Source: Duganella sp. 1224
Lineage (GTDB): Bacteria; Pseudomonadota; Gammaproteobacteria; Burkholderiales; Burkholderiaceae_D
NCBI RefSeq assembly: GCF_013408245.1
Contig: NZ_JACBYS010000008.1
Span: 62,001 to 126,000, forward strand
DNA: 64,000 nucleotides
Reading direction: 5' to 3'
Below the pieces are notes generated by a model. That model worked only from the letters and a program-made list of their open reading frames with translations. It was not told where the DNA came from and searched no databases. Position 1 is the first letter of the stretch. Every line of letters starts with the position of its first letter. Below are positions 1 to 64,000 of this stretch, one piece after another. A program made the position numbers and the translations under genes.

Positions 1-491
1 AGCCGCACCGCGTGGAACTGGTCAGCGCCATCAACGACGTTGAATACTACGACGACAGCAAAGGCACCAACGTCGGCGCCACCGTGGCCGCGTTGAGTGG
101 TCTGGGCAAGGCCTTCACCGGCGACAACCAGCGCCTGCTGGTGATCCTCGGCGGCGACGGCAAAGGCCAGGACTTCGCGCCGCTGGCCGAACCGATGTCC
201 CGCTACGCCCGCGCCGCCCTGCTGATCGGCCGCGACGCGCCGCACATCCGCGCCGCGCTGGAGCAAGCCTCGCGCGAACAGGGCGCCGGGCTGCCCTACG
301 TGCTGGAAGACTGCGGCACCGACCTGCCGCGCGCCGTCAAGCGCGCCAGCGAACTGGCGCAAGCCGGCGACGCCGTGCTGCTGTCGCCCGCCTGCGCCAG
401 CATGGACATGTTCAAGAACTACGCGCATCGCGCCCAGGTGTTCATCGACGCCGTGCGCGACATCGCCCTCGACGCGGGACAGGAGATCTGA
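1..491 (+). CDS. murD: UDP-N-acetylmuramoylalanine--D-glutamate ligase MurD, C-terminal part (5' end outside window)
   Basis: This is the C-terminal domain of the cytoplasmic ligase that adds D-glutamate to UDP-MurNAc-L-Ala. The reading frame is open from the first bases, so the gene is cut by the window edge; the GTG at 12 is an internal Val codon. The stretch HRVELV, then YYDDSKGTN, then the GGDGKGQDF loop are typical of the MurD C-terminal domain. Its TGA overlaps the ftsW ATG by one base, so the two are probably translationally coupled. Identity also rests on its place ahead of ftsW-murG-murC. Confidence 0.95.
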
Positions 492-1711
492 TGGCCTTCC
501 AGCTGCCGTTCCGCTTTGGCTCCTCATCGGCTGAAACGCCGATGGAGACGCGCGCGCGGCCATCGAAGATGATGGAATACGACCAGCCGCTGGTCTGGGT
601 TACGCTGCTGCTGATGCTGTTCGGGATGGTGATGGTCTACTCGGCCTCCATCTCGCTGCCCGACTCGCCCAAGTTCGCCGCCTACGTGCGCTGGCAAAAC
701 ACCTACTTCCTGCAGCGCCAGGCGATGTTCATCGCCGTGTCGCTGATTGCCGGCCTGTTTGTGTTCCGCATCCGCGTGGCCGACCTGCAGAAGGCTGCGC
801 CTTATCTGTTCATCGGCACGCTGGTGCTGCTGGTGGCGGTGCTGATTCCCGGCCTCGGCGTGGTGGTCAACGGCGGCCGCCGCTGGCTGTCGCTCAAGGT
901 GTTCAACGTGCAGCCGTCGGAGCTGATGAAAATAGTGGCGGTGCTGTACGCCGCCGACTACACGGTGCGCAAGCAGCAGTACATGCACAAGCTGACCAAG
1001 GGCTTCATGCCGATGGCGGCGGCGGTCGGCTTCGTCGGCCTGTTGCTGCTGCTGGAGCCGGACCTGGGCGCCTTCGGCGTAATCGTCTGCATCGCCATGG
1101 GCATCCTGTTCCTTGGCGGGATCAACGCCATCTGGTTCGGCGGCATCGGCGCCGTGCTGGTGGTGATCTTCGGCTCCATCATCGCGCTGTCCAAGTTCCG
1201 CCGCGAGCGCTACTTCGCCTACCTCAATCCGTGGGAAGAAGACAATGCGCTCAACAAGGCATACCAGCTGACGCACTCGCTGATCGCTTTCGGGCGCGGC
1301 GAGATTTTTGGCGTGGGCCTGGGCGGCAGCGTCGAAAAGCTGCACTACCTGCCGGAAGCGCACACCGACTTCCTGCTGGCGGTGATCGGCGAAGAACTCG
1401 GCCTGGCCGGCGTGCTGGTGGTGATCGCCATGTTCTATTGGATCATCAAGCGCGCCTTCGATATCGGCCGCCAGGCCATCGCCATCGACCAGACCTTCGC
1501 CGGCCTCACCGCCAAGGGCATTGGCATCTGGATCGGTGTGCAGACGTTTATCAATATGGGTGTGAACCTCGGCTTACTGCCAACCAAGGGCTTGACCCTG
1601 CCGCTGATGAGCTATGGCGGTACGGGCGTTGTGATTAACTGCGTCGGACTCGCGATCCTGCTCCGGATCGACTACGAGAACCGGGTCCTGATGCGTGGTG
1701 GCAGACTATGA
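491..1711 (+). CDS. ftsW: Lipid II-polymerising SEDS protein FtsW
   Basis: FtsW is the septal peptidoglycan glycosyltransferase that works with FtsI in the divisome at the inner membrane. The protein is 406 aa, with a short cytoplasmic N-terminus and about ten hydrophobic segments. SEDS landmarks are visible: GGRRWLSL after the third or fourth helix, QPSELMK, EPDLG, the extracellular [15 protein letters not shown] loop and the C-terminal LPLMSYGG. It lies between murD and murG, overlapping both by 1-4 bases, as in other Burkholderiales. Confidence 0.97.
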
Positions 1712-2775
1712 AACGACTGATGATTATGGCGGCCGGCACCGGCGGCCATATTTTCCCCGGCCTGGCGATCGCGCAAACCATGCGCGCGCGCGGCTGGGAA
1801 GTGAGCTGGCTGGGCACCTCCACCGGCATGGAGCAGGACCTGGTGCCGAAGCACGGCATCAGCATGGACAGCATCAACTTCACCGGCATGCGCGGCAAGG
1901 GCATCAAGCACTCGCTGGGCGGCGCGCTGAAGATGATCAAGGCATTCGCCGACTGCTTCGGCTTCATCGGCCGCCGCAAGCCGGACGTGGTAATGGGCAT
2001 GGGCGGCTACGTCACCGTGCCGGGCGGCCTGATGTCGCGCCTGCGCGGCACGCCGCTGGTGCTGGTAAATGCCGACGCCGCGCTGCTGCTGTCAAACAAA
2101 ACGCTGGTGCCGTTCGCCGGCCGCGTGTGTTTTGGCTTCCCGGCCAACTTCGGCAGCGCCGCCGGCAAGGCGGTGGTCACCGGCAACCCGGTGCGCAAGG
2201 AGATCCTGGATATGGCGCCGCCGGACCAGCGTTTCGCCGGCCGCGAAGGCCCGCTGCGCGTCCTGGTGGTGGGCGGCAGCCTGGGCGCCAAGGCGCTGAA
2301 CGACAGCCTGCCGGCGGCGCTGGCGCTGATTCCGGAAGCACAGCGGCCGATCGTGACGCACCAGTCGGGCAAGAAGAATATCGACGCGCTGCGCGCCGCG
2401 TATCAGCAGGCCGGTGTGACGGCCAACGTGGTCGACTTCATCGACGACATGGCGGCGGCTTACAGTGTCGCGGACCTGGTGATCTGCCGCGCCGGCGCCA
2501 TCACCGTGTCCGAGCTGACGGCGGCCGGCGTGGCCAGCGTGCTGGTGCCGTTCATGGCGTCGACCACCAGCCACCAGCGCGACAACGCGCAGTGGATGGC
2601 GAAACAGAAAGCGGCGATCCACATGCCGCAAACGGAATTGAGCGCGCAATCGGTTGCGACGCTGTTGGAAACGCTGACCCGCGCGTCCTGCCTGGCCATG
2701 GCCAACGCGGCGCGCGAGGTCGGCAAGCGCGATTCGAATGAAGCAATCGCTAAAGTATTGGAAGAACTGGCATGA
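1708..2775 (+). CDS. murG: UDP-GlcNAc transferase MurG (lipid I to lipid II)
   Basis: MurG transfers GlcNAc from UDP-GlcNAc to lipid I on the cytoplasmic face of the membrane, making lipid II. The 355 aa length is normal. The N-terminal glycine loop [12 protein letters not shown] (about residues 9-20), the VMGMGGYV motif, the second glycine loop [12 protein letters not shown] and the C-terminal [12 protein letters not shown] motif are all present. The start ATG overlaps the ftsW stop (ATGA), and the stop overlaps murC the same way. Confidence 0.97.
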
Positions 2776-4163
2776 AGCATAAGGTACAGAACATACACTT
2801 CGTCGGCATCGGCGGCAGCGGCATGAGCGGCATCGCGGAAGTGCTGCTCACGCTGGGCTACAGCGTGTCCGGCTCGGACCTGGGCAGCAACGCGGTGACC
2901 CAGCGCCTGGCCGACATGGGCGCGACCGTGTATCAGGGCCACGCGGCGGAAAACATCGGCAAGGCCGATGCCGTCGTGACCTCGACCGCTGTGCAGCAGG
3001 ACAATCCCGAAGTAGTGGCGGCGCGCAGCCGCAAGATTCCCATCGTCCCGCGCGCGGTGATGCTGGGCGAGTTGATGCGCCTGAAGCGCGGCATCGCCAT
3101 TGCCGGCACCCACGGCAAGACCACCACTACCAGCCTGGTGGCGTCGGTGCTGGCGCAGGGCGGGCTGGACCCGACCTTCGTCATCGGCGGCCGCCTGACC
3201 AGCGCCGGCGCCAACGCCAAGCTGGGCACTGGCGATTACCTGGTGGCCGAAGCCGACGAGTCGGACGCCTCGTTCCTGAACCTGACGCCGATGATCGAAG
3301 TGATCACGAACATCGACGCCGACCACATGGAAACCTACGAGCACGATTTCGAGAAGCTCAAGCAGGCCTTCGTCCATTTCACGCACCGCCTGCCGTTCTA
3401 CGGCCGCGCCATGTTGTGCATCGACGATCCGCATGTGCGTTCGATCCTGCCGCACGTCACCAAGCCGGTCACCACCTACGGCTTTGCCGAAGACGCCGAA
3501 GTGCGCGCCGTGAACGCGCGCGCGGTCGGCACCGAGATGCACTTCACCGTCAAGCAGGAAGGCTATCCGGACCTGGACGTGGTGCTGAACCAGCCGGGCA
3601 TGCACAACGTGCAGAACGCCTGCTCGGCCGTGGCCATCGCCCGCGAGATCAACATCCCGGACAGCGCCACGCAGGCCGGCCTGGCCGGTTTCGCCGGCGT
3701 CGGCCGCCGCTTCACCAAGTACGGCGAAGTGGCGATTCCGGCCGGCGGCACCTTTACGCTGGTGGACGATTTCGGCCACCACCCGCTGGAAATGGAAGTG
3801 ACCATGGCCGCCGCGCGCGCCGCCTATCCGGGCCGCCGTCTGGTGCTGGCCTTCCAGCCGCACCGCTACAGCCGCACGCGCGACCTGTTCGAGGACTTCG
3901 TCAAGGTGCTCGGCACGCCGGACGTGCTGGTGCTGGGCGAAGTGTATGCCGCCGGCGAGGCGCCGGTGGTGGCGGCCGACGGCCGCGCGCTGGCGCACGC
4001 CTTGCGCGCGCGCGGCAAGACGGAACCGATTTTTGTTGAGGCCATCGGCGATATGCCGGAGACCATCATGGGCGTGGTGCGCGACGGCGACGTCGTGATG
4101 ACCATGGGCGCAGGCTCGATCAGCGGCGTCCCGGCCAAACTGACTAATTATCCAAAGGTCTGA
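2772..4163 (+). CDS. murC: UDP-N-acetylmuramate--L-alanine ligase MurC
   Basis: MurC adds the first amino acid (L-Ala) to UDP-MurNAc in the cytoplasm. At 463 aa it has the full three-domain Mur ligase layout: an N-terminal UDP-binding Rossmann fold (GIGGSGMSG), the ATP loop GTHGKTTT at residues 112-119, the central EADESDASF motif and the VDDFGHHP motif that starts the C-terminal domain. It overlaps murG by 4 bases and is followed two bases later by ddl. Confidence 0.98.
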
Positions 4164-4165
4164 AC

Positions 4166-5137
4166 GTGAGTACCCTCGTTAATCCATTAAGCGCACAAGA
4201 CGCAAAAGCATTCGGCAAGGTTGGCGTGCTGTTTGGCGGCCGCTCGGCCGAGCGCGAAGTGTCCAATATGTCCGGCGCCGGCGTGCTGGCCGCACTGCAG
4301 AGCAAGGGCATCGATGCCCACGCCTTCGATCCGGGCCAGCGCTCGCTGGCCGAGCTGGCGGCGGAAGAATTCGACCGCGTATTCATCGCGCTGCACGGCC
4401 GCTACGGCGAGGACGGCAGCCTGCAGGGCGCGCTGGAGCTGCTCGGCATTCCCTACACCGGCAGTGGCGTGATGGCCAGCGCGGTGGGCATGGACAAGAT
4501 CACCACCAAGATCGTGTGGCTCAACGCCGGCCTGCCGACGCCGCGCTACGCGGTGCTGAACGCGCAGTCCGACCTGGCCGCCACCGCCGCTGATCTGGGC
4601 CTGCCGCTGATCGTCAAGCCGCCGCACGAGGGCTCGACCATCGGCATCACCAAGGTGACCGAGGCGGGCGGCTTCCAGGCCGCCTACGACAAGGCCGCCG
4701 CGCTGGACGATGCGGTGCTGGCCGAGGAATTTGTCACCGGCCGCGAATTCACGGTCGCCATCCTGGGCGGCGGCGCCAGCGCGCGCGCGCTGCCGGTGGT
4801 GGAGATCGTGGCGCCGGAAGGCAATTACGATTACCAGAACAAGTACTTCACCGACGACACCAAGTATTTCTGCCCGGCCGCGCTGCCTGAAGCGTTGAGC
4901 GAGGAAATGCGCCGCATCGCGGTGGACGCCTACCGCGCGCTCGGCTGCGAGGGCTGGGGACGGGTGGACGTGCTGCTGCGCGAACGCGACCAGAAGCCGT
5001 TCCTGCTGGAGGTGAACACCTCGCCCGGCATGACCGGCCACTCGCTGGTGCCGATGGCGGCGCGCGCGGAAGGCATCAGCTATGAAGACCTGTGCGTGGA
5101 GATCCTGCGCAGCGCGCGTTTGAAGATGAAGGGATAA
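4166..5137 (+). CDS. ddl: D-alanine--D-alanine ligase
   Basis: This ATP-grasp enzyme makes the D-Ala-D-Ala dipeptide for peptidoglycan. The protein is 323 aa, with the N-terminal [14 protein letters not shown] motif, the LHGRYGEDG motif, the ATP-grasp [10 protein letters not shown] stretch and the C-terminal [15 protein letters not shown] signature. The start is a GTG two bases after the murC stop; AAGG about eight bases upstream is a fair ribosome site. Its position between murC and ftsQ is that of the ddlB type. Confidence 0.97.
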
Positions 5138-5144
5138 GCAGTAG

Positions 5145-5945
5145 ATGTGGCAAGACGCGAAGGCTTTGAATGCGACCGCCAGTGGCATCTTTGCGATGAC
5201 GCTGCTGGCCTGCATAGCAGCCGGCGTGTGGTGGGTGTCGCAGCGGCCGATGTTCAACCTGCGCACCATCCGTATCGAGAGTATCGGGCAGGACGAGTTA
5301 AGGCATGTGAATCACCTGACGCTGCGTAACAACACGTTGGGCCGCATCAAGGGCAACTTCTTCACCACCAACCTGGACGCGGTGCGCCAGGCGTTCGAGT
5401 CGGTGCCCTGGGTACGCCGCGCCACCGTGCGGCGCGAATGGCCGGACCAGCTGATCGTGGCGCTGGAGGAGCATGAGGCGCTGGGCACGTGGGGCGAGGA
5501 TGGCAGGCTGCTGTCGACCAAGGGCGACGTGTTCACCGCCAACCTGGCCGAGGCGGAAGAGGATCACGCGCTGCCGGAGTTTGACGGGCCGGAAGGCAGC
5601 GAGAAGGAAGTGCTGTCGCGCTACGGCGAGTTGCGCAACTGGTTTGCGCCGCTGAAGCTGGTGCCGCAGGCGCTGTCGCTGTCCAGCCGCTACGCGTGGA
5701 CGGTGAAGCTGGACAACGGGATGAGCGTGGCACTGGGACGGGAACAGACCAGCACCACGTTGCGGGAAAGGGTGGACCGGCTGGTGGGGATTTATCCGCA
5801 GCTGGTGGAGCATTTGCCCGATATAGAAACGATCGACATGCGGTACCAGAACGGTCTGGCATTGAGCGCGCGGGGGCTGAAGCTACCCGCGGAAGGCGCC
5901 AAGCCAAAACCATTAGTGAAGAAAAAACCGGACACCAAAGCATAA
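5145..5945 (+). CDS. ftsQ: Cell division protein FtsQ
   Basis: FtsQ is a bitopic inner-membrane divisome protein that links FtsB/FtsL to the cytoplasmic ring proteins. The 266 aa sequence has a short cytoplasmic tail, one membrane segment (about residues 14-31), then a POTRA domain (FNLRTIRIES onward) and a beta domain with VPWVRRATVRREWPDQL, a well-conserved FtsQ motif. The C-terminus is a Lys/Pro-rich tail. It follows ddl by seven bases and precedes ftsA. Confidence 0.95.
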   Translation: MWQDAKALNATASGIFAMTLLACIAAGVWWVSQRPMFNLRTIRIESIGQDELRHVNHLTLRNNTLGRIKGNFFTTNLDAVRQAFESVPWVRRATVRREWPDQLIVALEEHEALGTWGEDGRLLSTKGDVFTANLAEAEEDHALPEFDGPEGSEKEVLSRYGELRNWFAPLKLVPQALSLSSRYAWTVKLDNGMSVALGREQTSTTLRERVDRLVGIYPQLVEHLPDIETIDMRYQNGLALSARGLKLPAEGAKPKPLVKKKPDTKA

Positions 5946-5963
5946 CTAGCAGGCAGAGAAGAA

Positions 5964-7196
5964 ATGACTAAAGACGCGAAAAACCTGATCGTCGGCCTCG
6001 ATATCGGCACCTCCAAGGTGGTGGCCGTGGTGGCCGAGGTGATGGGCGACGGACGCCACGAAGTGATCGGCCTGGGCCAGCACGAATCGCGCGGCCTGAA
6101 AAAAGGTGTGGTGGTCAACATCGAGGCGACCGTGGAATCAATCCAGCGCGCGCTGGAAGAGGCGGAGCTGATGGCTGACTGCAAGATCCGCAATGTCTAC
6201 GCGGGCATCGCGGGCAGCCATATCCGCAGCTTCAATTCGAGCGGCATGGTGGCGATCAAGGACAAGGAAGTGACGGCGACCGACGTAGCGCGCGTCATTG
6301 AAACGGCAAAGGCGGTTAACATTCCGACCGACCAGCAACTGCTGCACACGGTGCCGCAGGAGTTCATCGTCGACAGCCAGGAAGATGTGCGCGAGCCGAT
6401 CGGCATGAGCGGCATCCGGCTGGAGGTGAAGGTGCACATCGTCACCGGCGCGGTGTCGGCGGTGCAGAACATCGTCAAGTGCGTGCGCCGCTGCGGCCTG
6501 GAAGTGTCGGACCTGATCCTGCAACCGATGGCCTCCGCCGACGCGGTGCTGACCGGCGACGAGAAGGAGCTGGGCGTGGTGCTGATCGACATCGGCGGCG
6601 GCACCACCGACGTGGCGGTGTTCTCGGACGGCGCGATCCGCCACACGGCCGTGATCCCGATCGCCGGCGACCAGATCACTAACGACATCGCCATGGCGCT
6701 GCGCACCCCGACCACCGAGGCGGAAGAGATCAAGATCCGCTACGGCGTGGCCAAGCAAGTGCTGGCCGATCCGGGCGAATCGCTGGAGGTGCCGGGCCTG
6801 GGCGACCGCGGTCCGCGCAACCTGTCGCGCCAGGCGCTGGCCGCCGTCATCGAGCCGCGCGTGGAAGAGCTGTTCGCGATGGTGCACCAGGTGGTGCGCG
6901 AGTCGGGCTATGAAGGCGTGCTGTCGTCGGGCATCGTGCTGACCGGCGGCACCTCGATCATGCCGGGCATGGTCGAGATGGCGGAAGACATTTTCCTCAA
7001 GCCGGCGCGCCTGGGCACGCCGGACTACCGTGGCCAGCTGGCCGACGTGGTGCGCAGCCCGCGCTACGCGACCGTGCTTGGCCTGTTGCAGGAAGCGAAA
7101 AAGCAGTACCTGCGTGGCCACATCGTCACGCGGCAGGATGGATCGGTAAAGGCAGTCTGGCAGCGCATGAAGGAATGGTTCCTCGGGAACTTCTGA
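5964..7196 (+). CDS. ftsA: Cell division protein FtsA
   Basis: FtsA is an actin-like ATPase that tethers FtsZ to the inner membrane. At 410 aa it shows GLDIGTSKV (phosphate 1), the SHIRSFNSSG region of subdomain 1C, VVLIDIGGGTTDVAVF (phosphate 2) and the GIVLTGGTS adenosine motif. The C-terminal end (VWQRMKEWFLGNF) is the amphipathic membrane-targeting helix. An AGAAG ribosome site precedes the ATG. Confidence 0.98.
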   Translation: MTKDAKNLIVGLDIGTSKVVAVVAEVMGDGRHEVIGLGQHESRGLKKGVVVNIEATVESIQRALEEAELMADCKIRNVYAGIAGSHIRSFNSSGMVAIKDKEVTATDVARVIETAKAVNIPTDQQLLHTVPQEFIVDSQEDVREPIGMSGIRLEVKVHIVTGAVSAVQNIVKCVRRCGLEVSDLILQPMASADAVLTGDEKELGVVLIDIGGGTTDVAVFSDGAIRHTAVIPIAGDQITNDIAMALRTPTTEAEEIKIRYGVAKQVLADPGESLEVPGLGDRGPRNLSRQALAAVIEPRVEELFAMVHQVVRESGYEGVLSSGIVLTGGTSIMPGMVEMAEDIFLKPARLGTPDYRGQLADVVRSPRYATVLGLLQEAKKQYLRGHIVTRQDGSVKAVWQRMKEWFLGNF

Positions 7197-7322
7197 GGTA
7201 CAGGTAACGCACGGGTAACACGTTAAAAATTTTTTATATTAAACCGCAGTTTTCAATCTCCAGTTCTCCTACAATTATGAGGACTGGCGCTTGAAAACCG
7301 CATTCTGATAGGGAGTCACATC
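7197..7322 (+). promoter_or_regulatory. ftsA-ftsZ intergenic AT-rich leader, probable ftsZ promoter
   Basis: This 126-base gap is much more AT-rich than its surroundings. It holds two direct GGTAAC copies (7203-7208 and 7214-7219, one helical turn apart), a TATATT at 7235-7240 and a TACAAT at 7270-7275, both usable as -10 boxes, though no good -35 is seen for either. AGGGAG at 7311-7316 is the ribosome site of ftsZ. A separate ftsZ promoter here is usual in proteobacteria; the exact boxes are a guess. Confidence 0.4.
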
Positions 7323-8549
7323 ATGGAGTTCGATATGGTCGATAACGCAGCTTTGGGCACCGTCATCAAGGTCGTCGGGGTCGGCGGTGCGGGTGGCAAT
7401 GCGGTGCAGCACATGATCAACAAGGGCATGTCGGGCGTCGAGTTCATCGCCGCCAACACCGACGCGCAGGCACTGGCCACGTCCAAGGCCGACAACATCA
7501 TCCAGATCGGCGACACCGGCCTGGGCGCCGGCATGAAGCCGGACGTCGGCCGCAAGCTGGCGGAAGAATCGCGTCAGCGCATCGAGGACTCGCTGCGCGG
7601 CGCGCACATGGTGTTCATCGCCGCCGGCATGGGCGGCGGCACCGGCACCGGCGCCGCGCCGATCGTGGCGGAAGTGGCCAAGTCGCTGGGCGCGCTGACG
7701 GTTGCCGTGGTATCGAAGCCGTTCTCGCACGAAGGCCAGAAGTGCATGGACATCGCCGACGAGGGTCTGGAACAGCTGTCGGCCAACGTCGACTCGCTGA
7801 TCGTCATCCTGAACGAGAAGCTGGAAGAGATCTACGAAGACGAGTCGTTGATCGAATGGCTGCAGCACGCCGACGATGTGCTGAACAACGCCGTTGCCGG
7901 TATCGCCGAGATCATCAACGTGCCGGGCCACATCAACGTCGACTTCAACGACGTCAAGACCATCATGGGCGAGCAGGGCAAGGCGATGATGGGCACCGCC
8001 ACCGCGTCCGGCGTCGACCGCGCGCGTATCGCCGCCGAGCAGGCCGTGGCCTCGCCGCTGCTGGACGGCGTCGACCTGTCGGGTGCACGCGGCGTGCTGG
8101 TCAACGTCACCGCCTCGCGCGGCCTGAAGGGCAAGGAGATCAAGGAAGTCATGGCCGCCGTGCGCGCCTTCGCCGCGCCGGACGCGTCGATCGCGCAGGG
8201 CATCGCCTACGACGACGACATGGGCGACAACATCCGCGTGACCGTGGTGGCCACCGGCCTGGGCAAGGCCAAGAAGCACGTGCAACTGGTGCCGCAACAG
8301 ATGCTGCGCACCGGCACCCACAACAGCCCGATGATGCCATCGGCTGCCATGGGCGGCGCGGCTGCGGCGCAAGGCCTGTCGATGGGCGCGGCCGGCGGCA
8401 TGGGCGGCGGCGCATCGCCAGCCTTCGACGGCATGAAGGCGCCTGCCGTGTGGCGTCGCGAGTCGGCCTCGGAGCAGGTGCGCGCGATGGAAAAGAACGG
8501 CATGGAAACCTACGACATTCCTGCGTTCCTGCGCAAACAGGCCGATTAA
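7323..8549 (+). CDS. ftsZ: Cell division GTPase FtsZ
   Basis: FtsZ is the tubulin-like GTPase that forms the Z ring. At 408 aa it has the N-terminal GVGGAGGNAV nucleotide loop, the tubulin signature GGGTGTGAA at residues 104-112, the T7 loop around NVDFNDVKTIM, a variable Gly/Ala/Met-rich linker (about 330-380) and the conserved C-terminal tail DIPAFLRKQ that binds FtsA and ZapD. The start follows a clear AGGGAG; the second in-frame Met at residue 5 is the less likely start. Confidence 0.99.
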   Translation: MEFDMVDNAALGTVIKVVGVGGAGGNAVQHMINKGMSGVEFIAANTDAQALATSKADNIIQIGDTGLGAGMKPDVGRKLAEESRQRIEDSLRGAHMVFIAAGMGGGTGTGAAPIVAEVAKSLGALTVAVVSKPFSHEGQKCMDIADEGLEQLSANVDSLIVILNEKLEEIYEDESLIEWLQHADDVLNNAVAGIAEIINVPGHINVDFNDVKTIMGEQGKAMMGTATASGVDRARIAAEQAVASPLLDGVDLSGARGVLVNVTASRGLKGKEIKEVMAAVRAFAAPDASIAQGIAYDDDMGDNIRVTVVATGLGKAKKHVQLVPQQMLRTGTHNSPMMPSAAMGGAAAAQGLSMGAAGGMGGGASPAFDGMKAPAVWRRESASEQVRAMEKNGMETYDIPAFLRKQAD

Positions 8550-8574
8550 GGCATACTGCCGGTTCTATTCCGGG

Positions 8575-8603
8575 AAAAGCCGCACCTCGGTGCGGCTTTT
8601 TTT
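8575..8603 (+). terminator. Rho-independent terminator after ftsZ
   Basis: A near-perfect hairpin (AAAAGCCGCAC at 8575-8585 pairing with GTGCGGCTTTT at 8590-8600, four-base loop) is followed directly by a T run. It ends the division cluster. Confidence 0.9.
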
Positions 8604-8633
8604 ACATCCATACTGATAAATAGGGAGTCATCC

Positions 8634-9137
8634 ATGACCATCAAGATCGGCGACCAGCTGCCGGAAGGCACGCTGTCCGAATACATCGAAATCGAAACCG
8701 AAGGCTGCTCGCTGGGCCCGAATACCTTCAATGTGCAGGATCTGGTGAAGGGCAAGACCATCGCCATCTTCGGCCTGCCAGGCGCCTTCACGCCCACCTG
8801 CTCGGCGCAGCACGTGCCGGGTTACGTCCAGCACGCGGAAGAACTCAAAGCCAAGGGCGTGGATGAAATCTGGTGCATCTCGGTCAACGACGCCTTCGTG
8901 ATGGGCGCGTGGGGCCGCGACCAGAAAGCCACCGGCATCGTCCGCTTCATGGCCGACGGCAATGCCGCCTACTCCAAGGCACTGGGCCTGGACGCCGACT
9001 TTAGCAAGTTCGGCATGGGCACCCGCTCGCAGCGCTACTCGCTGCTGGCAGTAGACGGCGTGGTCAAGCAACTGAACGTCGAACAGGGCGGCAAGTTTGA
9101 AGTGTCCAACGCTGAAACCCTGCTGGGTCAGCTGTAA
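8634..9137 (+). CDS. Peroxiredoxin (Prx5-type)
   Basis: This is a thiol peroxidase that reduces H2O2 and organic hydroperoxides in the cytoplasm. The 167 aa protein has the Prx signature PGAFTPTCS with the peroxidatic Cys at residue 56, and WGRDQKATG further on, as in the Prx5 subgroup. Cys25 and Cys80 are other cysteines. GGGAG upstream is a good ribosome site. It is a stand-alone unit between two terminators. A peroxiredoxin just after ftsZ is common in this group (from memory). Confidence 0.93.
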   Translation: MTIKIGDQLPEGTLSEYIEIETEGCSLGPNTFNVQDLVKGKTIAIFGLPGAFTPTCSAQHVPGYVQHAEELKAKGVDEIWCISVNDAFVMGAWGRDQKATGIVRFMADGNAAYSKALGLDADFSKFGMGTRSQRYSLLAVDGVVKQLNVEQGGKFEVSNAETLLGQL

Positions 9138-9145
9138 TCCCCAAG

Positions 9146-9167
9146 ACGGCGCCGCGGGCGCCGTTTT
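9146..9167 (+). terminator. Terminator between the convergent peroxiredoxin and DUF2244 genes
   Basis: ACGGCGCC (9146-9153) pairs with GGCGCCGT (9157-9164) around a GCG loop, followed by TTTT. It sits just past the peroxiredoxin stop and 15 bases before the end of the opposite gene. Confidence 0.75.
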
Positions 9168-9181
9168 ACTTTGAGCCACCG

Positions 9182-9670
9182 TTATCGTTGGGCGCCGCCG
9201 GCATGCCGGGGCCCGATCACGTCGAGGTAGGCGCTCAGTTCGCGCGCGAGCTGGTAGCGCTGGGCGGAGGGCAGGAATTCGCCGAGCTTGACGTTGGCGC
9301 CGGCGGCAATCAGGCGCACCGGGTCGCTGTCGCGTTGTGGCGGCAGCAGTCGGGTGGCCAGCGGCGGCACGCGGATGTGGCACCGGCAGCGGGCGCGGCG
9401 CTGTTCGATGGTGATGCCGTTGGGCGAGATGATGATGCGGTCGTAGTCGGCCGCGTGGCGGGCGTGGTGGCGCAGGCACAGCGCGACCACCGTCATTTCC
9501 AGCAGCGCGTAAGCCAGCATGTACCAGTAGCCCCACCACAGGAACGCCCCGGTCAACGTCAGCGACGGGATGCAGATGGCCGCGAACAGCTGCGCCAGCT
9601 GGCGCTGGCTCAGGCTGTGGCGGCGTTGCAGCAGCCAGCTGCGGTGCTCCGGCGGTTCATCGCGGGGCAT
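9182..9670 (-). CDS. DUF2244 domain membrane protein
   Basis: The protein is 162 aa, with a polar N-terminus, two adjacent hydrophobic helices (about residues 25-65), then the motif CLRHHARHAADYDRI followed by a small soluble domain. That layout (two helices, then HARH..DYDRI and a GITIEQ strand) is DUF2244, of unknown function. Only 12 bases separate its start from the stop of a decayed cytochrome c oxidase subunit I relic in the same orientation, so it was probably once the next gene in a cox cluster. That link is inferred. Confidence 0.75.
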   Translation of the reverse strand: MPRDEPPEHRSWLLQRRHSLSQRQLAQLFAAICIPSLTLTGAFLWWGYWYMLAYALLEMTVVALCLRHHARHAADYDRIIISPNGITIEQRRARCRCHIRVPPLATRLLPPQRDSDPVRLIAAGANVKLGEFLPSAQRYQLARELSAYLDVIGPRHAGGAQR

Positions 9671-9682
9671 GGCGTTCTCGTG

Positions 9683-9915
9683 TCAGACCACTTGCGGTGG
9701 CGTGTCGAATGTGTGGTGCGGCGCCGGGCTGGGCACCGTCCACGCCAGGCCATCGGCGCCGGACGGTGGGCAAGACGATGGCAAAGACAAAGTATACCTG
9801 CGTCAGCCGAACAGGAACGCGCCGGTGTGTCCGTCCGCGTACGCGGCGTCGATGGTGCCCATGCTAGTCTCCCCTCCGACCAGGCCCGCGGCGTCGGCCA
9901 CGCGCCGGCTATGCC
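9683..9915 (-). pseudogene. Relic of the 3' end of a cytochrome c oxidase subunit I gene
   Basis: No intact frame is present, but on the minus strand three short pieces appear in the right order for the end of COX1: a GMPRR-VAD-like stretch near 9880-9915 (needing indels), GAFLFG at 9822-9805, then, after a one-base shift, LTQVYFVFAIVLPTVRR (last helix), then, after a second shift, AWTVPSPAPHHTF and a TGA at 9683-9685. The W-T-x-PSPxPxHTF tail is a hallmark of COX1. The relic begins where the methyltransferase ends and lies directly upstream of the DUF2244 gene. A 19-codon ORF inside it (9862-9803), with an SD-like GGAGGGGAG, is probably not a gene. Confidence 0.65.
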
Positions 9916-10694
9916 GGAGAAGACGCCGCCGCAGCGCCCGGCCGGGCAATGAACAGGCTCGCGTCGATGGTGAACGAGTCGTCGTCCTGCACGGCGTAGT
10001 AGCGGCGGGTTTCCTCGGGCGCGCCGCGCAGCAGGCTGCGGATGGCGACGATGCGCTCGGCCGGCGTGCGCATGCGCGCGGTCCAGTCGTCGAATTGCAT
10101 CGGCAGTTTCCAGTCGCTGACGCGCTCGCTGGTGTAGCCCGCCGTACCCAGCATATGCGTCCATTCGGTGGGCCGGTAGTCGCGCACGTGGGAGCCGTCG
10201 CGCAGCAGTTCGACGGCTTGCAGCGTGGTGTCGTGCAGCGGTGTTTCCGGCGCGGTGATGTCGATGACGACGAATACGCCGTTCGGCTTCAACACGCGCC
10301 GCACTTCGCGCAGCGCGGCTGGCACGTCCAGCCAGTGATGGGCAGAGAAGCGCGTGATCACCATGCAGAACGCGGCGTCGTCGAACGGCAGGCTGGCGAC
10401 GTTGCCTTGCCGCGTGCCGATATTGTCCAGGCCGCGGTCGCGCGCGGCGCTGGCGACTACGTTCAGCATTTCGGGCGACAGGTCGAACGCCGTCACCGAT
10501 GACGCCGCCGGCGCCACCGCGAAGCTGGCGTGGCCGGCGCCGCAGCCGAGGTCGAGCACAACGGGCCGCGCGGGCAGGGCGGCGGCCAACGCGCGCAGGT
10601 GAGCCAGGTCCGCGCCGTGGGCGTGGACGCTGCTGGTCAGGTAGGCGCTGGCGGTATTGCCGAACTGCCGGGCGACGACGGCTTGCTGTTGCAT
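9909..10694 (-). CDS. Class I SAM-dependent methyltransferase (Methyltransf_11 type)
   Basis: This 261 aa protein has the SAM-binding motif VVLDLGCGAGHASFAVA near residue 45, an acidic residue ending the next strand (FDLSPEM), LPFDDAAF and the LREVRRVLKPNGVFVVID motif. This places it with the UbiE/YcgJ-like small-molecule methyltransferases; the substrate is unknown. The frame is open further upstream, but the ATG at 10694 has a GGAG eight bases before it and starts the family fold. It is transcribed away from a HTH regulator that may control it. Its stop lies on the edge of the COX1 relic, as if the gene had been inserted there. Confidence 0.85.
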   Translation of the reverse strand: MQQQAVVARQFGNTASAYLTSSVHAHGADLAHLRALAAALPARPVVLDLGCGAGHASFAVAPAASSVTAFDLSPEMLNVVASAARDRGLDNIGTRQGNVASLPFDDAAFCMVITRFSAHHWLDVPAALREVRRVLKPNGVFVVIDITAPETPLHDTTLQAVELLRDGSHVRDYRPTEWTHMLGTAGYTSERVSDWKLPMQFDDWTARMRTPAERIVAIRSLLRGAPEETRRYYAVQDDDSFTIDASLFIARPGAAAASSPA

Positions 10695-10739
10695 GATTTT
10701 TCTCCAGAGTGGAACGGGGCAGGGCAGAATAGGCGGGTT

Positions 10740-10780
10740 TTTATCCTGTAACAAGACAAGGATTTATCCTGGTATAAGGA
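10740..10780. promoter_or_regulatory. Putative operator region between methyltransferase and HTH regulator
   Basis: Two direct copies of TTTATCCTG (10740-10748 and 10763-10771) lie 23 bases apart, about two helical turns, with AGGA half-sites in the opposite sense nearby (10759-10762 and 10777-10780). TATAAG at 10773-10778 could be a -10 for the regulator. The arrangement suits binding of the divergent HTH protein, but this is inferred from repeats alone. Confidence 0.4.
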
Positions 10781-10786
10781 CCTACC

Positions 10787-11560
10787 ATGCAAGACACCCT
10801 GGGATCGTTCATCCGCGCGCATCGCGAGCGCACCACGCCGGCCAGCGTCGGCTTGCCGGCCGGCGGGCGGCGTCGCACGCCGGGACTGCGGCGCGAGGAA
10901 TTGGCGCAACTGTGCGATGTCAGCCCGACCTGGCTGACGTGGCTGGAGCAGGGCAGGCCAGTCTCGGCGTCCGGCAAGCTGCTGGCGCGCATGGCGGAGG
11001 TGCTGCAACTCAGCGCGGCCGAGCGCGGCTATCTGTTCGGCCTGGCCGAACGGCTCGACCCGCAACATGACGATGCGCCGGACGATGGCGGCGAGGCGCT
11101 GGACGCCATCGTCGCCGCCATCGATGCGCCGGCCTACGTGCTGGACCGGCAGTGGGACGCGGTGGCGTGGAACGCGCACGCGGCGGCCCTGTTCGGCGGC
11201 TGGCTGGATGTGGAAGTGGCAGCGCCGGCGCGGCCCAACCTGTTGCGCTTCATGTTCCGCGCCCCGGCCGCGCGCGGCTTGATCGTCGACTGGGACGAAC
11301 GTGCGCGCCGCCTGGTGGCCGAATTCCGCGCCGACATCGGTAAGCATGCCGGCGACGCCGCGCTATCCGCGCTCATCGCCGAGCTGTCGCAGGACAGCCC
11401 GGCGTTCGACGCGCTGTGGCGGCAGCAGGACGTGGTCAGCCGCGAGGGCGGCCAGCGCCGCTTCCACCATCCGCGCGCCGGCGAACTCCTTTTCAACCAG
11501 GTCACCCTGCACCTCGCCCAGCGCCACGACCTCAAGCTGGTGATGCTGTTGCCCGCCTAG
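10787..11560 (+). CDS. XRE-family HTH regulator with MmyB-like C-terminal domain
   Basis: The protein is 257 aa. Residues 1-70 form an HTH_31 domain with the family-typical RRTPGLRREELAQLCDVS..WLTWLEQGR signature; the rest is the MmyB-like ligand-binding domain (AYVLDRQWDAVAWN.AA..LFG, then NLLRFMF). Proteins of this build usually repress or activate a neighbouring enzyme gene in response to a small ligand. Here the divergent methyltransferase is the obvious candidate. It ends four bases into the 3' end of the opposing gene. Confidence 0.88.
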   Translation: MQDTLGSFIRAHRERTTPASVGLPAGGRRRTPGLRREELAQLCDVSPTWLTWLEQGRPVSASGKLLARMAEVLQLSAAERGYLFGLAERLDPQHDDAPDDGGEALDAIVAAIDAPAYVLDRQWDAVAWNAHAAALFGGWLDVEVAAPARPNLLRFMFRAPAARGLIVDWDERARRLVAEFRADIGKHAGDAALSALIAELSQDSPAFDALWRQQDVVSREGGQRRFHHPRAGELLFNQVTLHLAQRHDLKLVMLLPA

Positions 11561-12171
11561 AGTTCCTGCGCGGCGGCGCCGAGCACGCGCCGGTGGTTGG
11601 AGCGGTTGACGCGGCGGCGCTGGTAGAAATGCCAGCCGTCGGCGCGGCGCCAGCCGATCACCGTCACCACTACCTCGGGCGCGTCCAGCGGCGACAGGTC
11701 GCCCTGGTACTGGCGCTTGCCGTAGATAATCTGCACCGGATAATTGGCAGTGCGCACCTCGGCCGCCTCGGCGTCGTACGCGCAGTTGCCGCGCTCCAGG
11801 GCATTGACGTGGCAGACGGTCAGGTTGTGCCGGTTGTTCCCGTACGCCATGAACTGGCAGCCGGTGATGGTGTCGGTGAAAAAGTAGTCGGCGTCGCGGC
11901 CCAGTTGCAGGCTGGTGGTCTGGTCGAAGTGCGCCGGCAGGTAATAGGCCCTGACCGGCGCCTCGTTGCCGATGAAGGCCAGCAGGCCGCTGGCGGCCTT
12001 CTTGATCTCCACCGTTTCCGGCGCCAGCTCGCGCAGGTCGAGGTGGGCGATGCCGTTGACGTCGATGCCGTAGCCTTCGCCGTACTGCGGCTGGGAGGAG
12101 TTGATGTCCCAGTAGGACGAGAGAAATTCCACGGGGTTCAGCTTGAAGCGTTGGTTTAATCCGTTCGACAT
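11557..12171 (-). CDS. Uncharacterised protein
   Basis: I do not recognise this 204 aa protein. It has no signal peptide or membrane helix. It starts with a polar segment (NQRFKLNPVEFLSSYWDIN), has a central FFTDTITGCQFMAYG motif and two further Cys (in TVCHVNAL and RGNCAYDA), and ends in a basic WHFYQRRRVNR stretch. Codon use matches the neighbours, and the frame fills the gap between two oriented genes, so it is probably real. It converges on the HTH regulator and diverges from the DMT transporter. Confidence 0.6.
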   Translation of the reverse strand: MSNGLNQRFKLNPVEFLSSYWDINSSQPQYGEGYGIDVNGIAHLDLRELAPETVEIKKAASGLLAFIGNEAPVRAYYLPAHFDQTTSLQLGRDADYFFTDTITGCQFMAYGNNRHNLTVCHVNALERGNCAYDAEAAEVRTANYPVQIIYGKRQYQGDLSPLDAPEVVVTVIGWRRADGWHFYQRRRVNRSNHRRVLGAAAQEL

Positions 12172-12245
12172 GCGACTTTCCTGATGGCGGGCGATAACCT
12201 GAGTTACGCGCCGGCGGCCGATTCGGATGCAGGCCGGCGCCGGCT

Positions 12246-12254
12246 TGCTATAAT
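12246..12254 (+). promoter_or_regulatory. Extended -10 promoter upstream of the DMT transporter
   Basis: A TGC precedes a perfect TATAAT (12249-12254), giving an extended -10 that needs no strong -35. It lies about 80 bases before the transporter ATG in a non-coding gap. Confidence 0.5.
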
Positions 12255-12335
12255 GGCAGCGATGGCGCCGCGCGCCGTCCTGGCTCCGGGCGTCGCCACA
12301 ATGACGTCCTGTTGGTCCGCCACGGGCCTGTCGTC

Positions 12336-13229
12336 ATGGAGCTTCCTCTGTCCAGCCGCCAAGAAAACCTGCGCAGCATCTATGCGATGCTGACCGCCGT
12401 CGCCATGTTCTCGTTCATGGACACCAGCATGAAGCTGCTGTCCGCCCACTATCCCGCCATGCAGGTGACCGCGCTGCGTTCGCTCAGCTCGCTGCCGCTG
12501 CTGTGCGGCTACATGCTGTATCGCGGCGCCTTCAAGACCGTGCTGCGGGTGCGCTGGCCGATGCATCTGTTCCGCGCCGCGCTCGGCATCGGCATGCTGA
12601 CCACCTTTGCCTATGGGCTGCAGTCGCTGTCGCTGGCCGAGGCGTATTCGATCTTCTTTATTGCGCCGGCGCTGATCACGGCGCTGTCGGTGTGGGTGCT
12701 GAAGGAGCAGGTCGGCGCGGGCCAGTGGGTGGCCATCGCGGTCGGGCTGCTGGGCGTGCTGGTGGTGCTGCGTCCCGAGGGCGCCGGCTTTCTGTCGCTG
12801 GGCGGGCTGGCCATCCTGGCGGCGGCCAGCTGCTACGCGGTATCGGCCATCAGCGCGCGCGTGCTGGCGCGCACCGACAGCACCGAGTCGATGATGTTCT
12901 GGCTGCTGACCCTGATGGCGGCCGGCGCGCTGGCGCTGTGCTACCGCAACTGGGTGCCGGTGCGCGCCGAGCATGGCTGGATCCTGCTGGCGCTGGCGCT
13001 GTCCGGCTTCTTCGGCCAGTTGGCGATCACCAAGGCCTTCAGCACCGGCAAGGCGTCGATCGTGGCGCCGTTCGAGTACACGGCGCTGGCCTGGGGCGTG
13101 GCCATCGACTGGCTGTTGTGGCAGGCGCTGCCGGACGGCTACACCTTGCTGGGCGCCGGCATCATCATTGCCAGCGGTGTCTACCTGGTGCGGCGCGAGG
13201 CGGTGCATGTTGAAGCCGAGCATCCTTAA
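12336..13229 (+). CDS. EamA/DMT-family membrane transporter
   Basis: This is a drug/metabolite transporter of about 297 aa with ten hydrophobic helices arranged as two five-helix EamA repeats (first ending near [11 protein letters not shown], second near [12 protein letters not shown]). [11 protein letters not shown] at the first helix and [17 protein letters not shown] in the fourth are typical. The substrate cannot be told from sequence. I chose the ATG at 12336; an upstream in-frame TTG at 12312 is less likely. It ends 23 bases before lpxC but has its own promoter. Confidence 0.85.
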
Positions 13230-13240
13230 CCACAGTTCGT

Positions 13241-13246
13241 TATAAT
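13241..13246 (+). promoter_or_regulatory. -10 box TATAAT immediately upstream of lpxC
   Basis: A perfect TATAAT ends six bases before the lpxC ATG. If used, transcription would start at or within one or two bases of the start codon, giving a nearly leaderless mRNA. No Shine-Dalgarno sequence is visible. No strong -35 is seen at 17 bases. Confidence 0.4.
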
Positions 13247-13252
13247 CGCCGG

Positions 13253-14188
13253 ATGCTAAAACAACGTACGATCAAAGAACTGGTCCGCACCACGGGTGTC
13301 GGCCTGCACTCCGGCACCAAGGTCGAGCTGACCTTGCGCCCGGCCGCGCCGGATACCGGCATCGTGTTCCGCCGCGTCGATCTCGACCCGGTGGTGGAAT
13401 TCCCGTCCAGCGCCATGGCGGTGGGGGATACCCGCATGGCCTCGGTGCTGGTGAAGGAGGGCGCGCGCGTCTCCACGGTGGAGCACCTGATGTCGGCCTG
13501 CGCCGGTCTCGGCATTGACAATCTGTACATCGAGGTCAGCGCCGAGGAAATCCCGATCATGGACGGCTCGGCATCGTCGTTCGTGTTTTTATTGCAACAG
13601 GCTGGCGTGCTGGAGCAGCCGGCCGCCAAGAAATTCATCCGCGTGCTGAAGCCGGTCGAGATCCGCGAGGGCAGCGGCGACAAGGAGAAGTGGGCGCGGC
13701 TGCTGCCGCACGATGGCTTCAAGCTCGACTTCTTTATCGAATTCAACCACCCGGCGGTGGACGGCACGCAGCAGCGCGCGCACGTGGATTTCGGCGACGT
13801 CTCGTACGTGCACGACGTGGCGCGCGCGCGCACCTTCGGCTTCATGCAGGATGTGGAGATGTTGCGCGGCATCGGCCTGGCGCGCGGCGGTTCGCTGGAG
13901 AACGCGATCGTGATGGACGAGTACCGGATTCTCAATTCCGACGGCCTGCGCTACGAGGACGAGTTCGTGCGCCACAAGATACTCGACGCCATCGGCGACC
14001 TGTACCTGGTGGGCCACCCGCTGCTGGCCAGCTACGAGGCGCACAAGTCCGGCCATGCGCTGAACAACCAGTTGCTGCTGGAATTGCTGAAGCACCCGGA
14101 TGCCTACGAAATCGTCACGTTTGACAGCACTGACGTGGCGCCGCAATCCTATGTGCGCCAGATGGCGCGCGAGTGGGCGCTCACTTAA
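13253..14188 (+). CDS. lpxC: UDP-3-O-acyl-N-acetylglucosamine deacetylase LpxC
   Basis: LpxC is the zinc deacetylase that commits UDP-GlcNAc derivatives to lipid A synthesis. The protein is 311 aa, in the usual range. Zinc ligands are visible: His78 in the EHLMSA motif, and His241 and Asp245 in [16 protein letters not shown] at the N-terminus and the catalytic GHPL following are also conserved. Its position downstream of the ftsZ region and upstream of secA is standard for the group. Confidence 0.98.
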
Positions 14189-14196
14189 GTTGACAC

Positions 14197-14284
14197 GTCG
14201 TTCCGGCGCAGGCCGGAACCCATGGAACGGTGGCATCGCCATCAAGCAGGCTGTGTATGGATTCCGGCGTGCGCCGGAATGACG
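14197..14284. repeat. Paired REP-like inverted hairpins, copy 1
   Basis: Two hairpins in opposite sense flank a short centre: GTTCCGGCGCAGGCCGGAAC near 14200-14219 and ATTCCGGCGTGCGCCGGAAT at 14261-14280, with CATGG/ATGG edges. A second copy of the same architecture is at 56727-56807. This is the form of REP/BIME elements of proteobacteria. It lies between the convergent lpxC and DUF721 genes. Confidence 0.8.
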
Positions 14285-14300
14285 GTGGCGGTTGGCGGCG

Positions 14301-14792
14301 TTAGCCGGCCCGGCGGCGCGCCACCATGGCCTTGACCGCCTCGATCAGCGGGCTGTTCTGCGGGCTGGCCTCCAGCGCCGCGCCCAACTGGTCGAAGGCC
14401 TCGACCGCCGCCGGCGGCAGTTCCAGCGAACGCATCTGTTCCTTGATCTCGGCCGCCTTGGTCATCTGCACCTTGATGCGTACGCCGGTCACTTGCCAGC
14501 CGCGCCGCGCCAGCGTGTCTTGCAGTTTTGGTAATTGCTGCTTGAGCTTGGCCGCCAGCGCGGTGGTCGGCAGCGACAGCAGCAGCTGGCCGTCCTCGAA
14601 CGACAGGATCTCGCAATGCTTGAACATGGCCGGCAGGCATTCGGCGCAGTCCTTCTGCAGGCGCGCCATGCGCTCGATGGCCGGCAGCAGCGCCGCCATG
14701 CGGTCGTTGCGGCGCAGGAAATCGGTGGCGACCACCGGCGCGCGCCGCTTCAGCGCGAGGTTGGAGGAATTGAATCGCATGGCGCGAAACAT
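14301..14792 (-). CDS. DUF721 (DciA-like) protein
   Basis: The protein is 163 aa, with a DUF721 core (about residues 35-115: LQKDCAECLPAMFKHCEILSFEDG..LLLSLPTTALAAKLKQQLPKL) and a C-terminal helical part. DUF721 includes DciA, the loader of the replicative helicase in bacteria lacking DnaC, which makes this a candidate DNA-replication factor. The placement between lpxC and secA is conserved in Burkholderiales. An ATG 12 bases inside (14780) is an alternative start. Confidence 0.8.
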   Translation of the reverse strand: MFRAMRFNSSNLALKRRAPVVATDFLRRNDRMAALLPAIERMARLQKDCAECLPAMFKHCEILSFEDGQLLLSLPTTALAAKLKQQLPKLQDTLARRGWQVTGVRIKVQMTKAAEIKEQMRSLELPPAAVEAFDQLGAALEASPQNSPLIEAVKAMVARRRAG

Positions 14793-14914
14793 ATCACAGA
14801 TCCGGACATCGCCCCAAAATCGTCACCAGCGGTTAAAATCGGTTGATTTTGTGACATTGTTCACGCTCGGGCTATTGTTATACCGGCCAATAACCCAATG
14901 TAGCGCCGGACGCG

Positions 14915-14923
14915 TGATAAAAT
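14915..14923 (+). promoter_or_regulatory. Probable extended -10 of the secA promoter
   Basis: TGA followed by TAAAAT forms an extended -10 about 80 bases before the secA ATG. The gap 14793-15002 is AT-rich and has no gene. No clear -35 at 17 bases. Confidence 0.4.
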
Positions 14924-15002
14924 CATTGTCTTTTGCCACAGTCCGACTCAGTGCGTCAAGGCGCGGAGCTTTTTTTAACGGCGTTTTTCTAAGAATTCAA
15001 GC

Positions 15003-17786
<2,784 letters not shown>

Positions 17787-17809
17787 GCCGCCCATCTGGT
17801 AGACAATGA

Positions 17810-17845
17810 ACCCGTAAAGCTGCATCGCTTTACGGGTTTTTTTTC
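17810..17845 (+). terminator. Rho-independent terminator after secA
   Basis: AACCCGTAAAG (17810-17820) pairs with CTTTACGGGTT (17829-17839) around an eight-base loop, then a T run. Confidence 0.92.
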
Positions 17846-17876
17846 GTTATGCGGGACCACACAGCGGAGGCAGGCA

Positions 17877-19061
17877 ATGAAGCAGAGCTTGGACGCGGAC
17901 ATCGCGACTATCGCGAAGATCAGCGCCGTGCCGACCATCCTGGAGGCGGTGGCCGAGCTGACCGGTCTGGGCTTCGTCTGCATCGCCCGGGTCACGCCGA
18001 CGTCGTGGCACTCGTGCGCTGTGCTGGACAAACTGGGCTTCAACCTGGTGCCCGGCAGCGCGCTGGACATCAGCACCACCTTGTGCCAGGAGGTGCAGCA
18101 CACGCGCTGCGCCGTCATCATCGACGCGGTCAGCGAGAGCGAGCAATACCGCGACCACCACACGCCGCGCATCTATGGCTTCGAGAGCTATTTCTCGATC
18201 CCGCTGTACCGCCCCAGCGGCGAATATTTCGGTTCGCTGTGCGGGCTGGACAAGCATAGGGCCGAGCTCAACAAGACGGCCACGCGCAACACGCTGATGC
18301 TGTTTGCCGACCTGATCAGTCGCCAGCTGCAAAGCGAAGTGGTGCTGGACGAGGCGCAGGCCGCGCTCAGCGACGAGATGCGGACCGCCAAGCTGCGCGA
18401 GCAGTTCATCGCCATGCTGGGGCACGACATCCGCACGCCGCTGAGCACCATCATGAACGGCACCGAGATCCTGCGCCACCGCGCGCCGGCCTCGCTGATG
18501 CCGCTGCTGGACACCATGCACCGCAGCAGCCACCGCATCGCCGCGATGATCGACGACGTCACCGATTTCACGCGCGGGCGCATGGGCGGCGGCATCGCGC
18601 TCAACCTGCAGCACGAGAGCAACCTGGAATGGTCGCTGCAGCAGGCGATCGACGAGCTGCGCAATGTGTTTCCACAGCGCGAGATCGTGGCCGAGCTGCC
18701 GGCGGCCATCGCGCTGCGGTGCGACGCGCCGCGGCTGGTGCAGTTGCTGTCCAACCTGCTGAAGAACGCGATCATCCACGGCAGCCCGTCGACCCCGGTG
18801 CGGGTCGGCGCGCGGCTGGCGGACGGCATGTTCGAATTGTCGGTGACCAACAGCGGGCCGGCGATTCCGGCGGAAACGCAGGCGCAGCTGTTCAAGCCGT
18901 TCTGGCGTTCGGACAGCGCCACCGGCGGCCAGGGGCTGGGCCTGGGCCTGGGGCTGTTCATCGCCTCCGAAATCGCCGTCTCGCACGGCGGCGTGCTGGA
19001 GGTGACCTCGTCCGACGCCGCCACCACCTTTACCTACCGTTGCCGCGTCGCGCCGACCTGA
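17877..19061 (+). CDS. Soluble GAF-domain histidine kinase
   Basis: The 394 aa protein has no membrane helix. Residues 1-150 form a GAF domain (ISAVPTILEAVAELTGLGFVCIARVT ... YFSIPLYRPSGEYFGSLCGLD); a HisKA domain carries the phospho-acceptor His183 in LGHDIRTPLS; a HATPase domain follows with the N-box LLSNLLKNAIIHG and G-box GLGLGLGLFIAS. It resembles GAF kinases that sense light or small ligands; Cys44 or Cys109 could bind a cofactor, but nothing proves it. No response regulator is adjacent, so it is an orphan kinase. Confidence 0.88.
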   Translation: MKQSLDADIATIAKISAVPTILEAVAELTGLGFVCIARVTPTSWHSCAVLDKLGFNLVPGSALDISTTLCQEVQHTRCAVIIDAVSESEQYRDHHTPRIYGFESYFSIPLYRPSGEYFGSLCGLDKHRAELNKTATRNTLMLFADLISRQLQSEVVLDEAQAALSDEMRTAKLREQFIAMLGHDIRTPLSTIMNGTEILRHRAPASLMPLLDTMHRSSHRIAAMIDDVTDFTRGRMGGGIALNLQHESNLEWSLQQAIDELRNVFPQREIVAELPAAIALRCDAPRLVQLLSNLLKNAIIHGSPSTPVRVGARLADGMFELSVTNSGPAIPAETQAQLFKPFWRSDSATGGQGLGLGLGLFIASEIAVSHGGVLEVTSSDAATTFTYRCRVAPT

Positions 19062-19062
19062 T

Positions 19063-19479
19063 TTACGGCGTGGCTGGCTTGCTGTCGGCGTGGATGCCGT
19101 AGCCGGAGACGCGCCACATGCCATCCTTCTCGCGCACGGTGGTGATGCTTTCCTGGACGTTGTGGCTGTTTTCGTAGTCGCCGACGTACTCGAAGGTGAT
19201 GGTGCCCGGCTTGACGCTGGCGGACTTGTAGCTGTGTCCCCTGGCCGCGCCCAGCGGCAGGTGGACGGCGCTGGAGAGCAGGTTCCAGGCCATCTTCGAC
19301 GTCTCCTTGCGCACGCTGTCGGCGCTGGCGTTCCAGGCGGCGGAATACTCTTCCGCGTCCATCAGTTTCATGAAGTTCTCGGTGGCGGCGCGGGCGTCGC
19401 TCACCTCTTTGGCACCCTGGGCGACAGCGCTGCCGCTGGCCAGCAGCGCGGCCAGCGCGAAGGGAATCAGTTTTTTCAT
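19063..19479 (-). CDS. Exported DUF4019 protein
   Basis: A 138 aa protein with a signal peptide (MKKLIPFALAALLASGSAVAQ) and a DUF4019 domain: FMKLMDAEEYSAAWNASA, LPLGAARGHSYKSA, TFEYVGDYEN and the closing KDGMWRVSGYGIHAD. Function unknown; similar proteins are periplasmic. The frame is open upstream, but the ATG at 19479 has GGAGA in front and begins the signal peptide. Confidence 0.85.
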   Translation of the reverse strand: MKKLIPFALAALLASGSAVAQGAKEVSDARAATENFMKLMDAEEYSAAWNASADSVRKETSKMAWNLLSSAVHLPLGAARGHSYKSASVKPGTITFEYVGDYENSHNVQESITTVREKDGMWRVSGYGIHADSKPATP

Positions 19480-19678
19480 CGGTAGGTCTCCGGATAAGTG
19501 GACTGATCGCATATTAAACTGGAGCGTGTTGCCATATCTTCAGCATGCGACGAACTGCAAAAAGCAGGTACTCAGCCGCAAGATTCCGCTTGAATCCGCG
19601 CTGCCGGATAACGCGCCGTCGGTATTTATTGCCTGTGTTAAAGTTACACCACTAACAACTCTGCAATGAGGCAGTTTG

Positions 19679-20539
19679 ATGGCGGTGATCATTGGTATCG
19701 TAATTGTGCTGGCGGGCGTATTCGGCGGCTTTGCGCTGGAGGGCGGGCATCTGGGGCCGCTGTATCAGCCGTATGAGTTGATGATGATCGCCGGCGGCGC
19801 GCTCGGCGCCTTCGTGATTTCCAATGACGCCAAGGCGCGCCGCGCCACGCTGGCGGCGCTGCCGACCTTGTTCCAGACGGCCCGGCAGACCAATGCGCTG
19901 TATCTCGACTTGCTGTCGCTGTTGTACGAAATCCTGCTGAAGATCCGCAAGGAGGGCCTGATGGCGGTCGAGGGCGATGTCGAGGCGCCGGCCAACAGCC
20001 CGATCTTCACCAAATTCCCGGCCATCCTGGCCGACCACCACCTGACCGAGTTTATTACCGACTACCTGCGCCTGATGGTGTCGGGCAATATGGACCCGTT
20101 CCAGATCGAAAACCTGATGGACAACGAGATCGAAGTCCATCACCAGGACGGCGAAATCCCTATCCACGCCATCACCCGGCTGGCCGAGGGCTTGCCGGCG
20201 TTCGGCATCGTGGCGGCGGTGATGGGCGTGGTGCACACCATGGGTTCGGTGGGCTCGCCGCCCGCCGAACTGGGCAATCTGATCGCCGCCGCGCTGGTCG
20301 GCACCTTCCTTGGCATCCTGCTGTCATACGGCGTGTGCGGCCCGATCGCCAGCCTGCTGGAGCGCAAGCTGCAGGAGTCGACCAAGATGTACCAGTGCGT
20401 CAAGGTCACGCTGATCGCCAGCCTCAACGGCTACGCGCCGACGCTGGCGGTGGAGTTCGGCCGCAAGGTCATCTCCGCCACCCAGCGCCCGAGCTTCTCG
20501 GCGATGGAAGACCACTTCAAGCAGCAAAAGTCGCGCTGA
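19679..20539 (+). CDS. motA: Flagellar motor stator protein MotA
   Basis: MotA forms, with MotB, the proton channel that drives flagellar rotation. The 286 aa protein has four membrane helices: two N-terminal (FGGFALEGGHLGPLYQP in between) and two around residues 165-215 (GIVAAVMGVVHTMGSVGSP, LVGTFLGILLSYG). The cytoplasmic loop holds ADHHLTEFITDYLRLMVSGNM, a MotA motif. The ATG at 19679 has TGAGG upstream; a TTG just before it is not needed. No motB follows: the next gene is on the other strand and overlaps its tail. Confidence 0.92.
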   Translation: MAVIIGIVIVLAGVFGGFALEGGHLGPLYQPYELMMIAGGALGAFVISNDAKARRATLAALPTLFQTARQTNALYLDLLSLLYEILLKIRKEGLMAVEGDVEAPANSPIFTKFPAILADHHLTEFITDYLRLMVSGNMDPFQIENLMDNEIEVHHQDGEIPIHAITRLAEGLPAFGIVAAVMGVVHTMGSVGSPPAELGNLIAAALVGTFLGILLSYGVCGPIASLLERKLQESTKMYQCVKVTLIASLNGYAPTLAVEFGRKVISATQRPSFSAMEDHFKQQKSR

Positions 20540-21463
20540 GCGGCTGGCGCTGCGGCGCCACGCGCGGCAGCAGCAGGTGGATGGTGGTGCCGGCGCCGGG
20601 CGCCGCGTCGATGCTGATGCGCCCGCCCAGCACGCCGGTGACCAGGTTGTAGACGATGTTCATGCCCAGCCCGGTGCCGCCTTGCCCCATGCGCTTGCCG
20701 ATCAGGTTGAGCGCGGCCGGCCCGAAGGTGTGGGCCACGGCGCGGTTGGCGGCGACCACGCGGCCGTCGCGGTCGGTCACGGTCAGCGGCAGCGGCGCCA
20801 TGTCGAACAGCGTCTTGAAGCGCGCCTCGGACTCGGACAGCTTGCGCTGCGACTGCTCCAGCTGGGCGATGCGTTCGCGCAGCGCCGCGCTCATGGCGTT
20901 CAGCGCGCGCGTGAAGACGGCGATCTCGTCGTCGCCGTGCACCGGCAAGGCCTTGCTGTAGTCGCCCAGCGCCATCTGGCGCGACTCGCCGGTCAGCGCC
21001 TGCAGCCGGCGGCCGATGCCGTGCGTGAACACGTAGAACATCAGCACCTCCAGCGCGAAGCCGGCCAGCGCGATGACGCAGCTCTGCATCAGCACCTCGT
21101 CGCGCGCCTGGCGCAGGTCGCGCGTGCTGAGGCCGAAGTTGATGCTGCCGATGCGGTTGTCGGCCAGCAGCAGCGGCGCGCGCGCGTGCAGCATGGCGCC
21201 GCTGAGCAGCGTGCGCGCGCCCTGGACGCGGGCGCCGCCCGCGCGCAGCGCCGGCTGCAGCGGCATGTCGCGCTTGCCGACGGCGATGATCGGCTGCTCG
21301 CGCTCGTCCAGGATGGTGAGGTAGCGCAGGAAGCTGTCGTCCGGATCGGACAGCATTTCGGTCAGGTAGTTGTTCAGTTCAGGCAGCCGGCCAAGCGTGG
21401 CGTAGGGGCTGAGGGAGAGAGAGAGGGAGGGCGCAGCGATAAACTTAAAACGGTCACGCCTTG
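20517..21463 (-). pseudogene. Membrane sensor histidine kinase with the catalytic core deleted
   Basis: The open frame from the ATG at 21356 encodes, in order, part of a periplasmic sensor region (LNNYLTEMLSDPDDSFLRYLTILD), a membrane helix (about residues 90-110), a HAMP linker, a coiled segment (LREQS-like RERIAQLEQSQRKLSESEARF) and the start of a PAS domain (LTVTDRDGRVVAANRAV). It then jumps directly to the last HATPase box (GQGGTGLGMNIVYNLVTG). The histidine domain and the N and G1 boxes are missing. The 5' end also looks damaged: a GTG at 21463, preceded by AAGG, starts a frame (MTVLSLSLR) that meets a CT-rich microsatellite and stops. It lies downstream of a PstS-like gene and a porin, where an intact kinase is expected. 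Confidence 0.7.
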
Positions 21464-21529
21464 TGGCGAGGCCAGGAGCGCAGGGGCCCGCCGCGCGGGT
21501 GGCGCGGCGGGCGGGCAGGGCGACCTGGA

Positions 21530-21937
21530 TTAAGGCAGCGTCAAGATCACTTTGACGGTATCGTCAACTGCCGACTTGTCAATATAGCCGATTGCTTTCG
21601 GATCGGCAGCTACCGCCTTCTTCACCTCGGCGCTGTTGGGGAATTCCTTCGGCGGCGTGGCCTTGCCGGTGAACACCAGCTTGGACCACAGGGCCTTGAC
21701 CTGGGCCGCGTCCTTGTCCGCCACCTTCTTGTAGAACTCGTTGCGGATGGCCGAGCCATCGGCCTGGTCGACCGGCGTGAACAGGTTGGATTTGCCGAGG
21801 AAGAATTGCGACGCCTGTTCCGAGAACATGCGCGTGGCCGGATTCTGCTTGCTGACGATGACGACGATTTCCGCCGATGCCGGCAGCAGGGCGCCGCCCA
21901 GCACGGACAGCAGCAACACACTGATAAGCTTTTTCAT
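21530..21937 (-). CDS. Small PstS-like phosphate/anion-binding protein
   Basis: The 135 aa protein has a signal peptide (MKKLISVLLLSVLGGALLPASA) followed by a single PBP-like domain: IVVIVSKQNPATRM.SEQASQFFLGKSN, FYKKVADKD.AQVKALWSKLVFTGKATPP, and the closing KAIGYIDKSAVDDTVKVI. These short proteins are annotated as phosphate ABC transporter substrate-binding family members, but no ABC transporter is nearby. It lies 16 bases downstream of a porin gene and ahead of a decayed sensor kinase; a porin / binding protein / kinase set suggests an outer-membrane sensing unit rather than phosphate uptake. Confidence 0.8.
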   Translation of the reverse strand: MKKLISVLLLSVLGGALLPASAEIVVIVSKQNPATRMFSEQASQFFLGKSNLFTPVDQADGSAIRNEFYKKVADKDAAQVKALWSKLVFTGKATPPKEFPNSAEVKKAVAADPKAIGYIDKSAVDDTVKVILTLP

Positions 21938-21953
21938 TGTAGGTATCTTTCGC

Positions 21954-23171
21954 TCAGAATACGAAGTCCAGGCCGGCGGCGACCACGGTGACGTCCTTGT
22001 TGTAGCCGGCGGCCGGCACGTTGATCAGCAGGCCGGATTTGGCCTTGGGCTTGACGCGGTCGACCTGCACCTTCAGCGCCAGCGATTTGGCGAAGTCCCA
22101 GCGCACGCCGATGATGTCGGAGCTCTGCTCGGCCGAGGTCAGCAGGCCGGTGACGGCGGCGTTCAGCGCCGGCACTTTGGCCAGCGCGGCCGGCGGGGTG
22201 ACCGAGCTGCCGGCGCCCTTGGCCGAGGCGTGGGCGTAGTACGGCAGCACTTTGCCGACGCGGTAGCCGGCCATCGCGTACCAGGCGTTGGTGTCCGGCA
22301 GGTAGACAGCGTCCTTGGCGCGGCGCTGCGCGTACTCGGCCTGGGCGACGATGTTGTTCCAGTCCATGGTGCCGCCGACCGAGGTGAAGGCGATCTTCTT
22401 GCCGGTGCGGAAGGTCAGGTCGGCGGCCAGCTGGCCGAAGCCGACGCCGGTCAGCGTGTTGGTCAGGGCGTTGATCGGCTGGATGTCGTTGATCTTCAGG
22501 TCGGCGCGCGCATGGGCGAAGCGCAGCAGGAACGGGCCGTATTCGCCGGCCACGCTGAAGCCGGCGGCTGGCGCGCGGTAGGTGGCGGTGGAACCGGCGC
22601 CGGACGACACGAACAGCTTGCCGCGGCTGACGCCGGCGAAGGCCTGGGCGGTGACGTTGAGGTCGCCGAAAGCGTGCTGGTAGTTGATGTCGGCGCCGTC
22701 CGAGTTTTCAATCGGCGCCTGGCCGTACAGTTCGATCGGCGGGCGCATCATGGTGTTGGCGTAGCCGACGTTCTGGTAGTCGGAAATCAGGAAAGTCGGC
22801 ACCACCACGCGGCCGACGCGTACCGACACCTCGTCGTTGATGCGGGCTTTGAGGAAGGCCCAGGTCAGGTCGGTGGTGAAGCTGTGTTCGGTGGCCTTGC
22901 GGGTCAGCACCTGCGCGGTGCCGGACAGCCAGTCGTTGATCTTATAGGTCGCCTGCAGGCCGAGGTTGGTGTCGAGGCCGATGCGGGCGCTGTCGCCGAC
23001 GCCGTCGGCCTGGTTGTAGCGGGCGAATTTCACGTCGTCGGTATTGCTCTTGGCCACGCCCAGCGTGCCAAAGCCGCTGATGCTCAGGTTGCCATCGTCG
23101 AGGGCGCCAGCTTGCGCCTGCGCGGCGGCGGTGGCAGCGAGTACGGCAGCTACTAACAGTTGCTTTTTCAT
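21954..23171 (-). CDS. Outer-membrane porin-like beta-barrel protein
   Basis: The 405 aa protein begins with a signal peptide (MKKQLLVAAVLAATAAAQAQA) and continues in short alternating strands typical of a general porin (LSISGFGTLGVAKSN, LQATYKINDWLSGTAQVLTRK, GRVVVPTFLISDYQNVGYAN). It ends in Phe (AAGLDFVF), the BAM recognition signal. The longer open frame upstream is rejected because the ATG at 23171 opens the signal peptide. Confidence 0.85.
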   Translation of the reverse strand: MKKQLLVAAVLAATAAAQAQAGALDDGNLSISGFGTLGVAKSNTDDVKFARYNQADGVGDSARIGLDTNLGLQATYKINDWLSGTAQVLTRKATEHSFTTDLTWAFLKARINDEVSVRVGRVVVPTFLISDYQNVGYANTMMRPPIELYGQAPIENSDGADINYQHAFGDLNVTAQAFAGVSRGKLFVSSGAGSTATYRAPAAGFSVAGEYGPFLLRFAHARADLKINDIQPINALTNTLTGVGFGQLAADLTFRTGKKIAFTSVGGTMDWNNIVAQAEYAQRRAKDAVYLPDTNAWYAMAGYRVGKVLPYYAHASAKGAGSSVTPPAALAKVPALNAAVTGLLTSAEQSSDIIGVRWDFAKSLALKVQVDRVKPKAKSGLLINVPAAGYNKDVTVVAAGLDFVF

Positions 23172-23497
23172 GAGTTCAATCCTAGGGGGTTGTTGTGGTG
23201 TGACGGTGATCCGTCTGTTCTTGCTGTGGTCGATGCGGGGATGGGGCATGCGCTTATTACCTTAGTCCAGTTTCCCAAAAGCATCAAAGAAGTAAACGAT
23301 AAACCGAACGAACGTACTAATTTTCTGTGGTTTTTCTGCAAAAAACACTGTAGAAACAACAGGTTGTACGATATCTCTACAGTGACGTTTCATTAAATTT
23401 GCCGTTCTGGCATGGTGACCGGCGGTTGCGGTCCACGCGCCCGGCGCGCCAGGCATTACAATAGCGGCTTCCCCTTTACCCCCACGAGATCGAGACC
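23172..23497. promoter_or_regulatory. Divergent promoter region between porin and argJ
   Basis: No gene is seen in these 326 bases. The middle (23270-23400) is AT-rich. It contains an inverted repeat, CACTGTAGA at 23345-23353 and TCTACAGTG at 23375-23383, with a 21-base spacer: a possible operator for the porin. TACAAT at 23457-23462 is a possible -10 for argJ, about 36 bases before its ATG. Confidence 0.45.
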
Positions 23498-24736
23498 ATG
23501 GCCGTCAATTCCCCCCTGCCCATCGCCGCTGACCTGAAGCCCGTCGCCGGCATTGAAATCGGCTACGCCGAAGCCGGCATCAAGAAGCCGAACCGCAAGG
23601 ATGTGCTGGTGATGAAGCTGGCGCCGACCGCCACCGTGGCCGGCGTGTTCACGCTGAACCGCTTCTGCGCGGCGCCGGTGCAGATTTCCAAGGCCCACCT
23701 GGCCGCCGCGCAAACCAGCGGCAAGCCGATCGCCGCGCTGCTGGTCAACACCGGCAACGCCAACGCCGGCACCGGCGAGCTGGGCCTGTCTCTGGCCAAC
23801 GAAACCTGCGCCGCGCTGGCGGCCCAGCTGGGCGTCGAGCCGGCCCAGATCCTGCCATTCTCGACCGGCGTGATCCTGGAGCCGCTGCCGGCCGCCAAGG
23901 TCATCGCCGGCCTGCCGCAGGCCATCGCCGGCCTCAAGGCCGACAACTGGTTCAATGCCGCCGAAGCCATCATGACCACCGACACGCAGCCCAAGGCCGG
24001 CTCGCGCACCGTCACCATCGGCGGCCACACGGTGATCATGACCGGCATCTCCAAGGGCGCCGGCATGATCAAGCCGAACATGGCCACCATGCTGGGCTAC
24101 CTGGCGTTCGACGCCAAGGTGGCGCAGCCGGTGCTGGACCAGCTGGTCAAGCACGCGGCCGACCACTCGTTCAACTGCATCACCATCGACGGCGACACCT
24201 CGACCAACGATTCCTTCATGCTGATCGCCACCGGCGCCGGCACGCTGGAGATCACCTCGGTCGAGCAGCCGGAATACGCGCAGCTGCGCGACGCCGTCAC
24301 CGAGTTGTCGCTGTTCCTGGCGCAGGCCATCGTGCGCGACGGCGAGGGCGCAACCAAGTTCATGAGCATCATCGTGGAAGAGGGCGCCAGCGTGGAAGAG
24401 TGCCGCAAGATCGCCTACTCGATCGGCCACTCGCCGCTGGTCAAGACCGCCTTCTTCGCCTCCGACCCCAACCTGGGCCGCATCCTGGCCGCGATCGGCT
24501 ACGCCGGCGTTGACGACCTCGACGTGTCGAAGCTGAACCTGTACCTGGACGATGTGTGGGTGGCCAAGAACGGCGGCCGCAATCCGGACTACAAGGAAGA
24601 AGATGGCCAGCGCGTGATGAAGCAGAGCGAGATCACCGTGCGCGTCAAGCTGGCGCGCGGCGCGGCCACGGCCACCGTGTACACCTGCGACCTGTCGCAC
24701 GATTACGTGTCGATCAACGCCGACTACCGTTCCTGA
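23498..24736 (+). CDS. argJ: Bifunctional ornithine acetyltransferase / N-acetylglutamate synthase ArgJ
   Basis: ArgJ moves the acetyl group from N-acetylornithine to glutamate in arginine synthesis, and can also make N-acetylglutamate from acetyl-CoA. At 412 aa it has the self-cleavage site KPNMATMLG, with Thr197 becoming the N-terminal nucleophile of the beta chain. SKGAGMI ahead of it, [10 protein letters not shown] and the [17 protein letters not shown] motif are conserved. The C-terminus closes with [13 protein letters not shown], as in the family. Confidence 0.97.
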
Positions 24737-24737
24737 G

Positions 24738-25607
24738 ATGGCGGACGCTCTCGCACAATTCCTGGCGCGCGCCGAGGCGCTGCTGGCGCGCGTGGAAGCC
24801 ATCCTGCCGCCGCCCGCGCCGCAGCCGGAGTGGGAGCGCGGCTTTGCGTTCCGCTGGCGCAAGCGCGCCAACGCCGCCAGCTATCTGCAGGCGGTGGCGC
24901 ATGTGTCCAACATCGCGCTGGACGATCTGCAGCACATCGGTCCGCAGAAAGAGCAGATCGAGCAGAACACGCGCCAGTTCGTGGCGGGCAAGCCGGCCAA
25001 CAACGTCTTGCTGACCGGCGCGCGCGGCACCGGCAAGTCATCGCTGATCAAGGCTTGCCTGAACCAGTTCGCCAAGGACGGCCTGCGCCTGATCGAGGTC
25101 GACAAGGCCGACCTGGCCGAGCTGCCGGACATCGTCGATCTGGTGGCCGGGCGGCCGGAGCGCTTCATCCTCTTCTGCGACGACCTGTCGTTTGAAGAGG
25201 GCGAGAGCGGCTACAAGGCACTGAAGGTGGCACTGGACGGCAGCATCTCGGCGCAGTCGGACAACGTGCTGATTTACGCCACGTCGAACCGCCGCCACCT
25301 GCTGCCGGAGCGCATGTCCGACAACATGAGCTACAAGCACGACGAGCACGGCGACCTGCATCCGGGTGAAACGGTGGAGGAGAAGATTTCGCTGTCCGAG
25401 CGCTTTGGCCTGTGGCTGACGTTCTATCCGTTCAAGCAGGATGATTACCTGACCATCGTCGCGCACTGGCTGGCGTCGCTGGGCTGCAGCGCGGCGCAGA
25501 TCGAGGCGGCGCGCGCCGACGCCCTGCGCTGGGCCTTGCAGCGCGGCTCGCGCTCGGGCCGCGTGGCGTGGCAGTTCGCCAAGGATTACGCGGGGAAGCT
25601 GGCATGA
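24738..25607 (+). CDS. DUF815 AAA-type ATPase
   Basis: The 289 aa protein has a Walker A GARGTGKSS near residue 94, a Walker B FILFCDDLSFEEGE and the sensor-like ATSNRRHLLPE motif; this set defines DUF815, a AAA+ relative of unknown function. A polar N-terminal helix region precedes the P-loop. It starts one base after the argJ stop and overlaps the nudix gene by 4 bases, so it belongs to the argJ operon. Confidence 0.88.
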   Translation: MADALAQFLARAEALLARVEAILPPPAPQPEWERGFAFRWRKRANAASYLQAVAHVSNIALDDLQHIGPQKEQIEQNTRQFVAGKPANNVLLTGARGTGKSSLIKACLNQFAKDGLRLIEVDKADLAELPDIVDLVAGRPERFILFCDDLSFEEGESGYKALKVALDGSISAQSDNVLIYATSNRRHLLPERMSDNMSYKHDEHGDLHPGETVEEKISLSERFGLWLTFYPFKQDDYLTIVAHWLASLGCSAAQIEAARADALRWALQRGSRSGRVAWQFAKDYAGKLA

Positions 25608-26002
25608 CGCACAAGCCTGTGGATGTGGCGGTGGGCATCCTGGTCAAGCCGGATGGCGACGTGCTGCTGGGCCAGCGTCCGGCCGGCAAGCCATATGAAG
25701 GGTACTGGGAATTCCCCGGCGGTAAGGTCGATCCGGGCGAGACGGTGCTGGAGGCGCTGAAGCGCGAGTTCGTGGAGGAGCTGGGCCTGACGATCCATAG
25801 TGCCGAGGAGTGGTGCGGCGTGGAGTATGTGTATCCGCACGCGCACGTGCGGCTGCATTTCTTCATCAGCCGCGACTGGTCGGGGGAGCCGCAGAGTCTG
25901 GAAGGGCAGGCGTTCGCGTGGCAGGGGACGGTCGGGGTGGAGCCGCTGTTGCCCGCGACGATACCGCTGTTGGAATGGCTGGAGCAGGTGCGCTATCGCT
26001 GA
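25604..26002 (+). CDS. MutT-type nudix hydrolase
   Basis: This is probably an 8-oxo-dGTP diphosphatase that clears oxidised nucleotides. The 132 aa protein has a complete nudix box, GGKVDPGETVLEALKREFVEELGL, with all catalytic Glu residues, preceded by GYWEFP as in MutT. The ATG overlaps the DUF815 stop (ATGA); the longer upstream frame lies inside the previous gene and is rejected. Its place between argJ/DUF815 and yacG is conserved in the group. Confidence 0.9.
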   Translation: MTHKPVDVAVGILVKPDGDVLLGQRPAGKPYEGYWEFPGGKVDPGETVLEALKREFVEELGLTIHSAEEWCGVEYVYPHAHVRLHFFISRDWSGEPQSLEGQAFAWQGTVGVEPLLPATIPLLEWLEQVRYR

Positions 26003-26019
26003 ACCCCAAGGCAACTGCT

Positions 26020-26049
26020 GGGGTCTGTCCCCGAACGGGGACAGACCCC
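26020..26049. repeat. GGGGTCTG-type perfect hairpin, copy 1
   Basis: A perfect inverted repeat of 13 bases per arm (GGGGTCTGTCCCC at 26020-26032 and its complement at 26037-26049) with a GAAC loop. A sister copy at 55286-55315 has the same arms except for a compensated T/A exchange. Both sit just past the end of a gene; they have no T tail, so they are dispersed hairpins rather than classical terminators. Confidence 0.85.
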
Positions 26050-26066
26050 GCCGCCGGTTTGCGGGG

Positions 26067-26240
26067 TTATTCCTCGTCGTGCGCGTCTTTCGGCGGCGCG
26101 GCCGGGATCACATATTTTTCCTCGGCCCAGGCGCCCAGGTCGATTTTCTTGCAGCGTTCCGAGCAGAACGGGCGAAACTTGTTTTCCGGCTTCCACTCCA
26201 CTTTGGCGGAGCAGGTCGGGCATTCAACTACAGTGGTCAT
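26067..26240 (-). CDS. yacG: DNA gyrase inhibitor / zinc protein YacG
   Basis: This is a 57 aa zinc-finger protein that binds GyrB and inhibits gyrase in E. coli. The small ORF reads [16 protein letters not shown], with CPTC near residue 7, and then [22 protein letters not shown], the YacG signature with the second Cys pair. It ends in an acidic tail. It lies just downstream of zapD in the same direction (8 bases apart), as in many proteobacteria, where yacG follows coaE and zapD. Confidence 0.95.
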
Positions 26241-26248
26241 GGGTATCG

Positions 26249-27004
26249 TCAGAAGTTACAGAGCGTGAGCTCGAATGGTACATCATCTTCCAACGGCTTG
26301 GGTTTCAGGTCGCCGCCCTGCGAGGTGAAGCGCACCCACAGCATGTACTTGTTGGCGGAAATCTCCGGGATCGCACCCTGCGATGCATCCAGCGTCAGGC
26401 GCAGCATCTGGTACACCTTGCCTTGCAACATTTGCTGATAGCTGCCGGCCGCCGCGATCATCTTGACCGGCGCGCCCGAGTCGCGCAGCAGGCGCAGCAC
26501 CAGGCCCAGCGCGTCGAACAGCGGCGCCAGCGGCGTGAACCAGTTGATGATGTCGTTGAAGCGCGCCTCCGCCGGCCGCTGCTGCCAGGCGTAGTACGAC
26601 GGCAGATCAAACTCGCAGGCGCCGCCAGGAATGATGGTGCGGCCGCGGATGCTCATCAGCCATTCGTTGTCGCGCACGTTCTGGCCGGTCTTGCCCTGCG
26701 CCGCCACCAGCGCGCTGCTGACGCCGTCCACCTCGGCGAGGATGGCGTCCAGCATGTCCGGTGCGACGTTGGGGTTCATGCGGTAGCCCAGCAGCGTCTG
26801 GCGCTGGCGCTCCAGTTCCTGCAGCAGGTCGGATTTCAGGTCGGCGCGGCCGGCCACTTCCAGCATGTCGAAGATGGTGGCCAGCGCAACGTGGTGCTGC
26901 ATTGGATGTTCTTGATGCACAAAGAACTTGAATTTCTCGTACAAATCCTCCAGGCGCAACAACGTGCGGATGCGCTCGTTGAAAGGATATTCGTAGACGA
27001 TCAA
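26249..27004 (-). CDS. zapD: Cell division protein ZapD
   Basis: ZapD bundles FtsZ filaments at the Z ring. The 251 aa protein opens with [18 protein letters not shown], diagnostic for this family, and has the [11 protein letters not shown] motif and a C-terminal [13 protein letters not shown]. The start is a TTG at 27004 (M-I-V-Y-E-Y) with GAGGGA a few bases upstream; no ATG is available closer. It is transcribed after coaE and before yacG. Confidence 0.95.
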
Positions 27005-27105
27005 AATAACATCCCTCTATAGATGGACCTGAATTCTCGTGATTTTGAAGCAAGCCAAGCAAAATTACAAACGTTGCGAAGGCATTATTGCCCTAATCCG
27101 CGAAA

Positions 27106-27714
27106 TTACCAGCGAATTTGCAGATATAACTGGTGCAAACGCTCGACTTGCGCCTCCAAATCGGCAATTCCTGCATTATTGATAATGATATCGTCCGCCG
27201 CCGCCAGCCGTTGCGCCCGGCTTACCTGCGCCGCCATGATGGCGCGGACCTGCGCTTCCGGCAAATGGTTACGCGCCATCACGCGGGCAATTTGCACTTG
27301 TTCGTCACAGTCTACCGCCAATACGCGCGTGACCCGTGCACGCCACGTGCCCGATTCGATCAGCAAAGGCACGGCGTAGATCACGTAGGCGCCGGTGGCG
27401 GCAGCGCCGGCGGCCAGCGCGGCGTCGCGGATGCGCGGGTGCAGGATGGCCTCCAGCCGCGCCTTGGCGGCGGCGTCGCTGAACACCAGCGCGCGCATGC
27501 GGGCGCGGTCCATGGCGCCGCTGGCGTCGGCGAATTCGGCGCCGAAGGCGGCCACGATGGCCGGCATCGCCGGGCCATGCGGCGCGGTCATGCCGTGGGC
27601 GATGACGTCGGTGTCGACGATGGTGGCGCCGCGCGCGGCAAACATGTCGGCCACCGTGCTCTTGCCGCTGCCGATGCCGCCGGTCAGGCCGATGGCGAAC
27701 GGAGCGCCGCTCAT
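27106..27714 (-). CDS. coaE: Dephospho-CoA kinase
   Basis: CoaE phosphorylates dephospho-CoA in the last step of coenzyme A synthesis. The 202 aa protein has the P-loop [12 protein letters not shown] at residues 9-20, the DTDVIAH motif, PLLIESGTW and [15 protein letters not shown]. It starts inside the pilD stop (ATGA overlap); an open frame upstream runs through pilD and is not coding. Confidence 0.96.
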
Positions 27715-28583
27715 GGATGAACGATGCCCAGCGTGAACGCGCTCAGCGGCGCGCCGTACAGCATGGCGATCAGGCCGGCCGCGGCCAGGTAGGGACCGAA
27801 CGGAATCGGGTTGTTGCGGCCGCGTTTGGCGAACAGGATCAGGCAGATGCCCACCACCGCGCCCACCACCGACGACAGCAGGATGATGGCCGGCAGCATG
27901 GTCCAGCCCAGCCAGGCGCCCAGCGCCGCCAGCAGCTTGAAGTCGCCGTAGCCCATGCCCTCCTTGCCGGTGGCCAGCTTGAACAGCCAGTACACCGACC
28001 ACAGCGCCAGGTAGCCGGCCGCCGCGCCGATCACCGCGTCCTGCAGCGGCACGTAGGTGCCGTTGAGGTTCATCAGCAGCCCGCCCCACAGCAGCGGGTA
28101 GGTCAGGTCGTCCGGCAGCAGCTGGGTGTCGGCGTCGATGAAGGTCAGCGCGATCAGCGAGTACAGGAAGAACAGCGCGGCCAGGCCGGACCAGCCGCTG
28201 CCGAAGCGCCACACCATCAGCGCCGACAGTGCGCCGGTCAGCAGTTCCACCAGCGGATAGCGTGGCGAGATCGGCGCCTTGCAACTGCTGCACTTGCCGC
28301 GCAGCGCCAGCCAGCTGATGACCGGGATGTTTTCCATCGCGGTGATCTGGTGCCCGCAGTGCGGACAGGCCGAGCGCGGCACCACCAGGTTGTAGCGCGT
28401 GGTGTGCGGCAGCGGCTTGTTGCTTTCTTCCGCCACATAGTTATCCGATTCGCGCTGCATCATGATAGGCAGGCGGTGAATGACGACGTTGAGGAAGCTG
28501 CCGAACAGCAGGCCGAACACACCGGCGATGAGGCTGATGGCCAGGTCGCCGGCGGGGGCGAACAGCAGGGACGATTGCAGCAT
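27711..28583 (-). CDS. pilD: Prepilin peptidase / N-methyltransferase PilD
   Basis: PilD cleaves the leader of type IV prepilins and methylates the new N-terminus, at the inner membrane. The protein is about 290 aa with eight hydrophobic helices. The N-terminal zinc site (CPHCGH ... CSSCKAP) and the two catalytic aspartates in [12 protein letters not shown] and GYGDFKLL are present. I chose the ATG at 28583; an in-frame ATG at 28628 preceded by AAGG is also possible. It overlaps coaE by 4 bases. Confidence 0.94.
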
Positions 28584-28706
28584 GGGCGTCAACAATGCAT
28601 GAATGAACAGGCGCCCAGTGTAAAGCATTGCCGCGACCTTGCCGACCCTTTTTCCGATTGCACTACCTCGTCAGAGAGATAGTAAAAACATTGGAACAAT
28701 GGCAAT

Positions 28707-29513
28707 GTGGTAACTCCGTTTTTCCGCTCGGAGCAAATCTTGTCGTTCTCTTTTTTTTTGCTGCTCGGGCTTTTACTGATGTGTGTGGCGCTGGGTGCCG
28801 CCGGCCTGCTGCACTGGCGCCGGGCCAGGCGCGCGTACGAGGACCGTCTGCGCCTGCTGGCCGAGCGCGAACGCGTGGCGGCCACGCTGCACGACACGCT
28901 GCTGCAAAGCATGCAGGGCATGATCCTGCGCTTCCAGGGCGTCGGCCACCGGCTGGCGGCCGACAGTCCGGAACGCGCCACCATCGACCACATCCTTGAC
29001 CAGGCCGACGAAGTGCTGGCCGAGGGCCGCCACCAGATCCTGGCGCTGCGCGTGCCGGTCGTCTACGGCGACAAGCTGAGCCAGGCGTTTGCCGCCATCG
29101 GCCAGTCGCTGCAGGAAAATTACGCCATTCCGTTCAGCATGCGGGTCAGCGGCCGGGTGACGCCGGTCAACGGCGACCGCGGCGAGGACATCTACGCCAT
29201 CGTGCGCGAGGCGCTGTATCACGCCTACCAGCACACCGGGGCCACCGCCGTCGAGCTGGAACTGGTGTATGGCTGCGAGTTCTTCTCGCTCTACGTGCGC
29301 GACAACGGCATGGTCAGCGGGGCACCGCCGCGGGCGCTGCCGGCCATGCGCGAACGGGCCGCGCGGCTGGCCGGCACGGTCGAGCTGCAGACGCTGGCGG
29401 AACAGGGTACTGAAGTGGCGCTGCGCGTGCCGGGCGAGGTGTGCTACCAGATGCCTTGCCAGCCGGGCTGGCGCCACCGGCTGGCGGACTGGCTGCGGCA
29501 ACACATGCACTGA
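28707..29513 (+). CDS. NarX/DesK-type histidine kinase, degenerate ATP site, inserted between pilC and pilD
   Basis: The 268 aa protein has one N-terminal membrane helix (about residues 14-35), then a HisKA_3 domain with the phospho-acceptor His62 in RERVAATLHDTLLQSMQG. The HATPase part is incomplete: the N-box reads REALYHAYQH, with His where Asn is expected, and after DNG the glycine-rich lid is lost (PPRALPAMRERA). It may be inactive or act as a partner or phosphatase. A TTG at 28740 with GGAG upstream is another start. It is on the opposite strand to the pil genes. Confidence 0.75.
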   Translation: MVTPFFRSEQILSFSFFLLLGLLLMCVALGAAGLLHWRRARRAYEDRLRLLAERERVAATLHDTLLQSMQGMILRFQGVGHRLAADSPERATIDHILDQADEVLAEGRHQILALRVPVVYGDKLSQAFAAIGQSLQENYAIPFSMRVSGRVTPVNGDRGEDIYAIVREALYHAYQHTGATAVELELVYGCEFFSLYVRDNGMVSGAPPRALPAMRERAARLAGTVELQTLAEQGTEVALRVPGEVCYQMPCQPGWRHRLADWLRQHMH

Positions 29514-29527
29514 GCCCATGCACTGCG

Positions 29528-30751
29528 TCACACCACCGCGCCCAGCTTGAAGATCGGCAGGTACATGGCGATCACCAGGCCGCCGATCAGCACGCCGAGT
29601 ATGACCATGATGGCCGGCTCCATCAGCGCCGACAGCGAGGCCACGGCCTCGTCCACCTCGTCCTCGTAGAAGTCGGCCACCTTGCCCAGCATGGCGTCCA
29701 GCGCGCCGGACTCCTCGCCGATGGCCACCATCTGCGTCACCATGTTGGGAAACACCTCGGCGTTCTGCATGGCCACCGTCAGGCTGGTGCCGGTGCTGAC
29801 CTCGGTCTGGATGCGGCGCGTGGCGTCCAGGTAGACGGCGTTGCCGGCCGCGCCGCCCACCGAGTCGAGCGACTCCACCAGCGGCACGCCGGCCGCGAAC
29901 ATGGTCGACAGCGTGCGCGTCCAGCGGGCGATGGTGGCCTTGCGGATCACCTCGCCGAACACCGGCAGGCGCAGCAGCAGCTTGTCCATGAAGCGCTGCA
30001 TTTCCAGCGAGCGCTGCCAGGCGCGGAAGAAGAAGTAAATCGCCGCGAACAGGCCGCCAAAGATGACGTACCACCAGTTGACGAAGAAGGCCGACATCGC
30101 CATCACCAGCAGCGTCGGCGCAGGCAGGTTGGCGCCGAAGCTGGCAAACACCTCCTTGAAGGCCGGCACCACCCAGATCATGATCACCGCCGTGACCAGG
30201 AAGGCCACCGCCAGGATCGACAGCGGATAGGTCAGCGCCGACTTGATCTTGCCCTTCATGGCCTGGGTCTTTTCCTTGTAGATTGCCAGCCGCGTCAGCA
30301 GGTCCTCCAGGATGCCGGCCTGTTCGCCGGCGCCCACCAGGTTGCAGAACAGTGGGTCGAAATACAGCGGGAACTTGCGGAACGCCTGGTTGAGGCTGGT
30401 GCCGGTCTCGATGTCGGCGCGCAGTTCCATCACCAGCTTGGACATCGACGGATTGGCGTGGCCCTTGCCGACGATATCGAACGACTGCAGCAGCGGCACG
30501 CCGGCTTTCATCATGGTGGCCAGCTGGCGCGTGAACAGCGTGATGTCCTTGTCGGTGATCTTCTTGCCGGAGCGGTAGGCCTTCTTTTTGACCTTGGTGA
30601 CCATGATGCCCTGGCGCCGCAGCGTGACGTTGACCACCGCCTCGCCGCCGGCGCGCAGCTCGCCGCGCACGGTCTTGCCGGTCTTGTCCTTGCCTTCCCA
30701 GGCGAACACCGATTCCTTCACCTGATTGCCCGCGCCGCGCGATAGTGCCAT
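29528..30751 (-). CDS. pilC: Type IV pilus inner-membrane platform protein PilC
   Basis: PilC is the GspF-family platform on which PilB drives pilus assembly. The 407 aa protein has two GspF domains, each with FTRQLATMMKAGVPLLQSF or WTRTLSTMFAAGVPLVESL and membrane helices at about 175-200, 225-245 and 375-400. It begins with FAWEGKDKTGKTVRGE, usual for PilC. It lies 12 bases after pilB. Confidence 0.96.
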   Translation of the reverse strand: MALSRGAGNQVKESVFAWEGKDKTGKTVRGELRAGGEAVVNVTLRRQGIMVTKVKKKAYRSGKKITDKDITLFTRQLATMMKAGVPLLQSFDIVGKGHANPSMSKLVMELRADIETGTSLNQAFRKFPLYFDPLFCNLVGAGEQAGILEDLLTRLAIYKEKTQAMKGKIKSALTYPLSILAVAFLVTAVIMIWVVPAFKEVFASFGANLPAPTLLVMAMSAFFVNWWYVIFGGLFAAIYFFFRAWQRSLEMQRFMDKLLLRLPVFGEVIRKATIARWTRTLSTMFAAGVPLVESLDSVGGAAGNAVYLDATRRIQTEVSTGTSLTVAMQNAEVFPNMVTQMVAIGEESGALDAMLGKVADFYEDEVDEAVASLSALMEPAIMVILGVLIGGLVIAMYLPIFKLGAVV

Positions 30752-30763
30752 GTTCGTGTCCTG

Positions 30764-32494
30764 TTATTCGTTGGTGCAGCCCAGCACTTCTTCCAGGCTG
30801 GTCAGGCCGGCCCTGACCTTGACCAGGCCGGACTGGCGCAGCGACTTGACACCTTCCGCCTGCGCCTGGGCGGCAATTTCCATCGAGTTGCCGTGGGCCA
30901 GTATCAGTGCCTCGATCGCGGGCGTGATGGGCATGATCTGGTAGATGCCGACCCGGCCCTTGTAGCCACCGCCGTTGCAGCGCTCGCAGCCGACCGGGCC
31001 GTAGGGTTTCCAGCTGCCGTCCAGTTCCTCCGGCGCGAAGCCGGCCTTGAGCAGCAGCTCGGGCGCGATGTCGGCCGGCTGCTTGCAGCTGCACAGGCGG
31101 CGCGCCAGGCGCTGGGCGGTGATCAGGATCACCGACGAGGCGATGTTGAACGGCGCCACCCCCATGTTCAGCAGCCGGGTCAGCGTGGATGGCGCGTCGT
31201 TGGTGTGCAGCGTGGAGAACACCATGTGGCCGGTCTGGGCCGCCTTGATGGCGATGTCGGCGGTTTCGAGGTCGCGGATCTCGCCGACCATGATGATGTC
31301 CGGGTCCTGGCGCAGGAAGGACTTGAGCGCCACCGGGAAGGTCAGGCCGGCCTTGTCGTTGACGTTGACCTGGTTGACGCCCGGCAGGTTGATCTCGGCC
31401 GGGTCCTCGGCGGTGGAAATGTTGATGCCCGGCTTGTTCAGGATGTTGAGGCAGGTGTACAGCGACACCGTCTTGCCCGAGCCGGTGGGCCCGGTCACCA
31501 GCACCATGCCGTAGGGACGCTGGATGGCGTCCAGCAGCAGCTGCTTCTGGTCCGGCTCGTAGCCCAGCGAGTCGATGCCCATCTGCGCCTGGGTGGCGTC
31601 GAGGATACGCATCACGGTCTTTTCGCCGAACAGCGTGGGCAGCGTCGAGATGCGCAGGTCGATGGTCTTGGTGGGCGACACGATCAGGCGCATGCGGCCG
31701 TCCTGCGGCACGCGTTTTTCGGCGATGTCCAGCTTGGCCAGCACCTTGATGCGCGACACCAGCTTTTCCTTGATCGAGATCGGCGGCTGGGCATGCTCGA
31801 TCAGCACGCCATCGACGCGGAAGCGGATGCGGTAGAACTTTTCAAACGGCTCGAAGTGCAGGTCGGAGGCGCCCATGTTGACGGCGTCCATCAGCATCTT
31901 GTTGAGGAAGCGTACCACCGGCGCGTCCTCGACCTCGTTGGCGGCGGCGTCCGCGGCGGCCGAGGTTGTGTCCTCCTCCTCGGCGAACTGGATCTCGGCC
32001 TCCTCGCCGGCCAGTTCGGCGATGCTCTGCTCGCTGCTCTTGCTGATGCGCGCCAGCAGTTGCAGCAGCGCGTCGTGCGCCACGATCACCGGTTCCACGG
32101 TGGACTCGGTCTGGAACTTGATCTGGTCCAGCGCCTGGGTGTTGGTGGGATCGGAGATGGCCACCGACATCTTGTTGCCGCGCTTGGCCAGCGCGATCAC
32201 GCGCTGCGACTGCATCAGCTTGCTGTCGATGATCTTGGCCGGCAGGGCGTCGACGCTGAGGGCGTTGACGTCCATCAGTGGGTAGGCGAAGGTGTCGGCG
32301 CAGAACGCGGCCAGCGCCTTGGCCTCGATGACGCCGCTGGCCAGCAGCACGTCGATGAAGGCCTGCTTTTCCGCCACCGATTTTTTTTGCAAGGCTTCGG
32401 CCTGGGCGGCGGAGAGCCGTCCCGCTTGCACCAATGCCCGCGCCAGCCCCGGCATCGGGGCGCCTGGCACTGCGTTCGGTAGGACTGCGGCCAT
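30764..32494 (-). CDS. pilB: Type IV pilus assembly ATPase PilB
   Basis: PilB powers pilus extension at the cytoplasmic face. At 576 aa it has an N-terminal GspE_N domain, then the AAA part with Walker A GPTGSGKT, the Asp box and Walker B MVGEIRDLETA, the His box GHMVFSTLHTNDA, and a four-Cys zinc motif (LCSCKQP ... CERCNGGG). It is followed by pilC. No Shine-Dalgarno is evident before the ATG. Confidence 0.97.
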   Translation of the reverse strand: MAAVLPNAVPGAPMPGLARALVQAGRLSAAQAEALQKKSVAEKQAFIDVLLASGVIEAKALAAFCADTFAYPLMDVNALSVDALPAKIIDSKLMQSQRVIALAKRGNKMSVAISDPTNTQALDQIKFQTESTVEPVIVAHDALLQLLARISKSSEQSIAELAGEEAEIQFAEEEDTTSAAADAAANEVEDAPVVRFLNKMLMDAVNMGASDLHFEPFEKFYRIRFRVDGVLIEHAQPPISIKEKLVSRIKVLAKLDIAEKRVPQDGRMRLIVSPTKTIDLRISTLPTLFGEKTVMRILDATQAQMGIDSLGYEPDQKQLLLDAIQRPYGMVLVTGPTGSGKTVSLYTCLNILNKPGINISTAEDPAEINLPGVNQVNVNDKAGLTFPVALKSFLRQDPDIIMVGEIRDLETADIAIKAAQTGHMVFSTLHTNDAPSTLTRLLNMGVAPFNIASSVILITAQRLARRLCSCKQPADIAPELLLKAGFAPEELDGSWKPYGPVGCERCNGGGYKGRVGIYQIMPITPAIEALILAHGNSMEIAAQAQAEGVKSLRQSGLVKVRAGLTSLEEVLGCTNE

Positions 32495-32618
32495 AGAAGC
32501 GTCTGTCAGGGTGGAAGGGAGCGTATCCTTGGAATGATGCTCTCAGGCACTATTTTTGTAAAGCGTGCGCACCGATTTTACTCCGCTCTGTTGCGCCCGC
32601 CCACGCGTTTGCGTGGTT

Positions 32619-33908
32619 TTACAGGCCGGGCTGACCGGCCGGGCGTCGCAATTTGACGACTTTGATGGCCTGGTCGTGCACCTGCACCACTTCGATGATG
32701 CACTGCTCGACCTTGATGCTGATGGGCGCGTCTGGAATTTCTTGCAACAGTTCCAGCAGCATGCCGTTCAGGGTCTTGGGGCCGTCCAGCGGGAAGCTCA
32801 GGCCGAGGCGCTTGTTGACGTCGCGCAGTGGGGTGGCGCCGTCCAGCAGGCATTCGCCGTGGGCGTCCCAGCCGAAGCTGTCGGCCTTGGCCGCGCTCGG
32901 TGTCGAGGTGGTGAATTCGCCGATCATTTCCTCGATGATGTCGTCCAGCGTGACCAGGCCCTGTACCTCGCCGTACTCGTCGACGATGATGCCGAGGCGC
33001 TCGCGGTTCTCCTGGAAGTACTGCAGCTGGGTGAACAGGCGGGTGTCCTGCGGGATGAAGTAGGGCGTGGTCAGCAGCTCGCGGAAGTGGGCGGTGGTCA
33101 GCTCCTCTTCCTGGTTCAGCAGCGCCACCGCCTTGCGCACGTGCAGGATGCCGACGATGCGGTTGATCTCGCCCTCGTAGACCGGCAGCTTGTTGTGGTA
33201 GCAGGTGGTCAGCTCGCGCTTGATTTCCTCGACCGGCAGTTCCAGGTTGAGCGCTTCGATCTGCGCGCGCGGCGTCATGATGTCCTCGACCGAGATGGTT
33301 TCCAGGTCGAACAGGTTGAGCAGGATGCTCTTGTGCTTTTGCGGGATGAAGTTGCCGCCCTCCAGCACGATCGAGCGCAGCTCCTCGGGCGACAGGCGCG
33401 GGTCGTGCGCGTGCGAGCCGGCCTTGATGCCGAACACCTTCAGCAGCACCGACACGAACAGGTTGACGAACCAGATCATCGGCTTGGCGAGCGACATCAG
33501 CGGCTTCAGCACCATGCTGGTCGGCAGCGCGATTTTTTCCGGGAAGGTGGCGCCGATGACCTTGGGCGAAATCTCGGCAAACACGATCAGCAGGAAGGCC
33601 ACCACGCCGGTGGAGATGGTGATGACGTTGTCGTCGTGGCCGAAAGTCTGGATGGCGATCGACGTCACCAGCGCGGTGGCGGCGGCGTTGAACAGCGTGT
33701 TGGCGATCAGCACCAGCGACAGCAGCTTGTCGGTGCGGTCAAGCAGCCACAGCGTGGTGATGGCGCGGCGGCTGCCGCGTTTGGCTTCATGGCGCAGGCG
33801 GTATTTGTTGGCCGCCATCAGGGCGGTTTCCGCCATCGCGAAGAAGGCCGAGCAGAGTATCAGGAAACAGAGTGCCAGGAATTGCACCCAAAGGGGAACG
33901 GTATCCAA
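32619..33908 (-). CDS. CNNM/CorC-type membrane protein (hemolysin family)
   Basis: The 429 aa protein has an N-terminal DUF21 (CNNM) domain with four helices (about residues 1-190; opening CFLILCSAFFAMAETAL), two CBS domains (MTPRAQIEALNLEL and QYFQENRERLGIIVDEYGEVQGLVTLDDIIEE) and a C-terminal CorC_HlyC domain. Such proteins are linked to Mg/Co efflux; the hemolysin name is historical. It is upstream of pilB in the same direction with a gap of 124 bases. Confidence 0.9.
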   Translation of the reverse strand: MDTVPLWVQFLALCFLILCSAFFAMAETALMAANKYRLRHEAKRGSRRAITTLWLLDRTDKLLSLVLIANTLFNAAATALVTSIAIQTFGHDDNVITISTGVVAFLLIVFAEISPKVIGATFPEKIALPTSMVLKPLMSLAKPMIWFVNLFVSVLLKVFGIKAGSHAHDPRLSPEELRSIVLEGGNFIPQKHKSILLNLFDLETISVEDIMTPRAQIEALNLELPVEEIKRELTTCYHNKLPVYEGEINRIVGILHVRKAVALLNQEEELTTAHFRELLTTPYFIPQDTRLFTQLQYFQENRERLGIIVDEYGEVQGLVTLDDIIEEMIGEFTTSTPSAAKADSFGWDAHGECLLDGATPLRDVNKRLGLSFPLDGPKTLNGMLLELLQEIPDAPISIKVEQCIIEVVQVHDQAIKVVKLRRPAGQPGL

Positions 33909-34044
33909 GGGTCACCGTAAAGAATCTTGCATGGGGAAAGTGGTCAGCCCGATGGGCTTTAACAATGGACAACAGTTTCCGATTCTACGGTAAGCAGGGG
34001 CAACGTGCAAGCCTCGTGCGCCGCTGTGCGGCTCTTTCCAAAGG

Positions 34045-34791
34045 TCAGAACAGTTCGTCCAGTTGCTCGAAGAACTGGCGTTTCGCCGGGGCGTCGTCGG
34101 GCAGCAGTTGCGCGGCGGCGGCGGCGGAGACGTCTTCGCGCAGGTTGCGGTGGGCGAAGGCGATGTCGAGCCAGCGGTCGGCTTTGCCGCCGCGGCCGAG
34201 GTCAATGAAGTAGAGCTGGTCGTTGTCGGTAACGAAGACGTTGCTGTCGTTGAGGTCGCCGTGCGAGAACACCAGCTCTTCTTGCGGCAGCGTGGCGTGC
34301 AGGCGCGCCAGCAGGTCTTGCGGCGTGTCCAGGCCGGGCCAGGCGCTGAAGTCGTAGTCGTGGTCGATCAGGCCCTGGCTGACGAGGAATTCGAGTTCGC
34401 GCAGGCGTACTTCGGCGCTGGAGTCGAACGGGCAGCCGCTGATGTCGATGGCCTGCATCTGCCGCAGCGCTTCGCGGAACAGGGCCAGCGCGCGCCCCTC
34501 GTCGTCCAGGTGGTCGGCCAGCGGCACGCCCGGCACGGCGCGCGTGATCATGTATTCCTGATGCTGGTCCTGCGCGGTCATCACCACCTCCGGCACCTGC
34601 ACTTTGCCGGCCAGCCATTGCAGCACCGCCGCCTCGCGCAGGACGCTGTACGTGGTGCCGGCGTAGATCAGCGGTGACGTCTTCAGAAAATAAAGTTCGT
34701 TCCCGCGCCGGAAGCTGTGCACCTGGCAAGGTGATTCGCCGATTTCATCGCGGTGCAGAACGGCGTCGCCAATGAAGTGTTGGATGCGCAT
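34045..34791 (-). CDS. APH(3')-like aminoglycoside phosphotransferase
   Basis: The 248 aa protein fits the APH(3') family along its length. K37 in YFLKTS is the ATP-binding lysine; YAGTTYSVLREAAVLQWLAGK follows as in APH(3') enzymes; the catalytic loop is HGDLNDSNVF with Asp179; the Mg-binding FIDLGRGGKADRWLDIAF has Asp197; and the protein ends in LDELF, the aromatic C-terminus that helps bind the antibiotic. I infer kanamycin/neomycin-type activity, but housekeeping kinases of similar build exist. It is the last gene of a three-gene minus-strand run with a VOC protein and a TPR methyltransferase. No mobile element is seen around it. Confidence 0.8.
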   Translation of the reverse strand: MRIQHFIGDAVLHRDEIGESPCQVHSFRRGNELYFLKTSPLIYAGTTYSVLREAAVLQWLAGKVQVPEVVMTAQDQHQEYMITRAVPGVPLADHLDDEGRALALFREALRQMQAIDISGCPFDSSAEVRLRELEFLVSQGLIDHDYDFSAWPGLDTPQDLLARLHATLPQEELVFSHGDLNDSNVFVTDNDQLYFIDLGRGGKADRWLDIAFAHRNLREDVSAAAAAQLLPDDAPAKRQFFEQLDELF

Positions 34792-34799
34792 GAGGTGCC

Positions 34800-35564
34800 T
34801 CAGTAGTGGAATAGCAGTGGCAGGGTGGGGCGGAAGTCCTTGGTCTGGCCGCGTGCCGCGTGGTCGAAGGTGATTTCCAGCAGGTGGGCGTCGCCTTGCG
34901 CGAACGGGATGCCGCTGGCGCGCGCCGCCGGCGACAGGGCGGCCGTCGGCACGGTGCAGCGCAGGGCGGTGATGGCGCGCAGGCCAGCCGCGTGGTCGAG
35001 CGGCTGGCGGCGGTCGCTGTCGAAGGCTTCCGGCGCCTTGCCGGCCGAGGTGCAGAACCACATCGGCTCGCACAAGGGCGCTTCGCTGGCGATGCCGATC
35101 TTCATGCCGGGCGGCAGATAGGCCGGCGCGTAATCCCAGGTGTCAAACGTGGCCGCCGGGCGGAAGCAGATGCCGAACGGCGAGGCTGCGCCATTGCCGT
35201 CTTCGCCGCCACCGCCGCCGCCACCGCCACCGCCACCGCCGCACCCGCACCCGCCGCCGTTGCCCCCGCCGCCGCCTCCATCGCCGCCGCCTCCATCGCC
35301 GCCGCCTCCATCGCCGCCGCCTCCATCGCGGCTGGCTGACAAGCGTTCGCGCAGCATGGTCGGCCGCGTGCGCGCGTTCGTGATTTCCTCCGCGTCGGCG
35401 ATCCACAGCAGCTCCAGGAAAGCGTTGGCGAAGAAGAAGCGGCGGTTGGCCGTGCCTTGTCCCGGATGCGTGTTACCGCTGCCCTCACTCAAGCCAAAAG
35501 CGCGCAGCAGTTCGGCCTCTGGACCGCCAGGCGAGACGCGGATGAAGACATGATCTATTTGCAT
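34800..35564 (-). CDS. VOC-family (glyoxalase-like) protein with a Gly-rich repeat insertion
   Basis: The 254 aa protein opens with the VOC strand MQIDHVFIRVSPGGPEA and has RRFFFANAFLELLWI, as in glyoxalase-like domains. A long run of Gly with periodic Asp, Cys or Asn (GGGGD repeats) interrupts the protein at about residues 77-120, then the domain resumes at SPFGICFRPA. The run is coded by in-frame 15-bp tandem repeats. The VOC substrate is unknown. Its first bases overlap the end of the TPR methyltransferase gene, and the APH gene follows eight bases downstream. Confidence 0.75.
   Translation of the reverse strand: MQIDHVFIRVSPGGPEAELLRAFGLSEGSGNTHPGQGTANRRFFFANAFLELLWIADAEEITNARTRPTMLRERLSASRDGGGGDGGGGDGGGGDGGGGGGNGGGCGCGGGGGGGGGGGGEDGNGAASPFGICFRPAATFDTWDYAPAYLPPGMKIGIASEAPLCEPMWFCTSAGKAPEAFDSDRRQPLDHAAGLRAITALRCTVPTAALSPAARASGIPFAQGDAHLLEITFDHAARGQTKDFRPTLPLLFHY
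35205..35335. repeat. GC-rich low-complexity tract with 15-bp tandem repeats
   Basis: This tract codes the poly-Gly insert of the VOC gene. The clearest part, 35266-35325, is four tandem copies of a 15-bp unit (TCGCCGCCGCCTCCA on the plus strand; the first copy differs by one base), followed by a partial unit. Unit length is a multiple of three, so slippage would change protein length without breaking the frame. Confidence 0.85.
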
Positions 35565-37048
35565 AACAGGAAAGCGTGTGCGGCAATCGGCGCGCCGTTT
35601 TCCTGCCGCGCGTCCAGCGACTGCATGGCCAGCACGGTGAAGCCCATTTGCGCGGCCAGGCGGCGCAGATAGTCTTCGGTATGTGCGTAGCGATTCGACG
35701 GGCGTAGTACATAGTCGGCGCCGTCTCCCGCCTCCACCGAAAAGCAGAAGCGCCCACCCGGACGCAGCGCCGCATACACCGCGCGAAACACCGGCCCCAG
35801 GTCGCCGATGTAGACGAACACATCGGCCGCCACCGCCAGGTCCCAACTGGCATCGCGGCCGTCCAGATAGGTGGTGAGGTCGGCGCAGGTCAGCGAATCG
35901 TAGAGACGGCGCTCGGCCGCCTTGTCCAGCATCTGCTGCGACAAATCGACGCCATCCAGCCGGCGCGAATACGCGCGCAGGTAGGGCGCGCACAAGCCGG
36001 TGCCGCAGCCCAGGTCCACGGTGGACAGTTCCGAGGCCGGGGCAACATGGCGCAGCAGCGCGTCCAGCACCGCCGGCGTCTGATAGCCCAGCACCTCGGT
36101 CAGATGCTGATCGAAGTGATTGGCATACTGGTCGAACAGCGAACGTACATAATCGTTCGGCAGCGCGGCTGGCGTTTCGCCCGCGCCCACCGACGCCAGC
36201 GCGAAAGCGATGGTCTCGGGATTATCGCCATGCGCCAACGCGGCGCGGTAAGCGGCGATGGCCTCGTCGCGGCGATCCAGCGAACGCAAGGCGTTGCCGC
36301 GCTGGTAGTGCGCCAGCGCGTAGTCCGGCTGGTGGCGGATGGCCTGATCAAAACTGTCCAGCGCCGCCGCGAACTCGCCCAGCCGGTGCAGCGACGCGCC
36401 CTGCGCACTGTACGCCTCCGCCCAGTCGGGGCGCAGATGGATGGCACGGTCGAAACTCTCCACCGCCTCCGGCAGATAACGCAGGCAGTGCAAGGCGTTA
36501 CCGCGCGCCAGCCAGGCATCGGCGTAGCGGTCCTTGATGTGCAAGGCGTCTTCTGCCGTGCCCAGCGCTTCCAGATAGCGGCCCTGGTCCTGCAGCACGA
36601 TGGCGCGGTTGCAGTGCGCTTCCGCATAGGCCGGCTGGATCTGCAGGGCGCGCTGGTAGCTATCCAGCGCCTCGTCCAGCCGGCCGAGCCGGCGCAGCGC
36701 ATTGCCGCGATTGCTCCACGCCAGCGCATACGCAGGATTGAGCGCCAGGGCGCGCTCGTGGCTGGCCAGCGCCTCCTCCGCGCGGCCCAGGTCCAGCAGC
36801 GCCACGCCAAGGTTGCAATGGGCGTTGGCTTGCGCCTCGTTGACGCCCAGCGCGCGGGAGATCAGATCGACGGCGCCAGCCGCATCGCCCTGCTGGCGCG
36901 CAATCACGCCCAGCAGATGCAGGGCGTCGAAGCGCTGTGGATCGAGTTGCAGCACTTGCCGGTACAGGGCTTGCGCCGGTTCGAGCCGGCCCTGCTGGTG
37001 CAGTTCGACGGCTTGCTGGAGGAGGGAGGCGATCAGGGATTCAGTCAT
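35555..37048 (-). CDS. TPR-repeat class I methyltransferase
   Basis: The 497 aa protein has about eight TPR units in residues 5-275 (pattern NLGVALLDLGRAEEALASHERALALNP), then a methyltransferase domain with VDLGCGTGLCAPYLRAYSRRLDGVDLS, WDLAVAADVFVYIGDL and LRPGGRFCFSVE. The linker PNDYVRSLFDQYANHFDQHL is typical of this TPR-methyltransferase group. The target is not known; TPRs suggest a protein partner. It leads a run with VOC and APH genes. Confidence 0.88.
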   Translation of the reverse strand: MTESLIASLLQQAVELHQQGRLEPAQALYRQVLQLDPQRFDALHLLGVIARQQGDAAGAVDLISRALGVNEAQANAHCNLGVALLDLGRAEEALASHERALALNPAYALAWSNRGNALRRLGRLDEALDSYQRALQIQPAYAEAHCNRAIVLQDQGRYLEALGTAEDALHIKDRYADAWLARGNALHCLRYLPEAVESFDRAIHLRPDWAEAYSAQGASLHRLGEFAAALDSFDQAIRHQPDYALAHYQRGNALRSLDRRDEAIAAYRAALAHGDNPETIAFALASVGAGETPAALPNDYVRSLFDQYANHFDQHLTEVLGYQTPAVLDALLRHVAPASELSTVDLGCGTGLCAPYLRAYSRRLDGVDLSQQMLDKAAERRLYDSLTCADLTTYLDGRDASWDLAVAADVFVYIGDLGPVFRAVYAALRPGGRFCFSVEAGDGADYVLRPSNRYAHTEDYLRRLAAQMGFTVLAMQSLDARQENGAPIAAHAFLLCK

Positions 37049-37093
37049 GGCCGCATCTTAGCCGATGCCTGAAATCTCTCCAATTGTTTCAAT

Positions 37094-37121
37094 TTGACAA
37101 TGTTGCTTGGCGTGTTAGTAT
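37094..37121 (+). promoter_or_regulatory. Probable sigma-70 promoter of the S9 peptidase
   Basis: TTGACA (37094-37099) and TAGTAT (37116-37121) with a 16-base spacer lie 29 bases before the peptidase ATG, in the divergent gap. Confidence 0.55.
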
Positions 37122-37149
37122 TTATGTAATTCAACTTCAGGTCCATATC

Positions 37150-39102
37150 ATGCGCCTGCCTTTGCTTACCTTCGCCGCGCTGTTCCCGTTGATTACTAGC
37201 GCGCAAACGATGCCGCCGCTGGTGCCTATCTCCAGCTTTGCCAGGATGGACCAGTACTACAACCCGGTGATGTCGCCGGACGGCAAGCACCTGGCCATGA
37301 CCGTGCGGGTGCCGGTAGGCGCGCGCACGGTGCCGATGGTCAGCTTCTACAGCCTGCCCGACCTGAAGCTGGAGGGCACGGTACGCATGCCGGTGTTCGA
37401 GGTGCCGGCCGACTATACCTGGGTCAGCAACGTGCGGGTGCTGGTGCAGAAGGCGATTGAAGTAGGGACGCGCGAAATTCCGCAGGCGACCGGCGAACTG
37501 CTGGCCATGGATTACGACGGCAAGAATCAAACCTATTTGTACGGCTGGAACATCGGCCAGTACGGCCGCAACCGCTACAACCCGGACGAGGGCTATGCCT
37601 ATCCGGTGTATGTCTACAAGCAGCCGAACGACCATCTGCTGATTGGCGTCCAGCAATGGGATCTGGATCAGAGCGCGCTATATGACCTGGATACCCGCAC
37701 CGGGATCCGCAAGCTGGTGGCCAATGTGAAGGCGCCCAACGTCTCGTTCGTGGTCGACAACGCCGGCAAGCCGCGCTTTGGCAGCGGCACCGACGAAGAT
37801 GGGCATGCGCGCGTGTGGCGTCTGAACGAGGTTACGACGGAATGGGAGATCTTCCCGCTGCAGAAAAATGACACGCGCTTGACGCCGTTCGGCTTCTCGC
37901 CCGATAACCGCACCTTCTATGCATGGCAGGCAGAGGCCAATGGCCCGACCCGGGTGGTCAGCGAAGACATGACGGGCAGCAATCGCAAACTGATTGCCAG
38001 CGATGATCACGGCAGTGTCGATTTGCTGGAGTCCGGCGGGCCGGATAATACCCCGCTGATGGTCTACTCGGCCGTCGGGCGGCCCAAGGTTTCCTATCTG
38101 GACCCGGCCAATCCCGATACGGCGCTGATGCAGGAACTGGCGCGCCAGTTCCCCGACCATACGGTACGGCTGGTGAACGAGTCGCTGGACCAGAGCCAGG
38201 TGCTGTTCTGGGTGGGGAGCGACCGCGATCCGGGCGCCTACTACCTGTACAACCGCAAGGCCAACAAGGCCGACATGTTGTTCGCTGCGATGGAAGACAT
38301 CGAGCCGGAGCATATGGCGGCACGCCGCCCGGTCAGCTTCAAGGCGCGCGACGGCCTGCAGATCGACGGCTATCTCACGTTGCCTGCCTTTAAAACCGCC
38401 AACAAGCCGCCGCTGATCCTGATCCCGCACGGCGGCCCCTTCGGCATCCGCGACAGCTGGTATTTCGACAGCGACGCGCAGTTCCTGGCCAATCGCGGCT
38501 ATGCCGTGTTGCAGGTGAACTTCCGCGCCTCCGGCGGCCGTGGGCGCGGCTTTGAGCGGGCGGGGGATCGCCAGTGGGGCGGCAAGATCATGGATGACCT
38601 GGTTGATGGCGTGAAGTGGACCGTCGCCCAGGGCGAGGTCGATGGCTCGAAGATGTGCGTGTACGGCGGCAGCTTCGGCGGCTATTCGGCGCTGATGCTG
38701 GCCTCGCGCGAACCGGACCTGTTCAAGTGCGCGGTCGGCTACGCCGGCGTGTACGACATCGGCCTGTTGCAGACGGAGGACGGGGTGGCCGGCAACAGCC
38801 GCCGCATCGCCTGGAACAAGCGCGTATTTGGCCTCGACAAGACAGAGTGGGAACGCTATTCGCCGAATCTGAACGCCGCCAGCATCAAGGCCGGCGTGCT
38901 GCTGATCCACGGTGGCAAGGACAAGCGCGCGCCGAAGGAACATGCGTTCCTGATGAAGGAGGCGCTGGAAAAGGCCGGGCACCCGCCGGAGTGGTTCTAC
39001 ATCGACTATGAAGGCCATGGCTTCTACGACACCGAAAACCAGGCGGAAGTTTATCGCCGCCTGGAGACCTTCTTTGCCAGGTATCTCGGCAAGCAGCGCT
39101 GA
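37150..39102 (+). CDS. Exported S9-family prolyl oligopeptidase-like peptidase
   Basis: This is an alpha/beta-hydrolase peptidase with a signal peptide (MRLPLLTFAALFPLITSAQT), about 650 aa. The N-terminal two thirds form a beta-propeller; the C-terminal catalytic domain has the triad Ser508 (GGSFGGYSAL), Asp591 (HGGKDKRAP) and His623 (YEGHGF). An open frame further upstream reaches into the opposite gene and is not coding; the chosen ATG has AGG upstream. It probably degrades proline-containing peptides in the periplasm. Confidence 0.9.
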   Translation: MRLPLLTFAALFPLITSAQTMPPLVPISSFARMDQYYNPVMSPDGKHLAMTVRVPVGARTVPMVSFYSLPDLKLEGTVRMPVFEVPADYTWVSNVRVLVQKAIEVGTREIPQATGELLAMDYDGKNQTYLYGWNIGQYGRNRYNPDEGYAYPVYVYKQPNDHLLIGVQQWDLDQSALYDLDTRTGIRKLVANVKAPNVSFVVDNAGKPRFGSGTDEDGHARVWRLNEVTTEWEIFPLQKNDTRLTPFGFSPDNRTFYAWQAEANGPTRVVSEDMTGSNRKLIASDDHGSVDLLESGGPDNTPLMVYSAVGRPKVSYLDPANPDTALMQELARQFPDHTVRLVNESLDQSQVLFWVGSDRDPGAYYLYNRKANKADMLFAAMEDIEPEHMAARRPVSFKARDGLQIDGYLTLPAFKTANKPPLILIPHGGPFGIRDSWYFDSDAQFLANRGYAVLQVNFRASGGRGRGFERAGDRQWGGKIMDDLVDGVKWTVAQGEVDGSKMCVYGGSFGGYSALMLASREPDLFKCAVGYAGVYDIGLLQTEDGVAGNSRRIAWNKRVFGLDKTEWERYSPNLNAASIKAGVLLIHGGKDKRAPKEHAFLMKEALEKAGHPPEWFYIDYEGHGFYDTENQAEVYRRLETFFARYLGKQR

Positions 39103-39456
39103 TCAGCTGCCGCGATAAGTGGAGTAGGCCCACGGCGACACCACCAGCGGCACGTGGTAGTTCTGGCTGGCGTCGGCCACGCCGAAGGCCAGTGTGACCT
39201 CGTCGATGAACTTCGGCTCCGGCAGCGCCACGCCCTGGGCGTCGAAATACGCGCCGGCGCTGAAGACCAGTTCATACTTGCCCTGTTTTAGTGCGTCGCC
39301 CTCCAGCAGCGGCGTGGCGCAGCGGCCGTCGCTGTTGGTCACGTCGGTCTTCAGCAGCGTGCGGCCCCGCGGCGTCACCGCGTACAAGGCCAGCTTGACG
39401 CCGGCGCCCGGCTTGCCCTGCGTGATGTCGAGAACGTGCGTGCTGAGTTTGCCCAT
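39103..39456 (-). CDS. uraH: 5-hydroxyisourate hydrolase
   Basis: UraH hydrolyses 5-hydroxyisourate, the product of urate oxidation, to OHCU. The 117 aa protein has GKLSTHVLDITQGKPG at the N-terminus and the C-terminal YRGS tetrapeptide that marks this transthyretin-like enzyme. I set the start at the ATG with AGGACC upstream; a longer frame exists but lacks family similarity. It is divergent from puuE. Without a leader peptide it should act in the cytoplasm. Confidence 0.95.
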   Translation of the reverse strand: MGKLSTHVLDITQGKPGAGVKLALYAVTPRGRTLLKTDVTNSDGRCATPLLEGDALKQGKYELVFSAGAYFDAQGVALPEPKFIDEVTLAFGVADASQNYHVPLVVSPWAYSTYRGS

Positions 39457-39497
39457 GATCGGTCCTATATCCGTAGGTAATGAGTATCTATTGTGTA

Positions 39498-39533
39498 AAT
39501 CATATACCGCCATGCGCGTGGGCATATATGATT
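39498..39533. promoter_or_regulatory. Inverted repeat between uraH and puuE (candidate purine regulator site)
   Basis: AATCATATA (39498-39506) and TATATGATT (39525-39533) form perfect 9-base arms around an 18-base spacer, in the 109-base divergent gap. A further TATATCC/GGATATA pair lies at 39466-39472 and 39536-39542. TATATT at 39539-39544 could be the puuE -10. The two divergent catabolic genes would share one regulator; none is coded in the window. Confidence 0.45.
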
Positions 39534-39565
39534 AAGGATATATTCCCCATAGACCCGCCCGCGCC

Positions 39566-40519
39566 ATGACCACTTACGACAACTACCCACGCGACATGAT
39601 CGGCTACGGCCCGACCCCGCCGCATGCGCGGTGGCCCAACCAGGCCCGCGTCGCCCTGCAGTTCGTGCTGAACTACGAGGAGGGCGGCGAGAACAGCGTG
39701 CTGCACGGCGATGCGGGTTCCGAGACTTTCCTGTCCGAGATCATCGGCGCGGCGTCGTTCAGCAACCGCCACATGAGCATGGAGTCGCTGTATGAATATG
39801 GTTCGCGCGCCGGCCTGTGGCGATTGCTGCGCATGTTCGAGGAGCGCAAGCTGCCGTTGACGATCTTTGGCGTGTCGATGGCGCTCAAGCGCAATCCGGA
39901 GGCGGTGGCGGCGTTCCAGCAGTTGGGGCACGAAATCGCCTGCCACGGCCTGCGCTGGATTTCATATCAAAACATGGACGAGGCCACCGAGCGCGCGCAC
40001 ATGAAGGAGGCGGTGGACATCCTCCGCGAACTGACCGGCAGCGCGCCGCAAGGCTGGTACACCGGCCGCGATTCGCCGCAGACGCGCAGGCTGGTGATGG
40101 AGCACGGCGGCTTCCGCTACGACGCCGATCACTACGGCGACGACCTGCCGTTCTGGCAGAAGGTCGACTACACCAATGCCGACGGCGTGGCTGCCAGCGC
40201 GCCGCAACTGATCGTGCCTTATACGCTGGACACCAACGACATGCGCTTCGCCGCCGCGCAGGGCTTCAACTCCGGCACGCAGTTCTTCGATTACCTGAAG
40301 GACGCGTTCGACGTGCTGTACGCGGAGGGCGATCCGGGGGGCCTGAACCAGCCGAAGATGCTGTCCATCGGCCTGCACTGCCGCATCGTCGGCCGTCCGG
40401 CGCGCGCGGCGGCGCTGGCGCGCTTCCTCGACTACGTGCAAAGTCACGACAAGGTCTGGATCACCCGCCGCATCGATATCGCCGAACACTGGCGCAAGGT
40501 TCACCCATTTGCTGAATGA
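39566..40519 (+). CDS. puuE: Allantoinase PuuE
   Basis: PuuE is the metal-independent allantoinase of the polysaccharide-deacetylase (NodB) fold; it opens allantoin to allantoate. The 317 aa protein begins with YPRDMIGYGPTPPHARWP, diagnostic for this family, and shows the NYEEGGENSVLHGD motif, GHEIACHGLRWI and YTGRDSPQTRRL. It lies 7 bases upstream of xdhA and so heads the purine catabolic operon. Confidence 0.95.
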   Translation: MTTYDNYPRDMIGYGPTPPHARWPNQARVALQFVLNYEEGGENSVLHGDAGSETFLSEIIGAASFSNRHMSMESLYEYGSRAGLWRLLRMFEERKLPLTIFGVSMALKRNPEAVAAFQQLGHEIACHGLRWISYQNMDEATERAHMKEAVDILRELTGSAPQGWYTGRDSPQTRRLVMEHGGFRYDADHYGDDLPFWQKVDYTNADGVAASAPQLIVPYTLDTNDMRFAAAQGFNSGTQFFDYLKDAFDVLYAEGDPGGLNQPKMLSIGLHCRIVGRPARAAALARFLDYVQSHDKVWITRRIDIAEHWRKVHPFAE

Positions 40520-40526
40520 GATTGTG

Positions 40527-41996
40527 ATGTCCGACCCGATTCGCTTTTACTACCGTGGCGCCGTGCAGGAGATCCACGACGCCGCCCCCACCCGCACCGT
40601 GCTGCAGCACCTGCGCGAGGACCTGCACTGCACCGGCACCAAGGAAGGCTGCGCCGAAGGCGATTGCGGCGCCTGCACCGTGGTGGTCGGCAGCCTGAAC
40701 GCGGCCGGCCAGCTGGAGATGAAGGCGGTGAACTCCTGCATCCAGTTCGCGCCCACGCTGGACGGCAAGGCATTGTTCACGGTGGAGGACATGCAGCAGC
40801 CGGACGGTTCGCTGCACCCGGTGCAGCAGGCGATGGTGGAGTGCCACGGCTCGCAGTGCGGTTTCTGCACGCCGGGTTTCGTGATGTCGCTGTGGGGCAT
40901 GTACCTGGACAAGGACGGCCAGCCGGCGCGGCGCAAAGAGATCGATGACTGCTTGTCCGGTAACCTGTGCCGCTGCACCGGCTACCGTCCCATCATCGAC
41001 GCGGCGCAGCGCATGACCGAGCTGCCCAAGGTGTCGTTTGACCGCGCCGCGTTGACGCGGCAGTTGCAGGCCTTGCAACGCGAGGCCGGCGCCACCTACA
41101 GCGCCGGCGGCGCCTCGTTCCATGCACCGCGCACGCTGGAGGAACTGGTGGCGCTGCGCGCCGCGCACCCCAAGGCCACGCTGCTGGCTGGCTCCACCGA
41201 CATCGGGCTGTGGGTGACCAAGCAGATGCGCGAACTGGGCGACATCATTTATCTCGGCCACGTCAGCGCGCTGCAAAGCGTCCAGCAGAAGGACGGCATG
41301 CTGGAAATTGGCGCGGGCGTGTCGCTCAACGAGGCGTATGCGGCGCTGTGCGAGTTGTATCCGGCGGAGCTGGGCGAATTGTGGCAGCGCTTTGCCTCGC
41401 TGCCGATCCGCAACGCCGGTACGCTGGGCGGCAATGTCGCCAACGGTTCGCCGATCGGCGACTCGATGCCGTGGATGATTGCGCTGGGCAGCGAGGTGGT
41501 GCTGCAAGGTCCGTCCGGCCGCCGCCTGCTGGCGCTGGAGGCTTTCTATCTGGACTACCAGAAGAAGGACTTGCGGGCCGACGAATTTGTTGCCGCAGTG
41601 CGGGTGCCGCTGCCGCGCGCAGAGGTGCGCTTCCGGACCTACAAGCTGGCCAAGCGCTTCGACCAGGATATTTCAGCGGTGTGTGCGGCGTTTGCGTTCA
41701 CGCTGGATGGCGACACCGTCAAGGATGCGCGGATCGCCTTTGGCGGCATGGCGGCCACGCCGCGCCGCGCGCCGCGTGCCGAAGCGTCGCTGACCGGCTT
41801 GCGCTGGAGCGAGGCCAATCTGCGGGTGGCGATGGACCAGTTGCAGCAGGACTTTGCGCCGCTGACGGATATGCGCGCGTCGAGCAGCTACCGCATGCAG
41901 GCGGCGCAGAATCTGCTGCGCCGCTTCTGGCTGGAGACGCGCGCCGACGCGCCGCTTGCGGCCGATGCCGTCAACGCTTTCGCTTGCCGCGCCTGA
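40527..41996 (+). CDS. xdhA: Xanthine dehydrogenase small subunit (FeS/FAD) XdhA
   Basis: XdhA carries the two 2Fe-2S clusters and FAD of xanthine dehydrogenase. The 489 aa protein starts with a ferredoxin domain (CAEGDCGACTVVVG), a second cluster domain (CGFCTPGFVMSLWG ... LCRCTGYRPIIDAA) and a FAD domain (LLAGSTDIGLWVTKQ, then GNVANGSPIGDSMPWMIALG). The ATG at 40527 is chosen over an earlier ATG at 40509 that would overlap puuE. Confidence 0.97.
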   Translation: MSDPIRFYYRGAVQEIHDAAPTRTVLQHLREDLHCTGTKEGCAEGDCGACTVVVGSLNAAGQLEMKAVNSCIQFAPTLDGKALFTVEDMQQPDGSLHPVQQAMVECHGSQCGFCTPGFVMSLWGMYLDKDGQPARRKEIDDCLSGNLCRCTGYRPIIDAAQRMTELPKVSFDRAALTRQLQALQREAGATYSAGGASFHAPRTLEELVALRAAHPKATLLAGSTDIGLWVTKQMRELGDIIYLGHVSALQSVQQKDGMLEIGAGVSLNEAYAALCELYPAELGELWQRFASLPIRNAGTLGGNVANGSPIGDSMPWMIALGSEVVLQGPSGRRLLALEAFYLDYQKKDLRADEFVAAVRVPLPRAEVRFRTYKLAKRFDQDISAVCAAFAFTLDGDTVKDARIAFGGMAATPRRAPRAEASLTGLRWSEANLRVAMDQLQQDFAPLTDMRASSSYRMQAAQNLLRRFWLETRADAPLAADAVNAFACRA

Positions 41997-42007
41997 AAGG
42001 AGCCATC

Positions 42008-44350
42008 ATGAATCAACCTGTTGCGCCATCCGCGATTGCGCAGTCCAGCGAGCACGCATGGCAGGCGGTGGGCGTGTCGCGTCCGCACGAATCGGCCGCG
42101 CTGCATGTGCTGGGGCAGGCTACGTACACGGACGACATTCCGGAGCTGCAAGGCACGCTGCACGCGGCGCTGGGCCTGTCGTCGAAGGCGCATGCGCGCA
42201 TCGTGGCGATGGACCTGGCGCCGGTGCGCGCCGCGCCGGGCGTGACGGCGGTCTATACCGCCGCCGATATCGTCGGCACCAACGACTGCGGCCCGATCAT
42301 CCACGACGATCCTATCTGGGCGGTGGAAGAGGTGATGTATGTCGGCCAGCCGATCTTCATCGTGGTGGCGGATACGCATGACAACGCGCGCCGCGCGGCG
42401 CGTCGGGCCGTGGTGACGTACGAGGAGCTGCCGGCCATCTTCACGCCGCAGGAGGCCAAGGCCGCCGGCTCCTACGTGCTGCCGCCGATGCAGCTCAAGC
42501 GCGGCGATTACCAGGCCGCCTTCGAAGCCGCGCCGCGCGTGGTGAAGGGGCAGTTGTTCGTCGGCGGGCAGGAGCAGTTCTATCTGGAAGGGCAGATCGC
42601 CTACGCCATTCCGAAAGAGGACAACGGCATGCTGGTGCAATGCTCCACGCAGCACCCGAGCGAGATGCAGCACGTGGTGGCGCATGCCATCGGCGTCCAC
42701 TCGCACAAGGTGCAGGTGGAGTGCCGCCGCATGGGAGGCGGCTTTGGCGGCAAGGAGTCGCAGTCGGCGCTGTGGGCGGCGTCGGCCGGCATCGCGGCGG
42801 CCAAACTGCGCCGTCCGGTCAAGCTGCGCGCGGACCGCGATGACGACATGCTGGTCACCGGCAAGCGCCATTGCTTCTACTATGAATATGAAGTCGGCTA
42901 CGACGATAACGGCAAGATCCTGGCGGCGCGCGTGGACATGACGCTGCGCGCCGGCTTCTCGGCCGACCTGTCCGGGCCTGTGGCAACGCGTGCCGTGTGC
43001 CACTTCGATAACGCCTACTATTTGTCGGACGTGGATATCCGCGCGGGCTGCGGCAAGACCAATACGCAGTCGAACACCGCTTTCCGCGGCTTTGGCGGTC
43101 CGCAGGGCGCGATTGCGATCGAGTACATTATCGACGAGATCGCGCGCAATCTGGGGCGCGATGCGCTGGATGTCCGCCGCCTGAATTTCTACGGCACGAC
43201 GGAGCGCAATGTCACGCCGTATGGGCAGGAGATTGTCGATAACGTGATCGAAGCGCTGACGGCGGAGCTGGAGCAGACCAGCGAGTACCGCGCGCGGCGC
43301 AAGGCCATCGAGGCGTTCAACGCCGGCAGCCCGGTGCTGAAGAAGGGCATCGCGTTCACGCCGCTGAAGTTTGGCATTGCGTTCAATGTCACCCACCTGA
43401 ATCAGGCGGGGGCGCTGGTGCATGTGTATGTCGATGGTTCGGTGCTGGTCAATCATGGCGGCACGGAGATGGGGCAGGGCATCAACACCAAGGTGATGCA
43501 GGTGGTGGCGCATGAACTGGGGCTGGACCTGTCGCACGTGCGCATTACGGCGACCGATACCAGCAAGGTGGCGAATACGTCGGCGACGGCGGCGTCCACC
43601 GGCGCGGACCTCAACGGCAAGGCGGCGCAGGATGCGGCGCGGCAGATTCGCGAGCGGCTGGCGGCGTATGCGGTCAAGCTGTACGGCGACGACGACGGCC
43701 AGCCGGTGCGCTTCTTCGACAATCACGTGCACGTGAACGGCCACAAGGTGCTGTTTGCGGAGCTGGTGCAGAAGGCTTATCTGGCGCGGGTGCAGCTGTG
43801 GTCGGACGGTTTTTATGCGACGCCGCATCTGCACTGGGATCCGAAGACGATGAGCGGGCATCCGTTCTCGTACTACGCGTATGGCGCGGCGGTGTCGGAG
43901 GTGGTGGTGGATACGCTGACCGGCGAGTGGAAGCTGCTGCGGGCGGACGCGTTGTATGATGCCGGCCGTTCGCTGAATCCAGCCATCGATATCGGCCAGG
44001 TGGAGGGGGCGTTCGTTCAAGGCATGGGCTGGCTGACCACCGAGCAGTTGTGGTGGAACGCGGCGGGCAAGCTGATGACGCATGCGCCTTCCACGTACAA
44101 GATTCCTGGTATCTCGGATTGTCCGAAGGACTTTCGCGTGAAGCTGTTCGATAATCCGAACGTGGAGGACAGCATCCATCGCTCGAAGGCGGTGGGCGAG
44201 CCGCCGTTGCTGCTGCCGTTTTCGGTGTTCTTTGCGATACGGGATGCGATTTCCGCCGTGGGCGGCCATCGCGTGCATCCGCCGCTGAACGCGCCGGCCA
44301 CCAGTGAAGAGATACTGCGGGCGGTGTCCGCGGTGGAAATGGCGTCGTGA
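42008..44350 (+). CDS. xdhB: Xanthine dehydrogenase molybdopterin-binding subunit XdhB
   Basis: XdhB holds the molybdenum cofactor and oxidises hypoxanthine and xanthine to urate. The 780 aa protein has ATYTDDIPELQGTLHAALGLS, the GGQEQFYLEGQIA motif, the MGGGFGGKESQ loop, NTAFRGFGGPQG and the C-terminal KAVGEPPLLLPFSVFFAIRDA, where Glu is the catalytic base. AAGGAG upstream supports the start; the longer frame into xdhA is not coding. It overlaps xdhC by one base. Confidence 0.97.
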   Translation: MNQPVAPSAIAQSSEHAWQAVGVSRPHESAALHVLGQATYTDDIPELQGTLHAALGLSSKAHARIVAMDLAPVRAAPGVTAVYTAADIVGTNDCGPIIHDDPIWAVEEVMYVGQPIFIVVADTHDNARRAARRAVVTYEELPAIFTPQEAKAAGSYVLPPMQLKRGDYQAAFEAAPRVVKGQLFVGGQEQFYLEGQIAYAIPKEDNGMLVQCSTQHPSEMQHVVAHAIGVHSHKVQVECRRMGGGFGGKESQSALWAASAGIAAAKLRRPVKLRADRDDDMLVTGKRHCFYYEYEVGYDDNGKILAARVDMTLRAGFSADLSGPVATRAVCHFDNAYYLSDVDIRAGCGKTNTQSNTAFRGFGGPQGAIAIEYIIDEIARNLGRDALDVRRLNFYGTTERNVTPYGQEIVDNVIEALTAELEQTSEYRARRKAIEAFNAGSPVLKKGIAFTPLKFGIAFNVTHLNQAGALVHVYVDGSVLVNHGGTEMGQGINTKVMQVVAHELGLDLSHVRITATDTSKVANTSATAASTGADLNGKAAQDAARQIRERLAAYAVKLYGDDDGQPVRFFDNHVHVNGHKVLFAELVQKAYLARVQLWSDGFYATPHLHWDPKTMSGHPFSYYAYGAAVSEVVVDTLTGEWKLLRADALYDAGRSLNPAIDIGQVEGAFVQGMGWLTTEQLWWNAAGKLMTHAPSTYKIPGISDCPKDFRVKLFDNPNVEDSIHRSKAVGEPPLLLPFSVFFAIRDAISAVGGHRVHPPLNAPATSEEILRAVSAVEMAS

Positions 44351-45501
44351 TGAACACGTGGCTGACAGCGCGGGTGTCTGAACCGGCAGTGCTGGTGACG
44401 GTGGCGATCGTGGAGGGCTCCGGCCCGCGCGAGCCCGGCGCCAAGATGCTGGTGACCGCGCATGAGCAGCACGATACGATCGGCGGCGGGCATCTGGAGT
44501 TGTGCGCGGTGGAGCTGGCGCGCGAGATGCTCAAAAGCGCCGTCAGCCAGCGCCTGGCCGCTGATGCGCTCGCGCCGGCCGGTGCCGCCGCGCCGTCGCG
44601 CGCGCCCGATGTGGCCGATGCGGATGGCGCCGCGTTGGTGGCGGGTTCGCGGCTGGAGCGATACGCGCTGGGCCCGACGCTGGGACAGTGCTGCGGCGGC
44701 GTGGTGCATCTGGCGTTTGAGCTGGTCGGGCCGGCGCTGGCTGCCGTGCTGGCCGGCTTGCGCGTCCGCTCGCGCGAAGACAGCTGGCGTCTCAGCGCCA
44801 TCGACGGGCCTTCAACTGCGGTGCTGCTCGACGCGGCCGGCAGCATCGTCGCTGGCGACGGCTCGGACGGCAGCGCGGCGTGCACCCGCGATGGCGTTGC
44901 TGCGCCGACCGTGGACCGCGAGCGCGGTACGCACGTACTGCGCGACGCCGCTGGCCGCCGCTGGCTGGCCGATCCCTGCCTGGCGCCGCGCGCGCATCTG
45001 GTGTTGTTTGGCGCCGGCCACGTTGGCGCGGCCATCGTGCGTTTGCTGGGCGAGCTGCCGTGCACCGTCACCTGGGTCGATGAGCGCGAGGACATGTTCC
45101 CCGCGGACCTGCCGGCCAACGTCACCACGGAAGCGACAGACACGCCGGAAGCCTGCGTGGCCAGCGCGCCGCCAGACGCCAGCTACCTGGTCATGACCCA
45201 CAGCCACGCGCTGGACCAGCGCCTGACCCAGGCCATCCTGGAGCGGAAAGACACCGGTTGGTTCGGACTGATCGGATCCCACACCAAACGGGTACAATTC
45301 GAACGCCGCATGGCCGCGCGCGGCATCCCGCAAGACCGCATCGACAACATGGTCTGCCCCATCGGCCTGCCGGGCATCTCCAGCAAGCTCCCCGCCGCCA
45401 TCGCCGCCTCCGTGTGCGCGCAGTTGCTGATGGTGTGGGAACGACAGCAAATCGCCGCCCTGGGCGGCGGTGCGTCAGCAAGGCTGGCGATAGCAAGCTA
45501 A
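44350..45501 (+). CDS. xdhC: Xanthine dehydrogenase accessory protein XdhC
   Basis: XdhC binds molybdenum cofactor, drives its sulfuration and inserts it into XdhB. The 383 aa protein has an N-terminal XdhC/CoxI domain (TVAIVEGSGPREPGAKMLV ... GPTLGQCCGGVV) and a Rossmann domain (LVLFGAGHVGAAIVRLL) ending with the GLIGSHTKRVQFERR motif. The region from about residue 60 to 105 is Ala-rich and longer than usual. The ATG lies in the xdhB stop (TGATG). Confidence 0.95.
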   Translation: MNTWLTARVSEPAVLVTVAIVEGSGPREPGAKMLVTAHEQHDTIGGGHLELCAVELAREMLKSAVSQRLAADALAPAGAAAPSRAPDVADADGAALVAGSRLERYALGPTLGQCCGGVVHLAFELVGPALAAVLAGLRVRSREDSWRLSAIDGPSTAVLLDAAGSIVAGDGSDGSAACTRDGVAAPTVDRERGTHVLRDAAGRRWLADPCLAPRAHLVLFGAGHVGAAIVRLLGELPCTVTWVDEREDMFPADLPANVTTEATDTPEACVASAPPDASYLVMTHSHALDQRLTQAILERKDTGWFGLIGSHTKRVQFERRMAARGIPQDRIDNMVCPIGLPGISSKLPAAIAASVCAQLLMVWERQQIAALGGGASARLAIAS

Positions 45502-45531
45502 CAAAGCATTCAAGATTTCAGGAAGACCAAT

Positions 45532-46839
45532 ATGACCACCAACCTGCAAGCCTACCGTGGCAGCTTGCTGCACTTCCTCGCCGATCCGGCCTTCAGCGAC
45601 CAGTCGCACGACTGGCACGAAGACGGTCTGCTGATCGTCGAAGACGGCAAAATCCAGGCCGCCGGCGACTACGCCGCCTTGCGCGCCTCGCTGCCGCCGG
45701 GGACCTTGGTGCACGACTACAGCGGCAAGCTGCTGATGCCGGGCTTTATCGATACCCACATCCACTACCCGCAGACCGACATGATCGCCTCGCCGTCGGA
45801 AGGCCTGCTGCCATGGCTGGAGACGTACACTTTCCCGTCCGAGCGCCAGTTCGAGGACAGCGCGCACGCCGCCAACGTGGCCGACTTCTTCCTCGACGAG
45901 CTGCTACGCTGCGGCACCACTACCGCCATGGTCTACTGCACCGTGCACCCGCAATCGGTGGACGCCTTTTTCACCGCCAGCGAGCAGCGCGGCCTGCGCA
46001 TGGTGGCCGGCAAGGTGATGATGGACCGGAACTGCCCCGACTTCCTGCGCGACACCGCCGAAACCAGCGCCCGCGACACCGAGGCGCTGATCCGGCACTG
46101 GCACAAGCGCGGCCGCTCGCTGTACGCCATCACGCCGCGCTTCGCGCCGACGTCCACCGAACGCCAGCTGCAATTGGCCGGCGAACTGGCGGCCGCCTAC
46201 CCGGACACCTTCATCCAAACCCACGTCTCCGAAAACGAAGCCGAATGCGCGTGGGTGCGCGAACTGTTCCCCAACGCCCGCAGCTACATCGACGTCTACG
46301 ACAGCTACGGCATGCTGCGTCCGCGCGCCATGTACGGCCACTGCATCTGGCTCGATGAGCAGGACCGCCGCCGCATGGCCGAAACGCAGTCCGCCGCCGC
46401 CATCTGCCCGACCTCCAACCTGTTCCTCGGCAGCGGCCTGTTCGACTTCGAACGCGCCGACGATGCCGGCGTGCTGCTCTCGCTGGCCACCGACGTCGGC
46501 GGCGGCACCTCGTTCTCCATGTTGCAAACGATGAATGAAGCCTATAAAGTAGCGCGCTTGAAGGGCAGTTACCTGCCGGCGCTGCGCATGTTCTACCTGG
46601 CCACGCTGGGCGCCGCCCGCAGCATGCAGCTGGAAGGCACGATCGGCAGCTTCGCGCCGGGCGCGGAAGCGGATTTCATCGTCATCGATCCGCAGGCCAC
46701 GCCGCTGCTGCAGCGCCGTACGTCGCGCAGCAACAGCCTGGAAGAACTGCTGTTCGCGCTGGCCCTGCTGGGCGATGACCGCGCCATCGCGGCCACGTAT
46801 GCCGCCGGCCGCCAGGTGCATGTTCGTGAAACGACTTAA
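45532..46839 (+). CDS. guaD: Guanine deaminase
   Basis: GuaD converts guanine to xanthine, feeding XDH. The 435 aa amidohydrolase has MPGFIDTHIHYPQTDMIASP (metal ligands HIH), the HVSENEAE motif, GHCIWLDEQDRR, and SLATDVGGGTSFSML with the metal Asp. AGGAAG precedes the ATG. It is 30 bases downstream of xdhC in the same operon. No leader peptide, so cytoplasmic. Confidence 0.96.
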   Translation: MTTNLQAYRGSLLHFLADPAFSDQSHDWHEDGLLIVEDGKIQAAGDYAALRASLPPGTLVHDYSGKLLMPGFIDTHIHYPQTDMIASPSEGLLPWLETYTFPSERQFEDSAHAANVADFFLDELLRCGTTTAMVYCTVHPQSVDAFFTASEQRGLRMVAGKVMMDRNCPDFLRDTAETSARDTEALIRHWHKRGRSLYAITPRFAPTSTERQLQLAGELAAAYPDTFIQTHVSENEAECAWVRELFPNARSYIDVYDSYGMLRPRAMYGHCIWLDEQDRRRMAETQSAAAICPTSNLFLGSGLFDFERADDAGVLLSLATDVGGGTSFSMLQTMNEAYKVARLKGSYLPALRMFYLATLGAARSMQLEGTIGSFAPGAEADFIVIDPQATPLLQRRTSRSNSLEELLFALALLGDDRAIAATYAAGRQVHVRETT

Positions 46840-46853
46840 TTTAGGATAGACAC

Positions 46854-48290
46854 ATGAAGAACAACCTCAAAGCCCTCGCACTGGCCGCCGCCGTGTTGTG
46901 CGCCATGCCGCACGCCCAGGCTGCCAACGCCAACGAGGAGGCCACCAAGCGCCACTTCGCCGCGCTGATCGCGCCGGGCAAGGAGCCGAAACTGGCCGAG
47001 CTGACGATGTTCTTCACCATGATGCCCAAGGGCGGCGACCTGCATCACCACTACTCGGGCGCGATCTACGCCGAGCAGTACCTGGAGTGGGTGGACAAGG
47101 AAGGCTTCTGCGTCAACAAGGCCAATTACACCATCGAGAAGAACAAGCCGCATGACGGCTGCGTGTCCGGCCAGGGCGTCATGAACGACAACACCTTGCT
47201 GGCCAACCTGCTGCAGCGCTGGTCGGACAAGGACTTTTACAACCACGGCGCGGTGCAGTCGCCACCGGACCGCCAGTTCTTCGACACCTTCGCCTACTTC
47301 AACCCGGTGGCGTCGACCAACGCGGTGGACGGCCTGCAGCGCCTGAAGCAGCGGGCCATCCAGGAAAACCTGAGCTACATCGAAACCATCTACGAAATCG
47401 CGCCGATCGCGCAGGACGCGGACTTCGACAAGAAGGCGCTGGCCGGCGGCGTGAGCGACGCCGACTTTGCCGCGCTGATTACCAAACTGGATCAGGACCA
47501 GGCCTTCCAGGGCTGGATCGGCGCCTACCTGAAAAACGTGGAAACGGTCAGCGCCGGCATCGACGACGCCAATTTCACGCTGCGCTACCAGCCGTTCGCG
47601 CTGCGCTTCCTGTCGCCGTCGCAGGTGTTCTCGCAGATCGTGTCCAGCTTCAAGCTGGCGTCCTCGAATCCGAAGATCGTCGGCGTCAACATCGTCGGCC
47701 AGGAGAGCGTCAACGTGTCGATGCGCGACTACGCGCTGCACATGCAGATGTTCAAGTTCATGAAGGCGAAGTATCCGCAGGTGAAGCTGGCGCTGCACGC
47801 CGGCGAGCTGTCGCTGGGCATGGTGCCGCCGGAGGGCCTGACCTTCCACATCAAGGACGCCATCGACGTGGCCGGCGCCAGCCGCATCGGCCACGGCATG
47901 GATATCGCCCACGAGAGCAATCCGCTGGCGATCATGAAAAAAATGCATGATCAAAAGATTGCGGTCGAGGTCAACCTGAGCAGCAACGACTTCATCCTCG
48001 GCATCAAGGACCAGGCGCACCCGGTCACGCTGTACCGCAAATATGGCGTGCCGTATGTGTTGTCCACCGACGACGCCGGCGTGTCGCGTAACAATTTGTC
48101 GGGTGAATACGTGCTGTACGCGGCCCGCTACCAGCCGGATTACGCGGAAGTGAAAAAACTGTCGTATGACAGCATCCGCTATTCTTTCCTGGCCGAAGCC
48201 GACAAACAGCGACTTTTAAAAGCCCTGGACGGCAAATTCGCCAAATTTGAGGCGGAGATCGCCGGCGCCGACGCCAAAGCCAAACGTTAA
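46854..48290 (+). CDS. Exported adenosine deaminase (ADGF-like)
   Basis: This is an adenosine deaminase-fold protein of 478 aa with a signal peptide (MKNNLKALALAAAVLCAMPHAQA), so it acts in the periplasm or outside. Motifs: PKGGDLHHHYSGAI with the metal His pair at residues 64 and 66, LHAGE with the catalytic Glu, RIGHGMDI and the metal Asp in LSTDDAG. The length and leader resemble the secreted ADGF/CECR1 type rather than cytoplasmic Add. It follows guaD by 14 bases and closes the operon before a terminator. Confidence 0.92.
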   Translation: MKNNLKALALAAAVLCAMPHAQAANANEEATKRHFAALIAPGKEPKLAELTMFFTMMPKGGDLHHHYSGAIYAEQYLEWVDKEGFCVNKANYTIEKNKPHDGCVSGQGVMNDNTLLANLLQRWSDKDFYNHGAVQSPPDRQFFDTFAYFNPVASTNAVDGLQRLKQRAIQENLSYIETIYEIAPIAQDADFDKKALAGGVSDADFAALITKLDQDQAFQGWIGAYLKNVETVSAGIDDANFTLRYQPFALRFLSPSQVFSQIVSSFKLASSNPKIVGVNIVGQESVNVSMRDYALHMQMFKFMKAKYPQVKLALHAGELSLGMVPPEGLTFHIKDAIDVAGASRIGHGMDIAHESNPLAIMKKMHDQKIAVEVNLSSNDFILGIKDQAHPVTLYRKYGVPYVLSTDDAGVSRNNLSGEYVLYAARYQPDYAEVKKLSYDSIRYSFLAEADKQRLLKALDGKFAKFEAEIAGADAKAKR

Positions 48291-48310
48291 ACCCATCCCG
48301 CTTCATTCCC

Positions 48311-48343
48311 AAGCCGGCGGCATCCCCGCCGGCTTTGCTTTTT
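48311..48343 (+). terminator. Terminator after the purine catabolic operon
   Basis: AAGCCGGCGG (48311-48320) pairs with CCGCCGGCTT (48326-48335) around a five-base loop, then a T-rich tail. Confidence 0.85.
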
Positions 48344-48734
48344 GTCAAAATTGCGTTAGCTTTTTGTCGCAGTTTTACTACAATTAAGAGTTTTATCTCT
48401 AATAGTTGCCATGAACAAAATTCATCGGCAGCCGATGCTCTTATAATTCCGCCCGTTCCCTGCCTCTGTAGCCCTCTGAACTTGCTAATTTATTAGCATA
48501 AGGCGCCCATTTATATGTTTTTCCACTGAATAATTTAGTAAAAACGTATTTGTCGCGGCCCGTTTTGACATGCAATAGTGGTAGATAGTTAGAGCAAATT
48601 AGCAACTTTTGTTGTCATACCAGTGTCATTTTCGTTGGTTAAACTCTCGCTTTGGTGCCGAGAAAAATAGCTCTTCACACACGGATTTCGGAAGTTTTCT
48701 CACGTTTTCACAATAACACTCTAAGGGGTTTTGA
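48344..48734 (+). promoter_or_regulatory. AT-rich upstream region of the first TonB receptor
   Basis: No gene is seen in these 391 bases. The region holds a TATAAT (48442-48447), a perfect palindrome GCTAAT-TT-ATTAGC (48484-48497), a TTGACA (48565-48570) and a related GCAAATTAGC stretch near 48594. AAGGGG just before the ATG is the ribosome site. The palindrome is an operator candidate; the exact promoter cannot be fixed from sequence. Confidence 0.45.
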
Positions 48735-51131
48735 ATGCAATCCAAACAATCTCCGGTCTTGCGCTTGAGCGTCATCGCCGTAGCGGCTCACCTGACTGCC
48801 CTGGCAGCCGGCGCCGCGTTTGCTCAGGAGACGACCGAGCAAACCGCTGCCAAGCCAGGCAAGGCCGAGGTGGTCATCACCGGTAAAAAACTGGGTATGG
48901 GCCTGATGGTAACGGAAGACGCGCCAAAAGCACGTTCGACCATTACCGCTGAAGAATTGGAAAAGCAGCGTCCTACCGGCAATGCTTATCAAGCGCTGGA
49001 AATGCTGCCAGCAGTGAACAGCTACAACTACGACGCCACCGGCCTGTTCGGCGGCGGCCTGACCCTGCGCGGCTTCAACTCCGACCAGATCGGCGCCACC
49101 ATCAACGGCGTGCCAGTCAACGACTCCGGTAACTTCGCGGTGTACCCACAAGAGTACGTGGACCAGGAAAACACCTGCTCGGAATTCGTGACCCAGGGCT
49201 CGACCGACGTCGACTCGCCGCAAGTGGGCGCCACCGGCGGTAACTTCGGCATCACCACCTGCGCACCAGAGAAAACCCGCCGCGTCCGCGCCATGCAGAC
49301 CTTCGGCCAGCTGAACATGCGCAAGTCCTTCGTGCGCTACGACACCGGCGCCATGCTGGATGGTAAGTTCACCGCCTTCATCTCGGGTTCGCACGCTGAA
49401 TCCGACAAGTGGAAGGGCAAGGGCGGCGCCGACCGTAACCACATCGACTTCGGTGCGAACTACGACTGGGACCGCTTCAACTACATCCACGCGACCATCC
49501 TGTACAACAAGGCGGTCAACAACAATATCTACAACCCGACCCTGAGCGAACTGAAAGCCAACGGCTACTACTTCGACTACGCCGACACCTTCAAGGGCCA
49601 CCTGACCCCGGTCAAGGGCACCGCGCAGACCGAAACCACCCAGTCGCCGGTCGCTTACTACGGCCTGTCGGTCAACCCGTTCAAGAACATCATCGCGTCG
49701 GCGGTCAGCAAGTTCCGCCTGAGCGAGAACCTGGACGTGGCCTTCACCCCGTACATGTGGTACGGCTTCGGCAATGGCGGCACGCAGCAGCGCGCCCAGT
49801 CGGAAAAAGGCTTCTACAACCCGGCCACCGGCAAGCGCGATCAGACCGTTGACCTGAACGGCGACGGCGACACCCTGGACACCGTGCTGGTGGCCAGCGC
49901 CAGCGTGACCCGCACCGTGCGTCCGGGCGCCAACCTGGCCTTCATCTACACCACCGACAACCACGAAATCAAGACCGGCGTGTGGTGGGAGCGTGCGCGT
50001 CACGAGCAGACCGGCCCGATGCTGGCGCTGACCAACGACGGCAACCGCGCCGATATCTGGCTGCAGGATGGCCAGATCCTGCGTCCGGACGGCCACCCGG
50101 CCAACGCCCGCGACTGGATCTCGATCTCGACCGCCTACCAGGCCTTCGCCCAGGACACCATCAGCCTGATGGACGACAAGGTCAAGATCAACATTGGCGT
50201 GCGCACCCCGTACATCAAGCGTGACTTCACCAACTTCGGCGACGAGAACAACACCGTCAAGCCATTCCAGTTCAGCAAGACCTACAACGAAGTGCTGCCA
50301 CAGCTGGGCGCGCGCTACCGCGTGACCAACGACGACCAGATCTTCGCCTCGGTCGCCAAGAACATGAAGGCGCCGCCGAACTTCATCTTCGGTAACGTTG
50401 GTTCGAACGTCGTGGTCGATGCCACCACCCTGAATCCGGTATCGTTCAAGGACACCCAGCCGGAAACCTCGTGGAGCGGCGACCTGGGTTATCGTCACCA
50501 GGACAGCAAGTTCATCGCCTCGGTGACCGCGTTCTACACCGACTTCAAGAACAAGCAAGCCAGCTCGTTCGACCCTGAAACCGCGAAGAACACCTACCTG
50601 AACATCGGCGCCGAGAAGCACAGCGGCCTGGAAGTGGAACTGGGTAACACCCCGATCAACGGCTGGGCGTTCTACGGCTCGCTGGGCCTGCTGAAGACCG
50701 AACTGAAAGACAACCAGTACGGCTTCGCCGGCACCACCCGCGTGCTGCTGCCGACCGCCGGCAAGGATGCGCCGAACGCGCCACGCCGCAAGGCCGGCCT
50801 GTCGGTGGAATACCAGGACGGTCCATTCTGGATGCGTGCCAAGGCGCGTGCCACCAGCAAGCAGTACGCTTCGCTGCTGAACGACGAAGTGGCGCCAGGC
50901 TACACCGTGTTCGACCTGGATGGTGGTTACACCTTCCCGAACTTCGGCGGTCTGAAGCGTCCTAAGCTGACCTTCAACGTCAGCAACCTGACCAGCAAGC
51001 AGTTCCGCAACCCATCGTCGACCACCGTGATCAACGCGCAGTCGTACCAGGGCGTGGCCGCTTCGTCGGTGGCCCGCTACTACATGGCCGCACCGCGCTT
51101 CGCGTCGGCGACCCTGTCGGTGGACTTCTAA
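48735..51131 (+). CDS. TonB-dependent outer-membrane receptor
   Basis: The 798 aa protein has a signal peptide (about residues 1-30, ending AGAAFAQ), a plug domain (TITAEELEKQRPTGNAYQALEMLPAVN ... LRGFNSDQIGATINGVPVND) and a long barrel ending in Phe (ASATLSVDF). A Cys pair is in the plug (TCSEFV, ITTCAP). Codon use leans to CCA, GGT and CGT more than its neighbours, as for highly expressed genes. It lies between an exported adenosine deaminase and an exported nuclease operon, so a nucleoside, nucleobase or oligonucleotide is the likely substrate; this is inferred. Confidence 0.92.
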   Translation: MQSKQSPVLRLSVIAVAAHLTALAAGAAFAQETTEQTAAKPGKAEVVITGKKLGMGLMVTEDAPKARSTITAEELEKQRPTGNAYQALEMLPAVNSYNYDATGLFGGGLTLRGFNSDQIGATINGVPVNDSGNFAVYPQEYVDQENTCSEFVTQGSTDVDSPQVGATGGNFGITTCAPEKTRRVRAMQTFGQLNMRKSFVRYDTGAMLDGKFTAFISGSHAESDKWKGKGGADRNHIDFGANYDWDRFNYIHATILYNKAVNNNIYNPTLSELKANGYYFDYADTFKGHLTPVKGTAQTETTQSPVAYYGLSVNPFKNIIASAVSKFRLSENLDVAFTPYMWYGFGNGGTQQRAQSEKGFYNPATGKRDQTVDLNGDGDTLDTVLVASASVTRTVRPGANLAFIYTTDNHEIKTGVWWERARHEQTGPMLALTNDGNRADIWLQDGQILRPDGHPANARDWISISTAYQAFAQDTISLMDDKVKINIGVRTPYIKRDFTNFGDENNTVKPFQFSKTYNEVLPQLGARYRVTNDDQIFASVAKNMKAPPNFIFGNVGSNVVVDATTLNPVSFKDTQPETSWSGDLGYRHQDSKFIASVTAFYTDFKNKQASSFDPETAKNTYLNIGAEKHSGLEVELGNTPINGWAFYGSLGLLKTELKDNQYGFAGTTRVLLPTAGKDAPNAPRRKAGLSVEYQDGPFWMRAKARATSKQYASLLNDEVAPGYTVFDLDGGYTFPNFGGLKRPKLTFNVSNLTSKQFRNPSSTTVINAQSYQGVAASSVARYYMAAPRFASATLSVDF

Positions 51132-51176
51132 TCGTTCATTGCAAGACGGGTTCCGGCCCGTCTTCCCTGCACGCAC

Positions 51177-51216
51177 AACACCCTATAAGGCCCGTACTTA
51201 TAGGGTGTTTTTTATT
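51177..51216 (+). terminator. Terminator after the first TonB receptor
   Basis: AACACCCTATAA (51177-51188) pairs with TTATAGGGTGTT (51198-51209), followed by TTTTTT. A further hairpin (AAGACGGG/CCCGTCTT, 51143-51164) lies just upstream. Confidence 0.9.
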
Positions 51217-51307
51217 GTTGGACGGCTTTGTAACGTAATATTTTTCGCCGCGCGCAGCGCGCCGGCTGAACGGTACAATGGCCGATTCCTCACACGTACG
51301 ACTCGCA

Positions 51308-52996
51308 ATGAAAAAATATCTGAGCCTGATGATGATGGCCGCGCTGGCCGGCTGCGCGTGGCGCCAGCCCCCCACGCCGCCCGGCGTGACCGAAGTGCAG
51401 CTGGTGGCGCTGAACGATTTTCACGGCAATCTGGAAGCCAGCAAATACGTCTGGGACAGCGCCGCCGGCGGCGGCCAGCGCACCATCCAGGCCGGCGGCA
51501 TCGACACGCTGGGCGCGGCGCTGCAGGCGTGGCGCAAGCAGGATCCTGAACTGCTGGTGGTCGGCGCCGGCGACCTGATTGGCGCCAGCCCGGCGATTTC
51601 GTCGATGTGGGCGGACGAGCCGACCATCGGCGCCATGAATCTGCTCGGCCTGCGCGTGACCTCGGTCGGCAATCACGAATTCGACCAGGGCCGCATCGAG
51701 CTGCTGCGCCAGCAGAAGGGCGGCTGCGCCTCGCCGCGCGCGGACAAGGCCTGCAAGTTCGACGGCCCGTACCAGGGCGCGCAGTTCCAGTACCTGGCCG
51801 CCAACGTCATCGACATGGCCACCCGCAAGCCGGTGCTGCCGGCGTATAAGATCGAAACCGCGCATGGCGTGAAGATCGCCTTCATCGGCACGGTGCTGCG
51901 CGAAACGGCCGAATCGGCGCTGGCCTCCGGCATCGCCGGCCTGGACTTCGTCGACGAGGCGGACGCCATCAACCGCCAGCTGCCGGAGCTGCGCAAGCAA
52001 GGCGTGGGCGTGTTCGTGGTGCTGATCCACCAGGGCGGCCGCACCGTCGACAAATTCGACCAGCAGGATTGCGCCAATCTGAAAGGGCCGATCGTGGACG
52101 TGGTCAAGCGCCTCGATCCGGCGATCCGCCTGGTCATCAGCGGCCACTCGCACCAGGGCTATCTGTGCAAGGTGGACGGCCGCCTGGTGACGCAGTCCGA
52201 CATGGGCGGCCACGTGCTGGGCCGCATCAAGCTGTCGGTGGACACCGCGACCAATACCGTGCGCGACGTCAGCGCCAGGCAGGAAGTGATGGTGCCGGGC
52301 ACGTGGCCGGCCGATCCGGTGCTGAGCGCCTACCTGAAAAAAGCGCGCGAGCAAAGCGCTGCCGCGCTGGCGCGTCCGGTGGCCGCCATCGCCGTGCCGA
52401 GCGTGAAGCGCGAGAAGGACCATGTCAACGAATCCGCGCTGGGCGACCTGGTGGCGGACTCCATGCTGGCCGCCGGCCGTCCTTACGGCGCGCAGATCGC
52501 GCTGCAGAATCCGGGCGGCATCCGCCAGGATCTGGAGTCCGGCCCGGGCAAGCGCGTGACGCTGGGCCAGGCGATGGCGGTGCTGCCGTTCGGGAATACG
52601 CTGGTGGTGATGAATCTGCGCGGCGCGCAGATCGTCGAACTGCTGGAGCAGCAATGGCTGGAGGACCGCGACGCCAAGCGCGGCCTGCTGCAGCTGTCGG
52701 AAGGCTTCACCTATCAGTGGGACGCCAGCAAGCCGGAAGGCGGCAAGGTGGTGCCGGGCAGCGTGAAGCTGAACGGCGTCAAGCTGGAGATGGACACCGC
52801 GTACCGCGTGGTGACGAACAACTTCCTGGCCGAGGGCGGCGATGGCTTTCCCGGCTTCAGGAACGGCACCAGCCGCGCGCAGACCGGCGTGCGCGATCTG
52901 GACGCGCTGACGCAGTATCTGGTCAAGCGCGAGCAGGCGGGCAAACCGGCCGGCGCCGCCGCGCCGCTCAAGCGTTACATACAGAAGGAGCAATGA
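51308..52996 (+). CDS. Lipoprotein 5'-nucleotidase (UshA-like metallophosphatase)
   Basis: The 562 aa protein hydrolyses nucleotides to nucleosides outside the inner membrane. It has a lipobox (LAGC, Cys16), then a calcineurin-type domain with LNDFHGN, GAGDLIGASP, GNHEFDQGR and ISGHSHQG, and a 5'-nucleotidase C-terminal domain with LQNPGGIR, LPFGNTLVVMNL and the DGFPGF stacking motif. It leads a three-gene operon: its stop overlaps the start of the PLD gene. TACAAT at 51274-51279 may be the -10. The upstream in-frame ATG at 51278 is not needed. Confidence 0.93.
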   Translation: MKKYLSLMMMAALAGCAWRQPPTPPGVTEVQLVALNDFHGNLEASKYVWDSAAGGGQRTIQAGGIDTLGAALQAWRKQDPELLVVGAGDLIGASPAISSMWADEPTIGAMNLLGLRVTSVGNHEFDQGRIELLRQQKGGCASPRADKACKFDGPYQGAQFQYLAANVIDMATRKPVLPAYKIETAHGVKIAFIGTVLRETAESALASGIAGLDFVDEADAINRQLPELRKQGVGVFVVLIHQGGRTVDKFDQQDCANLKGPIVDVVKRLDPAIRLVISGHSHQGYLCKVDGRLVTQSDMGGHVLGRIKLSVDTATNTVRDVSARQEVMVPGTWPADPVLSAYLKKAREQSAAALARPVAAIAVPSVKREKDHVNESALGDLVADSMLAAGRPYGAQIALQNPGGIRQDLESGPGKRVTLGQAMAVLPFGNTLVVMNLRGAQIVELLEQQWLEDRDAKRGLLQLSEGFTYQWDASKPEGGKVVPGSVKLNGVKLEMDTAYRVVTNNFLAEGGDGFPGFRNGTSRAQTGVRDLDALTQYLVKREQAGKPAGAAAPLKRYIQKEQ

Positions 52997-54219
52997 TGCG
53001 TCGACTTTTACTTTCCGCGCTGGTGGCCGCCAGCGTGCTGGCGGCGCCGGCGCATGCGGAGTTTTCCATTCCCGGCTATGAGCTGGTGCAGACCGCGCCG
53101 GTGGAAACGCCGCTGCACAGCGATGATCTGCGCAATCCGGCGCAGGTGTGGAGCGAGCTGTTTGACAACGCCCGGCAGGGCATCGATATCGGCCAGTTCT
53201 ACGCGGTGATCAAGCCGGGCAGCGTGTTCGACAAGGTGGTCGAACATCTGGAGGCTGCCGGCAAGCGTGGCGTCAAGATCCGCTTCCTGCTGGACCAGAA
53301 GGGCGTGGGCCTGTCGGAGCAGCCGACCATCGAGCGCCTGAAGGCGATTCCGAATCTGGAGTTCCGTGTGCTGGACTTTAACAAGCTGACCGGCAACGGC
53401 ATCATCCATGCCAAGTATCTGGTGGTGGATGGCGCCACCGCCTACATCGGCAGCCAGAATTTCGACTGGCGCTCGTTTGAGCACATCCACGAAACCGGCT
53501 TGCGCATCACCGATCCGAAAGTGGTCGGCCAGGTGCAGGCGATCTTCAACCAGGATTGGCAGGCGCAGGCGCTGATCTCGCAGGGCAAGAGCGCGCCGGT
53601 GCTGAATGCCAGCGCTGCCGCGCCGGATATTCATCAGCCGACCTTCCTGCTGTCCAGCCCACAGCAATACAACCCTGCTGGCGTTGGCAATTCCGAGGCC
53701 GGCCTGCCGGCGCTGCTGGCGGAGGCCAAGAGCGAAGTGCGCATCCAGCTGCTGGACTACGCGCCGCTGAGCTACGGCCCGAAAGGCACGCGGCCGTACT
53801 ACGCGGTGATCGACAACGCCGTGCGTTCGGCGGCCAACCGTGGCGTCAAAATCAAGCTGATGGTCTCCAACTGGAACCTCGAAAATCCGGCGCAGGCTTA
53901 CCTGAAAAGCCTGGCGATCTTGCCGAACGTGGAGATCCGCGTGGTGACGCTGCCGGTGGCCTCGACCGGCTTCATTCCGTTTGCCCGCGTCATCCACAGC
54001 AAGACCATGGTGATCGATAACCAGGTTGCCTGGGTCGGCACCAGCAACTGGAGCGGCGGCTATATGGACTTGTCGCGCAACCTGGAAGTGGTGATGCGCA
54101 ACGAGAAAATGGCGCAGCGCCTGGCGGCGCTGCATGAGCAGACCTGGTCGTCGGCGTACGCGCAGCCGCTCGACATCAACAAACAATATCCCAAGCCAGC
54201 GAAAGGCAGTCCCGAATGA
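52993..54219 (+). CDS. Exported phospholipase D-superfamily protein
   Basis: The 408 aa protein has a signal peptide (MMRRLLLSALVAASVLAAPAHA) and two HKD motifs: HAKYLVVDGATAYIGSQN near residue 140 and HSKTMVIDNQVAWVGTSN near 335. PLD-family enzymes with this two-HKD build act on phosphodiesters, either phospholipids or nucleic acids. Being sandwiched with a 5'-nucleotidase and a S1/P1 nuclease makes nuclease activity likely, but a phospholipase role cannot be ruled out. It overlaps both neighbours by 4 bases. Confidence 0.88.
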   Translation: MMRRLLLSALVAASVLAAPAHAEFSIPGYELVQTAPVETPLHSDDLRNPAQVWSELFDNARQGIDIGQFYAVIKPGSVFDKVVEHLEAAGKRGVKIRFLLDQKGVGLSEQPTIERLKAIPNLEFRVLDFNKLTGNGIIHAKYLVVDGATAYIGSQNFDWRSFEHIHETGLRITDPKVVGQVQAIFNQDWQAQALISQGKSAPVLNASAAAPDIHQPTFLLSSPQQYNPAGVGNSEAGLPALLAEAKSEVRIQLLDYAPLSYGPKGTRPYYAVIDNAVRSAANRGVKIKLMVSNWNLENPAQAYLKSLAILPNVEIRVVTLPVASTGFIPFARVIHSKTMVIDNQVAWVGTSNWSGGYMDLSRNLEVVMRNEKMAQRLAALHEQTWSSAYAQPLDINKQYPKPAKGSPE

Positions 54220-55274
54220 ACAAGCTTGCATGCATCCTGGCGCTGAGCGGCGCCTTCGTTTCCTTCAACGCCCACGCCTGGGGCAATGACGGCCACCGCG
54301 CGGTCGGCGCCATCGCCGATCAGCTGATCAAGGGCAGCAACGCCGAGAAGCAGGTGCAGGCCTTGCTGCTGCCGGGCGAGAGCCTGGCCAAGGTGGCGTC
54401 GTGGGCCGACTGCGTGAAGGGCACCTACTGCGGCCCGCAGACGGAGGAAATGGTGGCCTACACCACCGCCAATCCAAAGCACAGCGAGTACCACTACACC
54501 GACGTGCCGTTCCAGCTGTCGCACTATGAGGACCACGGCGTCGGCACCACCGACCACGATATCGTGCAGACGCTGAAGCAGTGCATCGCGGTGCTACAAG
54601 GGAAGGGCGACGCCACCACCAATCCGCACAACTTCACGCCGCGCCAGGCCTTGCTGATGCTGACCCACCTGAGCGGCGACATCGCGCAGCCGCTGCATGT
54701 GGGCGAGGGCTATGTCGGCAAGCATGGCGGCTTCGTGGTGCCGACGCAAAAGCAGCTGGATGACAAGGAGGCGTTTGCCACGCAGGGCGGCAATAACCTG
54801 CTGCTGGACGACATCAAGCTGACGGCGAAGAGTTCGGAGCTGATTCCGGCGGCGCCGGCGGATGACAGCAAGCCGGCCACGCCGCCGCGCGCGCCGCAGA
54901 CCACGCGCGCCTTCCACTCGTACTGGGACACGACGGTGGTCAACTATGCGTTCCGCCGTATCGGCGCGCGCAACCCGGAGCAGTTTGCGCAAATGGTCAT
55001 CGCCGGCGAGCCGGTGGTGGCGCCGAACAGCGGCGACCCGGTGACGTGGCCGTACCAGTGGGCCGATCAGACGCTGGTGGTGGCCAAGCTGGCCTATGCA
55101 GACGTGGTGCCGGGAGCGATGGCGCAGCAGACTAGCCGCAATGGCGAGGTGTATAACGTGTGGCCGCTGGCGATTCCGGACAACTATCCGGTGCCGTCGT
55201 CGGCGGCGGCGAAAGCGCAGCTGATCCAGGGCGGCTACCACCTGGCGGCGGTGCTGAAGGCCATCTGGCCGTAA
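54216..55274 (+). CDS. Exported S1/P1-type zinc nuclease
   Basis: The 352 aa protein has a signal peptide cleaved before Trp22, which is the N-terminal zinc ligand of the family (AHAWGNDGHRAVG). Other zinc ligands sit in SWADCVK, YHYTDVP, LTHLSGDIAQPLHVGEG and HSYWDTTVV. S1/P1 nucleases cut single-stranded DNA and RNA to 5'-nucleotides, the substrate of the UshA-like protein in the same operon. Unlike many bacterial homologues, a Pro/Ala-rich insert lies at about residues 210-230. Confidence 0.92.
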   Translation: MNKLACILALSGAFVSFNAHAWGNDGHRAVGAIADQLIKGSNAEKQVQALLLPGESLAKVASWADCVKGTYCGPQTEEMVAYTTANPKHSEYHYTDVPFQLSHYEDHGVGTTDHDIVQTLKQCIAVLQGKGDATTNPHNFTPRQALLMLTHLSGDIAQPLHVGEGYVGKHGGFVVPTQKQLDDKEAFATQGGNNLLLDDIKLTAKSSELIPAAPADDSKPATPPRAPQTTRAFHSYWDTTVVNYAFRRIGARNPEQFAQMVIAGEPVVAPNSGDPVTWPYQWADQTLVVAKLAYADVVPGAMAQQTSRNGEVYNVWPLAIPDNYPVPSSAAAKAQLIQGGYHLAAVLKAIWP

Positions 55275-55285
55275 CCCCCGGCCGT

Positions 55286-55315
55286 GGGGTCTGACCCCGT
55301 ACGGGGTCAGACCCC
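55286..55315. repeat. GGGGTCTG-type perfect hairpin, copy 2
   Basis: GGGGTCTGACCCC (55286-55298) and its complement (55303-55315) around GTAC. It is the sister of the copy at 26020-26049. It follows the S1/P1 nuclease stop by 11 bases. Confidence 0.85.
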
Positions 55316-55347
55316 TGTGTCGCCGTGCGGGGTGGCGGCAAGCCGGC

Positions 55348-56262
55348 TTATTTTCCGGTTTGCGGATTAAACCAAAGCTCGCCCCGCGACAGCGGCGTCT
55401 CCGGCGTCAGGTGCGGGTTCTGTATGTGCAGCACCCTGCGCCTGCTCAATCCGCCGGCGCGGATGCTGTCGCCCTTGTACTGCTGGAACAGGGCATTCAG
55501 CGATCCATCCTTGATCATCAGTTCCATGCCGTCGCTGATGCGCTGCGCCAGCAGCTTGCCTTCCTCGTCGCGCCGCGTGAAGAAGTACAGCGGCAGCGGA
55601 TACTGCAGCAGCAAGGTCGGCTCGATCGTCAGCGACGGATACATCGCATGCCGCTCCTTGTACTCGCGTTGCGCCTCGTCGATGCCGCGCGAGAAACCAT
55701 CGAAACGTCCCGCCGCCAGCATCGCGAACAGGCCCGGATAATTGCTCCCTTCCTCCACCGTCAGCCCGGCGCCGCGCAGTATCGGCACGTCGATCCAGCC
55801 CTTTCCCTGGCCGATGCGCAGCGGCGCCAGATCCGCCAGCGAGCGCACCGCCGCAAAGCGCGGCAGGTCGTTCTGGCGCACCAGCAGCATGCGGTAGCCG
55901 AGCAGTCCCCGGTCGATCGGCAGGCGCACCGGCAGGAATTGCCGCTCCAGCCCCGGCGAGGTGGCGCGCGCAAAGACGTTGACGCGGCCGCCCGGCGTCA
56001 GCATCTCCTGCGTCACCCGCTGCGCCGACATGGCTTGCGTCGACTGCTTCATTTCAAACGGCCCGTAACCGGGCTCGGTCTTTTGCAGCGCCACGCGCAG
56101 CACCGCCCAGTCGTAGTCGTAGCGGCTGTCGGTGTCGTCGTCGATGCTGGTCAGCGGGTACACCACGTGCATGGCGGCGTTGCACATGCCGGCGGAAAGC
56201 CCCAAGACCATCAACAGCAGGTAGCTGGCGGCGCGATTGACGGGTGGTGGGAAGAGCTTCAT
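55348..56262 (-). CDS. Exported solute-binding (PBP2-like) protein
   Basis: The 304 aa protein has an N-terminal signal anchor (about residues 8-32) and a bacterial extracellular solute-binding fold (VVYPLTSIDDDTDSRYDYDWAVLRVALQKTEPGYG ... LLLVRQNDL, LADLAPLRIGQGKGWIDVPIL, ISDGMELMIKDGSLNALFQQYKG). No transporter is adjacent; such orphan proteins are often sensors or degraded transporters. I chose the ATG opening the leader; an open frame runs upstream into the cytochrome gene. It diverges from the cytochrome c gene. Confidence 0.7.
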   Translation of the reverse strand: MKLFPPPVNRAASYLLLMVLGLSAGMCNAAMHVVYPLTSIDDDTDSRYDYDWAVLRVALQKTEPGYGPFEMKQSTQAMSAQRVTQEMLTPGGRVNVFARATSPGLERQFLPVRLPIDRGLLGYRMLLVRQNDLPRFAAVRSLADLAPLRIGQGKGWIDVPILRGAGLTVEEGSNYPGLFAMLAAGRFDGFSRGIDEAQREYKERHAMYPSLTIEPTLLLQYPLPLYFFTRRDEEGKLLAQRISDGMELMIKDGSLNALFQQYKGDSIRAGGLSRRRVLHIQNPHLTPETPLSRGELWFNPQTGK

Positions 56263-56326
56263 TCCCGCAGTGTGCCATCCCCTCGCGGCAGCGGCAAGTA
56301 GCGCGGCGCGGGTGCATAATAGGGCC

Positions 56327-56692
56327 ATGAAACGATTTATTCTGATGATCCTGCTGCACGCAATTCCGTTCACGCTGGCCCATGCGGCCGGGGATCCCAA
56401 GCGTGGCGAGGTGCTGTTCCAGCGCTGCGCGTCCTGCCACGCGGTGGGGCCGTACGCGAGCGCCGGCTATGGGCCGCAGTTGAACCGCATCGTTGGCCGG
56501 CGTTCGGCGTCGACCACGGACTACAGGTATTCCGAGGCGATGAAGAAATCGGGACTGGTGTGGAACGAGAAGAACCTGGCCGCGTTCCTGCGGGCGCCGC
56601 ATGACGTGGTGCCGGGCACCAGCATGCGCTTCTGGGGGATCAAGGATGAACAGCAGGTCGCCGACCTGCTGTCCTATCTGAAAACGCTATAA
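56327..56692 (+). CDS. Exported class I cytochrome c
   Basis: The 121 aa protein has a signal peptide (MKRFILMILLHAIPFTLAHA), a haem-binding CASCH at about residues 35-39, the GYGPQLNRIVGRRS stretch and the distal Met in VPGTSMRFWGI. It is a small soluble electron carrier of the mitochondrial-type c fold. CATAAT at 56315-56320, six bases upstream of its ATG, may be the -10. Partner unknown; XDH-type enzymes of the locus use FAD/NAD, so a link is not shown. Confidence 0.9.
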   Translation: MKRFILMILLHAIPFTLAHAAGDPKRGEVLFQRCASCHAVGPYASAGYGPQLNRIVGRRSASTTDYRYSEAMKKSGLVWNEKNLAAFLRAPHDVVPGTSMRFWGIKDEQQVADLLSYLKTL

Positions 56693-56726
56693 ACCGGGCG
56701 CGGTGCCGTCAAGTTGGCGTCTGATG

Positions 56727-56807
56727 TGTCATTCCGGCGCAGCCCGGAATCCATAGGCAGCATGCCACGCGGGCGTTCCATGGGTTCCGGCCTGCGCCGG
56801 AACGACG
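56727..56807. repeat. Paired REP-like inverted hairpins, copy 2
   Basis: ATTCCGGCGCAGCCCGGAAT at 56731-56750 and GTTCCGGCCTGCGCCGGAAC near 56784-56803 flank a centre with CCATGG; same design as 14197-14284, with the ends GTC...GAC. It lies between the cytochrome gene and the ABC permease. Confidence 0.8.
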
Positions 56808-56812
56808 GGTTT

Positions 56813-57784
56813 TTAGCGGGATTTCACGAACGGCGTGCCGAGCGCTTTCGGCGCCACCGACTTGGCCATCAGGCCGGCCAGCACGATCACGGTCAGCACG
56901 TACGGCACCATCTGGATCATGGCGCCCGGCAGGCGGCCGACCACCGGCAACTCCACGCCTTCGATCTGGATCTGTACCGCGCCGAAGAAGCCGAACATCA
57001 GGCAGCCGAGGAAGGTGTGCAGCGGACGCCAGTTACCGAACACCATGGCGGTCAGCGCCAGGTAGCCGGCGCCGGCCGACATGTCGCGCAGGAAGAAGCC
57101 ACTCTGCACGATCGACAGGTAGGCGCCCGAGAACGAGCACAGGAAGCCGGCGATCAGCATGGCGAAGTAGCGCTGGCGCTCGACGCTGACGCCGGCGGCA
57201 TCGGCGGCGTGCGGGTTCTCGCCGCAGGCGCGCAGGCGCAGGCCGAAGCGGCTGTGGTACACCACCCAGTGCACGATCGGCACCAGCGCAAACGCCAGGT
57301 AGACCAGCACCGAGTGGCCGCCGATCAGGTGGGCGTAGAACCAGCCGAGGAAGGGGATGTTCTCCACGGCGGCGGAGCCGGGCAGCACCACGTCGAACAG
57401 GCGCGCCGAGCCCAGGTCCGGCGTGCGGCCGCCCTGCTGGAAGAAGTACTGCGCCACCACGAAGGTCAGGCCGCTCATGGCGATGTTGATGGCAATGCCG
57501 GCCACCAGCTGGTTGCCTTTCTGGGTGATGGCGATGTAGGCCTGCAGGCTGGCCAGCAGCATCGACACCACGATGCCGGCCATCACGCCGTACCAAGGGT
57601 TCTGCGTGGTGAAGCCGACCGCCGCCGACACGAAGGCCGAGGCCAGGATCTTGCCTTCCAGGCCGATGTCGATCACGCCCGAGCGCTCGGCGAACAGGCC
57701 GGCCATGCCGGCGAAAATCAGCACCGGCGCGTTGCGCACGGTGGATACCAGGATACTGCCGATATGGAGGTCGTCAAAAGTCAT
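56813..57784 (-). CDS. Nucleoside-type ABC transporter permease (second)
   Basis: The 323 aa inner-membrane permease belongs to the BPD_transp_2 family (GLFAERSGVIDIGLEGKIL and FGLRLRACGENPHAADAAGV are hallmarks of the NupQ/YufQ branch). It is the last gene of a four-gene minus-strand ABC locus, 7 bases after its paralogue. About eight hydrophobic segments. Confidence 0.93.
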   Translation of the reverse strand: MTFDDLHIGSILVSTVRNAPVLIFAGMAGLFAERSGVIDIGLEGKILASAFVSAAVGFTTQNPWYGVMAGIVVSMLLASLQAYIAITQKGNQLVAGIAINIAMSGLTFVVAQYFFQQGGRTPDLGSARLFDVVLPGSAAVENIPFLGWFYAHLIGGHSVLVYLAFALVPIVHWVVYHSRFGLRLRACGENPHAADAAGVSVERQRYFAMLIAGFLCSFSGAYLSIVQSGFFLRDMSAGAGYLALTAMVFGNWRPLHTFLGCLMFGFFGAVQIQIEGVELPVVGRLPGAMIQMVPYVLTVIVLAGLMAKSVAPKALGTPFVKSR

Positions 57785-57791
57785 ATCGTTC

Positions 57792-58865
57792 TCACTTCTT
57801 CAGTTTGAGCATTTTGGCGATGGCCGGGCCGTACAGGTTTTCCATCGCGCCGCAGAACAGGATGATCAGGCCCTGCACCAGGATCACCATCTCTGGCGGG
57901 ATGTTCTGCTTTTCCAGTGACAGGTCGAAGCCGCCCTGCGTCAGCGCGCCAAACAGCACCGCCGACAGGAAGATGCCGACCGGGTGCTGGCGGCCCATCA
58001 GCGCGATGGCGATGCCGATGAAGCCCGCGCCGCCAACGAAGTTCAGCGACAGGTAGTGGGTCGAGCCCATGATGGAATTGACCGAGCCCAGGCCGGCCAG
58101 CGCGCCCGAAATCAGCATGACGATGATGATCATCTTGCTGATGCGGATGCCTGCGTAGTGGGCGGCGTGCTTGTTCAGGCCCGTGGCGCGCACCTTGTAG
58201 CCCCAGGCGGAGCGCGACATCACCACGCCGTAGATCACCAGCGCGATGATCGCCAGGAAGAAGCTGATGTTGAGCGGCGTCTCGCCCAGGATCGGGAACC
58301 ACTGGTTCAGGCGCGGCATCTCGGCGGCGGCGGCAAACGCGCGGCTGGCCGGATTCTGCTCGCCCGGCGGCACCAGCTTGACGATGATGGTGTTCATCAG
58401 CGCGCCGGCGATGTAGTTGAACATGATGGTGGTGACCACCACGTGGCTGCCGCGCTTGGCTTGCAGGTAGCCGGGCACGAAGGCCCACAGCGCGCCAAAC
58501 AGCGCGGCGCCGATCATGCCGACCGGGATCAGCAGGATGGCCGGCAGCGAGCTGTCGAAGGTCAGCATGGCCAGCGTCAGGCCCAGGCCCGCGAAGTACA
58601 TCTGGCCCTCGGCGCCGATGTTGAACAGGCCCGCTTCCATGGCGATCGACACCGCCAGGCCGGTGAAGATGAAGGTCGAGGCGTAGAACAGCGTGTAGCT
58701 CAGGCCTTCCGGATTGACCACGGCGCTGTTGACCAGGATGGCCAGCGATTCGGTCGGGCTCTCGCCCAGCAGATGGATCACCAGTGCCGTCACCAGCAGC
58801 GCCGACAGCAGGTTCAGAAGGGGCATTACAAAGCCGGTTGCCCAGCGTGGCAAGTCTTTATTCAT
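57792..58865 (-). CDS. Nucleoside-type ABC transporter permease (first)
   Basis: The 357 aa permease is the NupP/YufP type: GLFNIGAEGQMYFAGLG, then KRGSHVVVTTIMFNYIAGAL and VRATGLNKHAAHYAGI. It overlaps the ATPase stop by 4 bases (ATGA) and is followed by the second permease. The pair forms the membrane channel. Confidence 0.94.
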   Translation of the reverse strand: MNKDLPRWATGFVMPLLNLLSALLVTALVIHLLGESPTESLAILVNSAVVNPEGLSYTLFYASTFIFTGLAVSIAMEAGLFNIGAEGQMYFAGLGLTLAMLTFDSSLPAILLIPVGMIGAALFGALWAFVPGYLQAKRGSHVVVTTIMFNYIAGALMNTIIVKLVPPGEQNPASRAFAAAAEMPRLNQWFPILGETPLNISFFLAIIALVIYGVVMSRSAWGYKVRATGLNKHAAHYAGIRISKMIIIVMLISGALAGLGSVNSIMGSTHYLSLNFVGGAGFIGIAIALMGRQHPVGIFLSAVLFGALTQGGFDLSLEKQNIPPEMVILVQGLIILFCGAMENLYGPAIAKMLKLKK

Positions 58866-60400
58866 GATTTGTGCATCCCGCCCATCAGCAGGCCGATACG
58901 GGTGGTGTCGAATTCTTCAATTTTCAGTTCGCCGGTGATGCGGCCGCCGCACATGACCAGGATGCGGTCCGCCAGCGCGCGCACTTCCTCCAGCTCCACG
59001 GAGACCAGCAGGATCGCCACGCCTTCGTCGCGCAGCTTGAGCAGCTGGGTGTGAATGCTCTCGATGGTGCCGATGTCGACGCCGCGGGTCGGCTGGCCGA
59101 CCAGCATCAGCTTCGGCTGCGCCAGCACTTCGCGCGCGATCACCACCTTCTGCTGGTTGCCGCCGGAGAGCAGGCCGATACGCAGGTCGTGGTTGTTGGG
59201 GCGGACGTCGAAGTCTTTCATCAGCGCCGCGCAGCGGGCGGCGATGGCCTTGAAGTTGAGCAGGCCCCACTTGTTTTTCAGCTTGTCCTGGTAACCGAGG
59301 ATGGTGTTGTGCATGACCGAGAAGGCCTTGACCACGCCATCGCGCAGGCGGTCTTCCGGCACGTGGGCGATGCCCAGTTCGCGGAAGGTGCGCGGCAGGC
59401 CGTCCGGATCGGTGCGGCCGTGTGTCGATCGACCCGGCAGGTCCTTGCCGAGGAATTCCAGCTTGCCGGACGTCGGCAGGCGCATGCCGGACAGGATTTC
59501 CATCAACTCGCTCTGGCCGTTGCCGGACACGCCGGCCACCGCGACGATCTCGCCGGCGCGCAGCGTGAAGCCGATGTCGGCCAGCAGCTTGACGCCCTGG
59601 TCGTCCAGCAGTTGCAGGTTCTCGACCTGCAGCACCGGCGCGCCGGGATTGTAGGGCGCGCGCGGCAGGTTATTTTCGATCGGGCGGCCGACCATCATGT
59701 TGGCCAGGTCTTCCTTGGTGGTGCCGGCGGTCGGCACGGCGCCGATCACGCGGCCGGCGCGCATCACCGTCACGGTGTCGGTGATGTCGAGGATTTCCTG
59801 CAGCTTGTGGGTGATCAGGATGATGGTCTTGCCCTGTTCCTTGAACAGGCGCAGGATCTCGAACAGCGACTCGGTCTCCTGCGCGGTCAGCACGGCGGTC
59901 GGCTCGTCGAGGATCAGGATGCTGGCGCTGCGGTAGATCTGCTTGAGGATCTCGACGCGCTGCTGGGCGCCCACCGACAAATCGTGGATGGTGGCCAGCG
60001 GATCGACTTCCAGGCGGTAGCGGGCGCAGATGTCGCGCAGCTCCTGCTCGACGCGGGCGCGGTTCTTGTTCAGCTTGAAGCCGCCCTCGCTGCCCAGCAT
60101 CACGTTATCCAGCACGGTCATGTTCTCGACCAGCATGAAGTGCTGGTGCACCATGCCGATGCCGAGCGCAATCGCCTCCTGGCTGGTGTGGATGCGGCGC
60201 GCCTGGCCATCCAGCAGGATCTCCCCGCCGTCGGCGCGGTAGTATCCGTACAGGATGCTCATCAGGGTCGATTTGCCGGCGCCGTTCTCGCCCACCAGGC
60301 CATGGATGGACCCCTTGGCGATGGCGAAGCTGACGTCCGTGTTCGCTTTGACCGCTCCGAAGTGCTTGGAGATGCCGCGAAATTCTACTGCTGGCTGCAT
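58862..60400 (-). CDS. Nucleoside-type ABC transporter ATPase with two ABC domains
   Basis: The 512 aa protein has two ABC modules. The first has GENGAGKST (Walker A) and ILDEPTAVLT (Walker B); the second has a diverged loop (GVSGNGQSEL) and LSGGNQQKVVIARE. This is the RbsA/YufO build of BMP-linked transporters for nucleosides or simple sugars. It energises uptake with the two permeases. It is separated from the binding-protein gene by a 76-base gap with a hairpin. Confidence 0.94.
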   Translation of the reverse strand: MQPAVEFRGISKHFGAVKANTDVSFAIAKGSIHGLVGENGAGKSTLMSILYGYYRADGGEILLDGQARRIHTSQEAIALGIGMVHQHFMLVENMTVLDNVMLGSEGGFKLNKNRARVEQELRDICARYRLEVDPLATIHDLSVGAQQRVEILKQIYRSASILILDEPTAVLTAQETESLFEILRLFKEQGKTIILITHKLQEILDITDTVTVMRAGRVIGAVPTAGTTKEDLANMMVGRPIENNLPRAPYNPGAPVLQVENLQLLDDQGVKLLADIGFTLRAGEIVAVAGVSGNGQSELMEILSGMRLPTSGKLEFLGKDLPGRSTHGRTDPDGLPRTFRELGIAHVPEDRLRDGVVKAFSVMHNTILGYQDKLKNKWGLLNFKAIAARCAALMKDFDVRPNNHDLRIGLLSGGNQQKVVIAREVLAQPKLMLVGQPTRGVDIGTIESIHTQLLKLRDEGVAILLVSVELEEVRALADRILVMCGGRITGELKIEEFDTTRIGLLMGGMHKS

Positions 60401-60423
60401 AGGATCGTTTTTAGATTAAGTAA

Positions 60424-60459
60424 AACGCGCCGCGCGGGGCACATCCCCGGCGGCGCGTT
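60424..60459 (-). terminator. Intercistronic hairpin between bmp gene and ABC ATPase
   Basis: AACGCGCCGC and GCGGCGCGTT (60450-60459 and 60424-60433) form a long GC-rich stem with an inner GGGG/CCCC pairing, followed on the minus strand by TTTTA-rich sequence. It may be a partial terminator that keeps binding-protein mRNA above that of the transporter. Confidence 0.5.
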
Positions 60460-60476
60460 CAATGTTCAAACAGATT

Positions 60477-61472
60477 TTAGACCGGGCAGGCCGCGCCCGA
60501 ACGGATGTCGATGACCTTGACCTTGCCATCGATAATATCCTTGCGCGCGCCCATCACGCGCTTCTCGATGTCCGGCGTGATCAGCTTGCGGTTGTTCTCG
60601 TCCAGCGCCCAGTCGACGCCGCCTTCCTTCAGGCCCTTGGCGGTGACGCCGGCCTTCCAGGTGCCGTTCTTCATCTGCATGAAGGAATCGTACACGGCAT
60701 TGTCGACGCGCTTGACCATCGAGGTCAGGATCGCGCCAGGGTACAGGCTGTTCTGGTTGGAGTCGACGCCGATCGCCAGCTTGCCTTTTTCCTTGGCGGT
60801 TTGCAGCGTGCCCAGGCCCGAACCGCCGGCCACGGCGAACACCACGTCGACGCCGCGGTCGAACTGCGAGCGTGCCAGCTCGCCGCCCTTGGCCGGATTG
60901 TTCCACGAGTCGGAGGTAGTGCCGACCATATTGGACACCACTTCCACTTTCGGGCTGACGGCCTTGGCGCCCTGCGTGTAGCCGCAGGCGAAGGTGCGGA
61001 TCAGCGGGATGTCGACACCGCCGATGAAGCCCAGCTTCTTGGACTTGGAGGCCATGGCGGCGGCCACGCCCACCAGGTAGGAACCTTCTTCTTCCTTGAA
61101 CGTGATGGAGTTGACGTTGGCGCCTTGCGCCACGCCGTCGATCAGCACGAAGTGGACTTTCGGGAATTCTTTGGCGACCTTCTGCACGGCCGCCTGCTGG
61201 GCGAAGCCGATCGAGGCGATCAGGTCGAGGTTCTTGCGGGCGAGGCCGCGCAGCACCTGTTCAGCCTGGGTGTCGCTGGAGGCTTGCACCTCGATGAAAT
61301 TGATGTTGGTCTCTTTTTTGAAGCGCGTGGCGCCTTCGAAAGCGGACTGATTGAACGACTTGTCGAACTTGCCGCCTGCGTCATACACGATGCCCAGCTT
61401 AGGGTCTGCCGCGGACGCGCTGGCAGCGACACACAGTGCTGCAACCGTCAAACTAAGTTGTGAAAGTTTCAT
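60477..61472 (-). CDS. BMP-family (Med/BmpA) nucleoside-binding protein
   Basis: This is the periplasmic binding protein of the ABC transporter. The 331 aa protein has a signal peptide (MKLSQLSLTVAALCVAASASA), then LGIVYDAGGKFDKSFNQSAFEG, the start of the BMP fold, VHFVLIDGV, GSYLVGVAAAMASKSKKLGFIGG and AVAGGSGLGTLQTAK. GGAG precedes the chosen ATG; longer frames are rejected. Members bind purine nucleosides, or guanosine-type ligands, in several bacteria. Confidence 0.94.
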   Translation of the reverse strand: MKLSQLSLTVAALCVAASASAADPKLGIVYDAGGKFDKSFNQSAFEGATRFKKETNINFIEVQASSDTQAEQVLRGLARKNLDLIASIGFAQQAAVQKVAKEFPKVHFVLIDGVAQGANVNSITFKEEEGSYLVGVAAAMASKSKKLGFIGGVDIPLIRTFACGYTQGAKAVSPKVEVVSNMVGTTSDSWNNPAKGGELARSQFDRGVDVVFAVAGGSGLGTLQTAKEKGKLAIGVDSNQNSLYPGAILTSMVKRVDNAVYDSFMQMKNGTWKAGVTAKGLKEGGVDWALDENNRKLITPDIEKRVMGARKDIIDGKVKVIDIRSGAACPV

Positions 61473-61932
61473 GAATAGGCTCCTGGAAGAACGGTATTGT
61501 ATATTTTTATTGGCCGGTAGATGCAAAACCCGGCCGTTTTATTCCTCTAAATCCCTGATTTCACGCGTTAAGTGCTAGCAACTTGCTAAAAGCTTGTCAG
61601 ATTGGCAGTGCCACGCGACCATGTCGCACTGCAGCAACAGTGACCGCCAAATTAAATATTTTTGTATTGTTGCTTTTTTGTCCGATTGGACAAAACCGCG
61701 CCCCGCCGGCGCTGCCCGCGTTTCATAGGGAAGGCGGCTGTTTGCCTGGCATGGCGGGCCATTCCCCACTATGCATCAGCGCCGATCTGTACGGCAAATT
61801 CGATTTTTCTTTGTTATTTATATAAATAAGATATGAATCAAGTCCTACAAAAGATGCGTTTCCAGCATTTTTTTCCGTGCTAGCATGTTTGGTAATTAAC
61901 AAATACCACAACTAAATTAGGGAGTTGGACAC
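61473..61932. promoter_or_regulatory. Divergent regulatory region between bmp gene and second TonB receptor
   Basis: No gene is supported in these 460 bases. Two striking palindromes are present: TTTTGTCC-GATT-GGACAAAA at 61676-61695 and a perfect 16-base TTATTTATATAAATAA at 61814-61829. TGC-TAGCAT at 61878-61886 may be an extended -10 for the receptor; GGGAG before its ATG is the ribosome site. In the bmp leader a GGCCGG/CCGGCC hairpin (about 61514-61537) could act at RNA level. A regulator binding here would control uptake at both membranes. Confidence 0.5.
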
Positions 61933-64000
61933 ATGAGCAAACAGGGTTTCGCAGTGCGATCGTTGATCGCCCTGGCCGTCGCCGGCGCTTTCCCGCTGCA
62001 ATCGGCCCTGGCCACCGAGGGAGCGGCAGCCGCTGAGGGACAGGACACGCCGGCCGCCAGCGCGCCTGCCGCCAATCAGCTGGAAACGGTGATCGTGACC
62101 GCGCAGCGCCGCGCGGAAAACATCAAGGACGTGCCGATGTCGATCGCCTCGATCAAGGGCGACAAGCTGGACGTGCTGACCTCGGGCGCCGCCGACATCC
62201 GCTTCCTGGCCGGCCGTTCGCCGTCGGTCAACGTGGAATCGGACTATGGCCGCACCTTCCCGCGCTTCTACATCCGCGGCCTGGGCAATACCGACTTCGA
62301 CCTCAACGCCTCGCAGCCGGTTGGCTACGTGATGGACGACATCGTGCAGGAAAACGCCATGCTGAAGGGCTTCCCGGTGTTCGACGTCGACCAGGTCGAG
62401 GTGCTGCGCGGACCGCAGGGCACGCTGTTCGGCCGTAACTCGCCGGCCGGCGTGATCAAGTTCGACTCGGCCAAGCCGGTATTCAAGACCGAAGGCTACC
62501 TGACCCTGGGCGTGGGCAACTACAGCGCCAAGAACGCCGAAGGCGTGTTCAATATCCCGGTCAGCGACACCGTGGCGCTGCGCTTCTCCGGCACCAGCCA
62601 GCACCGCGACGACCGCGTGCACAACACCAACCCGACCCCGGGCAAGGGCACGCAGGACTTCGAAGGCTACCGCGACAACGCCTTCCGCCTGCAGGCGCTG
62701 GTGCGTCCGACCAAGGACTTCGACGCGCTGTTCAACTACCATGAGCGCGACTACCACGGCACCGCCACCCTGTTCCGCGCCAACATCATCAAGAAGGGCA
62801 CCAACGACCTGGTCGACGGCTTCGACTACGGCTCTTATCCGAGCGACGGCATCAACTACCAGATCCTGAAAAACAAAGGCGGCAGCATCCGCCTGAAGTA
62901 CAACCTGGACGACATCACGCTGCACTCGATTACCGGCTACGAGACGCTGAAGTTCAACAGCCGCGCCGACGTGGACGGCGGCTACGGCGCGGTGTACGCG
63001 CCACCGTACGGCCCGGGCTACATCCCGTTCGCGGTGGAAACCGCCGACCTGCTGCCCAACCACAAGCAGTTCACCCAGGAGTTCCGCGCCGAGTCCAACT
63101 ACAAGGGCCCGCTGCAGTGGATCGGCGGCCTGTTCTTCTTCGACGAGAACATCCAGATCGACTCGATCGCCTTTGACACCTTCTCGCCGGGCAACCCGCA
63201 AGTGGCGCCGTACTCGGTGCAGTACCAGAAGGCCAAGTCGTGGGCGGCGTTCGGCACGCTGAACTACACCGTCAGCGACCAGTTCAAGGTGCGTGGCGGC
63301 CTGCGCTACACCAACGACAAGAAGGACTTCTCGGCGTCGCGCATCGACTACCCGGCCGGCTCCACCACGCTGACCACCGCCACCACCGACCTGCACGATA
63401 CCTCGCACAACCTGAGCTGGGACCTGAGCGGCACGTACGAGCTGGACAAGAACACCAACCTGTTCGCCCGCGTGGCGACCGGCTACCGCGCGCCATCGAT
63501 GCAGGGCCGGTTGAGCGCGCTGACCGACAAGCCATCCAAGGCCGGCGCCGAGAAGGCGCTGTCGTATGAAGCCGGCATCAAGCAGGACCTGTTCGACAAG
63601 CGTGCGCGCCTGAGCGCGTCGGTGTTCCAGTACCGCGTCAAGGACAAGCAGCTGACCGCCGGCAGCGGCTCGGTCAACATGAACCAGCTGATCAACGCCG
63701 ACAAGGTGACCGGCCAGGGCGTCGAGCTGGACCTGCAGGCCAACCTGGGCTACGGCTTCAGCAGCACGCTGGGCTACAGCTACAACGACACCGAGATCAA
63801 GGACTCCAAGCTGTTCGTGCAGTATTGCGGCAACTACGGCAACAACCCGACCCACGCCAGCGGCTGCACCCCGACCAATCCGGCCGGTCCGTTCGCCGGC
63901 ACCTCGCTGATCAACGGCAATCCGCTGCCGCGCGCGCCGAAGAACCAGTTGAACTTCACGCTGAAGTACAGCACCGAGATCGGCAACGGTGAGTTCTACG
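61933..64000 (+). CDS. TonB-dependent receptor (3' end outside window)
   Basis: The first 689 residues are inside the window and the frame is open at the edge. It has a signal peptide (about residues 1-27), a TonB-box-like ETVIVTAQRR, a plug domain with VPMSIASIKGDKLD, FYIRGLGNTDFD and VEVLRGPQGTLFGRNSPAGVI, then barrel strands with NYTVSDQFKVRGGLRYTNDKK and FARVATGYRAPSM. This is the common TonB-receptor type of betaproteobacteria. It diverges from the BMP gene; purine uptake is the inferred role. Confidence 0.92.
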   Translation, partial: MSKQGFAVRSLIALAVAGAFPLQSALATEGAAAAEGQDTPAASAPAANQLETVIVTAQRRAENIKDVPMSIASIKGDKLDVLTSGAADIRFLAGRSPSVNVESDYGRTFPRFYIRGLGNTDFDLNASQPVGYVMDDIVQENAMLKGFPVFDVDQVEVLRGPQGTLFGRNSPAGVIKFDSAKPVFKTEGYLTLGVGNYSAKNAEGVFNIPVSDTVALRFSGTSQHRDDRVHNTNPTPGKGTQDFEGYRDNAFRLQALVRPTKDFDALFNYHERDYHGTATLFRANIIKKGTNDLVDGFDYGSYPSDGINYQILKNKGGSIRLKYNLDDITLHSITGYETLKFNSRADVDGGYGAVYAPPYGPGYIPFAVETADLLPNHKQFTQEFRAESNYKGPLQWIGGLFFFDENIQIDSIAFDTFSPGNPQVAPYSVQYQKAKSWAAFGTLNYTVSDQFKVRGGLRYTNDKKDFSASRIDYPAGSTTLTTATTDLHDTSHNLSWDLSGTYELDKNTNLFARVATGYRAPSMQGRLSALTDKPSKAGAEKALSYEAGIKQDLFDKRARLSASVFQYRVKDKQLTAGSGSVNMNQLINADKVTGQGVELDLQANLGYGFSSTLGYSYNDTEIKDSKLFVQYCGNYGNNPTHASGCTPTNPAGPFAGTSLINGNPLPRAPKNQLNFTLKYSTEIGNGEFY

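What the first reader, a model, noticed from the sequence alone, without database searches (positions are those of the whole stretch)
39103..64000. A contiguous nucleic-acid to allantoate scavenging locus
uraH, puuE, xdhABC, guaD, an exported adenosine deaminase, two TonB receptors, an exported 5'-nucleotidase / PLD / S1-P1 operon and a BMP-type ABC transporter lie together. Each family is known, but their combination suggests a complete route: extracellular DNA or RNA cut to nucleotides, dephosphorylated, deaminated outside, taken up across both membranes, then oxidised. The TonB receptors in particular would be new for nucleic-acid breakdown products if confirmed.
Basis: partly seen in the sequence, partly recalled or inferred. 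Interest (0 to 1): 0.75.

Follow-up and report, generated by a model that had tools for sequence, protein, structure and literature searches.

The report
TonB receptor slot for nucleic-acid scavenging
In Duganella and related bacteria, a conserved gene cluster for digesting nucleic acids has one fixed place for an outer-membrane uptake receptor, and different, repeatedly exchanged receptors are found in that place, which suggests an active uptake route for DNA and RNA breakdown products that has yet to be tested at the bench.

Summary
The genes are present and intact. The claimed route is complete only with uricase and OHCU decarboxylase, about 35 kb past the window's end. The neighbourhood is conserved: S1/P1 nuclease occurs in 38 of 145 family genomes, and in 31 of 38 the order ADA-[receptor]-5'-nucleotidase-(PLD)-S1/P1 is seen. 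The second receptor (TBDT2) fails: 0 of 16 places away from BMP. Two new results. The slot holds TBDT1 (11 of 38) or an unrelated Oar-type receptor (26 of 38), with at least 6 switches in 32 loci not recruited by TBDT1; TBDT1 alleles are exchanged too. A shared promoter element (AAAWCGTATTTGYC-N13-18-TGCATAGT) precedes many slot receptors of either kind, BMP operons and deo operons, but not xdh. Best reading: a locally regulated uptake system for nucleic-acid fragments or nucleosides. Substrate, location and order of steps are inferred, not shown.

The parts
39103..39525 (-). uraH, hydroxyisourate hydrolase
   Evidence: TIGR02962 127 bits over cut-off
39566..40519 (+). puuE, allantoinase
   Evidence: TIGR03212 524 bits over cut-off
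40509..41996 (+). xdhA, xanthine dehydrogenase small subunit (real start may be a little inside)
   Evidence: TIGR02963 685 bits
42008..44350 (+). xdhB, molybdopterin subunit (start inferred)
   Evidence: TIGR02965 1276 bits (scanned as ORF 41210-44350)
44347..45501 (+). xdhC accessory protein
   Evidence: TIGR02964 292 bits
45532..46839 (+). guaD, guanine deaminase
   Evidence: TIGR02967 600 bits
46854..48290 (+). exported adenosine-deaminase-like enzyme; best solved-structure hits by sequence are Helix AMP deaminase and CECR1
   Evidence: PF00962; signal peptide by eye; motifs HHH, HAGE, RIGHG, STDD
48311..48335 (+). terminator-like stem-loop that would end the puuE-ADA unit
   Evidence: scan found fewer sites than shuffles, so the fit is by position and tail
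48539..48579 (+). shared promoter element AAAAACGTATTTGTC-N16-TGCAATAGT in front of TBDT1 (second box has one extra base)
   Evidence: not among the two own hits of the stricter two-box scan
48612..48629 (+). Pho-box-like direct repeat TTGTCAT-ACCA-GTGTCAT (suggestive)
48735..51131 (+). TBDT1, TonB-dependent receptor in the slot
   Evidence: PF07715 + PF00593; predicted fold; orthologues and neighbours
51177..51209 (+). terminator-like stem-loop after TBDT1
51278..52996 (+). 5'-nucleotidase, lipoprotein
   Evidence: PF02872, PF00149; DxH, GNHE, GHSH; lipobox LAGC by eye
52996..54219 (+). exported PLD-family enzyme with two HKD motifs (nuclease or phospholipase not decided); start codon inferred
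   Evidence: PF13091 (scanned as ORF 52069-54219)
54216..55274 (+). exported S1/P1 nuclease
   Evidence: PF02265 96 bits; Trp22 aligned with Trp1 of 8qjl
56813..57784 (-). ABC permease 2
   Evidence: PF02653
57792..58865 (-). ABC permease 1
   Evidence: PF02653
58862..60400 (-). ABC ATPase with two nucleotide-binding domains
   Evidence: PF00005, two stretches
60477..61526 (-). BMP-type (PnrA-like) binding protein
   Evidence: PF02608 230 bits; TmpC 2fqw E 1.6e-41
61768..61808 (-). shared promoter element in front of the BMP operon (AAAAATCGAATTTGCC-N17-TGCATAGT)
61933..64000 (+). TBDT2, second TonB receptor, runs 254 bases past the window; link to nucleic acids not supported

Best explanation
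The stretch is part of a larger nucleic-acid utilisation locus whose outer-membrane gate is a single receptor slot between ADA and the 5'-nucleotidase. The slot receptor (here TBDT1) actively imports nucleic-acid breakdown products, most likely short oligonucleotides or nucleotides, less likely free nucleosides. In the periplasm S1/P1 and PLD trim them, the lipoprotein 5'-nucleotidase removes phosphate and the exported deaminase turns adenosine into inosine. The BMP ABC transporter carries nucleosides into the cytoplasm, where the deo operon splits them and guaD, xdhABC, uricase, uraH, OHCU decarboxylase and puuE take the purines to allantoate. The receptor, the BMP operon and the deo operon share a promoter element and so probably one regulator. 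SHOWN by computation: genes, conservation, receptor exchange, the element. INFERRED: substrate, cellular location, order of steps, the regulator.
For: TBDT1 neighbours in 103 distinct places of 120 given (17 dropped as duplicates): 91 have a nucleic-acid or nucleoside gene within 4 kb, 68 of 68 at 52% identity or more, 23 of 35 below; kinds: nucleotidase 74, S1/P1 47, ADA 43, PLD 41, guaD 36, nucleoside hydrolase 7, CNT 2, cytidine deaminase 2, NCS2 2, class-II phosphodiesterase 1, deo 1; ExbB, ExbD or TonB genes in 26 (family checks). Outside that count: CpdB beside L194. Slot: 26 Oar-type, 11 TBDT1, 1 cut by a contig end, of 38 S1/P1 genomes (plus own). Element within 450 bases upstream: TBDT1 38 of 69, Oar 23 of 27, BMP 23 of 44, PNP 7 of 11 (reversed control 1, 1, 1, 0), 5NT 2 of 77, and 0 for S1P1 (65), puuE (30), ADA (59), guaD (43), PsuG (20), TBDT2 (25). 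In 3.71 Mb of partly overlapping loci 109 hits (91 distinct) against 1 in the reversed sequence. In 11 genomes a strict form has 10 hits in 6, all 10 at this locus (PNP 6, BMP 2, TBDT1 1, Oar 1), backward-pattern control 1. Of 9 BMP loci away from S1/P1, 7 have a nucleoside hydrolase, 4 also cytidine deaminase and PsuG. The predicted TBDT1 fold is a TonB receptor.
Against: No binding, growth or expression data. 12 of 103 TBDT1 places had no such neighbour by the cut used: L046 and L047 have a BMP relative just under it (29.5%), L194 has a CpdB, L038 and L195 are short contigs, but L045, L200-L204 and L206 are misses. Several neighbour seeds were taken from these same loci, and close species share synteny, so places are not independent. 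The element was found after looking, is absent from about half of the TBDT1 and BMP promoters, and 17 of the 109 hits were not assigned to a listed gene (some are BMP promoters, six lie by TBDT2). puuE, guaD, ADA and S1/P1 do not carry it. Nucleosides can pass porins, so a TonB receptor for them is not strictly needed. Solved receptors nearest by sequence or fold are for siderophores, ferric citrate, PQQ and cobalamin. In Pseudomonas aeruginosa grown on DNA, several TonB receptors that rose were ascribed to iron acquisition (PMC6555301, passages).
Confidence: 0.7

Rival explanations
1. Phosphate scavenging: the receptor and the phosphoesterases serve phosphate limitation; PLD and S1/P1 act on phospholipids or any phosphodiester, and purine use is only a neighbour.
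For: Pho-box-like repeats lie upstream of receptors: TBDT1 14 of 106 at 2 mismatches or fewer against 2 in the reversed control (35 against 11 at 3 or fewer), Oar 3 of 27 against 0; the eleven other gene sets 0 at 2 or fewer. Own copy at 48612-48629. The PLD family is not specific for nucleic acids.
Against: The shared element joins the receptor to BMP and deo genes. Partners include ADA, nucleoside hydrolase, CNT, NCS2 and cytidine deaminase. Both readings can be true: DNA as P, N and C source.
Confidence: 0.35
2. The receptor imports an unrelated ligand (for example an iron or cofactor complex) and sits there by chance or by hitch-hiking.
For: Nearest solved receptors by sequence and fold are for siderophores, ferric citrate, PQQ and cobalamin; weak family hits are to iron receptors. 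Some relatives lack nucleic-acid neighbours.
Against: Different arrangements in many genera keep nucleic-acid partners; an unrelated receptor type occupies the same slot; the TBDT2 control gives 0 of 16.
Confidence: 0.12
3. Enzymes act outside the cell and the receptor takes up the free nucleosides or bases.
For: Nuclease, nucleotidase and deaminase all carry export signals; transporters for nucleosides or bases sit beside some relatives.
Against: Only Sec signals or a lipobox are seen (by eye), which by themselves lead to the periplasm or membrane; TonB receptors are usually for ligands too large or rare for porins (established knowledge).
Confidence: 0.3
4. Both TonB receptors belong to the system.
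For: TBDT2 is divergent from BMP in 14 of 31 orthologous places, two genera; in 6 of 6 fetched loci of genus g6 (two of its genomes match named Janthinobacterium contigs by length) TBDT2 lies elsewhere and a copy of the element remains upstream, pointing away from it.
Against: 0 of 16 fetched places away from BMP have a nucleic-acid gene within 4 kb; two have weak hits 6.7 and 7.8 kb away. No element in its own direction (0 of 25).
Confidence: 0.2

Closest known systems
SusC-type polysaccharide or ribose utilisation loci of Bacteroidota (recalled; the search gave listings only)
   Same: A TonB receptor encoded with exported hydrolases, an importer and the catabolic genes for one polymer.
   Different: No SusD-like protein matched among the 20 window proteins scanned with Pfam; the substrate class is nucleic acid; the receptor is a Plug + barrel protein or an Oar-type one.
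PnrA/TmpC-type nucleoside ABC importers
   Same: BMP binding protein (TmpC E 1.6e-41), two permeases, double ATPase.
   Different: Here tied by a shared promoter element to an outer-membrane TonB receptor.
Tsx nucleoside channel (recalled; seen only as a reference title in PMC8289736)
   Same: Proposed job: outer-membrane passage of nucleosides.
   Different: Tsx is a passive channel; the slot receptors are TonB-dependent.
Extracellular nuclease ExeM of Shewanella (PMC6085458; listing and start of abstract only)
   Same: Exported nuclease; nutrient acquisition is named among the functions of such enzymes.
   Different: The listing counts 0 occurrences of 'TonB-dependent' in that paper.
Purine-deaminase and xanthine dehydrogenase loci of Ca. 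Izemoplasmatales (PMC8289736, passages)
   Same: Purine deaminases beside xanthine dehydrogenase.
   Different: 'TonB' occurs 0 times in that text; those organisms lack an outer membrane (recalled).

Membership tests
TonB-dependent transporter (TBDT1) | Signal peptide, N-terminal Plug, C-terminal TonB beta-barrel | tested here: met
TonB-dependent transporter (TBDT1) | Energised by TonB-ExbB-ExbD | tested here: inconclusive
   ExbB, ExbD or TonB genes near 26 of 103 relatives; none seen near the window copy; no assay
TonB receptor for nucleic-acid products | Binds or transports nucleic-acid products | not testable with these tools
   Only genomic context; the fold does not tell the ligand
Oar-type receptor in the slot | CarboxypepD_reg + Plug + barrel, and no clear sequence kinship with TBDT1 | tested here: met
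   PF13620 57 bits, PF25183 174 bits, Plug 20.9 bits (under its cut-off 23.9) in one member, L055; blastp of TBDT1 against it best E 0.19
PnrA-like BMP ABC importer | BMP binding protein, two BPD_transp_2 permeases, ATPase with two ABC domains | tested here: met
PnrA-like BMP ABC importer | Nucleoside as substrate | not testable with these tools
   Neighbours NH, CDA, PsuG, deo in relatives support it
S1/P1 nuclease | Mature N-terminal Trp and zinc-ligand motifs | tested here: met
   Trp22 aligned with Trp1 of 8qjl; HLSGDIAQPLH
ADGF/ADA2-like exported deaminase | Deaminase active-site motifs and export signal | tested here: met
   adenosine or AMP as substrate not decided
Allantoate route (complete) | xdh, uricase, uraH, OHCU decarboxylase, puuE in the genome | tested here: met
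   Only with genes past the window: PF06181 and PF09349; PF01014-type uricase not found
SusCD-type utilisation locus | SusD-like lipoprotein next to the receptor | tested here: not met
   No SusD match among 20 window proteins scanned; protein 55348-56400 stays unassigned

The most novel reading that the evidence does not exclude
Bacteria of this family have a dedicated TonB-energised system for eating nucleic acids: two unrelated receptor families, both importing oligonucleotides or nucleotides, compete for one slot in a nucleic-acid utilisation locus and are swapped again and again (whole receptor or barrel alone), probably under pressure from phages or toxins that use the receptor, while a private regulator keeps receptor, nucleoside importer and deo operon together.
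Probability: 0.4. Interest if true: 0.82.

Novelty: new variant of a known kind. Interest (0 to 1): 0.66.

Why it matters
TonB receptors are known for metals, siderophores, vitamins and sugars (established knowledge). A receptor family with consistent nucleic-acid partners, a matching inner-membrane importer and a shared promoter element gives a concrete, testable candidate for active uptake of nucleic-acid fragments across an outer membrane. The recurrent swap of unrelated receptors in one slot is also a natural experiment: what both receptor types share should reveal the substrate. In ten full-text searches of the held library I saw no title or abstract reporting a proteobacterial TonB receptor for nucleic-acid products; several searches returned capped or very short lists, and that library lacks most subscription journals.

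Tried and rejected
TTGCTAA palindrome upstream of TBDT1 and BMP as operator: not conserved (0 of 52 BMP upstreams, 14 of 85 TBDT1). TBDT2 as part of a pyroglutamyl-peptide set with DUF969/Pcp: DUF969 and Pcp stay near BMP in one locus without TBDT2 (L093) and were not found beside the 16 TBDT2 copies away from BMP, so that reading is not supported either. PF01014 uricase: not found; the genome has the PF06181 type. Rfam at gathering scores and tRNA scan of the window: nothing. Barrel-only exchange between the window and its nearest flank relatives: DNA identity falls from about 90% to about 60% from 49300 to 51350, but four-fold sites show a weaker contrast for win/L152 (flanks 77-87%, plug 74%, later stretches 62-79%), so part may be fast evolution; the receptor tree nevertheless rejects the flank clade win+L151+L152 (AU p 2e-29, quick tree). 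Fold of TBDT1: the 50 rows shown are TonB receptors for other ligands, close in score, and do not narrow the ligand; no solved nucleic-acid receptor is among them, which excludes nothing. Literature: passages read in PMC6555301, PMC12914433, PMC8027193, PMC8289736 and PMC3400609 gave no direct precedent; other papers were seen as listings only.
Full report
Observation. Signal peptides and a lipobox are seen by eye, and recalled active-site motifs are present in the deaminase, 5'-nucleotidase, PLD enzyme and S1/P1 nuclease; Trp22 of the S1/P1 protein, the residue after its signal peptide, aligns with residue 1 of the solved enzyme 8qjl. The deaminase's best solved hits are a snail AMP deaminase and CECR1. 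The route to allantoate is not complete inside 39103-64000: uricase (PF06181) and OHCU decarboxylase (PF09349, fused to an M20 amidase) lie on the same contig at 162520-163410 and 160868-161353, about 35 kb past the window end at 126000. Past the window the contig goes on with DUF969, pyroglutamyl peptidase, an Indigoidine_A (PsuG-type, name recalled) protein, a PfkB kinase, PNP, DeoB-type, DeoC, an aldehyde dehydrogenase, DeoA-type and a cytidine deaminase, and further on with likely pyrimidine catabolism genes. So the finding is one part of a region of about 60 kb that also holds other genes. The window's TBDT1 is 91% identical to that of Duganella radicis, so the source is probably Duganella (inference).

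Conservation. In 145 genomes of the family, TBDT1 has a match at E 1e-60 in 36 (40 places), the S1/P1 nuclease at 1e-30 in 38, the BMP protein at 1e-60 in 45. I fetched the 39 TBDT1 places other than the window's own and the 27 S1/P1 loci without TBDT1 beside them. In 30 of 37 S1/P1 loci, and in the window, ADA lies just before the receptor and 5NT just after it; the exceptions are contig ends, one locus with ADA further off, and lineages with another order. A PLD gene is in 17 of 37. Of the 27 loci just named, 25 have BMP-operon genes within the stretch fetched (up to 20 kb).

The receptor slot. Of 38 S1/P1 genomes, 26 hold in front of the 5'-nucleotidase a receptor of about 1140 residues of the Oar type (CarboxypepD_reg + OMP_b-brl_4 in the member scanned), 11 including the window's own hold TBDT1, and one locus is cut by a contig end; none of the 37 fetched holds both there. 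Two named loci, L201 and L203, do have an Oar-type gene upstream of a 48-49% identical TBDT1 relative, in another setting. The two receptors have no significant blastp kinship (best E 0.19). On a tree of the flanks (ADA + 5NT + S1/P1), the slot type changes at least 12 times among 62 loci (37 TBDT1, 25 Oar; 5 duplicates dropped). Thirty of those loci were recruited by TBDT1, which inflates that type; in the other 32 (25 Oar, 7 TBDT1) at least 6 changes are forced. Where the type differs the intergenic DNA differs too, except that in the three comparisons within genus g6 one 80-base bin, the one that holds the promoter element, is 69-70% alike; in two comparisons within g12 the best bins are 64-66% and less telling. 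Where both hold TBDT1 (L015, L021) the upstream DNA is 89-100% alike although the receptors are 61% identical. The window's nearest flank relatives (L151, L152; Duganella levis and D. margarita) have 90-94% identical flank proteins but a 63% identical TBDT1, and the receptor tree rejects their grouping (AU p 2e-29). So receptors are exchanged as whole genes and as alleles.

TBDT2. Orthologues (64% or more) occur in 31 places; 14 are divergent from BMP (8 in g1, 6 in g12), 17 are elsewhere. I fetched 16 of the 17: none has a nucleic-acid gene within 4 kb; two show weak hits at 6.7 kb (xdhB-like, 26%) and 7.8 kb (NCS2-like, 43%). In the 6 loci of genus g6 a copy of the element remains upstream, directed away from TBDT2, perhaps a relic of the BMP promoter. 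Membership of TBDT2 is weak.

Shared promoter element. Reading the upstream regions showed AAAWCGTATTTGYC-N13-18-TGCATAGT, which resembles a sigma-70 promoter with an operator over the -35 box (my reading). Over 3.71 Mb of fetched, partly overlapping loci there are 109 hits (91 distinct) against 1 in the reversed sequence: BMP 31, TBDT1 28, Oar 24, PNP 9, other 17. At 4 of 18 mismatches or fewer within 450 bases it lies upstream of TBDT1 in 38 of 69, Oar 23 of 27, BMP 23 of 44, PNP 7 of 11, with 1, 1, 1 and 0 in the reversed control; 5NT 2 of 77; S1P1, puuE, ADA, guaD, PsuG and TBDT2 0. In 11 genomes (the own, six of its genus, four of other families) a strict form has 10 hits in 6 genomes, all at this locus: PNP 6, BMP 2, TBDT1 1, Oar 1; the backward-pattern control has 1. 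The window's own copies are at 48545 (first box exact, second box with an extra base, so missed by the two-box scan), 61793 (-) and, past the window, 69919 in extended coordinates. A one-mismatch search of the own genome for the first box found 6 sites, the control 4, and only the TBDT1 copy was exact, so the first box alone is not specific. The element was found after looking, so the controls, not a P value, carry the claim. Receptor promoters also hold Pho-box-like repeats more often than control (TBDT1 14 of 106 against 2; Oar 3 of 27 against 0).

Mechanism. I commit to active import of nucleic-acid fragments by the slot receptor, periplasmic trimming, dephosphorylation and deamination, BMP uptake of nucleosides, and phosphorolysis and oxidation inside. 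The weakest steps are substrate size and cellular location. Phosphate scavenging is a partly compatible rival.

Comparison. It works like a polymer utilisation locus with a TonB receptor, but no SusD-like part was found, and in ten searches I saw no published proteobacterial TonB receptor for this substrate class. Each part belongs to a known family; the combination, the slot and the element are new to me.

Noticed in passing
G000 contig C8 126000-175000 (just past the window): The nucleic-acid region continues: PsuG-type protein, PNP, DeoB, DeoC, aldehyde dehydrogenase, DeoA, cytidine deaminase, likely pyrimidine catabolism, uricase, OHCU decarboxylase fused to an M20 amidase.
   Followed up: partly
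window 49300-51350 against L152: The receptor barrel differs strongly from close relatives while promoter, plug and flanks stay about 80-95% alike at DNA level; receptor exchange or very fast change, perhaps driven by phages or toxins.
   Followed up: partly
window 48612-48629: Pho-box-like direct repeat upstream of TBDT1, also upstream of some TBDT1 and Oar-type receptors in relatives.
   Followed up: partly
L032-L037, L046, L047, L052 and others: TBDT1 relatives come with their own ExbB, ExbD and TonB genes; in L046 a GntR/UTRA regulator lies between ExbB and a BMP-type ABC transporter.
   Followed up: partly
window 55286-55315: A palindromic repeat (GGGGTCTGACCCC type) between S1/P1 and the next gene.
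   Followed up: no
window 55348-56400 (-): Protein with no Pfam or NCBIfam match, found in many Duganella-type loci between S1/P1 and the BMP operon.
   Followed up: no
window 34045-35073 (-): A gene just over the NCBIfam cut-off for the APH(3') family of aminoglycoside phosphotransferases (222 against 205 bits).
   Followed up: no
L107-L112: Copy of the shared promoter element upstream of a translocated TBDT2, pointing away from it; no gene was identified that it would serve.
   Followed up: no
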